A stretch of DNA of 45,373 bases, taken from an uncultured Pirellulaceae bacterium. GTDB lineage: Bacteria; Planctomycetota; Planctomycetia; Pirellulales; Pirellulaceae. The first letter of the stretch is position 1. Each line of letters begins with the position of its first letter. This document shows, in pieces, positions 1-45,373 of this stretch. Location of the stretch: assembly GCA_937941455.1 (NCBI GenBank), contig CALDHM010000018.1, positions 1-45,373 of the forward strand. The letters run 5' to 3'. The notes under the pieces are model-generated. The model was not told the origin of the DNA. It saw nothing but the letters and a program-made list of their open reading frames with translations, and searched no databases. The position numbers and the translations under genes were made by a program.

Positions 1-126
1 GGAGTAATCCCGGCCCGTTTTCTCGTCTTTTCCAGCCAAAAAGGCCCTGCGTACGCACCTCTGAATGGCGTGCACGATGCACACCTCCCCAGCCCCAAAC
101 TGCTCCACTCGCAACGGTCGTCCCAT
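1..126 (-). CDS. RAYT-like (REP-associated tyrosine) transposase, N-terminal fragment
   Basis: The minus strand opens with ATG at 126 and stays open for 42 codons to the window edge, so only the N-terminus is visible and the gene continues outside. The peptide starts MGRPLRVEQF and contains VCIVHAIQRCVRRAFLAG, which matches my memory of a transposase family common in planctomycetes and related to the Y1/HUH single-strand transposases (RAYTs). The catalytic HUH and Tyr residues would lie outside the window, so activity cannot be judged. A purine-rich ribosome binding site (AGGAGGA) lies 5-8 bases upstream of the ATG, inside the first copy of an 80-bp tandem repeat. These enzymes usually act on REP hairpins near their own gene, and REP-like motifs do occur in this leader and at 11.3-12 kb. 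Confidence 0.7.
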   Translation of the reverse strand, partial: MGRPLRVEQFGAGEVCIVHAIQRCVRRAFLAGKDEKTGRDYS

Positions 127-157
127 AGAAAGTCCTCCTGCCTGCTGAGAACGCGAA

Positions 158-185
158 ATTTTAACGAATTAGAATACTTCGTCAA
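158..185 (-). promoter_or_regulatory. Sigma-70-like promoter for the RAYT-like gene (proximal copy)
   Basis: On the minus strand, TTGACG (185-180) is followed after 16 bases by TAAAAT (163-158). Transcription would start near 150, giving a leader of about 25 bases to the ATG at 126 that includes the ribosome binding site. Spacing and both hexamers are close to the bacterial housekeeping consensus. Confidence 0.55.
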
Positions 186-237
186 GATAGATGGATGGCA
201 CCTAAATTATCTCCCTCCTGCCTGCTGAGAATGCGAA

Positions 238-265
238 ATTTTAACGAATTAGAATACTTCGTCAA
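238..265 (-). promoter_or_regulatory. Second, duplicated copy of the transposase promoter
   Basis: This is the same TTGACG - 16 bases - TAAAAT arrangement carried by the distal 80-bp copy (TTGACG at 265-260, TAAAAT at 243-238). If both copies work, the transposase has tandem promoters 80 bp apart. Confidence 0.5.
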
Positions 266-430
266 GATAGATGGATGGCACCTAAATTATCTCCTCTTAA
301 ATTACGCTCTCTTAAATTACTTTAAATTAGATGCTTAGATTAGATGCAAATGCAGGCTGGAAGGGTGGTTGGTGATCGAGTTAAATAGGGGGTCGGGACA
401 GTGTGATCGTTTTTTTTTGCAAGCCAGGCG

Positions 431-922
431 ATGATAAATCCTTGTCGAAGATTTCCGGAACAATCAAAGAAGAGTCGATTTCTCAAACTAACAAACAAAA
501 GACGTACCAAGATTACGCTGTGCTCGGCGTTGATCGTCCTATGCATTTGGATGGGCGGTTGCAAACATCCGCAACCAACGGCGTTGCCGGAAAGTTCGTC
601 ATCTCCGGCGGCTCGCATCAGCACGACGTTGATCGTCGACTTCAAGGGACGCGGTGAAATTGTCAATTTATCAGTTGATGTGCCCGCGGATACAACTGTT
701 TTTGGAGTACTGGCCAAGGGGTTGGCTGGTGAAGTCCTCCATCGCGGCGACGCCGATCGTTTATTTGTCATGTCTATTCGCGGTATCGCCAACGAGGGGG
801 CCAGCGGAGACAATTGGACTTACCGAGTCAATGGCGAGCTGGGGAAGGTCAGCGCTGGGGTTTGTCCGGTAGCCGATGGAGACAAGATCGAGTGGACCTT
901 CGGAAAGTACAGTCCGGAGTAG
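431..922 (+). CDS. DUF4430 (transcobalamin C-terminal-like) lipoprotein
   Basis: This 163-residue protein has a basic N-terminus, a hydrophobic stretch at about residues 28-40 and a lipobox-like MGGC with Cys44, so it is probably anchored outside the cytoplasmic membrane. Residues 65-160 read as a DUF4430 domain: a beta-rich start, then a conserved core NWTYRVNGELGKVSAGVCPV (Trp129, Tyr131, Asn134-Gly135) and a closing GDKIEWTF. This fold resembles the cobalamin-binding C-terminal half of transcobalamin/intrinsic factor. The next plus-strand gene encodes an ECF-S-like membrane protein, which supports a ligand-capture role in vitamin uptake. That role is inference. No B12 riboswitch was recognised upstream. 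The start at 431 is the only ATG that gives a full signal peptide, but the n-region is long, so a non-ATG start further in is possible. Confidence 0.75.
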   Translation: MINPCRRFPEQSKKSRFLKLTNKRRTKITLCSALIVLCIWMGGCKHPQPTALPESSSSPAARISTTLIVDFKGRGEIVNLSVDVPADTTVFGVLAKGLAGEVLHRGDADRLFVMSIRGIANEGASGDNWTYRVNGELGKVSAGVCPVADGDKIEWTFGKYSPE

Positions 923-1350
923 GGAACGGCGATGCCGGCCACAGATGGGGGCATCCCCTTCGCCCAAGCGTTGTTGGAGCTTACCCATTGCCATCTTCGA
1001 GCAGACTATTGTAATCCGAAATTGTTAGCCAAGGTTCTGCGCAACGGCCGCTTGTTCGGAAATTTCCCCTTGCTGATGTTGCAGGCTAACAAAAATCGTA
1101 ACTTCAAAAATCAGTGGCGGCGTAACGTTGACCTTTCGGGATTAGCGTTCAGGAAAAGGGACGCTGGAGTTTTGATATCAACGCCCATTTTGCTGACACG
1201 GGAATACCGTAAAAATGCCACCCGACTGGTCGCGACAAGGTGTGTCATGTCGTCTATACTGAGGGACTTGGGAAGCCCGAGTAGTTGCAACTACGCGTAT
1301 CGACGGTTTCCTGGCATTATTTGGAAACTTACCTAATCAAGAACGTCTCG
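923..1350. other. Non-coding gap between DUF4430 gene and membrane protein gene
   Basis: No convincing gene on either strand. A short GC hairpin (GGGGGCATCCCC, near 947-958) follows the DUF4430 gene but has no T-run. The longest open frame here (932-1336) has no recognisable domain and poor codon structure. Confidence 0.5.
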
Positions 1351-1947
1351 ATGTTTGATCGAATTCGAAATTTTCCTTGGCAAATTCTTTTCGTCACGCT
1401 CGCGGCAGCCATCGTGCTTTGTGGCAGTCGGTTGTGGCTGCAGGAATTTCCGAATGTCAAGCCGGTGACAGGGATTTGTTTATTGGTCGGTTTGTTTTAT
1501 CGCGACCTGCGCTGGGGATTGGCGGTACCCATGCTGGGGATGCTTGGTTCGGACTTGATTTTCGGTTTTGCTGAACCGCTGCTGATGCTAACGATTTACG
1601 GGAGTCTTGTTCTCAACGTCTTGATTGGCCGGTGTTGTTTCAACGGCTGGTATGCAAAGGGGGTTGGATCGAGGATCGGCGCGGCGACGCTCGCAGTCTT
1701 GTTGGCTACTTTGCAATTTTTCTGGATCACCAATCTTGCAGTGTGGGGATTCACGCCATGGTATCCCAAAACATGCGAAGGCCTTTGGGCCTGCATGGTC
1801 AACGCTTTGCCTTTCTTGCGATATAGCCTGATCGGAGATTTCTTATTCGCGTGGTGTCCGCTGATCGGGATGGCGATTTGGTACCGCGAGGCAACTGAAC
1901 GGAACCGAGAACCGCGAACTTGTTTTTCTTTTTCGTCGGGCTATTAA
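1351..1947 (+). CDS. DUF6580 / ECF transporter S component-like membrane protein
   Basis: About 198 residues from the ATG at 1351. The frame is open from 1285, but the upstream part is not hydrophobic and looks non-coding. Five or six hydrophobic segments can be followed, with pattern features (KPVTGICLLVGLFYRD, an LGSDLIFGF turn, and a late FLRYSLIGDFLF) that I associate with DUF6580, a family structurally related to the substrate-binding S subunits of energy-coupling-factor transporters. S components bind a vitamin and need a separate EcfT/EcfA module, which is not in this window. Being next to a DUF4430 lipoprotein suggests a cobalamin-like ligand; this is inference. The last roughly 15 residues are atypical, so the true end of homology may lie earlier. 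Confidence 0.7.
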   Translation: MFDRIRNFPWQILFVTLAAAIVLCGSRLWLQEFPNVKPVTGICLLVGLFYRDLRWGLAVPMLGMLGSDLIFGFAEPLLMLTIYGSLVLNVLIGRCCFNGWYAKGVGSRIGAATLAVLLATLQFFWITNLAVWGFTPWYPKTCEGLWACMVNALPFLRYSLIGDFLFAWCPLIGMAIWYREATERNREPRTCFSFSSGY

Positions 1948-2083
1948 ACTTTTGCGTCATAGCAAGTGACCCAGCTTGGCATCGGGCGAACCCAGACCGA
2001 CACTCCAGAGTTAAGACCGATTTCTGCACAAGCGAAAAGTCTCGCCTAGATCGAATGCCCTGCTGGCTAGGCAAGAGGCCGAT

Positions 2084-4795
2084 TTACGATTCGTGGAACA
2101 ATAACCCCATAAAGATCAGACCAACCGCGATCAGCGAGGAGATGCCCAGTTGGCCGCCGAGCCACGAGATGTTGGGAATCCCAAGGGCTGAAGGGAAGAG
2201 CAGAAGCACAGCCGCAGGAATCGCCACCAGCGACATGCGCCACCCGCCCAACAACCCGGTCAAAACCAAGACCAGGCCGGCGACTGCCGGTGCGAAGCCG
2301 CTCAATGTCGAACCAACCACGGGCCAATTGAGCGGCTGGGGATCGGTCCACAGGCGCGAGATGCCGTAGCGATTGGCAAGTTGCTTTGCGGTCTCGCCGC
2401 CATCGCTCAAAATTGAGCCCGCTGTCTCTTTCACATCTTCGGCGGTGACTCCGGCGAATTGGCTGACATCAAGATTCCCTTTGACCCAAAAGCCGAAAGC
2501 GATCAGGAGAATGGCACCCAGGGCGAGTCTGATCGGTGCTCCCAAGACCGGGCTGAGCCAAGGATCTAGCGTTTCCCACAGGCTTGTTTTCCGCTTGTAT
2601 TTTCCGCTGCGCGCCTCAGCCATCATGCGTTGGAATTTTTCCCGTTTGAGTCTTGCAGCCGCTGCGGCGTCGAGCGGCTGTCTCTGCGAAGTGGCTGTGG
2701 CAAACGGGCTAGGTTTCGATTTGGCGGCATCTTCGACGATTGCCGCCGCGATCGCGCTGGCTTGGGCCCGTGCTTCGTCTGGTTTCACGCCTTGTTGGAC
2801 CAGGGCCGCTTGTTCGATGCGCACCAGGTTCTTCTGGTCGCGGCGTTGCCGTTCGGCCTGCACCCGTTTTTCCAAATAATTGACCAGCCAATCGACCCAG
2901 GGCCGCCAGACTTGTCGGCGGGCGTTCGCTTCCTCACGCGCCAGGTCGGCGCGGAGTCGCCGTTTGGCTTCGTAGCCGAACAAGGCTTCGAAGAATTCCT
3001 CCCATTGATTTCCTGCATATTGTGCGACGAAGACCTGAATCGCCGGCTCACTGATTCCTGCCATGCGAATCTTTTGCAGGAGTCGTTCCCCTTGCTCGAG
3101 TGCCGGTTGCCGCTGGTCGCGGAGTCCCCGGTAGACGACAGCATCCCAAGCGAATCCAGCCGCGACTCCCAAAAGTAGCATGACGAGTGAAATCGCCCCG
3201 ACACCGAACACCCAAGCGACCGCAAGGACCATTAGCACGATAAGGGCGAGTCTTCCCAGGGTTTCCCAGCGGCGTGCCCATACCCATTCACGCCACAATC
3301 CAAACCAGTATTCGCGGTTGCGCAGACTGGTCAGAACCACACCGCTGGCGGTTGCAGCGGTTGAGAAAATAAGAATAGGGATGATCCAAGCGGGTGCCAG
3401 GAACAATGCAACGATAACTGCCAGGAACATCGCTCCGGCGAAAACCCACGGTCCCCATGTGCGCAGCGACATACCGGGGACAGTGTTGAACTGCTGGACG
3501 GCTTGCTCCAAGGCCGCGACCTCTTGCTGGCTGGGATGGTATTTCTGCCCACTTTCCAAGCCCAAAAATCGTTCGAGATCGGCGATCGCTTCTCCCAGAT
3601 TTTGGTAGCGATCGGCCGGATTCTTGGCCATCATCTTGCCGATGATTGCGTTGATATCTCCTGGCAAGTTTTCAGATCGAATATCGATACGAGGAGGGGG
3701 GGCGATCTGGTGTTTCGAGATCACCTCAGCGACCGATTTGCCTTTGTAGGGAGGTGTGCCCGTGAGTATCGCATAAAATGTGCAGCCTAGCGAGTAGATA
3801 TCGGCGCGATGGTCGACCGAGGTCGAGTCGATCGCTTGCTCGGGGGACATGTAATTGATGGTCCCCAAGGTCGATCCGACGACCGTCAGGTCTCGCGATT
3901 TTGGGCGGGGAGCGTTTGCATCTTCGACCGGTTCGCCCTCGGCGGCTTGGTCCCATTTGACCAAACCCAAATCGGCGACTTTGACGACACCGGCCTTATT
4001 CAACATCAGGTTGGCCGGCTTGATGTCGCGGTGAACCATTCCGCAATTGTGGGCATATTCCAGGCCCCGAGCTGCTTGCAGGATATAGCCGGCAGCCACT
4101 CGAGGAGGAAGCTTACCCGTTTCTTGTACGAGTTCTGCCAAGTTTTTGCCATCAACCAACTCCATACTGAAGTAGTTGATATCGCGATCTTGGCCCAAGT
4201 CGTAAATTTGCACGACGTTGTGATGCGTCAACTGGGCAGCAGCGTAGGCCTCGCGCACGAAACGGGCGATGGCAGCGGCATGATGATTGAGTCCGCCACG
4301 GATCACCTTCAGCGCGACGTTCCGCTGCAAGGCGACTTGATTGGCCAGGTATACGACTCCGAGTCCTCCCCGCCCTAATTCGGAAATGATTCGATATCCG
4401 CCGATTTGGGTAGGAGGATCAGATGATTGTGTTCGAGGCGAACCGGTGCGGGCGGCCTGACTGCCGGAGGGGGGGGGAGATGCGGACGTTACTTCGGCAC
4501 GCGTGTTGGGAGAATCGACAGCGTCTGCCCGAGTTTCGTCGTGCTTAATGCTGGGCCTTACGTTCGGCGGTTCATCGATTCTGGTTGCGTCAATTTTCGA
4601 CAAAGGTGGAGTTGGGGACTTGGCGGCCGGTTGCTCCATGGCGAGGCCACTAAAGATTTCGTTCTCATCGAAGCCGTCCGGAATCTTCAGGACGAATACC
4701 GTTTGGCATTTCGAGCATTTCGGCTTGAATGTCCCGGGTTTCAAAGAGCGGGACTGCATGCGGTGTTGGCAATGGGGGCAGATGATGGTAGCCAT
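2084..4795 (-). CDS. Membrane-bound Hanks-type Ser/Thr protein kinase with N-terminal zinc ribbon
   Basis: This 903-residue protein has three parts. Residues 1-40 form a zinc ribbon (Cys6, Cys9, Cys27, Cys30) of the MJ0042 type. A Pro/Ser/Thr-rich linker follows to about 130. The kinase domain covers about 134-411, with glycine loop GRGGLG (141-146), Lys163, HRDIKPAN with catalytic Asp257 and Asn262, and the activation segment ending in GTINYMSPEQ (311-320). The metal-binding motif is DLG (275-277) instead of DFG, and the activation loop is long and charged. From about 446 several hydrophobic segments appear, with a basic, helical cytoplasmic-looking stretch between them. Such kinases are abundant in planctomycetes and act in signalling; the target is unknown. 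It converges on the DUF6580-like gene. No strong ribosome binding site precedes the ATG at 4795. Confidence 0.92.
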   Translation of the reverse strand: MATIICPHCQHRMQSRSLKPGTFKPKCSKCQTVFVLKIPDGFDENEIFSGLAMEQPAAKSPTPPLSKIDATRIDEPPNVRPSIKHDETRADAVDSPNTRAEVTSASPPPSGSQAARTGSPRTQSSDPPTQIGGYRIISELGRGGLGVVYLANQVALQRNVALKVIRGGLNHHAAAIARFVREAYAAAQLTHHNVVQIYDLGQDRDINYFSMELVDGKNLAELVQETGKLPPRVAAGYILQAARGLEYAHNCGMVHRDIKPANLMLNKAGVVKVADLGLVKWDQAAEGEPVEDANAPRPKSRDLTVVGSTLGTINYMSPEQAIDSTSVDHRADIYSLGCTFYAILTGTPPYKGKSVAEVISKHQIAPPPRIDIRSENLPGDINAIIGKMMAKNPADRYQNLGEAIADLERFLGLESGQKYHPSQQEVAALEQAVQQFNTVPGMSLRTWGPWVFAGAMFLAVIVALFLAPAWIIPILIFSTAATASGVVLTSLRNREYWFGLWREWVWARRWETLGRLALIVLMVLAVAWVFGVGAISLVMLLLGVAAGFAWDAVVYRGLRDQRQPALEQGERLLQKIRMAGISEPAIQVFVAQYAGNQWEEFFEALFGYEAKRRLRADLAREEANARRQVWRPWVDWLVNYLEKRVQAERQRRDQKNLVRIEQAALVQQGVKPDEARAQASAIAAAIVEDAAKSKPSPFATATSQRQPLDAAAAARLKREKFQRMMAEARSGKYKRKTSLWETLDPWLSPVLGAPIRLALGAILLIAFGFWVKGNLDVSQFAGVTAEDVKETAGSILSDGGETAKQLANRYGISRLWTDPQPLNWPVVGSTLSGFAPAVAGLVLVLTGLLGGWRMSLVAIPAAVLLLFPSALGIPNISWLGGQLGISSLIAVGLIFMGLLFHES

Positions 4796-5227
4796 GGTGG
4801 TGGTTCAATCGGTGTGACTATTTTTCCACCGAATTCAGTGAGTCGCCGTTGTGCCGGGCCGCTTGACGAGACACGGATGCGGCCGATTTCACTGATTATA
4901 GTCCTCTAACTTTTTTTGCGTATTCCCGATTTCCCCAAAAACGATCGGCAGGGCGAAGCGACTTTCGAATTCATTCCCCATGCAAGGGTGGGCTCAATTG
5001 CCGGGTGTTGGGGACGACGGGGATCCGCTCGCCAATATGTTTTGCGTAAGAAGTGACCCCGTCAGACCGACGGCTAGCTCTCCGATTCTAGGTTATCGGT
5101 CAGCCAAGTTTAGCCGTTGTGCCAATCTTGTTCAGCCGCGGGACCACTTGCCCGAGGCTCGAAAAAAGAACCGTACGCAATGGCAGTCGGGCTACCAATT
5201 TTTGAAACATCGCTTGAGGCGATGTTA
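4796..5227. other. Intergenic gap between kinase and HEAT-like gene
   Basis: No gene with recognisable features on either strand, and no clear hairpin terminator. The kinase promoter is presumably here, but no hexamer pair stands out. Confidence 0.4.
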
Positions 5228-6742
5228 TCAATTCGATTTTTTGAGTGCCTTCAGATCGCTGCTCAGCCCCATGAAGCGATCGTACATCAGTTCCGACGTC
5301 GTTTTTTCCTTGAGCTGCGCATCATAGGGGGTAGTTGCGTCAGGTTTCGACAGGTCGACCAATCCAATGTCGGTATCACGGATTGCCACCTCGATAATCC
5401 GGCGAGCTCGAGTAAACCGTTGCTTGTCTTCAGCGGACAGACCTTGTTGGAGCGTTTCGCTCGACAGGGTTTTATGGAGGTGATAGAGGGACGATTTGAG
5501 GCGGCGTCGAATGGTGTTGATCACATAGTTCGGCAAGTCAAAGCCTTCCTTCTTGCCCGATTGTTTTTGCGACTGGGCAGGGCCTTCGTTTCCGCCTTCG
5601 AGACCACCGGCACCAGCCGCTGGTTTATCGCGGCCGACACTCGATTTCTGGAAGGAGGCTCCGTCGATGAGGTAGGAGTCGTCCAGCAACAAGCTGATGG
5701 AGACGTACTCTTCGATCAAGCTGCGGATGGACTTGGCTTCATCCTCGAGCACCTTGGCCGCCAGGGAGATTACAGAATCCAGGGTGGCTCGTGCTGCATC
5801 CCCTTCGACATTCATTTCGCGCAGAGCGATCATCACGTCTTGCCGGAGCAGCGGTTCCAGGTTTTCGTCTTTCAGGGTTTCCTGCAAGGCGACGACGGCC
5901 TCGTTATTTGGCCCTTTGTTCTTAAGTAATCCAAGAATTTGTGCCGAGCGACGTTTGAGCCAATAGTTGACCTCGCTGGACCAGCGGTCTTGGCCTGGAA
6001 AAGCATTTTGCATGATTCCGAGGGCTATCCGGAAAATCCTCGCCGATGGGCCAGCATCGGTACGATTCTCAGCCGCTTGGAAAGTCACTAGGCGGTGCAA
6101 GCCGGTCATGGCCCCGACTCTCAAAAATTCGGGAGTATCGGGACTTTCCGCCAAACTCAGCAAGTAGTCGACGGCTTGCGAATTAGGCACGGGTGCCGTA
6201 CGTTCAGACGTGCTGGCATCAACATCGTTCAATCCACCGATTAACAAAACAGCATTCAACCGTGCCGCAGGGTGGTAATTTCCTTCGGCTATCTTTTTAA
6301 GAATTGGCAAGCAGGTCTGCTCGATAAATTGCCGACGGGCGGCGCCTGAGCTTGCGTTAAGAAACTTATTGAGGAACGAGTTTCTCAGGTTTCCCAATTC
6401 GGACAATTGGGTGGGTTGTGTCATTTGCGGGAAAAGGAATTCCTTAGCAAACGTATCGGCCTCGGTGAGCCGTCCGCTTGCCAAACTTTCGGTCGCCTTA
6501 ACCAAGTCCTCTTTCCGTACCCGATCGACGGTTCGCGAAGCGGGACTGCGGGGTTTCTTGCGTTCGTTCAATTCATAGGGATCTTCTTCGACAACCTCTT
6601 CATCAGGCATGACATATTTGGCCGCGTAGGGCATCACGTCATAGGTTTGATCTTGAAGGTTGCCGTAGGCCTGTGTTGAGAATTCCCCACAAGCAGCAAC
6701 CAGTAACAACGTGGCAAAATATGTCAATCGAACCATAGTCAT
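5228..6742 (-). CDS. Exported HEAT-repeat-like protein, function unknown
   Basis: 504 residues from the ATG at 6742, which has AAAGG six bases upstream. A GTG at 6772 is also in frame but fits the signal peptide less well. The N-terminus is a signal peptide with a possible lipobox LVAAC (Cys18), so it may be a lipoprotein. Residues about 70-380 are alpha-helical with repeated HEAT/Armadillo-like pairs (AARLNAVLLIGGL, RVGAMTGLHRLV, LLRQDVMIALREM). A Gly/Ala/Ser-rich linker follows, then a basic C-terminal helical region. HEAT-like solenoids usually scaffold protein contacts. No catalytic motif is visible, and no specific function is proposed. Confidence 0.7.
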   Translation of the reverse strand: MTMVRLTYFATLLLVAACGEFSTQAYGNLQDQTYDVMPYAAKYVMPDEEVVEEDPYELNERKKPRSPASRTVDRVRKEDLVKATESLASGRLTEADTFAKEFLFPQMTQPTQLSELGNLRNSFLNKFLNASSGAARRQFIEQTCLPILKKIAEGNYHPAARLNAVLLIGGLNDVDASTSERTAPVPNSQAVDYLLSLAESPDTPEFLRVGAMTGLHRLVTFQAAENRTDAGPSARIFRIALGIMQNAFPGQDRWSSEVNYWLKRRSAQILGLLKNKGPNNEAVVALQETLKDENLEPLLRQDVMIALREMNVEGDAARATLDSVISLAAKVLEDEAKSIRSLIEEYVSISLLLDDSYLIDGASFQKSSVGRDKPAAGAGGLEGGNEGPAQSQKQSGKKEGFDLPNYVINTIRRRLKSSLYHLHKTLSSETLQQGLSAEDKQRFTRARRIIEVAIRDTDIGLVDLSKPDATTPYDAQLKEKTTSELMYDRFMGLSSDLKALKKSN

Positions 6743-7197
6743 CAAGACCTTTCTATCGATTCTTTTTTTCACTTGTTTTGATCAGCGGTTGCGGTAAGCG
6801 GAGGGACCGCCACCGACCGTAGTTGGACCCCTTGGGAGATTGACCCGACGAGACGAGTGCTTGGGCAGCCTCGGTTGCCATAGATAGGCCTTCGCATTGG
6901 TGGCAGATATCGTCGCTACATTCCCAGTGAATCATTCTCCCGGTGGATCCAAGGTTAAAAATCGTCCTCCTGCCATCAAATGGGCGCCCATTTTTAGCGG
7001 CCGCTGCATTTTTTCACCTCGTTTCGCTCACCTTTAAGGATAACAAAAACCCGCGAAAAGACAATCAAAAACCCTCGATACTGATGGAACCTAACCCAAA
7101 ACATGCCCTCAAATTCACTTCGAGCGAAGGTCGCCGAAACTTTTGGGATAAGCTTTCGGAGAAATTCGACGAATTCGGTGGGAGAATCCGCAGAGTC
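6743..7197. other. Intergenic gap, no confident gene
   Basis: A 60-codon minus-strand frame at 6753-6935 (starting MIHWECSDDICHQCEG) runs into the next gene's start region. It carries three close cysteines but resembles nothing I know. AT-rich sequence around 7020-7080 follows. Nothing else is visible. Confidence 0.35.
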
Positions 7198-8175
7198 CTA
7201 GCGGGCTTCGGCCGCGTTGGCCGCTTTTTCTAAGCGATCGATGATGGCCCGGCCTATGCCGATCGACTCGGGACGTACGATCAATACTCGTGGAAACCCC
7301 GCGGCATCCGCTTCGCGCATAAATCCGTAAATTCGCCGTGCGAATTCGGCATGGTCTTCCGGGATTCGCCACCAAGTCAACTGCTCGCCTCGAGCGATCG
7401 GCGCGACCGGAGAAATGACGAGAAGCGTCCGCTCCGCAGCGGTTAATCGGTCGACGGTTCGCTGCAGTTCAACCAACTCAGTAAGAAAGACTTGGGCCTT
7501 TGGCGCGTAATGAATCGCCTGTTGCCCAGGACTAAGCGTGCCAGCAGCGTTCAGCATCATCAGCGGGTGCCCCAGCAAAGCTTCGATTTCCTCTACAGTC
7601 ACGTAGCCTGCTCGCAAAAGGACTGGTGGATCTTGTGTGCAATCGATAATCGTCGACTCAATGCCGATTTCGCAAGGGCCGCCGTCCAAGATCAAGGAGA
7701 CCCGTTCTCCCAAATCGTGAGCGACATGTTGTGCGGTCGTTGGACTGACCTTGGTGTAGCGATTCGCAGATGGAGCCGCGAGGCCTGCTGGAAACTGTTC
7801 GAGCAGTTGTCTCGTCAGCGGATGGCTTGGGACGCGGACAGCCACAGTACCCTGCCCCGCAGTCACGGTCGCCGACACCTGGGGTTGCTTGTAAAGGACC
7901 AAAGTGAGCGGTCCTGGCCAAAACCGGGCCGCCAAGTTCCTAGCCACGTGCGGAACGTCTCGTCCCAAACGAAAGGCGGATACGGCGTCAACGCAGTGGA
8001 CGATCAATGGGTGGTTTCGCGGCCTACCCTTGATTTCGAAAATCGCTGCCAGCGCTTGTTCATTGGTGGCATCTCCAGCTAGGCCGTAGACTGTTTCGGT
8101 GGGAATCGCGACAGCTTGTCCGGCTTGCAAGGCCGCAGCCGCTTCTGCTACCGATGTTGTGATCTGCGTGGCCAT
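7198..8175 (-). CDS. sua5: L-threonylcarbamoyladenylate synthase, Sua5/YwlC type
   Basis: 325 residues from the ATG at 8175. A further ATG at 8223 would overlap the upstream gene and adds residues not typical of the family. The enzyme makes threonylcarbamoyl-AMP from threonine, bicarbonate and ATP, the first step of t6A37 modification of ANN-decoding tRNAs. The YrdC-like domain covers about 5-205, with PTETVYGLAGDA, the substrate pocket KGRPRNHPLIVH, WPGPLTLVL and the SAN motif in APSANRYTKVSPT. The C-terminal Sua5 domain follows (SPGQQAIHYAPKA as the linker, then an alpha/beta domain), so this is the long Sua5 form rather than short YrdC. It is the last gene of an operon; only 7 bases separate it from the glycosyltransferase stop. 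Confidence 0.93.
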   Translation of the reverse strand: MATQITTSVAEAAAALQAGQAVAIPTETVYGLAGDATNEQALAAIFEIKGRPRNHPLIVHCVDAVSAFRLGRDVPHVARNLAARFWPGPLTLVLYKQPQVSATVTAGQGTVAVRVPSHPLTRQLLEQFPAGLAAPSANRYTKVSPTTAQHVAHDLGERVSLILDGGPCEIGIESTIIDCTQDPPVLLRAGYVTVEEIEALLGHPLMMLNAAGTLSPGQQAIHYAPKAQVFLTELVELQRTVDRLTAAERTLLVISPVAPIARGEQLTWWRIPEDHAEFARRIYGFMREADAAGFPRVLIVRPESIGIGRAIIDRLEKAANAAEAR

Positions 8176-8182
8176 GTCGACG

Positions 8183-9277
8183 TCAACCACTTCTCGCGAT
8201 ACGCTGCCGTGCCGAGGGTTCAAATAAATCGGATTCTAGATCGGGCAGGTGCTCGAGCTCCACCAACTCGAGGGCTTGGCGTGCGAGTTGCTGGCGGTCT
8301 GCCGGCCGTTCCAGCAGGAATTTGGTCCATCTCGCGTACTGATCGCGCTGTCCCAGCTCTACTCCCAACATGGTCTGCTGGTGGCGGCAGAGGTTGGGGG
8401 CGGCAGCTGACAACACGCCGACCACCGGGATCTCCCAAGACATCGCGTTCAACATCCCTTCGGAAAATTCTTCATAGACAGGATTCCAGTAGACGTCGGC
8501 CCCTAGCACGGCGATATCTCCCAAGCGGTCGATGAATTGGACACGCTGTCGGCAATCGAGGGTTCGGCAGTGTCGTTGTAAGGCTTGTCGGAGCGGCCCC
8601 TCGCCCACAATCAACATATAGACATCGTCGCGGATGCATGCTATCAAATCGAAACCACCGCAAACGGTCTTCAGGTCAGAGGCCGCAACCAACGGTGCGA
8701 CGCAAGAAATGACCATCGCGTTCTCAGGCCATCCCAATTTTTGACGAAGGTTCTGCCGGGCTTGGGCTTTGTATCGATCGTCGGCCAGCGCTGTGGGGGC
8801 AAGGCGCCTCAGCATTCGTGAGGGGGGGCAGCCTGGTGCCGCAAAGCGGACGGCTTCCCAGCCGGACTCAGGGGCGTAGAAGCGATCCGGCTGCCGCCCC
8901 CAATGATCCCAGCGTCGCTGCGCCCGGCATTGCTGCAGTTCAAGCTGTACCTCAACCAGTTCCAATGGCAATCCGCGCGTCACCCAATGGAGCAGCCAGC
9001 CACCGCACCAGTTCCATACGCAATCGGGTGACCATTCGGCGATCGCTCTACGGATTCGCCAAAAGTTTTCCAGCGGGGCTCGGCTCAGGGGCAGATGTTG
9101 CAAATCAACAGTCGAATTCCGCCAGCTCTGCTCATCCTCCGGCAACTGGTCGCGGCGGGCGAGGCTAATGATCCGCAATTGAGATGAGTTCTCCCGGCGG
9201 CATGCCACGAAACGCGAGAGCTGCTGCCAAGGTCCCCAGGGAACAAACGTCGGCAAGAATATCAAATGGCGACTCAC
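8183..9277 (-). CDS. Glycosyltransferase, group 1/GT4-like
   Basis: 364 residues if it starts at GTG 9277, which overlaps the stop of the upstream glycosyltransferase as GTGA. An in-frame upstream start at 9325 would overlap more and lacks support. The C-terminal half fits a GT-B fold: a Rossmann-like start (AMVISCVAPLVAASDLKTVCGG), then YMLIVGEGPLRQALQRHC, and a nucleotide-sugar end region with EEFSEGMLNAMSWEIPVVG, equivalent to the EX7E motif. The N-terminal half is less conserved. It probably transfers a sugar to a cell-surface lipid or polysaccharide; donor and acceptor cannot be read. The tight overlap implies translational coupling. Confidence 0.8.
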   Translation of the reverse strand: MSRHLIFLPTFVPWGPWQQLSRFVACRRENSSQLRIISLARRDQLPEDEQSWRNSTVDLQHLPLSRAPLENFWRIRRAIAEWSPDCVWNWCGGWLLHWVTRGLPLELVEVQLELQQCRAQRRWDHWGRQPDRFYAPESGWEAVRFAAPGCPPSRMLRRLAPTALADDRYKAQARQNLRQKLGWPENAMVISCVAPLVAASDLKTVCGGFDLIACIRDDVYMLIVGEGPLRQALQRHCRTLDCRQRVQFIDRLGDIAVLGADVYWNPVYEEFSEGMLNAMSWEIPVVGVLSAAAPNLCRHQQTMLGVELGQRDQYARWTKFLLERPADRQQLARQALELVELEHLPDLESDLFEPSARQRIARSG

Positions 9278-10452
9278 GGAGCGACTCCTGGACGCGAATC
9301 GATCTCGCTGAGTCGCGGCAGCCATGCGGCCACGGCTCGGTCCATCGCATGGCGTGATTGAGCGATTCGGCTGGCCTCGCGGCCAAGCGCGGTCCTCGCC
9401 GGTTCGTCATCGATGATTCGCTCGATCGTGCGAGCCAGGTCGGCGGGTGATTCGGCGTTGTAAGCAAGTCCTGTTTGGCGATCGCTCAAGCCGGTCGGTA
9501 CGTCACTTCCACGCGCGAAGACGATCGGCATTCCGCAAATCATCGCTTGCTCGACTCCCCAAGCATTTGCTGGACCTGGCCAGGGATGTAAAAAAAAATC
9601 GGCCGCCAACAGCGGATCGTTAAGATTATCAAAATTCCCGGGCAGGGAAATTTCAGCCGCTAAACCCAGGTGATGAATTTTCTGCCAAACAGCCATAGCC
9701 CCCTCGCCATCACCCACGAGCCACAACCTGGGCCGCACTCGTCGCACCGCAAGCAACTGCCACGCCTCAATCACGGCGTCGATGGCTCCAGCAGGTTCGA
9801 ATCCGCCGAGGACAACGCCCAGCGGAACATGCCGCCCGATTTGTAACAGAGGATGCAAATCGCTGATGGCCTCCCTGAGGGCAACCTTTCGTTCACGACT
9901 TTCGGCTTGCTCCAGTTCCGGGGAAAGAATGCCATCGGGGAGCACTTGGATCGGTCGTCGCAAACGTCGCTCAAATAAACGACTGAGAGGTTCCCAAGGA
10001 CAGATCACTTCGTCCACGCGGGCCAATAGTCCGGCGAGTTTCGAAGACGAGCCGCCGCCATTCAAGTCGCGGTACAAACGATCATCTGCCCTGATCCAAA
10101 CCTGCCGCGGGCCACCCCGATCGCGTGCCACTAAAGCGCCCTCGATCTCTTCGCTGCCGCCGGCCACCAAGGCGGCGTCCCAGAGCGGAGCCTGTTGCAG
10201 TAACTCCTTCGCCAAAACGCGAGCGTACCGCGTTAATCGCCACGCTCCAGGGGCTGGTCGATTAACGCGAATCACCTCGACTTCGCGGAATTCCAGCCGG
10301 CTCGCCCATTCGCTTTCCCAACGCGAAGTAAAAATCTTGACGCCGACCTCGGAATGTCGCAGGACTTCCGCCAATTCGCTCAATCGCACCCCAGACGGCT
10401 CGATCACCGGCCAGAAGTATCGAGTTACGATCGCAAGACGACGTGGGCTCAT
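9274..10452 (-). CDS. Glycosyltransferase family 4-like protein
   Basis: 392 residues. The N-terminus RRLAIVTRYFWPVIEPSGVRL is the typical GT4 opening with the acceptor-side glycine-rich turn. The second GT-B domain begins near VPLGVVLGGFEPAGAID, continues with RPRLWLVGDGEGA, and has the donor-site region WPGPANAWGVEQAMICGMPIV, a variant of EX7E. Its ATG at 10452 overlaps the hpt stop by four bases (ATGA), and its own stop overlaps the start of the next glycosyltransferase by four bases, so the three genes are one coupled unit. Sequence similarity to its neighbour is low, so they are not a recent duplication. The substrate is unknown, possibly a cell-envelope glycan. Confidence 0.85.
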   Translation of the reverse strand: MSPRRLAIVTRYFWPVIEPSGVRLSELAEVLRHSEVGVKIFTSRWESEWASRLEFREVEVIRVNRPAPGAWRLTRYARVLAKELLQQAPLWDAALVAGGSEEIEGALVARDRGGPRQVWIRADDRLYRDLNGGGSSSKLAGLLARVDEVICPWEPLSRLFERRLRRPIQVLPDGILSPELEQAESRERKVALREAISDLHPLLQIGRHVPLGVVLGGFEPAGAIDAVIEAWQLLAVRRVRPRLWLVGDGEGAMAVWQKIHHLGLAAEISLPGNFDNLNDPLLAADFFLHPWPGPANAWGVEQAMICGMPIVFARGSDVPTGLSDRQTGLAYNAESPADLARTIERIIDDEPARTALGREASRIAQSRHAMDRAVAAWLPRLSEIDSRPGVAP

Positions 10453-10982
10453 GTTGGTTTGGATTGAGTCGCCAAATCGGAGGGTTCAAGGCAAGCGAGA
10501 TAGGGTAAATTCCGATACTCATCGTTGAAATCTAAACCGTAGCCTACCACAAACTCGTCCGGGATATCGAACGCGACGAAATCGGGGACTAAGTGGACCT
10601 CCTGCCGACCGCTTTTCTTCAACAAGACGGCCGACCGTAGGCTGGCTGGCCCCAGCGATTTCATCATTTGGATCACTTCCTTCAGTGTGTGCCCGGTGTC
10701 GAAAATGTCATCGATTAGCAAGACGTCGCGGTCGGTGATGTCCAACATCAGCTCAGCATTGATCGTCAACGATCCCCGCGAGGTACCCCGGTAGCTCGAT
10801 GTTTGGATCACGCCGACGCGGAGTGGCATTTCCAGTTTGCGAATCAGGTCAGCCAATAGCACAACGCTGCCGGTCATGATCCCGATGATCGTCAGCGGAC
10901 GGCCGCCATACAGGGACTCGATTTCGCGAGCCATCCGTGCGACGCCCGATTCCAGTTGTTGTTGATTGAGCAGAACTTTCAC
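10449..10982 (-). CDS. hpt: Hypoxanthine phosphoribosyltransferase
   Basis: 177 residues, normal for the family. It converts hypoxanthine (and usually guanine) with PRPP to IMP/GMP in purine salvage, in the cytoplasm. The PRPP-binding signature DVLLIDDIFDTGHTL is intact. IIGIMTGSVVLLADLIRKL near the N-terminus matches the family pyrophosphate loop, and VVGYGLDFNDEYRNLPYLA near the C-terminus matches the purine-site region. The start is ATG 10982; upstream lies non-coding sequence and then the 11.3-12 kb repeat array. It is the first gene of hpt - GT - GT - sua5, an unusual partnership for a salvage enzyme. Confidence 0.95.
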   Translation of the reverse strand: MKVLLNQQQLESGVARMAREIESLYGGRPLTIIGIMTGSVVLLADLIRKLEMPLRVGVIQTSSYRGTSRGSLTINAELMLDITDRDVLLIDDIFDTGHTLKEVIQMMKSLGPASLRSAVLLKKSGRQEVHLVPDFVAFDIPDEFVVGYGLDFNDEYRNLPYLACLEPSDLATQSKPT

Positions 10983-11228
10983 AGCAGGTCCCGTTGCAAA
11001 TCATCGCAGGGTTTGGCCAGTAGCTGATCCGATCGTCGGGCGTAATTCACGCTCGAACCAATCGCAGCGCGCCCAAAAAGAAACTCAGACCCTCAGCCGC
11101 CGAGGAAAATTGGTATTCTACCCACGAAGTATTGCTGGCGGAAGGAATCCCCAGCGGCCGGTCGACTTGTCCTCAGCGGGTTTCGTAGCCGCGAGGTAAC
11201 GCTGGGTCGATTGTCCAAGGGACTCATT

Positions 11229-11302
11229 TTTGACCATGGCCGAGTGGCTGAAGGATTCGCCTATCTGAAAAATGCGGGAAAAGTGGCATCCCGCAAAAAT
11301 AT
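11229..11302 (+). other. Possible tRNA-Ser-like relic (D-arm match only)
   Basis: GGCCGAGTGGCTGAAGG (from about 11237) matches the D-arm region of bacterial tRNA-Ser, and it is followed by CGCCT and then a hairpin TGCGGG...CCCGCA (11270-11292) where a long variable arm would be. No valid anticodon stem-loop, T-arm or acceptor stem can be drawn, so this is not a functional tRNA. It may be a decayed fragment or a chance match. It lies directly before the repeat array. Confidence 0.2.
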
Positions 11303-11323
11303 CCGACACAAGGCATCCGACAA

Positions 11324-11982
11324 AAGGTGCCAGGCATCAATAAAACTGTCATGCATCAGGAGCACTGTCTGTCTAACAGTCAGTCGTAGGCGTGCTTGTG
11401 CTGGCTCACGGCATTGGAGGTTGGTGCCACTTGGGAGGTTGGTGCCAGTTGCGAGGAAAGTGGGTGCCAGAAGTGTAGGTGCCAGTGTGTCATGAAAGTT
11501 GGCATAAAGTTGGTGCCACATAAAGTTGGTGCCAGGCATAAGGCATAAAGTTGGTGCGGCATAAAGTTGGTGCGGCATAAAGTTGGTGCCAGGCATAAAG
11601 TTGGTGCCAGGCATAAAGTTGGGCATAAAGTTGGTGCCAGGCATAAAGTTGGTGCCACGGGCATAACCTTGGTGCCACGCACAAAATTTAGGGGAGGCGG
11701 ATTGTTGCCAGGGGAGGCGGGTTGGTGCCAAGGGGGGGAGGCGAGTTGGTGCCAGGGAGGCGAGTTGGTGCCAGGCATCGTTTGTGGGCCAGGCATCGTT
11801 TGTGGGCCAGGCATCGTTTGTGGGCCTCTGGCCGGTGACCTTTGACCCCAAAGGCCTCTACCCTGGGCTGACAGAATCGGCCTTTCAGACGTTAATCATG
11901 GCAAATTGGTGCCAGCCATCATGGCAAATTAGTGCCAGGCATCATCTGCCGGGCTACCAGGCATCATCTGCCGGGCTATACG
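11324..11982. repeat. Complex non-coding repeat array built on a GGTGCCAGGCAT core
   Basis: About 660 bp hold roughly 18 copies of GGTGCC or one-base variants, arranged as several nested tandem families. One is a 19-bp unit CATAAAGTTGGTGCCAGGC, dominant at 11500-11660. Another is GGGAGGCGRGTTGGTGCCA at about 11690-11775. GGCATCGTTTGTGGGCCA occurs three times at exact 18-bp period (11774-11827). CATGGCAAATTRGTGCCAGS occurs twice at 23-bp period (11897-11942). GGCATCATCTGCCGGGCTA occurs twice at 22-bp period (11938-11978). Long frames across it translate to low-complexity peptides and are not genes. It lacks the constant spacers of a CRISPR array. It sits between the 3' end of the exported SPOR-like gene and the upstream side of hpt. 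Confidence 0.9.
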
Positions 11983-12042
11983 CCGTCTATCGGGTTCGGG
12001 GAGGGCTGAGTTGGGCCAATCTGCGGCCTCGTCGGCTTGGAG

Positions 12043-13272
12043 TTACCGTTGGCGGTTGGCCCAAGGGGTTCTGGCGGATCGCTGCAGATCGTTCGGATTG
12101 GCCCGGGGTACGAGCACGGGAACGGGCTGCACATCGAAGCCGATCCCTTTGTTGGCGAGCGACGGTAATGTTTTGGCGACGAATCCTTGCGTCGCTTGAT
12201 TAGGTAGCTGTTCGACCGAGCCCTTGAACAGCAGGATCGTTTTTTCCATATCGGGGTTAAATTCTTTATTGCCGAAGGTATCATCTCGTGAGACCCAGTC
12301 GAACGATCCGACGCACACATAACTCTCGAGCCGATCGTGGAATTCGTAGGCTTCGACGCCCAATTTGCGCAGCTCGGTGCACAACAAGTGCGCATTTTCG
12401 CCAGCCTTTGCCAATTTGCTTTCCGAGATCGGCTTGCCCAACCGTTGCAAAACACCGAGTTTCTTTTCGCTTTCCTCGATTTCGTTCAGGTTGAACGTTG
12501 CGGAACCTTTGAAGGTTGCCACCCGCACACTGTACTTTCCTGGGCATTCGAGCAAACTGTTGGGAATGTCTTTGTTGAGATACAAAATTGTCGTATCGAT
12601 GTAATTGGGATTGATCACGTCGTCCGGCAACAGCGGATTGGCGATCACAAAGGCGGAACCGAGGGGACCTTTGGAGCGGATTTCTTCGTTCTCGGAAACC
12701 AACTGCGACAGCCGCCGATACCCTTGCAACGGTCTTGACATCGCGTATGGATCGAGCGTTTCAAGCTTCATGTGCTTGATGGTTTCGAGCACTTTTTGGC
12801 AGCGGGCGTCGTCGTAGGTCGGGAAATCTCCAACGAGCACCGCCACCTCTTTGAAGGACTCGCGGCGGGCCGTTTTTGTTTTCTTGGGTTTCGGAATCAA
12901 GATCCCATCCGGACCCCGTTCGGTGTTTTCTGGGTTGGAGCTGTAGTACAGCCCTTCATAGGTGTTGGAGAAATCGAAGTTGTGGCGATAGTAGTAGGTC
13001 GGCAACTTCAGCTCTTTATGAAGGGCCTCGCACAGTTGTCGCGCCTCTTGCTCGGCGTTATCGCCCAAGAACGATGAACACATGATCAACCATGGCCCGG
13101 CCGATTCATCGAGTTCACGGGCGATTTCCCCGGAATTTCCGGAAGAACTTGCACCACGTTTACCGAATAACTTATTGACGCCTTGGCCGTGAAGGTTACT
13201 TTGGCCGACCAACACCAGTGCCATCAAGGCAATGCCCGCCACGGAGAGTCTCGCGATTTTTCCAGCCAACAT
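12043..13272 (-). CDS. Exported protein with two SPOR-like repeats, function unknown
   Basis: 409 residues from ATG 13272, with AAGGAA nine bases upstream. Residues 1-30 form a signal peptide ending near SNLHGQG. Two regions share a pattern of strand - helix - strand that resembles SPOR domains: about 60-100 (PWLIMCSSFLG...AEQEARQLCEALHKEL) and about 246-326 (YSVRVATFKG...AHLLCTELRKLGVEAYEFHD...YVCVGSFD). Between them is a Lys/Pro-rich segment and another DFPTYDDARCQKVLETIK unit that may be a third, degenerate copy. SPOR domains usually bind denuded peptidoglycan glycan strands. Whether this one does in a planctomycete wall is unknown. The gene stands alone, and the repeat array begins 60 bases past its stop. 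Confidence 0.65.
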   Translation of the reverse strand: MLAGKIARLSVAGIALMALVLVGQSNLHGQGVNKLFGKRGASSSGNSGEIARELDESAGPWLIMCSSFLGDNAEQEARQLCEALHKELKLPTYYYRHNFDFSNTYEGLYYSSNPENTERGPDGILIPKPKKTKTARRESFKEVAVLVGDFPTYDDARCQKVLETIKHMKLETLDPYAMSRPLQGYRRLSQLVSENEEIRSKGPLGSAFVIANPLLPDDVINPNYIDTTILYLNKDIPNSLLECPGKYSVRVATFKGSATFNLNEIEESEKKLGVLQRLGKPISESKLAKAGENAHLLCTELRKLGVEAYEFHDRLESYVCVGSFDWVSRDDTFGNKEFNPDMEKTILLFKGSVEQLPNQATQGFVAKTLPSLANKGIGFDVQPVPVLVPRANPNDLQRSARTPWANRQR

Positions 13273-14085
13273 GATCGCAGTTCCTTGCCACCAAGTTCTT
13301 GAGTGAATCGATTAACCTAACAACCAACGGTCCAGACGTACGCGCTTTGGTAGTGACGACCGAGCGCCCTTATCTGCCATGTAAGCCCGGGCGGGATGCC
13401 GTCGCTTTTGGCAACCTTTCGCAGCATGCTCCCCCGCTACATCCGAATGAATTTGGCGGTTCGCAAGCGGTCCGAACTGTGTTCCATCTCGCGAGGGGAT
13501 TTCCTAGCGTTGCGACTGAATACGGTGCGGTTCCTGCGCGGCGGCCTTGGTTTTGGCGGGAGAGTAGCAAAGCCCGCGCGGTGACGCTAGGCCAATCTCG
13601 CCGTGCAAAAGACGCGGTTTTTGGCAATTTGTTGCGTTTGAAAAATTAACACGGTAATCCTTGTCCTTTCGAGTTCGCTTTCCAGCATTTCTTTTCGAAC
13701 CATGCGAGTCCGAGGGAGGTGCGCGACCTGGCCCTTTCGGCCTGGAGTGTCTCGGCCAGTTACAGCCTTGACAGCATTTCCCGCGGTCGCGATTCTGAAG
13801 CATAGCGCAATGGGGCTCCGAGCAACACCACATCAGGGGTGGCTGAAAAAGTGCTTGCTTGTGCCGCGACGAAGTTTGAAAGGCAAAATGCTAGCCAGGC
13901 TAAGTCGTGTCGATTTCGTTGAAGTTTCCGTGCTTGTGATTGTCGTGGCGGTTCGCACTTCGGATCCTATGTTTTGGCCGAATTTGCCTGTCATCGTGCC
14001 GAGAAAACCAGCAGGAGTTCGTTGTGATGGGCGATTGCAGGCTTGCCAGCCCGTTTGATTGTTGGCGACCTGGGAGAACCCCCTA
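13273..14085. other. Long intergenic gap (about 810 bp), no confident gene
   Basis: Open frames exist on both strands (for example 13299-13649 and 13504-13833 minus) but show no signal peptide, domain or ribosome binding site I would trust. No clear hairpin terminator or long repeat was seen. The stretch may contain decayed coding sequence. Confidence 0.4.
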
Positions 14086-14658
14086 ATGGTGTCCAAGTTT
14101 CCCGAGTTGATGTCACGAGTTACCGGAGCAGCCGAGGATCTGGCGAGAATCCTTGAATTTCGTGCAGACGAGCGCGTCGTCTTTGCGGAGAGTTGCACGG
14201 CCGGACTGATCGCAGCGACGATGGCGACCCAGCCCGGCATCAGCCGCTACCTGTGCGGTTCGGCGGTCACTTACCGCGAAGAGATGAAGGAGGCTTGGCT
14301 CGGAGTACCTCCCGAACTGCTGGCGAAATTCTCGGCCGTATCGGCAGAGGTTACTCAGGCGATGGTCATCGGCATACTGCAGCGCACACCCCAGGCCACT
14401 TGGGGGCTGGCCATTACTGGGCACCTCGGCCCAGCGGCGCCGCCGGAGCTCGACGGTGTGGTGTTTATTGCGATCGGCAAAAGGGATCCAGTTGACAGCC
14501 AACTCGCTGTCCAGCCAGTTCTTCGCGAGCAATCATCCGTTTGCTTGATTGAAACCGATCGTGTCTGTCGCCAATACGAAGCTACCGAGTATGCGTTGCG
14601 ACGACTGCTGCGGCACCTGATTCAGCCGACCAACACGACGCGTCTACCGATCGCGTAA
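14086..14658 (+). CDS. CinA C-terminal domain protein, probable nicotinamide-nucleotide amidase (PncC-like)
   Basis: 190 residues from ATG 14086, preceded by GGGAGA about ten bases upstream. A TTG at 14059 is in frame but less likely. The domain shows the family opening VFAESCTAGLIAATMA, then GSAVTYREEMKEAWLGVP, AVSAEVTQAMV and WGLAITGHLGP...DGVVFIAI. PncC deamidates NMN to nicotinic acid mononucleotide in NAD recycling. The usual glycine-rich G-GP-GG stretch is shortened here to TGHLGPAAPPEL, so activity should be regarded as probable only. There is no N-terminal MoCF domain, so it is the stand-alone form. It stands as a single gene. Confidence 0.82.
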   Translation: MVSKFPELMSRVTGAAEDLARILEFRADERVVFAESCTAGLIAATMATQPGISRYLCGSAVTYREEMKEAWLGVPPELLAKFSAVSAEVTQAMVIGILQRTPQATWGLAITGHLGPAAPPELDGVVFIAIGKRDPVDSQLAVQPVLREQSSVCLIETDRVCRQYEATEYALRRLLRHLIQPTNTTRLPIA

Positions 14659-14854
14659 AAACCGTTACCGCAACCATCTCTAGATTGCTCTTCGGGGTAT
14701 GGCCGCTGACGGTTTAGTGATCGGCTTCAAACATCGCCGCCTTTTAAAATTCACCAAGCTGTTCCAAGATTAAAACTCCATGGCGTGGTTCGCGAGAGCT
14801 GTCGCGTGGCCTGCGCCGTTAACGACTGAGGCGAGCTCGAAACGGAAAGAGATT

Positions 14855-15280
14855 CTAAAAATCGGTCTTGCGCAACGTCTGATGGCAATCGATGCATTTC
14901 ATGGTCAATTCGAAATAACGAGCTGCCGCTCCCTCCAGATTTCGCCGTTCGGCAGCGGATTTGACCCGATTCAACGTGGCATTCATTTCGTCGCGAATCC
15001 GCAGCAACTCCGTTTCGGATTCTGGAATCCACTGCTGAGCGTTGCCAATGCGAAGTAATTCGTCCGCGGCGGATTCAATCAAGTCGAATCGCCCCAAACT
15101 TAAGCCTTCGACGATGTTCTGCGAATACATCAGTTTCGAACGCATCAGGTTACGCATGATGATGGCGTCTTGATCGTCTTGGTCTTGATCTTGCCGCTGA
15201 ACCCATGCGCCGTAGCTCCCTGCGGCGATCGTCATCAGAAGCACCAAACCGAGCAGTATTTTACCAATGCTTTTTTGCAT
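14855..15280 (-). CDS. Exported cytochrome c-like protein with C-terminal CXXCH
   Basis: 141 residues with an N-terminal signal peptide or anchor (about residues 4-25), a charged Gln/Asp run, a mostly helical body and one haem-binding CIDCH at 129-133 close to the C-terminus. A helical bundle with a late CXXCH is the layout of cytochrome c', whose members bind NO and CO. The similarity is by layout, not by confident family match. It acts outside the cytoplasmic membrane if the signal is used. It lies 80 bases after the CBS-pair gene on the same strand, with a sigma-54-like site in between. With the globin-coupled kinase nearby it may belong to a gas-response group; this is inference. Confidence 0.72.
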   Translation of the reverse strand: MQKSIGKILLGLVLLMTIAAGSYGAWVQRQDQDQDDQDAIIMRNLMRSKLMYSQNIVEGLSLGRFDLIESAADELLRIGNAQQWIPESETELLRIRDEMNATLNRVKSAAERRNLEGAAARYFELTMKCIDCHQTLRKTDF

Positions 15281-15309
15281 CTCAGCGCTCTTTCAAATTG
15301 GAGAGTTCG

Positions 15310-15326
15310 CCGCAGGCTTGATCCCA
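15310..15326 (-). promoter_or_regulatory. Sigma-54-like -24/-12 site upstream of the cytochrome gene
   Basis: The minus strand reads TGGGATCAAGCCTGCGG, with GG and GC separated by exactly ten bases, against consensus TGGCAC-N5-TTGCW. It ends about 30 bases before the cytochrome ATG, the right distance for a start site near 15300. A sigma-54 response regulator gene lies at 18.8-20.2 kb. A single site of this length can arise by chance. Confidence 0.35.
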
Positions 15327-15360
15327 ACGCCTGCCGCCAAACCCAGTTTCAGAATCGTAC

Positions 15361-15846
15361 TCAACCCGCCATCAAACCGCCGGCATCCGCCATCGCTCGC
15401 ACGAAATCGGTGGACGACAGCATGCCGATCGGGCGATGGTTCTGATCGACCACGGGCAAATGCCGGTAGTTCTCACGACTCATCATTTGCGCCGCCACGA
15501 CGATGTTCATGGTCGCCTTGATCGTGTCCACGGGCGTCGTCATGATTTCCTGGATTGGGGCGTCACCATTTTCCTCACGCAACAGATTGAGGATGTAGTT
15601 GCGATCCTTGCCCTGCGTTTTCATCAGTGCCGACAAATCTGCTTGGGTTTCGCGCATGATGGGAACTAAATCGATCAGCGACAGCATGCCGCTGACGGCT
15701 CCGTGGCGATCGACGACCACAATCGCCGAAACGCGGGTATCTTCGAACATCGCCAAGGCGTCCTTTATCGGTGCGGTTTGCTCGATGACAACTGGATTAG
15801 TTGTCATGATATCGGCGACTGAATATTCTCCGAATGGTTTCATCAT
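15361..15846 (-). CDS. CBS-domain pair protein
   Basis: 161 residues made almost entirely of two CBS motifs: residues about 10-65 (VADIMTTNPVVIEQTAPIKDALAMF ... GMLSLIDLV) and about 97-155 (IQEIMTTPVDTIKATMNIVVAAQMM ... GMLSSTDFVRAM). Such stand-alone Bateman modules bind adenine nucleotides and act as energy or redox sensors or partners of other proteins; the ligand cannot be read here. The start is ATG 15846 or the adjacent ATG 15843. A 20-bp direct repeat lies 46-85 bases upstream. Its neighbours are a cytochrome-like protein and two universal stress proteins, which fits a stress-sensing role. Confidence 0.9.
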   Translation of the reverse strand: MMKPFGEYSVADIMTTNPVVIEQTAPIKDALAMFEDTRVSAIVVVDRHGAVSGMLSLIDLVPIMRETQADLSALMKTQGKDRNYILNLLREENGDAPIQEIMTTPVDTIKATMNIVVAAQMMSRENYRHLPVVDQNHRPIGMLSSTDFVRAMADAGGLMAG

Positions 15847-15891
15847 GGTATTCCGTAGTCTTCGTTACCTATCGAACTCGAATTTCGCGAA

Positions 15892-15931
15892 GGCCGTTCA
15901 CGGATCTTAAGGGCCGTTCACTGATCTTAAC
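15892..15931. repeat. Two direct 20-bp repeats upstream of the CBS gene
   Basis: GGCCGTTCACGGATCTTAAG (15892-15911) is followed directly by GGCCGTTCACTGATCTTAAC (15912-15931), with two mismatches. The spacing of 20 bp is close to two helical turns, and the pair lies in the expected promoter region of the minus-strand CBS gene. It could be a tandem operator; the binding protein is unknown. Confidence 0.85.
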
Positions 15932-16159
15932 CGATCCGCGACAGGAGTATTGTTTGGGACTTGCAGCCGACGATTTGCCGTTGTCCGCGCGACAGGACGC
16001 GGTGAAGGCCAGGCGTGCAGGCGTGCTCCCGCATCTGCCCAATCGCTGCAAATCTGATGCCAAAGCTTTCTTGCCCCAATCGCGAGTATCACGATCAGAT
16101 TCCCCCGACCGCGAGCCCAACCTGCTGTGCGGATTCGGTACACTAGACACTGAGATGGC

Positions 16160-16366
16160 ATGTCGATGCCCCGGAACCAGGCCGAAGTTTTCAATCTCAG
16201 TCGGCTCGGAATCCGTCGAATCGAAGAAGCTGAGGTCGACGAAACGCTGATTCCTCGACGATGGTATGTGGTTTGCTGGCAAGATGTCGGTGGCCTCACG
16301 CGGTCCGATCGCTGGAACTCCGCGGTTCGCGCCGCGGTTGAGCCGCCACTCGATCGTCGTTCCTGA
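16160..16366 (+). CDS. Possible small protein, unknown
   Basis: A 68-codon frame begins MSMPRNQAEVFNLSRLGIRR and includes an acidic-aromatic centre (DETLIPRRWYVVCWQDVGGL). Codon choice looks like that of nearby genes, and the frame ends 57 bases before the first universal stress protein, so a short leader gene is possible. A TACACT hexamer lies just upstream (16139-16144), but no clear -35 or strong ribosome binding site accompanies it. I recognise no family. It may be chance. Confidence 0.3.
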   Translation: MSMPRNQAEVFNLSRLGIRRIEEAEVDETLIPRRWYVVCWQDVGGLTRSDRWNSAVRAAVEPPLDRRS

Positions 16367-16423
16367 TTCGGCTGGACCATTTTTTTACTCCTTGAGGCGA
16401 AACAAACATTTTGGGAGTCGCAC

Positions 16424-16861
16424 ATGAATCGTTTTTTGACTGGAAAGCCTGTTGTTGTACCCACCGATTTTTCTCCGGAGTCCTTGCGGGCTATCGAAAC
16501 GGCCCTGAACATGGTCGAAGATCGCAGTTTGATTCGGGTTATACACGTGAGTCCGATTCCGGCAGGTGGGGAATTCGGCAGCGTTTGGTCCTCGATTACC
16601 GCGGACGACATCGAGCAGGGGGCGCGAGAGCAGTTCAGCAAAGTCCGCGACAAGCATGATTTTTTGAAAAATGTGAATTTCGAGGCCAAAATCGGTGACC
16701 CTGGCCTGGTTATCACCGACTACGCCACGGAAATCAATGCGGAACTGATCGTGATTCCGTCGCACGGTCGCACGGGGCTGTCACGGTTGCTCTTGGGGTC
16801 GGTCGCCGAGCGGGTAATTCGTTATGCGACTTGTCCGGTGCTGGTTTTGCGGGGCAAGTAG
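16424..16861 (+). CDS. Universal stress protein, UspA family (first copy)
   Basis: 145 residues, the size of a single Usp domain, in the cytoplasm. The start VVVPTDFSPESLRAIETAL and the ATP-loop motif IVIPSHGRTGLSRLLLGSVAERVIRYATCPVLVLR are intact; the G-2X-G-9X-G(S/T) pattern is present, so it is of the ATP-binding type. GGGAG lies six bases upstream of the ATG at 16424. The histidine kinase gene begins 18 bases after its stop, so the two are probably co-transcribed. Usp proteins are often induced by anoxia or NO in other bacteria, which fits the sensor next door. Confidence 0.95.
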   Translation: MNRFLTGKPVVVPTDFSPESLRAIETALNMVEDRSLIRVIHVSPIPAGGEFGSVWSSITADDIEQGAREQFSKVRDKHDFLKNVNFEAKIGDPGLVITDYATEINAELIVIPSHGRTGLSRLLLGSVAERVIRYATCPVLVLRGK

Positions 16862-16879
16862 GAATTGGGAAATGATTTC

Positions 16880-18073
16880 ATGCCGAGTCATCCGGACGAC
16901 GTTGCGATTGTTTACCGCAATCTTCAGAAGTATGTCGGTTGGTCCGATTTCGACGCCCGTGTCATCAAGGAGTTGCGTGGCGAAATTCAACCGTATTTCC
17001 AAGCCATGATCGATGATTTTTATCAGACGATCAATGATCATGATTTTACCCGCTGCATAATCACCGGCGGGGAAGACCAGATCTCCCGGCTGAAAGGAAC
17101 GCTGTATCAGTGGCTTGACTCGCTTTTCAGCGGTCCTTATGGCGCAGAATTCGCTTGGTCGCGGTGGCGCGTCGGCATTCGACATGTTGAAATCGGATTG
17201 CACCAGGCTTATGCCATAGCCGCGATGGGGCGCTTGCGTTTTAGCATCAACGAGGCGATTTGTGCACTGGGAAAGGAGCAGCGGGTCGACGCGGCGGCCG
17301 CAATCGGTTCGATCAACAAGTTGCTCGATATTGATTTAGCGCTCATTGACCTGGCGTATCAGCGAAAGGCGATGGAGCAATTGCATGTTGCCGCGCAGGA
17401 AAAAGTGCAACAAGCGGAACGGCTGGCGTCGATTGGCCAAATGGTGACAGGACTGGCGCATGAGAGTCGCAACGCGCTGCAGCGGAGTCAAGCGTCGCTC
17501 GAAGCGCTCCTGTTGGACATCGAAGACCGCCCCGACGCGCTGGCCCAAGCCCGTCATATTCAAGTGGCCCTTGACCATCTGCACATGCTCTATGAAGAGG
17601 TCCGCAGTTATGCCGCTCCCATCGTCCTCGAGCGCGAGGAGATCGATGCGGAAAAACTCATCAATCTCGTTTGGGAAAACTTGAAGCCCTCGTGGAGCCA
17701 GTTCCAAACCCAAGTCGAGTTTCACTACCGCGGTCTCGCGCCGTGCATCATCAATGTCGATCGCTATCGGATGATTCAGGTCTTGACCAACCTGTTTCAG
17801 AACGCGATCGAGGCCGCGGGAGCTCAAGGCAAAATTCGTTGCACGGTCACCTGTCACGGGAATTCGCAAGTGGAGGTGGCCATCGAGGACGACGGTCCGG
17901 GCATCGCGGACGGTGTGGCCAAAAAAATCTTCGAGCCTTTCTTTACGACAAAATCCAAAGGGACTGGACTGGGGCTCGCCATCGCGCAGCGCATCATGGA
18001 GGCGCACAACGGAAAAATTTCAGTAAGTCGCGGGGAATTGGGGGGCGCGCGATTTTCATTTCAACTGAATTAG
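16880..18073 (+). CDS. Globin-coupled sensor histidine kinase
   Basis: 397 residues from ATG 16880 (GGGA nine bases upstream; a TTG at 16865 is also in frame). Residues about 10-165 look like a protoglobin sensor: helices with WSRWRVGIRHVEIGLHQAYAI, where His102 is the likely haem-proximal ligand. A coiled-coil-like helix (about 165-185) leads to the kinase: H box LASIGQMVTGLAHESRNAL with His194, N box FQNAIEA (Asn308), G1 DDGPG (337-341), F box FEPFFTTK (351-358) and G2 GTGLGLAI (361-368). No membrane segment is present, so it senses a gas (O2, NO or CO) or redox state in the cytoplasm. The sigma-54 response regulator 760 bases downstream is the probable partner; this is inference from position. 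Confidence 0.88.
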   Translation: MPSHPDDVAIVYRNLQKYVGWSDFDARVIKELRGEIQPYFQAMIDDFYQTINDHDFTRCIITGGEDQISRLKGTLYQWLDSLFSGPYGAEFAWSRWRVGIRHVEIGLHQAYAIAAMGRLRFSINEAICALGKEQRVDAAAAIGSINKLLDIDLALIDLAYQRKAMEQLHVAAQEKVQQAERLASIGQMVTGLAHESRNALQRSQASLEALLLDIEDRPDALAQARHIQVALDHLHMLYEEVRSYAAPIVLEREEIDAEKLINLVWENLKPSWSQFQTQVEFHYRGLAPCIINVDRYRMIQVLTNLFQNAIEAAGAQGKIRCTVTCHGNSQVEVAIEDDGPGIADGVAKKIFEPFFTTKSKGTGLGLAIAQRIMEAHNGKISVSRGELGGARFSFQLN

Positions 18074-18091
18074 CCCCAAACGACAAACGCT

Positions 18092-18121
18092 GCACAGTTG
18101 CTGTGCGAAATCGCACGTTTT
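18092..18121 (+). terminator. Two overlapping hairpins after the kinase gene, possible attenuator or weak terminator
   Basis: GCACAG-TTG-CTGTGC (18092-18106) overlaps a second stem, GTGCG-AAAT-CGCAC (18103-18116), followed by GTTTTA. The stems share GTGC and cannot form together. The second has a short T-run. They sit 19 bases after the kinase stop and 170 bases before the second Usp gene, so they may limit read-through. Confidence 0.4.
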
Positions 18122-18289
18122 AGGGCCAGGCCCTGCGGCGCGAACCGCATTGAAGGGATGCTGAAATGTGGAGTTTGGCGAGAGGCTTGGTCCTACAGGG
18201 GGCGTTTTCAAGTCAACGCAAGAAAGCCCCGGCAATCTACGAAGCGGAACGAAATTTGCACCTAAGTCCGTTTTTCTTGGAGATTTCCT

Positions 18290-18751
18290 ATGTCGTTTCA
18301 GCATATTCTCTGCCCCGTCGATCTGTCGGGATTCTCGGAGCAGGCGATCCGTGTCGCAAGTTCGATTGCCCGAGCCGATGGCGGAAAACTGTATTTTCTC
18401 TACGTGGCCATGCCGGAATTGCCATTGTCCGCTGCGGGAGCAATTCCCGATGTCAATGCTCACTTGAAAATGGAGCAAGCGAAATTGGAGCAAATCCGGC
18501 CAACTCAGGTTGAGGTGCGCTTCGAGAGGTTTTTCATCCGCGGCGAACCGGTGCAGGTCATCATCGATTTTGTGAAGGACCACAACATCGATTTGATCGT
18601 GATGCCGACCCACGGGCGAACTGGACTGTTGCGGCTCTTGATGGGGAGCGTCACCGAGAAGGTCGTCCGCTTGGCCCCCTGTCCGGTGCTCGCCGTCAAG
18701 TCGCCTGAGGCTGATTCATCGGGCAAAAACGAATCAGGACCGATTTCATAA
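18290..18751 (+). CDS. Universal stress protein, UspA family (second copy)
   Basis: 153 residues; starts FQHILCPVDLSGFSEQAIRVA and carries the ATP-binding motif LIVMPTHGRTGLLRLLMGSV followed by TEKVVRLAPCPVLAVK. GGAG lies eight bases upstream of the ATG. It differs clearly from the first copy at 16.4 kb, so the two are old paralogues rather than a fresh duplication. The C-terminal tail (about 15 residues, Ser/Glu-rich) extends beyond the usual domain. It sits between the sensor kinase and the response regulator, so it is probably part of the same regulated group. Confidence 0.95.
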   Translation: MSFQHILCPVDLSGFSEQAIRVASSIARADGGKLYFLYVAMPELPLSAAGAIPDVNAHLKMEQAKLEQIRPTQVEVRFERFFIRGEPVQVIIDFVKDHNIDLIVMPTHGRTGLLRLLMGSVTEKVVRLAPCPVLAVKSPEADSSGKNESGPIS

Positions 18752-18833
18752 CCACGATTTCGTGCCCCGCCAGCACGGCGAGGGATTTTATAGGATACGT
18801 TCCCAAGCTCTTGTTTCCGGTTGGTTTCCTGTT

Positions 18834-20225
18834 ATGCCTACCACGACTGCCGAAAAAACTGCCACCCCCAATGGTGGCTTGAGCCTGGCGGATCGCTCCG
18901 ATATCCGCCTGTTGATCGTCGACGACGAATCCGGCTTCCGCGATGCTGCCCGTTCTTACTTCTCGAAGCTCGGCTATCAAGTGGGGACGGCGGAGGATGG
19001 CCGCGAGGCATTAGCCTTGCTGGAGTCTCAAGATTTCCATGTGGCCGTGGTCGATTTGCACATGCCGCACGTCTCAGGCTTGGACTTATTGCGGCAGTTG
19101 CATGAGCAAGAATCAAGCATGCAAATCATCATGCTCACCGGCGGAGGGACCATCGAAAACGCTGTTGACTCGATGAAGAACGGAGCGTTCGACTTCTTGA
19201 CCAAGCCCGCCAAGCTCAACGAGTTGGACATGCTTATTCAAAAGGCGTTTCGCGCGCGAACGCTGATGAAGGAAAACCAGCAACTGCGGGCAGTGATCGA
19301 AAAGTCCAAACGGCCCCACGCGATGGTCGGAAACTCGGCGGCCATGCAGCAAGTTCGGCGGTTAATCGAGAAAACGGCTCAGACCGACAAGCCAGTGTTG
19401 ATCGAAGGGGAAAGTGGCACTGGCAAGGAGTTGGTGGCCCGCGCTATTCACGAACAGTCCGCCCTGGCGAATCGACCATTGGTCGTCATCAATTGTGCCG
19501 CATTGCCGGAGCCACTCCTGGAAAGCGAATTGTTCGGCCATGAAAAAGGTGCCTTCACGGGTGCGGCGAGTGCCAAGCCCGGGTTGTTCGAAATTGCAGA
19601 CGGGGGGACTTTGTTCATCGATGAGTTCGGCGATTTGGCAGGTTCGTTACAAGCGAAACTGTTGCGTGTCCTCGAGGATGGCTCCCTCCGACGCGTCGGG
19701 AGCGTCAAGGAACGCCACGTCAAAGTCCGAATCATCGCGGCGACCAATCGCGATCTGGCCAAAGAAGTTGCCGAGGGACGATTCCGCGAAGACTTGTATT
19801 ATCGGATCAACGTACTGGGAATCCGCTTGCCCCCATTGCGGCAACGCGAGGGGGATGTGGAGCTGTTGATCCAACATTTCCTAGGCAGTGACTGGCGTAT
19901 TTCCGACGATGTTAAAAAGGTGCTGACGTCCTACAGTTGGCCGGGCAACGTCAGGCAACTGCAAAATGCGCTCGAACGAGCCAAAATCCTCAGCGAGGAC
20001 GACCAGATCCTGCTCGAAAATCTGCCGCCCGAAATCATTTCAGGATCGCATCAGCAGGCGGCATCGGTGCTCGTCGGATCGAAGGTCGATCTCGAATCGC
20101 TCAATCGGATGCACGTCGAGGAAGTCTACAAAAAATTCGATCGCAACAAGACGAGAACCGCTCAGGCACTCGGTATCGGCAGGCGCTCGCTCTATCGCCT
20201 GCTCGAAAAATTTGGCATCGAATGA
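18834..20225 (+). CDS. Sigma-54-dependent response regulator, NtrC/AtoC type
   Basis: 463 residues from ATG 18834; a GTG at 18762 is in frame but adds unrelated sequence. Receiver domain about 22-140 with the acidic pair in LLIVDDE, phosphoacceptor Asp74 (VVDLHMP) and the conserved Lys124. AAA+ domain about 165-400 with Walker A GESGTGKE (192-199), the sigma-54 contact loop GAFTGA (239-244) and Walker B TLFIDE. A Fis-type helix-turn-helix closes the protein (RTAQALGIGRRSLYRLLEKF). It activates sigma-54 promoters after phosphorylation, probably by the globin-coupled kinase upstream. Its stop is one base from the converging gene at 20227. Confidence 0.96.
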   Translation: MPTTTAEKTATPNGGLSLADRSDIRLLIVDDESGFRDAARSYFSKLGYQVGTAEDGREALALLESQDFHVAVVDLHMPHVSGLDLLRQLHEQESSMQIIMLTGGGTIENAVDSMKNGAFDFLTKPAKLNELDMLIQKAFRARTLMKENQQLRAVIEKSKRPHAMVGNSAAMQQVRRLIEKTAQTDKPVLIEGESGTGKELVARAIHEQSALANRPLVVINCAALPEPLLESELFGHEKGAFTGAASAKPGLFEIADGGTLFIDEFGDLAGSLQAKLLRVLEDGSLRRVGSVKERHVKVRIIAATNRDLAKEVAEGRFREDLYYRINVLGIRLPPLRQREGDVELLIQHFLGSDWRISDDVKKVLTSYSWPGNVRQLQNALERAKILSEDDQILLENLPPEIISGSHQQAASVLVGSKVDLESLNRMHVEEVYKKFDRNKTRTAQALGIGRRSLYRLLEKFGIE

Positions 20226-20226
20226 G

Positions 20227-20835
20227 TTAAGGGCTGGAAGTCCAAATCGCGACGCCGAAGACGAAAACCATCAATACGAAAACCAAGGCGGTCGCGACCA
20301 GTGGGACAAAGATCAAGATCCATGCGGTCGCGGTCATGTGCCGCTTGATGTAAGGCGTTGCCTCAAAAGCCGTTCGATACTGCTCCGAGAAAATGAATTT
20401 CCCTTTCTCAGACCAGGCCAAGATCATAAACCAGACCCCAATCCCATAAACAATGAAGCCGATGCTCAAGATCGTCGCGGCGATCCTCGACCACGGTTTA
20501 AGCTTCAGTAGATTCTGACCGGTGGTGACCTGTACGACGCCGAGAATCAATTGGGCACTCAGCAGTCCTAGTTGTGCCGCCCACACAATATCGACGGTCC
20601 CCGCGAAGTAAACCAACAGCAACATGACCAGCGACAGGAAAAAGCCGATCAAACCCAGCACACCACCAAGCAAAAAAAACCACCCAAAAGCGGCGATGGC
20701 CGATTCATGCCGCAAGTTTTCCCGACGCAATCGCTCGTAGCCCTGTTGATTGACGGCTCCGCCCGTCAAATTGCGCATGACCGTGGGGGGCGCAAACGGA
20801 TTCGGGTTGGCTTGAACGGTATATTTCGACGACAA
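20227..20835 (-). CDS. Four-helix membrane protein, function unknown
   Basis: 202 residues. An N-terminal cytoplasmic segment with the proline-rich NPNPFAPP, then four hydrophobic segments (about residues 48-72, 78-105, 117-140 and 170-198). The probable start is TTG at 20835, because GGGAG lies eight or nine bases upstream and the N-terminus reads as coding; the first ATG would be at 20778. No known domain was recognised. Similar small membrane proteins with an NPFAPP-like start are, as far as I recall, frequent in planctomycetes. It converges on the response regulator. Confidence 0.65.
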   Translation of the reverse strand: MSSKYTVQANPNPFAPPTVMRNLTGGAVNQQGYERLRRENLRHESAIAAFGWFFLLGGVLGLIGFFLSLVMLLLVYFAGTVDIVWAAQLGLLSAQLILGVVQVTTGQNLLKLKPWSRIAATILSIGFIVYGIGVWFMILAWSEKGKFIFSEQYRTAFEATPYIKRHMTATAWILIFVPLVATALVFVLMVFVFGVAIWTSSP

Positions 20836-21106
20836 ACGAGCGGCTCCCGACTAATGAACGAATTACCTCAGGCCATGCTATTTTAATTTCATCCGCAGCG
20901 GATTCAACCAAGGCTTGCGGTTTTGCTCGTTTGACCATGGAAGAATCGCCGCTGCTACGTTTCGGCAACGCGAAGCGGCACACTACGTTGTCGCCGATTC
21001 TCTTTCCCATGTCAGACGAGTTTGGCCATTTTTCTATTTTCTTATGCAGCTCCGCAGGTTGGTTGGCAGAGCGACTGGATCAATCCCCAGTTGGTTCCGG
21101 AATTGA

Positions 21107-21221
21107 CATCACACGGCGTCACACAGTCACGGAGATGTAAAACAGCGAATCACACGAACCGTCTCAACAGATTTTTTTCTTAGCCGTTCTCCGCGTCTAC
21201 GTGCCTCTGTGATCACCCCAC
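21107..21221. repeat. Possible decayed copy of a dispersed CACAGAGGCAC-type repeat
   Basis: The minus strand contains CACAGAGGCACGTAGACGCG near 21193-21212 and, further on, CTCCGTGACTGTGTGACGCC near 21114-21133, around a poly-A run. This resembles a dispersed repeat with CACAGAG/CTCTGTG arms seen in many environmental bacterial genomes. The match is from memory. Otherwise the gap 20836-21311 shows no gene. Confidence 0.35.
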
Positions 21222-21311
21222 CAAGAGCGAAAAGAGCGGTTAACCGCAGCCACGGCTTGCGCGGGCTTGAAAATCATTGATTGTGGCGGCGCCTCGGTTA
21301 CCGCTGTCGCG

Positions 21312-23039
21312 TTAATCGATCGGGATAAAACAAATGGCAATTTGGCTGATTTCACCATCTTCGGTCAGTTGAGTGATGCGTAGGCTGACCAGGTCGTGGA
21401 TCACGAACTTGCCTAGCGACGGTTTGGTGGGCGCAAGACGCTGCTTTATCCATTGGGCTAGGGTCATTTCTGCCGGACCAGAAAGATGGAGATCATAGAG
21501 TTGTTCGAATTCTTGGATGGTGACCGTGGCGCGAATGGGAAACTCGACGAGGAATTCCTGGGAAGAATCCGTGGCCACATCAGTTGAGCGACAAAACAAG
21601 CGATCGACGAGCTTGCGGACACTTGGCCGCAACACGACGATGACGTGATCTCCGGGTTCGATCCGGGTGCTTCCTTGGGGCAGCTTGATTTGCTGTTCGT
21701 GCACGATAAGAGCGACCACGACATTTTCTGGCAAAGCCAAATCGCGGATCAATTTTCCGGAGGCGCGGCAATCGCGATCCACGAAATAATCGACGATATC
21801 GCCTTCGACCTCCTGAAGTGAGCTAAGCTCAAGCGTGACCGGCGGCTTCGGGCGCAGCGGAATGGCAACACCCAACCGGCGTGCTATCCACGGCAGACTC
21901 CAGCCTTGCAATACGGCCGACACCAAGACGACGAAAAATACGACGTCGAAAATTTCGTCCGCTTCGGCAATGCCCGCCATGAGCGGAAACGTTGCCAAGG
22001 TGATCGGCATTGCTCCCTTCAAACCGACCCAAGACAAAAACACAAGTTCCTTGCCAGTGAACTTCCCCCACCAAACGCTCAGCAACACTGCGACCGGTCG
22101 CGACACGAAAATCAGGATGGCGGCGATGGCGAGCCCGGGGGTAACGACTGCCAGCAGTCGACTCGGAAAGCTTAACAACCCGAGTACAATGAACATCACG
22201 ATCTGCGCGAGCCACGCTACGGCATTGTGGAAGGGAATCACATTTCGGAGCTGGACTAGACGATGATTGCCGATGACGATTCCCGTCAGATAGACCGACA
22301 AAAAACCGCTGCCGCCGCAGATTGCTGCCAGGCCAAACGACAACATGCCGAATGCAGAAGCCAGAATGGGGTACAGCGCCGAAGACGCCAAATTGATCTT
22401 TCGAGTGATCCCGACCGCGGCCCATCCCGTCAGCAATCCAGCCGCGAGCCCGATCCCCATTTGGGACACGAATAACCCGAGCAGCTCGAAACCGAGCGAC
22501 ATCTTGCCGGTCACGACTTCCAGCAAGCCGATTGTCAAAAAAATCGCCATCGGGTCGTTCGCGCCACTTTCAATCTCCAACGTGTTGGCTAATCGCGGAC
22601 GGATATGCACGCCGCCAGCCCGCAACACCGAGAACACCGCAGCGGCATCTGTCGAACCCACGATACTGCCTAACAACAGGCCTTGCAAAATCGGCAGATG
22701 TAGGATCCAAGCCGCAGCGAGGCCCGTAATCACCGCAGTAATCAAGACACCGATCGTGGCTAATGAACCGGCAGGTAACCAACTTTGTTGAAGCGTCTTC
22801 ATCGAAGTCGATAATCCGCCATCGAACAAAATGATGGCTAGCGCTACCGTACCAATCGCGTAGGTAATCTTGTAGTCTTCAAAGTCGATTCCGCCGATTC
22901 CTTCCGAACCGGCCAGCATGCCGAGGGCCAAGAACAAGACGAGCACGGGCATTCCCAACCGTGCGGAAAACTTGCTTGAAACGATTCCCAGCAGCAGCAA
23001 AATCGAGGTAACAAAGACAAAACTGTCGATCAACGGCAC
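21312..23039 (-). CDS. nhaP2: Potassium/proton antiporter, CPA1 family (NhaP2/CvrA type)
   Basis: 575 residues, the length of Escherichia coli CvrA. Twelve or so hydrophobic segments span about 1-385, with family motifs LFDGGLSTS, GSTDAAAVFSVLRAGG (the conserved Asp in TM5) and LEIESGANDPMAIFLT. A TrkA-C/RCK-C domain follows at about 400-485 (SLQEVEGDIVDYFV ... GDHVIVVLRP) and a further C-terminal domain to the end, as in NhaP2. It exports K+ or other cations in exchange for H+ and is likely gated by a cytoplasmic ligand. The start is GTG 23039; no earlier ATG is in frame. A 100-bp palindromic element (23338-23437) lies upstream. Confidence 0.93.
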   Translation of the reverse strand: MPLIDSFVFVTSILLLLGIVSSKFSARLGMPVLVLFLALGMLAGSEGIGGIDFEDYKITYAIGTVALAIILFDGGLSTSMKTLQQSWLPAGSLATIGVLITAVITGLAAAWILHLPILQGLLLGSIVGSTDAAAVFSVLRAGGVHIRPRLANTLEIESGANDPMAIFLTIGLLEVVTGKMSLGFELLGLFVSQMGIGLAAGLLTGWAAVGITRKINLASSALYPILASAFGMLSFGLAAICGGSGFLSVYLTGIVIGNHRLVQLRNVIPFHNAVAWLAQIVMFIVLGLLSFPSRLLAVVTPGLAIAAILIFVSRPVAVLLSVWWGKFTGKELVFLSWVGLKGAMPITLATFPLMAGIAEADEIFDVVFFVVLVSAVLQGWSLPWIARRLGVAIPLRPKPPVTLELSSLQEVEGDIVDYFVDRDCRASGKLIRDLALPENVVVALIVHEQQIKLPQGSTRIEPGDHVIVVLRPSVRKLVDRLFCRSTDVATDSSQEFLVEFPIRATVTIQEFEQLYDLHLSGPAEMTLAQWIKQRLAPTKPSLGKFVIHDLVSLRITQLTEDGEISQIAICFIPID

Positions 23040-23337
23040 GGACGTTCTTTCTTCGTGACCACTCTAGAAACAAACTTGAGCAGTCGCGTCTCGAGGTGGA
23101 ATGATACGCTGCTGCTCGTCTTGGGCCCGCATTATAGCAATCGCTTCGTTCCGACTCCGGCGGGTGCGCGATCGGATGTAGGTTCTGTTCTGACTCGTCA
23201 GGATGTTCAAACCTCGCCGCAGATCCGAGGGGCTGTTGCGATCTAACTCCGGAAATAATCAAAGTTGTCGGCGTGGTGCTCCGTACCCCTCGTTGATTTG
23301 CGTGGGAATGTCAAGCCTTTCGTTGAACACATGAATA

Positions 23338-23437
23338 GGCTTTGTCCCGAAACGATTAGCCCGAACGCGGTAGCGTCCGGCTTTCGCGAAACCCCAGGGG
23401 CTAGCGCCCTGCGGCTGATGGGTTTTGGCAAAAGCCC
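23338..23437. mobile_element. 100-bp element with terminal inverted repeats (copy A)
   Basis: It starts GGCTTTGTCCC and ends GGCAAAAGCCC (imperfect inverted ends), with an interior CGATTAG...CGCGGTAGCGTCCGG...GGGGCTAGCGCCCTGCGG. Copies at 41925-42024 (same length, high similarity) and 26534-26635 (more diverged) define a family. No coding capacity, so a MITE- or REP-like non-autonomous element. It lies between the antiporter start and the DUF1598-like gene end. Confidence 0.75.
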
Positions 23438-23518
23438 AGCGTATCCCGATGCCGAAGGCACTCGTAACCCGAAGCGTAAGCGAGGGCTGTTTGGGGGATA
23501 GCCTTTGATTCACTGGGT

Positions 23519-23556
23519 AGAAAATCAAACAAGCCAGTCGTCGATGACAGGCTTGT
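23519..23556 (-). terminator. Probable terminator of the DUF1598-like gene
   Basis: On the minus strand ACAAGCC and GGCTTGT (23556-23550 and 23535-23529) form a seven-pair stem with further partial pairing inside, followed by TTGATTTTC. It lies 32 bases past the stop at 23588. The T-run is interrupted. Confidence 0.55.
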
Positions 23557-23587
23557 GTGTTTATGCATTCAAATTGGTCGGACCGAA

Positions 23588-25072
23588 TTACTTGCCCGAC
23601 TTGACCGGTCTATCGGTCTCGGCAGGTTCCGCATCCCACCACCATTGCCGGTCCGCCAAGTGGGCCAAGCTCAACTTGCCCCGCAATTCGTCGAGACTGG
23701 CATCATCACGGCTCAACGACTCATTTACGAAGGCTGCGTGCGGTTGCAGACTGACGCCTCCCGCGATCGGTGCGGAAAACGCTCCGTTACGCCTCGCGAT
23801 GTTCACCACAGGTTCGATGTGCGTGGGTGCATTGTACCGCTGAGTCGGGACTTTCGATTCATCATTGAAAACAGCCATGTCCCAACCTGCCTTACTGAAA
23901 AGGTCCGACCGTTGAATGAAGGCCGCGGCGACGGTGAGATCGACGAGGTTGCGCAATTCGCCGAAAAGGGTGTCCTTAGCGGCCAATCGATCGAATTCTT
24001 TTGTGAACGAAAAGCAGAAGTTGCGCGAGGCCTTATTCGACTTTTCTTTCGTTTCGACTTTGCGTCCTGCGGCGTCCAAGCGATCCTCGGCCGGGACGAG
24101 TTCCACCGTATTGGCCAAATCAAGCCGCAACGCGGTTTCGTCGCTGTTGACGAAAACGCCTTGATATTTTGGCTGGAAGAACCAGCGAATTGACGCGTTG
24201 GCGTTGCCGGGGATCATCGGCATTTGGTCGAAGTAATTGTTGATGCGAACAGCGGGAATTTCCAAGCCGAGACCGATCAGCTTCATGCGATAATCGGCCT
24301 CCGTCAGCACCAAGGCGAATCGCGTTTTGTTCGAGACCCCTTTGATCGTGACCTCTTGCGGACCCATGGCCGCGATCAATCCGGCTCGTACCGTGGCATC
24401 ATCCACATTAGTCGTCAGTGCCAACTGGCCCCATTTGGCGAACGCTTGGTTGTAATTGCGAATTCCCTGCTCGGTGGGATCGATCGAGACCGAGATTACT
24501 GGGGTAGGACGTTGTTTCGGTGCGAAGGCTCGCAGCGCAACGACGAGATCCTCGAAGTGCATCGTCGCAGCCCCCGATTCGAGACCAACCACGCGACCAC
24601 GGCCGTTGACATAAAAGCCCTCGGCCGGACCGGCCAGCACGATGTCACTGGCATCAGGCAGATAAAACACGTTCGTGATCCGAGTGAGCCCTGCCAGGTG
24701 ACGAATGTCATCCGACAGCGGTTTGCCAGCCGCATGGGTGGCGGCGACGGCTTCCTCCAACCGTTTAAGCGAGACCATTCGCAGCGATGATGGCCGTTGC
24801 AGGTCTTGATTGAGCGACGCCCGCGCGGCTCGCGCGAGGTCGCGATCGATCTTGCCCGAAAAATCGCGATTCATGTTTGCACGCAGCACACCGGAGGCGT
24901 CGATTTCCACCCCGCCCGTACCGGCACCACCCGCAGCACCACCCGCAGCACCACCGGCGCCCCCTGCTCCACCAGCTCCGCCGGCACCACCCGCTTGGCC
25001 AAATGCAGAGTTATTGGTTGCCGCGATCAGGATGATAAAACTGGCGAGAAAAAGCTTGAAAAAATTCCGCAT
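23588..25072 (-). CDS. Exported DUF1598-like protein, function unknown
   Basis: 494 residues from ATG 25072, where a clean signal peptide begins; an ATG at 25123 is in frame but precedes hydrophilic sequence. After signal cleavage near FGQA comes a Gly/Ala tract of about 25 residues (GGAGGAGGAG type), encoded by a short-period DNA repeat. The body includes NVFYLPDASDIVLAGPAEGF and VNGRGRVVGLESGAATMHFEDLVVALR, which fits the planctomycete DUF1598 family, and a second mixed region to the end. Members are exported; no activity is known to me. The C-terminus ends in charged, disordered-looking sequence. Confidence 0.75.
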   Translation of the reverse strand: MRNFFKLFLASFIILIAATNNSAFGQAGGAGGAGGAGGAGGAAGGAAGGAGTGGVEIDASGVLRANMNRDFSGKIDRDLARAARASLNQDLQRPSSLRMVSLKRLEEAVAATHAAGKPLSDDIRHLAGLTRITNVFYLPDASDIVLAGPAEGFYVNGRGRVVGLESGAATMHFEDLVVALRAFAPKQRPTPVISVSIDPTEQGIRNYNQAFAKWGQLALTTNVDDATVRAGLIAAMGPQEVTIKGVSNKTRFALVLTEADYRMKLIGLGLEIPAVRINNYFDQMPMIPGNANASIRWFFQPKYQGVFVNSDETALRLDLANTVELVPAEDRLDAAGRKVETKEKSNKASRNFCFSFTKEFDRLAAKDTLFGELRNLVDLTVAAAFIQRSDLFSKAGWDMAVFNDESKVPTQRYNAPTHIEPVVNIARRNGAFSAPIAGGVSLQPHAAFVNESLSRDDASLDELRGKLSLAHLADRQWWWDAEPAETDRPVKSGK

Positions 25073-25401
25073 CGAATTGCCTTTTACAACGATGATCTGT
25101 GCTGACATGTCAGATTCTCTCAAAAAGTTCGCCGTCTTGCCCCGAATCGGCGAAAGTCGCCAGCGAAATCAAAGAAATGCCGGCGCCTTCCTTAAATAGT
25201 AGTTAACGGGTACCGAATATTCAATCATTTCGGAGCATCTGGCGTGACAAGGGCCCTGCCGTGGGTACGCTACTAAGCTAAATCGTGGGACTCGATCCAG
25301 GGCCAAATAACGAGAGAACCTCGCGTGTTTTTCCGCATATTCGACGTTTCGCCTGCAAATTCCCTACAAACGGACGGCCTTCGAAGGCGAGCCTGTTTGA
25401 T
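25073..25401. other. Intergenic gap, nothing recognised
   Basis: This stretch holds the upstream region of the DUF1598-like gene and the downstream side of the lipoprotein gene. Frames present are shadows. No repeat, hairpin or promoter pair stands out. Confidence 0.4.
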
Positions 25402-26325
25402 TCAGCGGTTGGGCCGCCACTTGGATCGATTTTCAGGCAGAGCTGTCGATCGCGCTGGGGCCAACGCGGGATCAAGCTCAGAAAAATCGTCCTCTGCCGA
25501 TAAACGCGACAGGATCGAACTTGACCCCTCCGAGACATCGCCGCCGGTTGAGATACGAGCGAAAACAAGATTCGCCGAATTCCGCAGTGGAGCATCCCAG
25601 TTGACATCCAATTCGATATAGCGGCGCGCGCGGTCGTAATTGAGGCGGCCCAGTTGGTCGGCGTCAAATCGCCAATACCCGATCCGCTGCTGACCGTTGG
25701 GCAAGTTAGGGTCCAATAAACTGACCTGGACCAAGTCGACCGCCCCCAAATCAACGCAAGGAATTTTGACGATCATGCCGTCATCAATACCGTCGTTATT
25801 TTGATCACGCGGCGTGGCCTCGATCGTCAAGTCGAAATTGACTTTTGGTACAGAGGGGGGCGCAGAAATAGCGGACTGGATGTTTGGATTGCTGCGACGC
25901 CGATTTCCATTTCCGACGTTGTTGTCCCCGTTGCCATTGCGTGGGGGCGGCTGGGGGTCTTCGATAAACAGATCGAGTTCCTCGGGCGGCGAGCGTTTGG
26001 CTGGCGGCGTTTGTGGCGTCGTGGGTGACGTGCTGGGGGGGGGCGTCGTGGAGGGAGTGTAGTCAGGCGCGACAGCCGGGGCTTCAATCGACACGTCCTC
26101 GGCGAAGGTTTCTCCGTCGGCCGCGCATCGACTGCGAAGCGCAGCGTAGCGGTCCTCGAGGGCGATCAACTCGGCCTTGAGGAGCGCGATTTCACGCCGC
26201 GCTCGCGGGTCGGTTTGGCAGCCTAAAGCACCCAGCAACAGGCACAGCGGCACGACAGCCCCATGAAAGCGGCGAATGTTCCAGCTCCGGCGAGGCAGCG
26301 GAAAATTTGGTTTCGAGTGAACCAT
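25402..26325 (-). CDS. Lipoprotein with Pro/Thr-rich linker, function unknown
   Basis: 307 residues. The signal peptide ends in a clear lipobox LGALGC (Cys36). A short helical, coiled-coil-like stretch follows (about 42-68, RREIALLKAELIALEDRYAAL), then a low-complexity Pro/Thr/Ser and Asn/Gly-rich linker (about 85-165). A beta-rich domain comes next, with a DQNNDGIDDG sequence that resembles a calcium-binding Asp-rich loop. The coiled coil near the membrane plus a long linker suggests a surface or periplasmic spacer protein; this is inference. No family was recognised. Confidence 0.65.
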   Translation of the reverse strand: MVHSKPNFPLPRRSWNIRRFHGAVVPLCLLLGALGCQTDPRARREIALLKAELIALEDRYAALRSRCAADGETFAEDVSIEAPAVAPDYTPSTTPPPSTSPTTPQTPPAKRSPPEELDLFIEDPQPPPRNGNGDNNVGNGNRRRSNPNIQSAISAPPSVPKVNFDLTIEATPRDQNNDGIDDGMIVKIPCVDLGAVDLVQVSLLDPNLPNGQQRIGYWRFDADQLGRLNYDRARRYIELDVNWDAPLRNSANLVFARISTGGDVSEGSSSILSRLSAEDDFSELDPALAPARSTALPENRSKWRPNR

Positions 26326-26533
26326 TTTCGGTGGACCACGACGACATTTTTGCTCATCTTGACGTTACCCCCCGGTCTCGCGAGAGCTTGTCTAATAAAT
26401 CCGCATTTCCCGCAATGCCAAGTTGGCCCGCTAGCGGCCGAATGCCTGCTGGCCTTGATGCTGGCGGTAGCGAACACGTCAGGTGAAAGGTTCGCGGCAA
26501 ATCATGGCTCGGCGAAAATTCGAATGAAAACTA

Positions 26534-26635
26534 GGCTTTGTCGGAAAACGATGAGCTGGAACGCGTTGGCGCACGCTTTTCACGCAAACCGCAGGCGAGC
26601 TCACCGTAGCTGACAAATTTTTTTGGCACAAAGCC
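26534..26635. mobile_element. 102-bp element with terminal inverted repeats (copy C, diverged)
   Basis: Starts GGCTTTGTCGG and ends GGCACAAAGCC, so the outer eight or so bases are inverted. Interior matches to copy B include CGATNAG, ACGCGTT and AACCGC, then it diverges. It lies 24 bases past the comB stop. The gap 26326-26659 contains no other feature I can support. Confidence 0.65.
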
Positions 26636-26659
26636 TTGCCCGTCGACGCGCCGACTTGG

Positions 26660-27400
26660 TCACGTCACGTCCCAAGAGGCGACGTTAAAACGCGCGAGCC
26701 TCGGAATGCGGTCGATGTCAGCGCAAAAGGCAATGTCGTCGTGGTAGCCGAGCCGCAGCAAGTTCCTGCCGCCAGCCCCTTTTCCCAATTCTGCGGCCAA
26801 CGCGGTCGCTCTGCCCCCTGTGGCCTCGACAAAACTGCGCCAATAGCCGATCGCAATGGCCGTTTGATCGCAAATCTGCCAGCCGTCGGAAATTTCAAGC
26901 AATCGCGCTGCTAACGCTCCAGCGAATAAAACATCCTCGCTCGTGATCCGCCGATTGGTTCCCGAGCAGACAACGGTTACTTCCTGCTCGTTTGCCAAGC
27001 TCTGTGCGACCGTCGACAGATTGATAAAAGCGCCGATCAGGATTTGCCGTGCCGCCTGGCAATGGGCCAGGGCTCGGGTGCCATTGGTCGTACACAAAAC
27101 CAGAGTTTTTCCGGCAATCACTTCCGGCGTAAACTCGCGGGGTGAATTGCCATAATGGAAGCCCTCGATGATCACCCCCCCCCGCTCTCCGCCCAGGACG
27201 CAGTCTGCCCCCAGAGCCGTTTTGTGAGCGACGGCTTCGGGGATTTCGACAGCCGGAATCACGCGCGTGGCGCCGTTTTCGAGTGCGGTAATGATGGTCG
27301 AGGTGGCCCGCAGCACGTCGGTGACGACGACCACTCGATCGGTCAAGTTGTCGCTGGTGGCCAAATCGGGCAAGAATAATGTGCTGAAACGGCGCGACAT
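26660..27400 (-). CDS. comB: 2-phosphosulfolactate phosphatase family protein
   Basis: 246 residues, the usual length. Family landmarks are VVVVTDVLRATSTIITALENGA near the N-terminus, GERGGVIIEGFHYGNSP, VLCTTNGTRAL and VTVVCSGTNRRITSEDVLFAGAL. The archetype ComB is a Mg2+-dependent phosphatase in methanogen coenzyme M synthesis; bacterial members have other or unknown substrates, so the name reflects family rather than role. It is divergent from the menaquinone run (130 bases to ubiE), and copy C of the palindromic element follows its stop. Confidence 0.88.
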   Translation of the reverse strand: MSRRFSTLFLPDLATSDNLTDRVVVVTDVLRATSTIITALENGATRVIPAVEIPEAVAHKTALGADCVLGGERGGVIIEGFHYGNSPREFTPEVIAGKTLVLCTTNGTRALAHCQAARQILIGAFINLSTVAQSLANEQEVTVVCSGTNRRITSEDVLFAGALAARLLEISDGWQICDQTAIAIGYWRSFVEATGGRATALAAELGKGAGGRNLLRLGYHDDIAFCADIDRIPRLARFNVASWDVT

Positions 27401-27529
27401 GGTGAGGTTTGGTGATGATTCTATTTTTGACGCAGCCTAGCCAGCCTCTACACTTGCTTCGCGTTAATGTATCTTGACGAAGGCGGTCCTTTCAACAGGG
27501 GAGCGCGGGGTTCGTTTTAGGTGAGTTGC

Positions 27530-28237
27530 ATGACGGTCGATAAATCCGGCGAGCGCGTCCGACAAATGTTTGGCGAGATCGCTCCTCATTACGATCGGAT
27601 GAATCGCGTCCTGTCGCTAAACACCGATGTCTACTGGCGTTGGCGGACCACGCGAATCGTCCGACCCAATCGTCAAGATCCCATTCTCGACTGTTGCAGC
27701 GGCACCGGGGATCTCGCCTTTGCATGGGAGCGAGCTGCCGGCTATGCCGTCCCCGTCATTGCCGCCGACTTTTGTCCCGAAATGTTGGAACTCGGGATGA
27801 AAAAACGGGAACGGGGCACTCGCAGCCGCGTGCAGTTCATCACCGCGGACACTCAGCAACTACCTTTCGATTCCGACCAATTCCAAATCGTATCGGCTGC
27901 TTTCGGCTTGCGAAACGTTGCCGAAACGGACCGCGGGTTGGCCGAGATGACGCGCGTTTGCAAGCCTGGCGGAAAAGTCGTCATCCTCGAATTTTCGACG
28001 CCGCGCCGCCAACCGATCAAGGCGTGTTATCAGTGGTACTTCCGCAACGTTCTACCGCGGATCGGCCAGACGTTTGCCCGCAATCGCTTCGACGCCTATC
28101 AGTATCTCCCCGACAGCGTCGCGGACTTTCCAGCTTATGAGGCTTTGACAGAACGGATGGTCGCGGCCGGTTTGCAATCAGCGAGGTTCTATCCATTGAC
28201 GTTTGGTATCGCGACTCTGTATGTGGGTGAAAAATGA
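27530..28237 (+). CDS. ubiE: Demethylmenaquinone methyltransferase (UbiE/MenG)
   Basis: 235 residues from ATG 27530 with AGGTGAG five bases upstream (an in-frame GTG lies at 27521). Family motifs: VRQMFGEIAPHYDRMNRVLSL at the N-terminus, the SAM-binding ILDCCSGTGDLAF, and CKPGGKVVILEFSTPR. It methylates demethylmenaquinone to menaquinone, the last step of the pathway, at the membrane. The stop overlaps the ubiX start as ATGA. As mqnE is nearby and ubiquinone is not expected in this group, the menaquinone role is favoured. Confidence 0.94.
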   Translation: MTVDKSGERVRQMFGEIAPHYDRMNRVLSLNTDVYWRWRTTRIVRPNRQDPILDCCSGTGDLAFAWERAAGYAVPVIAADFCPEMLELGMKKRERGTRSRVQFITADTQQLPFDSDQFQIVSAAFGLRNVAETDRGLAEMTRVCKPGGKVVILEFSTPRRQPIKACYQWYFRNVLPRIGQTFARNRFDAYQYLPDSVADFPAYEALTERMVAAGLQSARFYPLTFGIATLYVGEK

Positions 28238-28854
28238 GTCTGCCATTAGTGCTGGGGATTACGGGAGCCAGCGGCGTGATCTATGGGCGGCGTTTGCTCG
28301 AAGTGTTGTTGCAGCAAGGGCACACCGTTCATCTGTCGATCAGCGAGTCGGGCCAACAAGTGCTCCACCACGAATTGGGCTTGGCCATCGATCTGAAGCG
28401 CTTTGAACTGGACGATCTGCTGCCCGGCGGCTCGCAGTTGCCCGGGCGAGTGGTTTACCACTACTACAAAGATTTCATGACGCCGATCGCCAGCGGTTCG
28501 TTCCGGACCCGAGCCATGGTCGTTTGTCCCTGCAGCGGCAGTACCTTGAGCGGGATCGCCACCGCGAGCAGCGGGAATTTGATCCAGCGGGCGGCTGATG
28601 TTCATCTGAAAGAGCGGCGTCCATTGATTTTGGTCCCGCGGGAAACTCCGCTCTCGCTCATTCAACTCGACAATCTGCGGACGGTCGCTGCCGCGGGGGG
28701 GACGATCCTGCCAGCAGCACCTGGCTTTTATCATGGGGCGGAGCGAATCGAACAACTCGTCGATTTTATCGTCGCGCGAATTTTGGATCATTTGGCGATC
28801 GAACACCGTCTGATGAGGCGGTGGGTTGGGGGAGCGGATGAAACAGATTTGTGA
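28234..28854 (+). CDS. ubiX: Flavin prenyltransferase, UbiX/Pad1 type
   Basis: 206 residues. The opening LVLGITGASGVIYGRRLLEVL, then FRTRAMVVCPCSGSTLSGIATASSGNLIQRAADVHLKERRPLILVPRETPLS is diagnostic. It prenylates FMN to the cofactor used by UbiD decarboxylases. In futalosine menaquinone synthesis a UbiX/UbiD pair (MqnM/MqnL) decarboxylates the dihydroxynaphthoate ring; the UbiD partner is not in this window. Start and stop overlap the neighbouring genes by 4 and 17 bases, so it is mid-operon. Confidence 0.95.
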   Translation: MSLPLVLGITGASGVIYGRRLLEVLLQQGHTVHLSISESGQQVLHHELGLAIDLKRFELDDLLPGGSQLPGRVVYHYYKDFMTPIASGSFRTRAMVVCPCSGSTLSGIATASSGNLIQRAADVHLKERRPLILVPRETPLSLIQLDNLRTVAAAGGTILPAAPGFYHGAERIEQLVDFIVARILDHLAIEHRLMRRWVGGADETDL

Positions 28855-29755
28855 ATTTTTGTCGATGATCCGCTTCAGTCATACGCTGTTCGCACTGCCG
28901 TTCGCCCTGCTGGCGGCATTGATGGCCTGGGTCGCTCCGGCGAGTACCGCGATGGAGTTTAGCTGGCGGCATTTGCTGGGTATTTTGCTGGCGATGGTCG
29001 GGGCACGCAGTGCCGCGATGGCGTTCAATCGCATCGCCGACCGGGAGATCGACGCAGCGAATCCGCGGACGGCCGGCCGACATTTGCCGGCTGGCCGATT
29101 GTCGGTGGGGAGTGTTTGGGTGTTCACGTTGATTTCCATCGCCATCTATCTGATGGGGGCCGCGTTGTTTTGGCCGAATTACTTGCCGGTTGTGTTCGCA
29201 TTGCCGGTTTTGGCGGTCCTGCTCGCCTACAGTTACATGAAACGCATTACGGCGCTCTCGCATTTTTGGTTGGGTCTTTCGTTGATGTTGGCTCCGGTGT
29301 GCGCGTGGATTGCGATTCGAGGACTGGAGGTGGTGGCCGATCCGCGCGATTTGCTCCCGGCCACCATTTTGGGGTTGGCGGTTCTGTTTTGGGTAGCCGG
29401 ATTCGATATCATTTATGCCTGTCAAGATTATGAATTTGATCGGCAGGCGGGATTGAGAAGCGTCCCGGTCTGGCTGGGGATTCCCGGGGCATTGCGGTTG
29501 GCCGCCTTGTGCCATGCGATCATGCTCGCGTTTTTGGTGGCCCTGCCCTTCAGTCACCAGTGGGGCGGGCCGCCGCTGCATTTTTCTTGGCTGTATTTTG
29601 CTGGCGTCTTGGGGATTGCCGGGCTGCTGATTTACGAACACTGGTTGGTCAAGCCGACAGACTTGAGCCGAGTCAACCAAGCTTTTTTTAATGTCAATGC
29701 CGTCGTGAGCGTTGGTCTGTTATTCATTGCAGGACTTGATTTGATGAAATCATAA
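28838..29755 (+). CDS. ubiA: UbiA-family prenyltransferase (probable menaquinone MqnP)
   Basis: 305 residues from ATG 28838, with GGGGGAG five bases upstream; the start lies inside the ubiX end. About eight membrane segments. The two Asp-rich motifs are present: NRIADREIDAANPRTAGRHL and YACQDYEFDRQAGLRSVPV, which bind the prenyl diphosphate through Mg2+. It attaches the polyprenyl tail to the aromatic ring. The first motif is in its 4-hydroxybenzoate-transferase-like form, but the mqnE neighbour points to the naphthoate substrate of the futalosine route. Confidence 0.93.
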   Translation: MKQICEFLSMIRFSHTLFALPFALLAALMAWVAPASTAMEFSWRHLLGILLAMVGARSAAMAFNRIADREIDAANPRTAGRHLPAGRLSVGSVWVFTLISIAIYLMGAALFWPNYLPVVFALPVLAVLLAYSYMKRITALSHFWLGLSLMLAPVCAWIAIRGLEVVADPRDLLPATILGLAVLFWVAGFDIIYACQDYEFDRQAGLRSVPVWLGIPGALRLAALCHAIMLAFLVALPFSHQWGGPPLHFSWLYFAGVLGIAGLLIYEHWLVKPTDLSRVNQAFFNVNAVVSVGLLFIAGLDLMKS

Positions 29756-29816
29756 GGCAAGCGGCGAGTCTGCCTCGCGGCCACGCGCTGCAACCTGATT
29801 GCGAAAGGTAAGAATC

Positions 29817-30965
29817 ATGATTCATTCTGTAGCACCGATTTTGAAATCCATCCGCGACAAAGTCGAAGCGGGCGAACGTCTGACCATGGACGATGGGATC
29901 GCCATGTACGATCCGCGAGTTCCCCTGAATGACTTGGGCGTGTTAGCGAACTACGTCCGCGAGAGGATCAATGGAAACGCTGGCTACTACAACATAAATA
30001 CGCATTTGAACGCGACCAATGTTTGCGTTTATCGCTGCGTGTTCTGCGCGTTCCGCTCCGATCTGCGCAGCCTTAAGGGTTACGTGATGAGTGACGAGCA
30101 GATTCTTGAACGCGGCCGCGAAGCGGTCGAGAATGGCTGCACCGAAATGCATATCGTCGGCGGCCTGCATCACCAAAAAAAGTTCGACTGGTACAAAAAT
30201 ATTTTGCGAATTTTGCACGACGCCTATCCCACGCTCCATCTCAAAGGCTGGACGGCCGTTGAAATCAATTGGTTCGAGTTTTTGACGAAGCAGTCGACCG
30301 AGTGGGTGCTGCGAGAGCTGATGGAGGCCGGCCTAGGGAGCTTGCCCGGAGGCGGGGCAGAGATTTTCCATCCCCAAGTCCGCGATAAAATCTGTGAGCA
30401 CAAGGCCGATGGTACAAATTGGATCAACATTCATCGCACGGCGCACCGGTTGGGACTAAAAAGCAACTGCACGATGCTGTACGGACACATCGAAGAACCG
30501 TTCCATCGCATCGATCATTTAATTCGATTAAGAGACTTGCAGGACGAAACCGGCGGCTTTCAAACGTTCATTCCCCTGGCATTCCATCCGGACAACACCG
30601 GACTCTCGCATCTGCCGAAGCCCAGCGCGGCGTTGGACTTGCGGACGATCGCCATCAGCCGCTTGATGCTCGACAACATTCCCCATATCAAGGCCTACTG
30701 GGTCATGCTGGGAATCGGCACCGCGCAAACTGCCTTGGCGTACGGCGCTGACGATATCGATGGAACGGTGCGGCATGAATTGATCTATCACGATGCAGGG
30801 GCGACGACGCCCGAATACCTTTCGGTGGAACGCATCGAACAACTGATCCGCGAGGCCGGACGTGAACCGATCGAGCGGGACACCTTGTACCGACGAGTCA
30901 TCCGCGATCCTGCCAATCCCGCCGCGTGGACGGTCGGTGAGGCGATCGGCGCGGCGGTCTCGTAG
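29817..30965 (+). CDS. mqnE: Aminofutalosine synthase, radical SAM
   Basis: 382 residues from ATG 29817 with GAAAGG about nine bases upstream (a TTG at 29799 is in frame). The radical-SAM cluster motif is Cys70-X3-Cys74-X2-Cys77 (CVYRCVFC). TEMHIVGGLHHQKKFDWY and GGGAEIF are typical of the MqnE/MqnC family. The enzyme joins the chorismate-derived enolpyruvate benzoate to SAM to form 6-amino-6-deoxyfutalosine, an early step of the futalosine pathway. It closes the run ubiE - ubiX - ubiA - mqnE; the gap from ubiA is 61 bases. It is MqnE rather than MqnC judged by the neighbouring sequence and length, with modest certainty on that split. Confidence 0.9.
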   Translation: MIHSVAPILKSIRDKVEAGERLTMDDGIAMYDPRVPLNDLGVLANYVRERINGNAGYYNINTHLNATNVCVYRCVFCAFRSDLRSLKGYVMSDEQILERGREAVENGCTEMHIVGGLHHQKKFDWYKNILRILHDAYPTLHLKGWTAVEINWFEFLTKQSTEWVLRELMEAGLGSLPGGGAEIFHPQVRDKICEHKADGTNWINIHRTAHRLGLKSNCTMLYGHIEEPFHRIDHLIRLRDLQDETGGFQTFIPLAFHPDNTGLSHLPKPSAALDLRTIAISRLMLDNIPHIKAYWVMLGIGTAQTALAYGADDIDGTVRHELIYHDAGATTPEYLSVERIEQLIREAGREPIERDTLYRRVIRDPANPAAWTVGEAIGAAVS

Positions 30966-31164
30966 CGAAATCAGGCCCCGATTGATTGGGATTTTTCTTC
31001 GCGGCGCGCTGTCGTGCCGTAGTGCGGCTGCCTCTTGTTGCTAGCGGCCGATTCATTGATTGAACTTGGGTTGCTCCGGCCCTTTTGCTAACTTCGCGCC
31101 ACGACCATGGCGACCGTCTGTCGATGGCGCGGTCGTGGGGAGTTCGCGGAATAAGGGTAGGAAA

Positions 31165-32619
31165 ATGGTGAGACGATTCGGCGGTTTGGGTTCGTGCGGG
31201 GTCGTATCTATCGGCTTGGCGATGATCGGTTTATTGTGCTCGGGCTGTGGTTCGCAGGAGTCGCCTACCGTGGCCAGTCGCGGGGGCAGCGACACTTCGA
31301 AGTCAATCGCCGATGCTACCGCAGCGAATACCAAATCGACCGGAGAGCCAGACTCTGCCGGCTCGTTCCAGAAGTCCGCGGGAGAACAAAACCGGGAACG
31401 TTTTCGAGAATTGGCCGAGGTAAGCCGCCTGGCGAGCGAATGCCAGCAGCGATTCGAATTCACCGAGTCGATGAAGCATTGGCAGCGGGTTGTCGAAATC
31501 TTGACGGAACTGCACGGGGCAGAATCGTGGCAAACGCGCAACGCTGTGGAGTTTCAAAGGATTTGCCAATGGCAATCTCGTTTCAACCAGCCGCAGCGGG
31601 AACAATTGCTTCGCTTGCTGCAACTCCAAGAAGGAATCGCGCAAAACCTGCAGCAGAATCGAATCGCCGAGGCGCTGGCGATGTCGCGCGAGGCCACGCA
31701 ATTGGCCACACAACTGTACGCCGAGCAACCGTTCTTCCTTGCGAAGCAAATGCTGCAACTCGGACGTTGCGAACATCTGAATGGGAATTTTGCAGTGGCT
31801 TTCGGCCATTATCAGGAATCGCTGCGGTTGCTTACCGAGCATTTCGGAGAGCGGCATCCCGATGTCGAGGCCCTCTACGGTTATCTCGGCGAGACTGCCT
31901 TGGCGCAGCGCGAGAATCTATTGGCGATCGACTACTACAAGGCTGCGGGGCGTTTGGCTGAGGAATTATGGGGCAAGTCCAGTTTGGAGGTCGCGCTGCG
32001 TGCCAACGAGCTGGGCGTTGCGTTTCATCGGCTGCGGGATTTTCCGACCGCTACGAAATTACACCGAACCGCCGAGTCGATTCGCCGAGAAAAGCTCGGG
32101 CCGGATCATCCACTGGTGGGCCACAGTCTATACAACCTGGCTGTGATTTACTTGGACACGAGCCGCCTCGACTTGGCCGAACAATGCTTGGGCCAAGCGC
32201 TTGAAATCTTCCGCAAGCAGTACCCGCAAGGGCACCCGGTCGCTTGGGAGATCCAACACAAACTCGCAACCACTTGGATGCTGCAAGGGAAGGTGGGGCA
32301 AGCAGAAACCGCCTTGAAGGAACTCGTCGACCTTGGGAATCGCCACACGATTGCGCGCGACCAACTGCTCCTCTGGCGATATCGGTTGGCGATTGCTTGC
32401 GCGAAGCAGCAAAAGTATGATGCCGCCGAATCGATCCTGGTCGAGGTCCTCGCCGAGCAAGAACGGTCCCTCGGGGCGGTTCATGAAGATACGGTTCGCA
32501 CGCGGAATGCCTTGGCGACTCTGTATGCTCAAACCAATCGCCGAGACTTGGCCGATCAGTTGGGCAATCAAGTCATTCCGGCCGGTTATCGCGAATCAAC
32601 CGGTGAGTTCAAACGTTGA
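31165..32619 (+). CDS. TPR-repeat lipoprotein, function unknown
   Basis: 484 residues from ATG 31165 (AGGGTAGG just upstream; the frame is open from 31060 but that part lacks a signal). Signal peptide and lipobox-like LLCSGC (Cys28), then a low-complexity linker to about 75. From about 80 to 465 a run of helical pairs with kinesin-light-chain-type TPR features (HPDVEALYGYLGETALAQ, DHPLVGHSLYNLAVIYLDT, TVRTRNALATLYAQ). Such solenoids bind protein partners. Nothing catalytic is visible. It precedes a C25 peptidase by 166 bases. Confidence 0.82.
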   Translation: MVRRFGGLGSCGVVSIGLAMIGLLCSGCGSQESPTVASRGGSDTSKSIADATAANTKSTGEPDSAGSFQKSAGEQNRERFRELAEVSRLASECQQRFEFTESMKHWQRVVEILTELHGAESWQTRNAVEFQRICQWQSRFNQPQREQLLRLLQLQEGIAQNLQQNRIAEALAMSREATQLATQLYAEQPFFLAKQMLQLGRCEHLNGNFAVAFGHYQESLRLLTEHFGERHPDVEALYGYLGETALAQRENLLAIDYYKAAGRLAEELWGKSSLEVALRANELGVAFHRLRDFPTATKLHRTAESIRREKLGPDHPLVGHSLYNLAVIYLDTSRLDLAEQCLGQALEIFRKQYPQGHPVAWEIQHKLATTWMLQGKVGQAETALKELVDLGNRHTIARDQLLLWRYRLAIACAKQQKYDAAESILVEVLAEQERSLGAVHEDTVRTRNALATLYAQTNRRDLADQLGNQVIPAGYRESTGEFKR

Positions 32620-32785
32620 CGGTCAGCTCGCAAGATAACCGAAATTTCGCAGCGGACGGCAGACTCAACCGAAGGGAGTGCCTAGAATAAGTGGAGCGGT
32701 GACGGACACGGCAACGCGATTGGTTTGCGCCGAGTGACTCTGCGACTGCAGCATGTAGCGAATCCGAACAACGGAAATCAACAAC

Positions 32786-34366
32786 ATGAGAACCGAGCGA
32801 TATGTTCTGATTGTCCAGTGGTTCATCATCATATCTCTAGGCGGTTTTTCCCGGCTTGCTGCGGCGATCGACGTTCTCGTGGTTTGCCCGCCGCAACTTC
32901 AAGCGGCTGCACAGCAATGGATTGCCTATCGCGAGTCCCAAGGTTTTCAGGTTGCCGTCATCTCGCCCCCGGCAACTGCTGAAGAGCTGCGCGAACAGGT
33001 CCGCGAAATCGCGCGGCGTCAACCCTTGCGGTATCTGGTGTTGATCGGCGATGCCGGAGCGGGGCCGGAGCGCGTCCCTACCGGGTCGCGGGCAAGCGTC
33101 GTCAATCGCCATTTCGGCAGCGAACCTGAGATCGCCAGTGATAACTTCTTCGCGGATTTGGATAACGACCATTTGCCTGATCTGGCGATAGGGCGAATGA
33201 CCGTCGATAGTGACGACGATCTGAGTATGCTCCTCGAACGCATCAAAAATTTTGAACGCGTCGATGTCCAGCAAGAGTGGCGGCGAAGAATCAATGCGAT
33301 TGCCGGTGTCGGCGGGTTCGATCCTTTGCTCGATCGTGTCCTCGAGCAAGCGACGCGGCGAATCATCCAGAGCCATATCCCGGAAGCGTATCCGTTTTCA
33401 ATGACTTTCGGCAGCTGGTCTAGTCCCTACTGTCCTGCGCCGGAACGATTTTCCGAGACGGCTATCGACAAATTCAACGAAGGTTGTTTGTTTTGGGTCT
33501 ACGTCGGACATGGACATCGTCATGGCTTGGATCGCGTATTGACCCCCAAAGGCCGTTATGAAATCGCCGATAACAGTTCCGCGAATCTGTTTCGCGCGGA
33601 GACTGGCAGCCCGATCGTTCTGCTGCTGTGCTGTTACGCCGCGGCATTCGATGATCCGCGTGATTGCCTCGCCGAAGAATTGTTGCGGCAACCGCGAGGG
33701 CCGGTGGCCGTGCTGGGCGGTACTCGAGTGACGATGCCCTACGCGATGAGTCTGCTCAGCTTGGAGATGATGCAGGAATTGTTCGATGGCCCTTCCAAGA
33801 CGCTCGGCGAGATCTTCCAATTGGCCAAGCGGCGGATGATCATTCCCGAGGATCAGGCTCCCGAATTCGGTTCCACTCGCCGGGATATCGTAGAGCTGGC
33901 GAAGTTGCTTAGCCCGCGTCGCGATCTCCTGGATGAGGAACTCATCGAGCATCTCTATTTGTATCACTTGCTTGGCGATCCGCTGTTACAATTATTGCGG
34001 CCGACTCCGCTGCGCATCGTTTCGCAACTTTCGCCGATGGACCCGCGGTTCGTCAATGTCGAATGCGACGTGGGCTTCGATGGGGAATTGACTATCGAGA
34101 TTTGTTATCCCCGACATCGCTTTCGCAGTCGGCCGATCTTCCGAGACGAATCACGTTTGACAGCGGACAATAATGACTGGCTCCACCGGGATTATTTGCA
34201 GCACCAAAACCTGGTCTGCACCAAGGTGACTCTCCCAGTGCAATACGGACGGTTTTCGACCACAATTGAGCTGCCCGAGTTTGCCAAGGGGGCGTTGACC
34301 GTCCGCGCGTTTTTGACGTCGCCGCGAGGGCATGCCATTGGGGCCGATGCCGTGGTCGTCGAGTGA
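32786..34366 (+). CDS. Exported peptidase, C25 (gingipain-like) family
   Basis: 526 residues with a signal peptide (about 1-27). The core has strand-rich alternation: IDVLVVCPPQLQAAAQQWI, LRYLVLIGDA, then DNFFADLDNDHLPDLAIGRM, typical of C25 domains. The candidate catalytic pair is His242 in VYVGHGHRHG and Cys282/283 in IVLLLCCYAAAFDD. A C-terminal beta domain (about 425-526) ends the protein. Gingipains cleave after Arg/Lys; specificity here cannot be read. The Asp-rich DNDHLPD loop could bind calcium. It probably works outside the cytoplasm. Confidence 0.85.
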   Translation: MRTERYVLIVQWFIIISLGGFSRLAAAIDVLVVCPPQLQAAAQQWIAYRESQGFQVAVISPPATAEELREQVREIARRQPLRYLVLIGDAGAGPERVPTGSRASVVNRHFGSEPEIASDNFFADLDNDHLPDLAIGRMTVDSDDDLSMLLERIKNFERVDVQQEWRRRINAIAGVGGFDPLLDRVLEQATRRIIQSHIPEAYPFSMTFGSWSSPYCPAPERFSETAIDKFNEGCLFWVYVGHGHRHGLDRVLTPKGRYEIADNSSANLFRAETGSPIVLLLCCYAAAFDDPRDCLAEELLRQPRGPVAVLGGTRVTMPYAMSLLSLEMMQELFDGPSKTLGEIFQLAKRRMIIPEDQAPEFGSTRRDIVELAKLLSPRRDLLDEELIEHLYLYHLLGDPLLQLLRPTPLRIVSQLSPMDPRFVNVECDVGFDGELTIEICYPRHRFRSRPIFRDESRLTADNNDWLHRDYLQHQNLVCTKVTLPVQYGRFSTTIELPEFAKGALTVRAFLTSPRGHAIGADAVVVE

Positions 34367-34696
34367 TCGAACAGCGGTGACCGAGCAACGTCGATAATGG
34401 TCGGCGGAATCGTCCGCACTGCGATTCAGATCTGCTCGGCGAGCCGTCAACTCGCTAAAATTTCGGCGATAGTTTTCAAGGTTGCAGGCTAAGAGCGAAT
34501 GACCTTGGCTCCCCGCGTGGTAACGGCGGTGAAGACGATGGGAACGGGATTCGTGGCGTTGTGGCTTGCCGATGGTCTGACTTGCTCCCAGAAATAGGTC
34601 CCACGAAGACCGCGTGGAGGAAACTGACTTGCAAATCTCGTTGAATGTTAGAAGGCTAAAGGATTTTCTTAATCGATTGGACGGGATGACCACGAC
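34367..34696. other. Intergenic gap, nothing recognised
   Basis: Frames on the minus strand across 34151-34693 are shadows or chance. No terminator with a T-run was found, and no repeat. Confidence 0.4.
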
Positions 34697-35356
34697 ATGA
34701 ATGCCCTCTTGCCATTTTTGATCACCGCGGGGATTTTTTTGGTCGTCGTGATTATCGCTTGGTATGCCAGCGTTCTGGAAAAACGGCGGACCGAGGCTTT
34801 CAAGCAGTTTGCCGACGAGGTAGGGCTAGAATTCGTACCGGTCGACTCAACCCGTTTGCGTTCGATCCGATCCCAGTTTTCCTTGTTCTCTCGGGGGAGT
34901 GTCCAAGTCATCAAAAATGTGATCGTCGGCGATTCTGGCGAGGTGGAAATTGCGAGCTTCGACTTTCACTATGAATCAGGGACAGGCAAAAACAAAACAA
35001 CCAGCAAACAAACAGTCGCGGTCATCAATTCGAAGCAATTGAAATTGCCGGAATTTCAACTTCGCCCAGAATCGATCTTGGACAAGGTCGGTGCCTTTTT
35101 GGGAATGGCCGACATTAATTTCGATAACCATCCGCAGTTTTCCGCAGCTTTTGTACTCCAAGGACCGGATGTCGAAGCCATCCGTAAATTGTTCACAGCG
35201 AAAATCCTCGACTTCTTCGTGAGCCGCCCCGGGATTCATGTCGAAGGGGGGCCTGCCGGGCTGCTGATCTATCGAAAAACCCTGCGGACACCTGAAGAAA
35301 TTCGCGCCGTACTGGCCGAGGCGTACGAAATCTTCGGGCTCTTTGTCGACCGGTAA
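34697..35356 (+). CDS. Single-pass membrane protein, function unknown (DUF3137-like tail)
   Basis: 219 residues: one N-terminal membrane segment (about 6-26), then a soluble cytoplasmic or periplasmic domain. The pattern EKRRTEAFKQFADEVGLEF is common in small membrane proteins that resemble DUF3137, but the match is loose. A beta-rich middle (VQVIKNVIVGDSGEVEIASFDFHYE) and a C-terminal helix follow. It converges on the next gene with 17 bases between stops. Confidence 0.6.
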   Translation: MNALLPFLITAGIFLVVVIIAWYASVLEKRRTEAFKQFADEVGLEFVPVDSTRLRSIRSQFSLFSRGSVQVIKNVIVGDSGEVEIASFDFHYESGTGKNKTTSKQTVAVINSKQLKLPEFQLRPESILDKVGAFLGMADINFDNHPQFSAAFVLQGPDVEAIRKLFTAKILDFFVSRPGIHVEGGPAGLLIYRKTLRTPEEIRAVLAEAYEIFGLFVDR

Positions 35357-35373
35357 GCCGCCGGACGGAGTCG

Positions 35374-35877
35374 TTAATTCGACGAAGTTGGTGGGGGGGG
35401 CTTGACTTCGGCGGGCTGGTCTTCGCTTGCGCTAGGGGCCGACTCGATTTGCCGCAGCTGCTTGCGGGCTTCATGCAGCTCGAGTGCCTTGCGGACCATT
35501 TCCTGCTTCGCGCGGTCGTCCACGGTTGAAAATTCATGCAGCCAGACCGACAAAAAGTCCAGCAAGCCCAATCCGAGCATCACGAAGAGCAACAGGCACA
35601 TCACCACCGTGAGGATCACGAAGGTGCGCGGCTCGTGTACCCAACTGAGTGCCGCCATAATAGCCCCAAGGGCAGACAGCAGCGAGCCGACCAAGGCGCG
35701 TCGACGAAATTTCTTCAGTTCGAATTTCAGATTTCGTAGCTTGCGTTCATGCTTCAGTACCGCCACCCAGTCGCGGCGATGGGTGTACATCAGCAGCAAA
35801 CCAGCGGCGAACAAAGCAGCACCGAACAGCAGCAAAACGCTCTGCCGATCGATTGCTTGCCCGAGGCTTAGGGCCAT
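35374..35877 (-). CDS. Membrane protein, function unknown
   Basis: 168 residues from ATG 35877, which overlaps the stop of the upstream M28 peptidase as TGATG, so translation is coupled. Longer in-frame starts lie inside the peptidase gene and are unlikely. Three hydrophobic segments (about 12-33, 62-82 and 88-115) separated by a basic loop (HRRDWVAVLKHERKLRNLKFELKKF). The C-terminus is a charged helix and ends in a proline-rich tail. It may assist the peptidase; nothing else suggests a role. Confidence 0.65.
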   Translation of the reverse strand: MALSLGQAIDRQSVLLLFGAALFAAGLLLMYTHRRDWVAVLKHERKLRNLKFELKKFRRRALVGSLLSALGAIMAALSWVHEPRTFVILTVVMCLLLFVMLGLGLLDFLSVWLHEFSTVDDRAKQEMVRKALELHEARKQLRQIESAPSASEDQPAEVKPPPPTSSN

Positions 35878-36914
35878 CAATTCATTTTTTGCAGCTGGCG
35901 CAGCCATTCGACCAACACTCTCCCCACCTTCTCCAGCGATTCCGCCGAGCAATTATCGGGAATATCTTTTTCGGTATGCCAATAAATATTTCCGACCTTC
36001 GTGTTGGGGTAATCGAAATCGATGATGTCGCAGGTCGGAATTTGCGCAATCGAGTTCAGCGGCAAGTGATCGTCCCGGATGTGGTGGCGTTGTTCGGCTA
36101 TGAACTCTTTGACGCCGAGTTCAGCGGCCACTCCCCAAATGCTCCGGCAGAGTTTGGGGGCATACTGTAGACTGTTCCCCTCGTAAAACAATTCGAGTTC
36201 CTGGTCGCCGATCATATCGACAATGATGCCATACGCATATTTGCCATTCCAACGATTCTTCGCGTATTCGGTGGCGAAGTGCGTTGAGCCCAGAAACATC
36301 GGATCGATTCCGGTGCGCCAGACGAACTCTTCGCCATCGAAAAAAACCAGATCAATGCCATACTTGCCGTCGAGCGAACCGAGATGTTTACCCAGCTCGA
36401 AGAAAAAGCCGACCCCGCTCGCGCCGTCATTGGCCCCCAGAAATAGGCCTTGAGGGTTTTGAGGATCCCGGTCAGGAAAGGGACGCGTGTCGTAGTGGCA
36501 ACCGATCAGCAAGCGGCGTTTGCGTTCGGGGTGGAACCGCACGATCATGTTTTTAAGTTGGACCTGGCGGTTAGGCTCCAAGGGATGTGCGACCAAAAAA
36601 TCTTGCTCGATGATTTTCGCTCCCCATTCCGTGAAGTGATCGCGAATCATCTGTTGTTGCTGAAGCATGGCCTGCGACGTACTCACGCGAGGGCCCAAGT
36701 TGCAGACTGCCTTGAGGATGCTGTAGGCATAGGTGCCATCGAAGGTCGAAAGTGGCGACGACACATCCGCGTCTACTTGTTTTCGGCCAGAGTTTGCGAG
36801 CGGCCGTTCTGCTGTCGCTGCGGAATCCTGAGCCTGGGCTGAGACCGTCCCACCCAAGAATACTGTGACCGTTGCAATCCAAAACACAAAAACCGACATG
36901 CTGATTACCTGCAT
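35877..36914 (-). CDS. Exported M28 peptidase, glutaminyl-peptide cyclotransferase-like
   Basis: 345 residues from ATG 36914; an ATG at 36899 and a GTG at 36932 are also possible. A signal peptide ends near VSAQA. The M28 zinc ligands are visible: GCHYDTRP, GANDGASGVG, FFDGEE, VDMIGD and a final YWHTEKD. Spacing and the WHTEKDIPD end resemble bacterial and animal glutaminyl cyclases, which form N-terminal pyroglutamate, rather than aminopeptidases; this choice is uncertain. It is the first gene of a two-gene coupled unit with a membrane protein. Confidence 0.85.
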   Translation of the reverse strand: MQVISMSVFVFWIATVTVFLGGTVSAQAQDSAATAERPLANSGRKQVDADVSSPLSTFDGTYAYSILKAVCNLGPRVSTSQAMLQQQQMIRDHFTEWGAKIIEQDFLVAHPLEPNRQVQLKNMIVRFHPERKRRLLIGCHYDTRPFPDRDPQNPQGLFLGANDGASGVGFFFELGKHLGSLDGKYGIDLVFFDGEEFVWRTGIDPMFLGSTHFATEYAKNRWNGKYAYGIIVDMIGDQELELFYEGNSLQYAPKLCRSIWGVAAELGVKEFIAEQRHHIRDDHLPLNSIAQIPTCDIIDFDYPNTKVGNIYWHTEKDIPDNCSAESLEKVGRVLVEWLRQLQKMN

Positions 36915-37156
36915 TTCTCTGGGCGGGTCCACTCCGTTTTCATCATTCTAGTGGTTTGCGGTCCCCGCGGGCGTGGGGGCAGTCGACAGGAACAGTAAAA
37001 ATAATAGTGAAAAGCACTCCTGTCCGATCTCGGCCCGTATTCCAGAACGGCCAATTCGCACGTTGTTGCGGGCCCATTTTTCTATTGCTCGTTTCCGAGA
37101 AATTCCCCTAAAATATGCCGTCCGTTTTGGTTCGAGGGCTGCAAGGAGGTTCGCCA

Positions 37157-37780
37157 ATGCTCAATGTCGATGAAATCGTCAATTTGCATGAGTCTATGGT
37201 TGTTGCGTGGCACCAGCAGTCACCGGACCCATCGAAGTGCCGGGAAGTACCCGAAGATTTTTTAGACATCGTACGCATTCAGCATGCCTACAACTTTTTA
37301 CTTTGGCATGAAGAGGATAAAGCGCGGAAACCGAATGCGAGCGATCAAGAAATCGCACAAGTCAAACGGGCCATCGACCGGCTGAACCAACTCCGCAACG
37401 ATTGGATCGAAAAGTTGGATGATCGCCTGCAATCGCACCTCGAAGAGCAGGGAGTACGGCTCAAGAAGATGGCTATCAAGTGCACCGAGACGCCCGGCTC
37501 GGCCATCGATCGGCTGTCGATCATGGCGTTGCGATTGTATCATTTGCAAGAAGAACTCATGCGGCGAGACGTCGACCAAGGCCACAAGGCCAAGGTCAGG
37601 GACCGATTCGATCTCTGCCTGCAACAACAGGCACATCTGGCTGAAGCCCTTGAATTGCTGTGGAAGGGGATCGAAACTGGAAGTATCCAACATCGGGCCG
37701 TCCGCCAATTGAAAATGTATAATGACCCCACGTTGAACCCCGAGATCTACAAGCGCGGTCAGGATCAGCGGGCCGCTTGA
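37157..37780 (+). CDS. DUF4254 family protein
   Basis: 207 residues from ATG 37157, which has AAGGAGG seven bases upstream; an ATG at 37115 is in frame but lacks this. All-helical. Family pattern is strong: HAYNFLLWHEEDKARKPNASDQEIAQVKRAIDRLNQLRNDWIEKLDD and TETPGSAIDRLSIMALRLYHLQEE. DUF4254 has no firm activity; genes of this family often lie near envelope-glycan genes. It is 55 bases ahead of the EEP-domain membrane protein on the same strand. Confidence 0.85.
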   Translation: MLNVDEIVNLHESMVVAWHQQSPDPSKCREVPEDFLDIVRIQHAYNFLLWHEEDKARKPNASDQEIAQVKRAIDRLNQLRNDWIEKLDDRLQSHLEEQGVRLKKMAIKCTETPGSAIDRLSIMALRLYHLQEELMRRDVDQGHKAKVRDRFDLCLQQQAHLAEALELLWKGIETGSIQHRAVRQLKMYNDPTLNPEIYKRGQDQRAA

Positions 37781-37835
37781 GATCGCCGTCATGATGCTGG
37801 CTATCGGCACGATTTGAGGAACAGAAATACCCGTA

Positions 37836-38888
37836 ATGTCCAGCGAGGATGATTTCCAAGGCGTTCGCAGGGGTCGCCAGGTTCGCTCGTTGAGCGTGTC
37901 CTGTCTCGTGACCCTGGGTTGGACGTTGACCTTCTTGATGCTGTTTTCGTGGGCCGGCCGCTGGGTTTTCGCTGCAGAACTGCTGTCGAGTGTGCAACTG
38001 CAAATGGGACTGGTCGGTATCGGCCTGGCGGCTCTGTTATTCGCCTGCCGGATCCCGCGAGTCGCGACCGGGCTCTTGCTCGTCTCACTGGCGACGCTCG
38101 CCAATCCGCTCGAGGTTTACTGGCGTCGGCCAGCTGCCGCCGAAAGTAGCCGCGACCGGTTGCGGGTGATGGCATTCAATATCTTGGTGGTCAATCGACA
38201 AAATTCGCAGATCAAACTGACGATCGAAAAGGCGCAGGCCGACGTCGTGTTGTTGGTCGAGTACGCTCCATGGCATGAGGAGTTGCTTGATGATTTGCGC
38301 GATACTTTCCCCTACCAATTAAAGGAGCCGCGAAATTATGGCTACGGCTTGGCGATTCTCAGTCGTTACCCGATCGTCGATCACGAAATCGACCATTTGA
38401 TCCTCAAGCCGGACGATCTCCCCGTGGCATTGCATCACAGCTGGAAGGAGGATCCGTATATTTTGGCGACAGTGGAATGGAACGGTAGGAAGCTGCAAAT
38501 CATGGGGGTTCATCTGTTCAATCCCACGAGTTTCTCTCAATTCCTCCGCCGCACGCAACAGTTCGACCGGTTGACTGAAATCGTGAAGGCACAGACCGAG
38601 CACCCCCTCATCCTGATGGGGGATTTCAATTGCGTCCCGTGGTCGCCGTTTTTTCGCGATTTTTTGCGGGCGACCGGCCTATCGGATTCGCGCAATGGCT
38701 TCGGCTACCAGGGTTCGTGGCCGACGGGGGGGGATCTGGTGAGCATTCCCATCGACCACATTCTCGTCTCGCGGGATCTGTCCGTGCAACACCGGCAAGT
38801 GTTGCCTGTTGCTGGTTCGGATCACTATCCCGTGATCTGCGACTTGTCGATTCTCAATGACGAAACGGTGGAAAGTAGAATCCCTTAA
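37836..38888 (+). CDS. Membrane-anchored endonuclease/exonuclease/phosphatase (EEP) domain protein
   Basis: 350 residues. About three hydrophobic segments fill residues 15-95. The catalytic domain begins near LRVMAFNILVVNR and has VLLVEYAPWHEELL, LMGDFNCVPWSPF and a final IDHILVSRD ... SDHYPVICDL, so the metal-binding Asn, Glu, Asp/Asn and Asp-His pairs of the EEP fold are in place. The domain probably faces the outside. Related proteins with N-terminal membrane spans are phosphodiesterases or nucleases; the substrate is not evident. Its stop overlaps the end of the next, converging gene by four bases. Confidence 0.88.
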   Translation: MSSEDDFQGVRRGRQVRSLSVSCLVTLGWTLTFLMLFSWAGRWVFAAELLSSVQLQMGLVGIGLAALLFACRIPRVATGLLLVSLATLANPLEVYWRRPAAAESSRDRLRVMAFNILVVNRQNSQIKLTIEKAQADVVLLVEYAPWHEELLDDLRDTFPYQLKEPRNYGYGLAILSRYPIVDHEIDHLILKPDDLPVALHHSWKEDPYILATVEWNGRKLQIMGVHLFNPTSFSQFLRRTQQFDRLTEIVKAQTEHPLILMGDFNCVPWSPFFRDFLRATGLSDSRNGFGYQGSWPTGGDLVSIPIDHILVSRDLSVQHRQVLPVAGSDHYPVICDLSILNDETVESRIP

Positions 38889-39754
38889 GGCTCTAGTTCG
38901 TCGTAGTCCATTTTGAAGAACTGATCGATGAACGTGAAATCGCCAGTTTTCAGGCCTTGAGTGAACCAGCGTGTTCGCTGTTCGGATGTGCCGTGCGTGT
39001 ACTCGCGAGGATCGGCGTAACGACCCGCCTTTTGCATGAGCGTGTCATCTCCAATGGCCTGGGTCGCCTTGATCGCCTGAACGATATCCTTTTGTTCCAA
39101 GATTTCGTACTGGCGATGAGCGTGATGGGCCCAGACTCCGGCCATATAGTCAGCCTGGAGCTCGAGCCGGACCAGGGCCTGGTTCGCGGCGATCTTGTTG
39201 CCCCGCTGCCGGACCTTTTCGAACAAATCGGTATAGCCCAGCAGTTTCTGTACATGGTGGGAAATCTCATGAGCGATCACGTAAGCTTGGGGAAATTCTC
39301 CCGGAGCGCCGTGCCCCCGCGCGAGTTCATCGAAAAACGAGGGCGGGATGTAGACCTTTTCATCTCCCGGGCAGTAAAACGGTCCCATCTGCGGGCTTGC
39401 CGGTCCGCATCCGGTTTGTAACGGGCTGTCGAAAATGACAAGTTCCGGTGGTTGATAGCGTCCGTTGGTGTGTTTCTTGAACTGGTCGGTCCACACATCT
39501 TCGGTGCTGGCCAAGATGACGGAAATAAACTTGCGGGTTCCGTCATCAGGCGGTGGGCGCTCTCCGCGGGTTTGCGTTGCGGGTGCTTGGACTTGTTGCT
39601 GCAAGAGGCGGGCAAAATTTTGATCCCCCGTGAACAAGAAGAGAAGCAAAAGAATTACAACGCCGATGCCTCCCCCCCCGGCAACCAACGTTCCGGGACT
39701 CATGCCGCGACGGTCCTTGACGTTTCCACTTTCCCTCATCCCATCCAGTTTCAT
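38885..39754 (-). CDS. Neutral zinc metallopeptidase, YpfJ family
   Basis: 289 residues with one N-terminal membrane span (about 25-42) and a Gln/Pro linker. The zinc motif is HEISHH (His162, Glu163, His166), and the downstream LELQADYMAGVWAHHA supplies the third ligand region. FYCPGDEKVYIPPSFFDEL and GDDTLMQKAGRYADPREYTHGTSEQRTRWF are characteristic of this family. GGGGAG lies about six bases upstream of the ATG at 39754. Substrate unknown. It converges with and overlaps the EEP gene by four bases. Confidence 0.93.
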   Translation of the reverse strand: MKLDGMRESGNVKDRRGMSPGTLVAGGGGIGVVILLLLFLFTGDQNFARLLQQQVQAPATQTRGERPPPDDGTRKFISVILASTEDVWTDQFKKHTNGRYQPPELVIFDSPLQTGCGPASPQMGPFYCPGDEKVYIPPSFFDELARGHGAPGEFPQAYVIAHEISHHVQKLLGYTDLFEKVRQRGNKIAANQALVRLELQADYMAGVWAHHAHRQYEILEQKDIVQAIKATQAIGDDTLMQKAGRYADPREYTHGTSEQRTRWFTQGLKTGDFTFIDQFFKMDYDELEP

Positions 39755-40093
39755 ATTCGCTCCCCAACGTGGTTGTTAAATCGATTTTTGGTATCAGGGC
39801 AACTCCAACGATCCAGCAATTAAACAAGTCGGTTCGGTCACAACTACTCGCCGCCGCGCACCCCGCATTTGCTGGAACACGGATCTATTTTGGGAATCAC
39901 CTGTCGGCTAGGCAAGGTGCAAGTTTCCAAAAAGCCGAAGTAAAGGGGGCGGTAAGCTAAAAATTCTGGCTTCTGCTTGCGACAGAACTGCACCGACAGG
40001 AATTCGGGGAGGCGATTGAGACTCAATGCGATTAGTCGAACGTCGATCGCAACGGAATTTCGGCCAAAACCGCAGAATACGCGGACTTCCTTG
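39755..40093. other. Intergenic gap, nothing recognised
   Basis: It holds the upstream region of the metallopeptidase gene and the downstream side of the EVE gene. No hairpin with a T-run, and no repeat. Confidence 0.4.
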
Positions 40094-40558
40094 TCAATCC
40101 TTCACCATCGCCATGATGATTGCAAACTGCCGATTTGTCACTGGTTGCACCGAAAGGCGCGATCCCTTGCGGAGCAACTCCATCCCCTGCAAACCCTTAG
40201 TTTCTCGAAGTTCATCCAGCGTGATCTTGGCAGGGAACTTTCGTTTCAGCTTGATATCCACCACGTACCAACGCGGGTTGCCGGGTTTGGAATGCTCGTC
40301 ATAGTAAGGGCTGCGGGGATCGAACGCCGTAGGGTCAGGGTAACCCTCGCGCACGACCTCAGCCAGGCCGACGATACCCGGTGGCTCGTCATTGCTGTGA
40401 TAGATGAAACACAAGTCGCCTCGTTTGAGTTGATCCCGCAGAAAATTTCGGGCTTGGTAATTGCGGACGCCGTCCCAAAACGTAGTCTGCTGTTTAGCTC
40501 GGGCCAAATCGTCAATCGAAAACGTCTCAGGCTCCGTTTTCAGTAGCCAATACTTCAT
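40094..40558 (-). CDS. EVE domain protein
   Basis: 154 residues, one EVE domain. The opening KYWLLKTEPETFSIDDLARA, then WDGVRNYQARNFLRDQLKRGDLCFIYHSN and GIVGLAEVVREGYPDPTAFD are diagnostic. EVE belongs to the PUA/YTH-like fold that holds modified nucleotides, often a flipped modified base. It is a solitary form with no fused nuclease. Twelve bases separate it from the floA stop, so the two are co-transcribed. The target modification is unknown. Confidence 0.93.
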   Translation of the reverse strand: MKYWLLKTEPETFSIDDLARAKQQTTFWDGVRNYQARNFLRDQLKRGDLCFIYHSNDEPPGIVGLAEVVREGYPDPTAFDPRSPYYDEHSKPGNPRWYVVDIKLKRKFPAKITLDELRETKGLQGMELLRKGSRLSVQPVTNRQFAIIMAMVKD

Positions 40559-40570
40559 GCGGCGGTCAAT

Positions 40571-41581
40571 TTACACAGACAGGAATCCCTTGCGGAAGGC
40601 CTCGGCCATGGCCAGGGGAACCTCCGCTTCGGCCATCACCAGGCGTGCCCGGTTCTCCGCGACCTGCGCCTTCATCTCTTGCTCGGTGGCGATCGCCTCG
40701 GCGCGGCGACTCTCCGCCCGAGCACGGGCCACGCGGGTATCTGCCTCGGCCTGATCCGCCTGCAGGCGGGCCCCGATGTTCTCTCCCACCGCGATATCGG
40801 CAATGTCGATCGAGACGATTTCGAAGGCGGTATGCGCGTCGAGGCCGCGAGCCAACACCGCCTTGGAAATGCGGTCGGGATGCTCCAGCACCTCTTGATG
40901 CTGCGCCGAAGAACCGATCGACGACACAATGCTTTCGCCGACGCGAGCGATGATCGTCTCCTCGGTAGCGCCGCCGATCAATTGTTCGAGGTTCGTGCGC
41001 ACGGTCACCCGCGCGCGAATCTTCAGTTCAACCCCGTCACGGGCGATCGCACTCAGAAAATTTTTGCCGCTTCGTTGCGGGTCGGGGCAGTCGATGACCT
41101 TGGGGTAAACGCTCGTCTTCACCGCATCCAGCACATCGCGTCCGGCCAGATCGATGGCGGCCGCGCGATCGAAGTCGAGATCGATGTCGGCCCGCTGGGC
41201 GGCAATGATCGCGTTGACAACGCGAATGACATCGCCACCCGCGAGATAATGCGCCTCAAGTCGTTGGGTGCTGATTCCCGTTTTGCGATTGATATCCAGC
41301 CCTGCCTGTGCGGCCATGATTTTGGCGTTGACGATGAGTTGCGGTCGCACTTGGCGGAACTGCATGCCGATCAAGCTGGCGAGGCTCACGTCGGCGCTCG
41401 ATGTAAACGCCTGCAACCAAAGATTGCCGTAGGCGGCGATGGCTGCCAGGAAGGCTAACCCCAACCCGACCCCGATCACAATCAAAATGCCGTACACGAT
41501 CCATTGCCAAGGGATGTCGTTTTGTTGAGCCAAGAAGTTCGCGGCCGTTAGCAGCGTTTGCGAGAACAGGATTTCGTTCAT
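40571..41581 (-). CDS. floA: Flotillin-like protein FloA (YqfA type)
   Basis: 336 residues from ATG 41581; the longer frame from 41695 adds non-matching sequence. One hydrophobic segment (about 27-50), then the long SPFH-like core: [66 protein letters not shown], and [32 protein letters not shown]. The C-terminus is an Ala/Glu-rich helix ([17 protein letters not shown]) for oligomerisation. FloA forms membrane microdomains that organise signalling and secretion proteins. It heads a two-gene unit with the EVE gene. Confidence 0.95.
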
Positions 41582-41924
41582 GAGGTTACAACTCGGCGTA
41601 AATGATCCAGAAACTAACACCCAACCAAATTTTAATTCATTTCTTGTGAACCTGCAGCATTGGTTCGAACAGCTGCGAGAATGATCCCCAGCCACTGTAG
41701 CTACCGATCGGCGCGATTGCGGCGAGTCGCGATGAGGCGGTTCGTGCTCTTGTGGCGGAGCCTGGACAAATCATCGCTAAATTGTAAGCCTTCGAAAATC
41801 GCGGTGACAGTAGCCGAGAATGCCGAGAATGCTGAATCGGGGCACGCCGCGATCGTCGCGAAGAGAGATTCTGAGGCGGCAGCGGAGGTTTCTACCCACG
41901 GCCAAAATGTTAAACGAGCATAGA

Positions 41925-42024
41925 GGCTTTGTCCCAAAGCGATTAGGCGGTACGCGTTAGCATCCGTTTTTTGCGAGAACCGCGGACTAGCGTCCTGCGG
42001 CTGCGGGGGGTTGGCACAAAGCCC
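41925..42024. mobile_element. 100-bp element with terminal inverted repeats (copy B, best preserved)
   Basis: It starts GGCTTTGTCCC and ends GGCACAAAGCCC, so the ends are inverted repeats of about eleven bases. The interior holds a second palindrome CCGCGGACTAGCGTCCTGCGG-like (written in part: GGACTAGCGTCC). It aligns along its full length with copy A (23338-23437), also exactly 100 bp. It lies in the 850-bp gap between floA and the S9 peptidase. Confidence 0.8.
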
Positions 42025-42075
42025 GGGTTTTGCAGGAGTTTGCCGTCGCTGCCAAGCGTTGAATCTCCTAACGCC

Positions 42076-42116
42076 GGAGATTTCGCCGCTTAACTGGAGA
42101 TTTTCGCCGCTTAATT
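42076..42116. repeat. Short tandem repeat, two 20-21-bp units
   Basis: GGAGATTTCGCCGCTTAACT (42076-42095) is followed by GGAGATTTTCGCCGCTTAAT (42096-42115), one indel and one substitution apart. It lies 52 bases after copy B of the palindromic element. The rest of 41582-42431 holds no confident gene; a 31-codon frame at 42228-42323 (MHKLTPYEQDPN...) may be decayed coding sequence. Confidence 0.8.
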
Positions 42117-42431
42117 GGACCACGCCTTACCGGGAAGCTTATTTTTCCGGGGAGGTGACGCCACAGTCGACACCGTGCCTGACAACAAGCCTGCGAAGGA
42201 TTTTGCTATCTCGTTGTCTTGGGCTTTATGCACAAGCTCACGCCGTATGAACAAGATCCCAACACGTTGCGGGAAATTCGGCGAATCGTTTTGCCGATAG
42301 CGGTCTGCAAGGCTTGGCATTAAAATCGGCGGATTCAGTGAAACTCGGCGGGACCACCGCAGGTAACAACGACAGTCGTTGCCACGTTCCCCGATGTTTG
42401 GGAATTTGTTCCTTTATCGAATAGCAAGTTT

Positions 42432-45083
42432 ATGAAAGCCTTTTCCCTAATTTCAATCCTTCTGGCCTTGTTCATGATGCAACCTGACAGCCGAGCGCAA
42501 GACACGCCTATTCTCGATCGCGAGTTGTTTTTTGGTAATCCTAAAATTTCGTCCGGGCAGTTGAGCCCCGACGGCAAATTGATTTCGTTCATGAAGGCCT
42601 ACAACGGCATCATGAATATCTGGGTGAAGAAATTCGATGAACCGTTCGAACAGGCTCGCCCTTTGACGGATAGCCCACGGCCGCTCTACGGCTACTTTTG
42701 GACGGAGGACGGCAAATACATTTTGTATGTGAAGGACAAGGACGGCGACGAGAACATCAACGTGTATGCGGTTGATCCATACGCGGCACCGCCGGCTGGC
42801 ACTGACGTTCCCGAATCGCGGAACCTTACACCGCTCAATGAGGTGACCGCCCAAATCTTCCACGTCAGCCAGAAAAACCCGGACCTGCTTTGGGTCGGCT
42901 TGAACGACCGAGACAAGGCATGGCATGATTTGTATCAACTTCGCATCTCCACGGGCGAGTTGACCCTTGTATATGAGAATAAGGATCGAATCACCGGCTA
43001 CGATTTCGACTGGGATGACAATTTGCGGCTGTTGAGTCGGACGGATGAAAAGGGGAGCACGACGCTCCTACGCAAAAACGGGGAAACACTTACACCGATC
43101 TACGAGACACTGGTCACCGAATCAGCGGGAGTCCAAGGCTGGGATGCTAAAAATGAGAATTTTTATCTCGTCACGAACAAGGGGGATCTTGACCTCCTGA
43201 CCCTCTACTTGATGAATCCCAATACCTTGGAGATGAAATTGCTGGAGAGCGACCCCGAAGGCCGCGTCGACTTCGGTAGCTTGCGGCTCGATCGAAATAC
43301 ACGAGCGATCATCTCCACTTCCTACACCGATGACCGCGACCGCTACTACTGGAAAGACAAGACTTGGGAGGCAAATTACAAATTTCTGAAGGAAAAATTC
43401 CCTGGCCGCGAGGTCGACTTCGCCAGCTCCACCAACGACTACACGAAGTTCCTTGTCTCTGTTTATGGCGACCGCTATGCGGCTGACGCTTGGTTTTTCA
43501 ATGCGAAGACCAAGGAGTTGATTCATCAGTACACGCCGCGGCCAGAACTCAAAGCCGTCGAGCAGCATCTGGCCCCGATGCAGCCCGTCCGTTATCGCAG
43601 TAGCGACGGTCTGGAGATTCCTGGCTACCTGACAGTGCCAGTCGGAAAAGAAGCCAAGAACTTACCGACCATCATCCTGGTGCACGGTGGTCCCAAAGGC
43701 CCCCGCGACACTTGGGGCTACGATCCGGAATCTCAGTTTTTGGCCAATCGCGGCTATGCGGTGTTGCAGCCGAATTTCCGAGCCAGCGGCGGCTACGGCA
43801 AGGCGTTCATGAACGCCGGCGACTTGCAGTGGGGTAAACTCATGCAGGACGATATCACCTGGGGAGTGAAATATCTTGTCGAACAAGGTGTCGCCGATCC
43901 GCAGCGAGTCGGCATCATGGGAGGGAGCTACGGCGGTTATGCGACGCTCGCCGGACTGGCGTTCACGCCGGACCTCTATGCTTGCGGCGTCGATATCGTT
44001 GGCCCGAGTAACTTGTTTACCCTGCTCGATTCTATCCCAGCCTACTGGGAGGCAGGACGGGCGTTCTTGTACGGCATGACAGGTGACCCCAATACCGAGG
44101 AAGGACGGCAACGGATTCGCGAGGCCAGCCCACTGTTCAGCGCCGACAAGATCAAGAAACCGCTGCTTATCATCCAGGGGGCCAACGATCCGCGCGTGAA
44201 GAAGGCCGAAGCCGATCAAATCGTCATCGCCCTCCGCGATCGAGGCCACTACGTCAGCTATTTGCTGGCCGAAGATGAAGGGCACGGATTCGCCAAACCA
44301 GTCAATCGCATGGCGATGTACGCAGAAGTCGAGCAGTTTCTCGCCCAACAACTCGGCGGACGCTATCAAGCGGAAATGCCCGACGACGTCGCGCAGCGGC
44401 TCGCAGAGTTGCGCGTGGACATCAAAAATTTAACCTACGTTGCGCCGGACAAGGTCAAAGTGGCTGATAAACTGCCGCCCCTCTCCGTCAACCTCGCGGA
44501 GCGGACCGAAAAATGGACCGGGAATCTCGAAATCCAAGGCCGAGAATTACCCTTGCAAATCGAACGCCGCGTCGCCCGCTCAGGTGACGACTGGTTGATC
44601 ATCGACAAGACGAGTTTGCCCTTCGGCCAAGTCCTCGATTCAGGGGCCTACTCGGCGGATTTGCTCCCCCGCTCGCGCGAAATCGAACAGATGGGCCAAA
44701 AAATGGGAATCCAGTACCATCAAGATAAGGTGACCTTCAACGCTGGTGAAAATTCCACCACGGTGGAGTACACCGGTGCTCTGATCTGTGACGGTCCGGG
44801 CCGCGATGCGATGATCGCAGGCTTGCCTCTGACCCAGGGATACGAGATCGTTTTTAAGATGCCAGATGCGAGCAAGGCAAGCGTCGATTCGTACCGGCTC
44901 AAAGTCGTCGGCACCAATGACCTGGACGGAAAGAAATGCCTGCAAGTCGAAATTTCGAACCTCGAAAATGAGGCACAGAAGACGACGCTGTGGATCGACC
45001 AACAGTCTCGCGCCGCTCAGCGCGTCATGCAGGTTCTGCCGGCCATGGCAAATGCGAAAATCACGATCAGTCGCACGGAATAA
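42432..45083 (+). CDS. Exported prolyl oligopeptidase family (S9) peptidase with extra C-terminal domain
   Basis: 883 residues. A signal peptide ends near SRAQD. Residues about 30-400 form a beta-propeller with WD40-like beta strands ([36 protein letters not shown]). The alpha/beta hydrolase domain spans about 405-655 with the nucleophile Ser499 in GGSYGGY, Asp586 in GANDPRV and His618 in EGHGF. About 230 further residues follow (650-883), beta-rich, with [17 protein letters not shown] and [21 protein letters not shown], resembling DUF3108-type domains. Most S9 peptidases end soon after the catalytic His, so this tail is unusual. It probably degrades peptides in the periplasm. A terminator follows. 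Confidence 0.93.
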
Positions 45084-45117
45084 CAGCGAGCGGTTGTAAA
45101 TTTTGCCGACGGAATCT

Positions 45118-45145
45118 AAGCCAACCCTCGCGGTTGGCTTTTTTG
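45118..45145 (+). terminator. Rho-independent terminator after the S9 peptidase
   Basis: AAGCCAACC (45118-45126), loop CTCGC, GGTTGGCTT (45132-45140), then TTTTG. A perfect nine-pair stem followed by a T-run, 35 bases after the stop at 45083. Confidence 0.92.
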
Positions 45146-45163
45146 TTTGCCCAGCGCAGGCAA

Positions 45164-45240
45164 CCACAAAACGAACAAAAAGCAAAACGAACAAAAAACG
45201 GAAAAAAAAGAAAAGAAGAGAAAAAAGACGAAAAAAAGGA
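45164..45240 (+). repeat. A-rich, purine-biased low-complexity tract
   Basis: About 77 bases are almost entirely A and G on the plus strand after a few C. ACAAAACGAACAAAAAGC-like text occurs twice at the start, then AAAAAAAAGAAAAGAAGAGA-like runs. It begins about 20 bases past the terminator. No gene is evident from here to the window end. Confidence 0.8.
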
Positions 45241-45373
45241 CATGCATAGTTTATACGAATTTCTGGCTGGAGACGATGCGAGAGATCGTTTGGGGGCCGG
45301 GTGTCACTGAAGGAAGGGGTGGGAATGCGAGGGCGGATCTGATAATGTTTTGACTTGCGGTTCTGGATCGCTG

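Follow-up and report, generated by a model that had tools for sequence, protein, structure and literature searches.

REPINs and MITEs are usually held to be separate classes of mobile repeat that depend on different enzymes (HUH/Y1 and DDE, respectively), and the bacterial MITEs NEMIS, RUP and ERIC belong with other transposase families than the one discussed below. In the parts of the cited sources available to us, which bound each of the following statements, the IS427 group of the IS5 family (IS1248, ISPpa2) has two overlapping open-reading frames and short inverted ends, with a 2-bp duplication in most listed members (PMC3281130), whilst REPINs are intergenic, many-copy pairs of inverted REPs with a short spacer (PMC3116915), and NEMIS, RUP and ERIC are short, non-coding, multi-copy and bounded by inverted ends (PMC3733652). 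The 'TIRs' of P. putida and P. fluorescens are degenerate GTAG-1 REPs fused to unrelated stem-loops, which occur in hundreds of copies and flank RAYT genes (PMC3733652), and insertion sequences have been described that insert into REPs, IS5 being among the five families named (PMC1525189). The element described here carries features of several of these systems, and the explanation we consider probable is that a MITE of the IS5 family, and most likely of IS427-like type, took up a REPIN and multiplied by means of a transposase supplied in trans.

A dispersed element family in a Pirellulaceae genome

The window, meaning the whole stretch of DNA analysed, is a 45,373-nucleotide contig of an uncultured Pirellulaceae bacterium (CALDHM010000018.1, assembly GCA_937941455.1). 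The first-pass annotation had reported three palindromic elements at 23338-23437, 26534-26635 and 41925-42024, and all were found at these places, measuring 105, 108 and 105 bp once their CTA and TAG ends are included. The features are as follows.

23335-23439, plus strand: copy 1 including the outer 3 bases, 105 bp, with a Na+/H+ exchanger gene on one side and a DUF1598 gene on the other; 107 bits (profile)
23338-23352, plus strand: left terminal inverted repeat of copy 1, GGCTTTGTCCCGAAA, an exact match to GGCTTTGTSCCNAAA
23357-23382, plus strand: left REP-like hairpin unit of copy 1, model positions 23-48, with relatives in other genomes
23393-23417, minus strand: right, inverted REP-like hairpin unit of copy 1, model positions 58-82 with one inserted base; coordinates set by hand
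23423-23437, minus strand: right terminal inverted repeat of copy 1, mutated, GGCTTTTGCC..., read from the sequence; coordinates set by hand
26531-26638, plus strand: copy 2, diverged, 108 bp, its right end an exact terminal inverted repeat; 88 bits (profile)
41922-42026, plus strand: copy 3, 105 bp; 101 bits (profile)
5110-5217, minus strand: decayed copy 4, between long open-reading frames at 2084-4795 and 5228-6772; 32 bits, E = 5.5e-8

Copies 1-3 can be aligned end to end and share one orientation. The earlier description of two close copies and one diverged copy fits copy 2 as the outlier, to which the other two show 66% and 72% ungapped identity and which has the lowest profile score of the three. 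It sits 21 bp beyond the end of a 2-phosphosulpholactate phosphatase-like open-reading frame (26660-27400, minus strand), whilst copy 3 is flanked by divergent frames, FloA-like (minus) and S9 peptidase-like (plus). The copies are intergenic, as had been claimed: all three lie between long flanking open-reading frames, five of the six with Pfam matches (the sixth, 25402-26325, had none), and short, unsupported frames of 89-140 aa overlap them. Decayed copy 4 was absent from the first-pass list.

The three window copies are members of a very common dispersed mobile-element family in this planctomycete. A profile of the element (R1) gave at least 150 matches in its 4.04 Mb genome, every one reported over positions 1-105, a lower bound as 150 of 1703 candidates were scored, and a result compatible with core-only REPINs also existing in this genome; the possibility that no further copies exist, raised when the element was first annotated, thus fails. 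As R1 was built on a weak consensus fold it acts mainly as a sequence profile, and its best match among 20 control Y1 loci of relatives reached 13 bits (E = 0.09). Copy numbers are well above chance expectation: a blastn search with copy 3 gave at least 40 matches at E = 1.1e-10 or better (the best 40 of 79 candidates), CTAGGCTTTGTSCC with up to two mismatches occurred 216 times vs. 67 for the reversed control pattern, and exact GGCTTTGTSCCNAAA occurred 33 times vs. none for its control.

The element layout is C-TA-GGCTTTGTSCCNAAA-REP-centre-inverted REP-TTTNGGSACAAAGCC-TA-G, so that GGCTTTGTSCCNAAA forms terminal inverted repeats at both ends of a short, non-coding, multi-copy unit of near-constant length (the at least 150 matches spanning model positions 1-105), with an end consensus written as GGCTTTGTSCC. 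Inverted ends were recognisable on both sides in nearly all of the 31 copies read, two of which (L012 and L024) were strongly altered on one side. Across 29 aligned copies, the terminal repeats (conservation 0.885 and 0.922) were about as conserved as the REPs (0.886 and 0.866), whilst the outermost CTA and TAG were less so (0.72 and 0.74), as expected of target-derived bases; TA was retained at 19/29 left and 14/29 right ends.

The same ends in other planctomycetes and on an insertion sequence

A search for the exact end over 84,980 species returned 67 stretches, 51 planctomycete and 16 other. A partner end (up to five mismatches) lay 76-160 bp away in 38 of the 51 planctomycete stretches vs. 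none of the 16 others, and in 37/45 vs. 0/15 when restricted to stretches with at least 160 bp of sequence. For two of the 38 the partner was recognised only with the full five mismatches allowed, and one of these (L203) is an insertion sequence end from MAG-41, described below. Viral contigs gave two end-motif matches with no partner end within 400 bp, which we took as chance.

One precise empty site was found. Rhodopirellula JC639 carries a 135-bp sister element with CTAG on both sides of the insertion, and at the same place its relative G234 reads GGGCGGG-CTAG-TACTCC, with a single CTAG, so that duplication of TA and of CTAG by the MITE are not separable. The target duplication or empty site proposed as a check on mobility therefore exists for a sister element whose core is different, but no clean empty site was found for own-genome copies. 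The L121 site likewise appears empty in G236 and G233 (CTGA and GTGA), where the flanks are too diverged for a clean call.

The further check, for a transposase with matching ends, found a candidate in another planctomycete, MAG-41, but none in the own genome. In MAG-41 an exact end precedes an open-reading frame that starts with MARLLLTDEDWALIAD and is truncated where the contig stops, and an exact end follows an open-reading frame ending GWLKESRRIFSRFEKTAKNFGGMLKLAFIRQYLTYKLV and a stop, which matches NF033580 (IS5 family) over positions 226-257 of 258 (E = 3e-7). This insertion sequence is seen as three contig ends of 139-141 bp each, with its two termini on separate contig ends, and we predict that it is a single intact element bounded on both sides by GGCTTTGTCCC. 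G234 carries a 136-bp sister MITE together with two identical 938-bp IS5-family elements, located via a PF13586 search, whose ends (GGCTCTGTTTGAAAACTGGTGTT) are related to those of MAG-41 (GGCTTTGTCCCAAAACTGGTGTT) and differ from the MITE end at 3/15 positions; these elements have two overlapping open-reading frames and TA on both sides.

Within the own genome, an assembly of 77 contigs that may miss an insertion sequence, no element with these ends was found among the PF01609 loci (7/8 read) or at the sole PF13586 locus, and PF13358 and single-ended matches likewise yielded no autonomous partner; the strong ends read among 15 single-ended stretches were decayed copies of the element. Across PF01609 neighbourhoods (30 loci, with 47 matches listed) an exact end occurred only at L304, where a complete 126-bp MITE lies beside a transposase open-reading frame without these ends, and a one-mismatch end at L310 belongs to a decayed MITE. 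Relic MITEs usually have their autonomous partner elsewhere, so the MITE assignment was kept on structure. As no matching transposase was found, the family in this genome is probably a relic and would now be immobile, and mobilisation in trans there is a step that we infer.

In the mechanism we favour, an IS5-family transposase, most probably IS427-like, would recognise the outer ends, TA-GGCTTTGTSCCNAAA...TTTNGGSACAAAGCC-TA within a CTAG target. Supplied in trans, an enzyme of this type would cut out the element or copy it, insert it at CTAG and duplicate TA, and insertion sequences of this type would thus be what moves it. The interior, 69 bp long, consists of two REP units in inverted order and is a REPIN of a type found in the family's other genomes without these ends; one REPIN caught between two such ends, presumably once per lineage, would then spread with them as a composite unit.

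The interior and alternative readings

Two REP hairpins in inverted orientation make up the interior, a doublet that also occurs outside these ends. Searched without the ends, the core matched in 14/59 relatives (the match in G014, counted among the 14, seemed spurious when read), and in other genomes it is either free-standing or enclosed by different inverted ends; in other lineages these ends enclose differing, mostly hairpin cargoes (2/13 interiors were not hairpins). The REP head of our type is TTAG/TCAG and not the canonical GTAG, which does occur in the Rhodopirellula JC639, L4_Bin_91 and ACE_PLA12 cores. The choice first offered between a non-autonomous mobile element and a REP/BIME class thus dissolves, since both answers hold, each for its own part of the element: MITE for the ends, REP doublet for the interior.

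One chassis with various cores, and one core with various chassis, is also what led us to weigh a dual substrate, in which a DDE IS5-type transposase acting on the outer ends and a RAYT acting on the inner REPs both move or edit the element, swapping cores within a constant chassis. We regard this as unlikely: core exchange at a single site was not seen, without systematic search, and repeated simple capture accounts for the data.

Distinctly unlikely, in our judgement, is a strict REPIN or BIME, in which the whole 105 bp is a long-armed REP doublet dispersed by a RAYT (Y1 tyrosine transposase) and the outer ends are merely extended arms, like the 'TIRtrons' in the available part of PMC3733652. 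The element is palindromic with an inverted REP pair inside, Y1_Tnp matches occurred in 18/18 genomes searched (14 core-matching relatives, the own genome and, lacking a core match, G002-G004), REP-like units of this general type lay near 5/60 Y1 loci (L100, L106, L109, L120 and L224), and in the same source RAYT genes lie between TIRs in which degenerate REPs are joined to unrelated stem-loops. However, the outer ends are common to elements with unrelated interiors, and the Y1 loci read gave no convincing end pair (best summed mismatch 6/30). Only one Y1_Tnp match exists in the own genome; it contains an internal stop and has no REP nearby, and no RAYT flanked by this REP was found there. The filled site with CTAG on both sides, against one in the empty site, also contrasts with known IS200/IS605 members, which, as far as the available text of PMC2817692 goes, have no terminal inverted repeats and do not generate a larger target duplication.

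Retention between genes as a structured RNA or selected regulatory hairpin (terminator or attenuator) is very improbable. The copies are intergenic and the minus strand of copy 3 folds at z = -3.15 (the other five strands of copies 1-3 at -0.67 to -2.19), but the window contains no Rfam match at the gathering threshold, the RNAalifold consensus of 29 copies reaches only -4 kcal/mol with two-sided change in 3/15 pairs, and the genes adjoining the copies are unrelated to each other. Least probable is an IS630/Tc1-mariner MITE resembling Correia or RUP elements, a group with TA duplication within CTAG and similar size, with which our element agrees on both points, but which is mostly refuted for these genomes as DDE_3 (PF13358) was unmatched in 7/8 of them, including the single-contig G234 (the one match being in G166), and the transposase found with these ends is of the IS5 family.

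Modular pairing of ends and cores, and comparison with known systems

Beyond the single family, we tentatively suggest, as something short of an even chance, that Planctomycetota harbour modular 'REPIN-MITEs', in which DDE end pairs serve as a chassis that can be exchanged and RAYT-type REP doublets, or long hairpins of other kinds, as a cargo that can be exchanged too; one end type would carry many cores, one core would occur within at least four end types, and the pairing would be reshuffled between genera. If so, two transposition systems, DDE and HUH, would be lastingly joined, and a hairpin cargo would have an advantage, for example as a shield for neighbouring operons or because RAYTs can reload it. 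One element here is both REPIN and MITE, with pairings that differ across genera, which offers a natural experiment on why hairpin cargo persists and how REP families spread, and REP counts in planctomycetes may be a product of IS5-type transposition instead of RAYT activity. The JC639/G234 pair, with at least one insertion polymorphism, makes the question directly testable.

The component parts are known, whilst it is their many-to-many combination, ends with cores, that seems to be new; the literature searched by title and abstract, with subscription papers mostly outside it, held no description of REPINs inside IS5-type ends in planctomycetes. Set against the portions available of the sources introduced above, the G234 insertion sequence is like the IS427 group in its overlapping frames, short inverted ends and, at 938 bp, its TA on both sides (PMC3281130), unlike which the element has no transposase, is 105 bp long and holds a REP doublet. 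Its interior is like a REPIN in arrangement, intergenic position and copy number, but lies within transposon ends, has a TTAG/TCAG head and has no associated intact RAYT that we could find (PMC3116915). As in NEMIS, RUP and ERIC, the unit is short, non-coding and multi-copy with inverted ends (PMC3733652); unlike them, its cargo is a separate class of mobile repeat. With the Pseudomonas TIRs it shares REP units joined to an unrelated inverted repeat and a copy number in the hundreds, but those TIRs flank RAYT genes whereas its outer ends match an IS5-family DDE transposase (PMC3733652), and where IS-type ends meet REPs in the insertions of PMC1525189 the insertion sequence lies in or at the REP, whereas here it is the transposon ends that enclose the REP pair.

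Copies in the window and family in the own genome

Sequence reading bore out the positions of the three palindromic copies that the first-pass annotation had placed in the window, as well as their likeness, as they can be aligned across about 105 bp. A profile search of the window returned the three as top matches (107, 101 and 88 bits, with a profile built from copies that include them), and an additional, decayed copy was found.

Repeat features of the window
5110-5217, decayed copy of the 105-bp element
23335-23439, copy 1
23442-23502, second repeat-like stretch adjoining copy 1, TATCCCGATGCCGAAGG...CCCGAAGCGTAAGCGAGGG...GGGGGATAGCC
26531-26638, copy 2
41922-42026, copy 3

In the own genome, G000 (4,042,072 bases, 77 contigs), blastn with copy 3 gave at least 40 matches (the best 40 of 79 candidates), a 29-copy profile gave at least 150 (150 of 1703 candidates scored), all reported across positions 1-105, and the exact end motif occurred 33 times, against 0 for the reversed control. 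The 29-copy alignment excludes L024 and L010 (an insertion, and a doubled end). Some initial copies looked reversed because the element is palindromic; re-orienting them yielded a single consensus, CTAGGCTTTGTCCCAAAACGATTAGCCGGAACGCGTTAGCGTCCGGTTTTCGCGAGAACCGCGGGCTAGCGCCCTGCGGCTGACGGGTTTTGGCACAAAGCCTAG. The outer CTA/TAG is less conserved (0.72/0.74) than the ends, the terminal inverted repeats just inside it (0.885/0.922), which fits the expectation for target-derived bases. Single-ended hits elsewhere in this genome turned out to be decayed copies of the 105-bp element.

Two arrangements on other contigs were also seen. A unit resembling the 23442-23502 stretch seems inserted within another 105-bp copy (L252, ~3117, contig C31), and at L239 1430-1548 (contig C7) a copy is immediately followed by a further end, CTAG being common to both, as though another element had gone into the CTAG at the end of the first.

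Core and ends as separate modules

Two REP-like hairpins in inverted orientation make up the core. Among 60 genomes (the own genome and 59 relatives) the full element was matched in the own genome only, whilst core-level matches occurred in 14 relatives, mostly at model positions 21-83 or half of that span, the widest being model 8-48 to 33-95; the core match in G014 looked spurious when read. Of 13 interiors folded, one picked per lineage, ten fold with z <= -3.4 against dinucleotide shuffles (uncorrected for kinship) and two (SJ86, OFTM250) show no folding beyond the shuffles; the own-genome consensus interior reached z -1.9, with 7 of 200 shuffles equally good.

Exact copies of the outer motif GGCTTTGTSCCNAAA were found in 43 of the 241 family genomes, with clusters in G000, G165, G234, G235 (Rhodopirellula sp. 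JC639) and G146, and in the last four the motif encloses different interiors (20 stretches).

Elements bracketed by the outer motif
G234/G235: 136-139 bp, GTAGCGGAA...-type REPs
G165: mostly 116 bp, GTAGCCGGA...-type REPs
G146, one locus: 106 bp

Four stretches (L122, L126, L128, L140) with one good end only were read as decayed copies. Two shorter derivatives in G165 (L134 and L138, 76 and 88 bp) keep both ends, as expected if movement needs only the ends. A 136-bp element in G234 has as its direct neighbour (L127 1867-1998) another kind of REP doublet, whose outer arms are TGGCACGNGCTTA, giving a further pairing of end and core. In the stretches analysed, an outer end lies near 41 of 45 REPs of the type in genus g87 and 23 of 23 in G165, counts that come from a loose pattern (<=4/15 mismatches) without a control and are biased upward, most stretches having been chosen for holding ends.

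An exact-end scan of 84,980 species found 67 stretches, 51 planctomycete (including a Phycisphaerae MAG) and 16 others (two titled 'bacterium' only). A partner end lies 76-160 bp away (<=5 mismatches) in 38/51 versus 0/16, or 37/45 versus 0/15 where at least 160 bp of sequence is available; for 36 of these 38 the partner has <=4 mismatches, and one, L203, turned out to be the end of an insertion sequence.

The own-type core was surveyed in 48 stretches (40 from seven genomes plus 8 further loci); 12 of these were excluded because the core was weak or the flanks were short. The threshold for the flank inverted-repeat score was set at 8, which 1102 control pairs taken across genomes gave as their 95th percentile (maximum 18); 20 of 36 pairs scored above it, or 19/35 with a locus entered twice counted once. 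The 20-bp ends of the window copies score 8, 10 and 11 on this scale. The ends around the own-type core vary between genomes.

Ends around the own-type core, with flank pairs scoring above 8
G018: CTAGTGGTYTGTCA and CTAGTGCTTTGTCACAGCT, 8/11
G032: (C)TAAGGACTTGTCCGCAAATAA-like, 2/2; also one copy in G027
G010: AGGGCTRWTCAGTGTTT, 3/4; also one copy in G020

In the own genus, G001 gave 1/3, and G036, G028, G033, G030 and G013 together 0/7; the cores in those seven pairs are free REPINs. End-core pairing is therefore many-to-many. In G018 (L331-L342) two MITE types, with CTAGTGGTYTGTCA and CTAGTGCTTTGTCACAGCT ends, both hold the own-type REP core and several copies are nearly identical; these MITEs are candidates for a recently active system.

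Insertion site and transposase

Comparing 13 insertion sites of the sister element (136 bp) across 14 congeneric genomes yielded one clean empty site: the element is present in JC639, and its relative G234 reads GTCGGGGCGGG-CTAG-TACTCC. The L121 site holds the element in both G234 and G235; in G236 and G233 it looks empty (CTGA or GTGA), with diverged flanks.

In the planctomycete MAG JAEUIK01 the exact end lies near three contig ends: at L203 it runs into an ORF starting MARLLLTDEDWALIAD, and at L156 and L193, whose flanks differ, it follows an ORF finishing ...KTAKNFGGMLKLAFIRQYLTYKLV, the C-terminus of which matches the last positions of NF033580, IS5 family transposase (E 3e-7). In the single-contig genome G234 a 938-bp element is present in two identical copies; its ends are GGCTCTGTTTGAAAACTGGTGTT (JAEUIK01 counterpart GGCTTTGTCCCAAAACTGGTGTT), TA stands on either side (acTA/TAga once, ctTA/TAgg once), and its two ORFs, which overlap, match PF13340 and PF01609/NF033580. 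Two overlapping ORFs, frameshifted, are likewise described for some IS427-group members in Paracoccus, where most members show 2-bp repeats (PMC3281130). On these grounds the ends are best assigned to the IS5 family, and within it most probably to the IS427 group. Seven of eight genomes searched had no match to an IS630-type transposase. At L304 1692-1817 (G165 contig C37) a 126-bp element that is complete and has ends of the GTCTC type lies ~66 bp away from an ORF for a 473-aa transposase; this was judged to be mere neighbourhood, and the transposase was rejected as a partner.

The own genome has eight PF01609 matches; the ends are absent at the seven of these loci read and at its single PF13586 locus, and the family there is therefore probably a relic.

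The REP side and known systems

The sole Y1_Tnp (IS200/RAYT-type) match in the own genome (L031, contig C22:3841-4188) has an internal stop codon and no REP nearby. Across 24 genomes, REP-like units of this type occur at 5 of 60 Y1 loci; the REP pattern gave 11 hits in 9 places over 186 kb at Y1 loci and 14 hits in 708 kb elsewhere.

The probable mechanism is ordinary, a MITE moved in trans, and the cargo rule is unusual. Reshuffled pairing of DDE-type ends with REP doublets was not found in the open-access literature searched by terms; its component parts are already known. REPs are reported in Planctomycetes, with R. baltica named, and TIRs flanking RAYTs in Pseudomonas are described as degenerate REPs fused to unrelated stem-loops (PMC3733652), the nearest precedent we found for the element.
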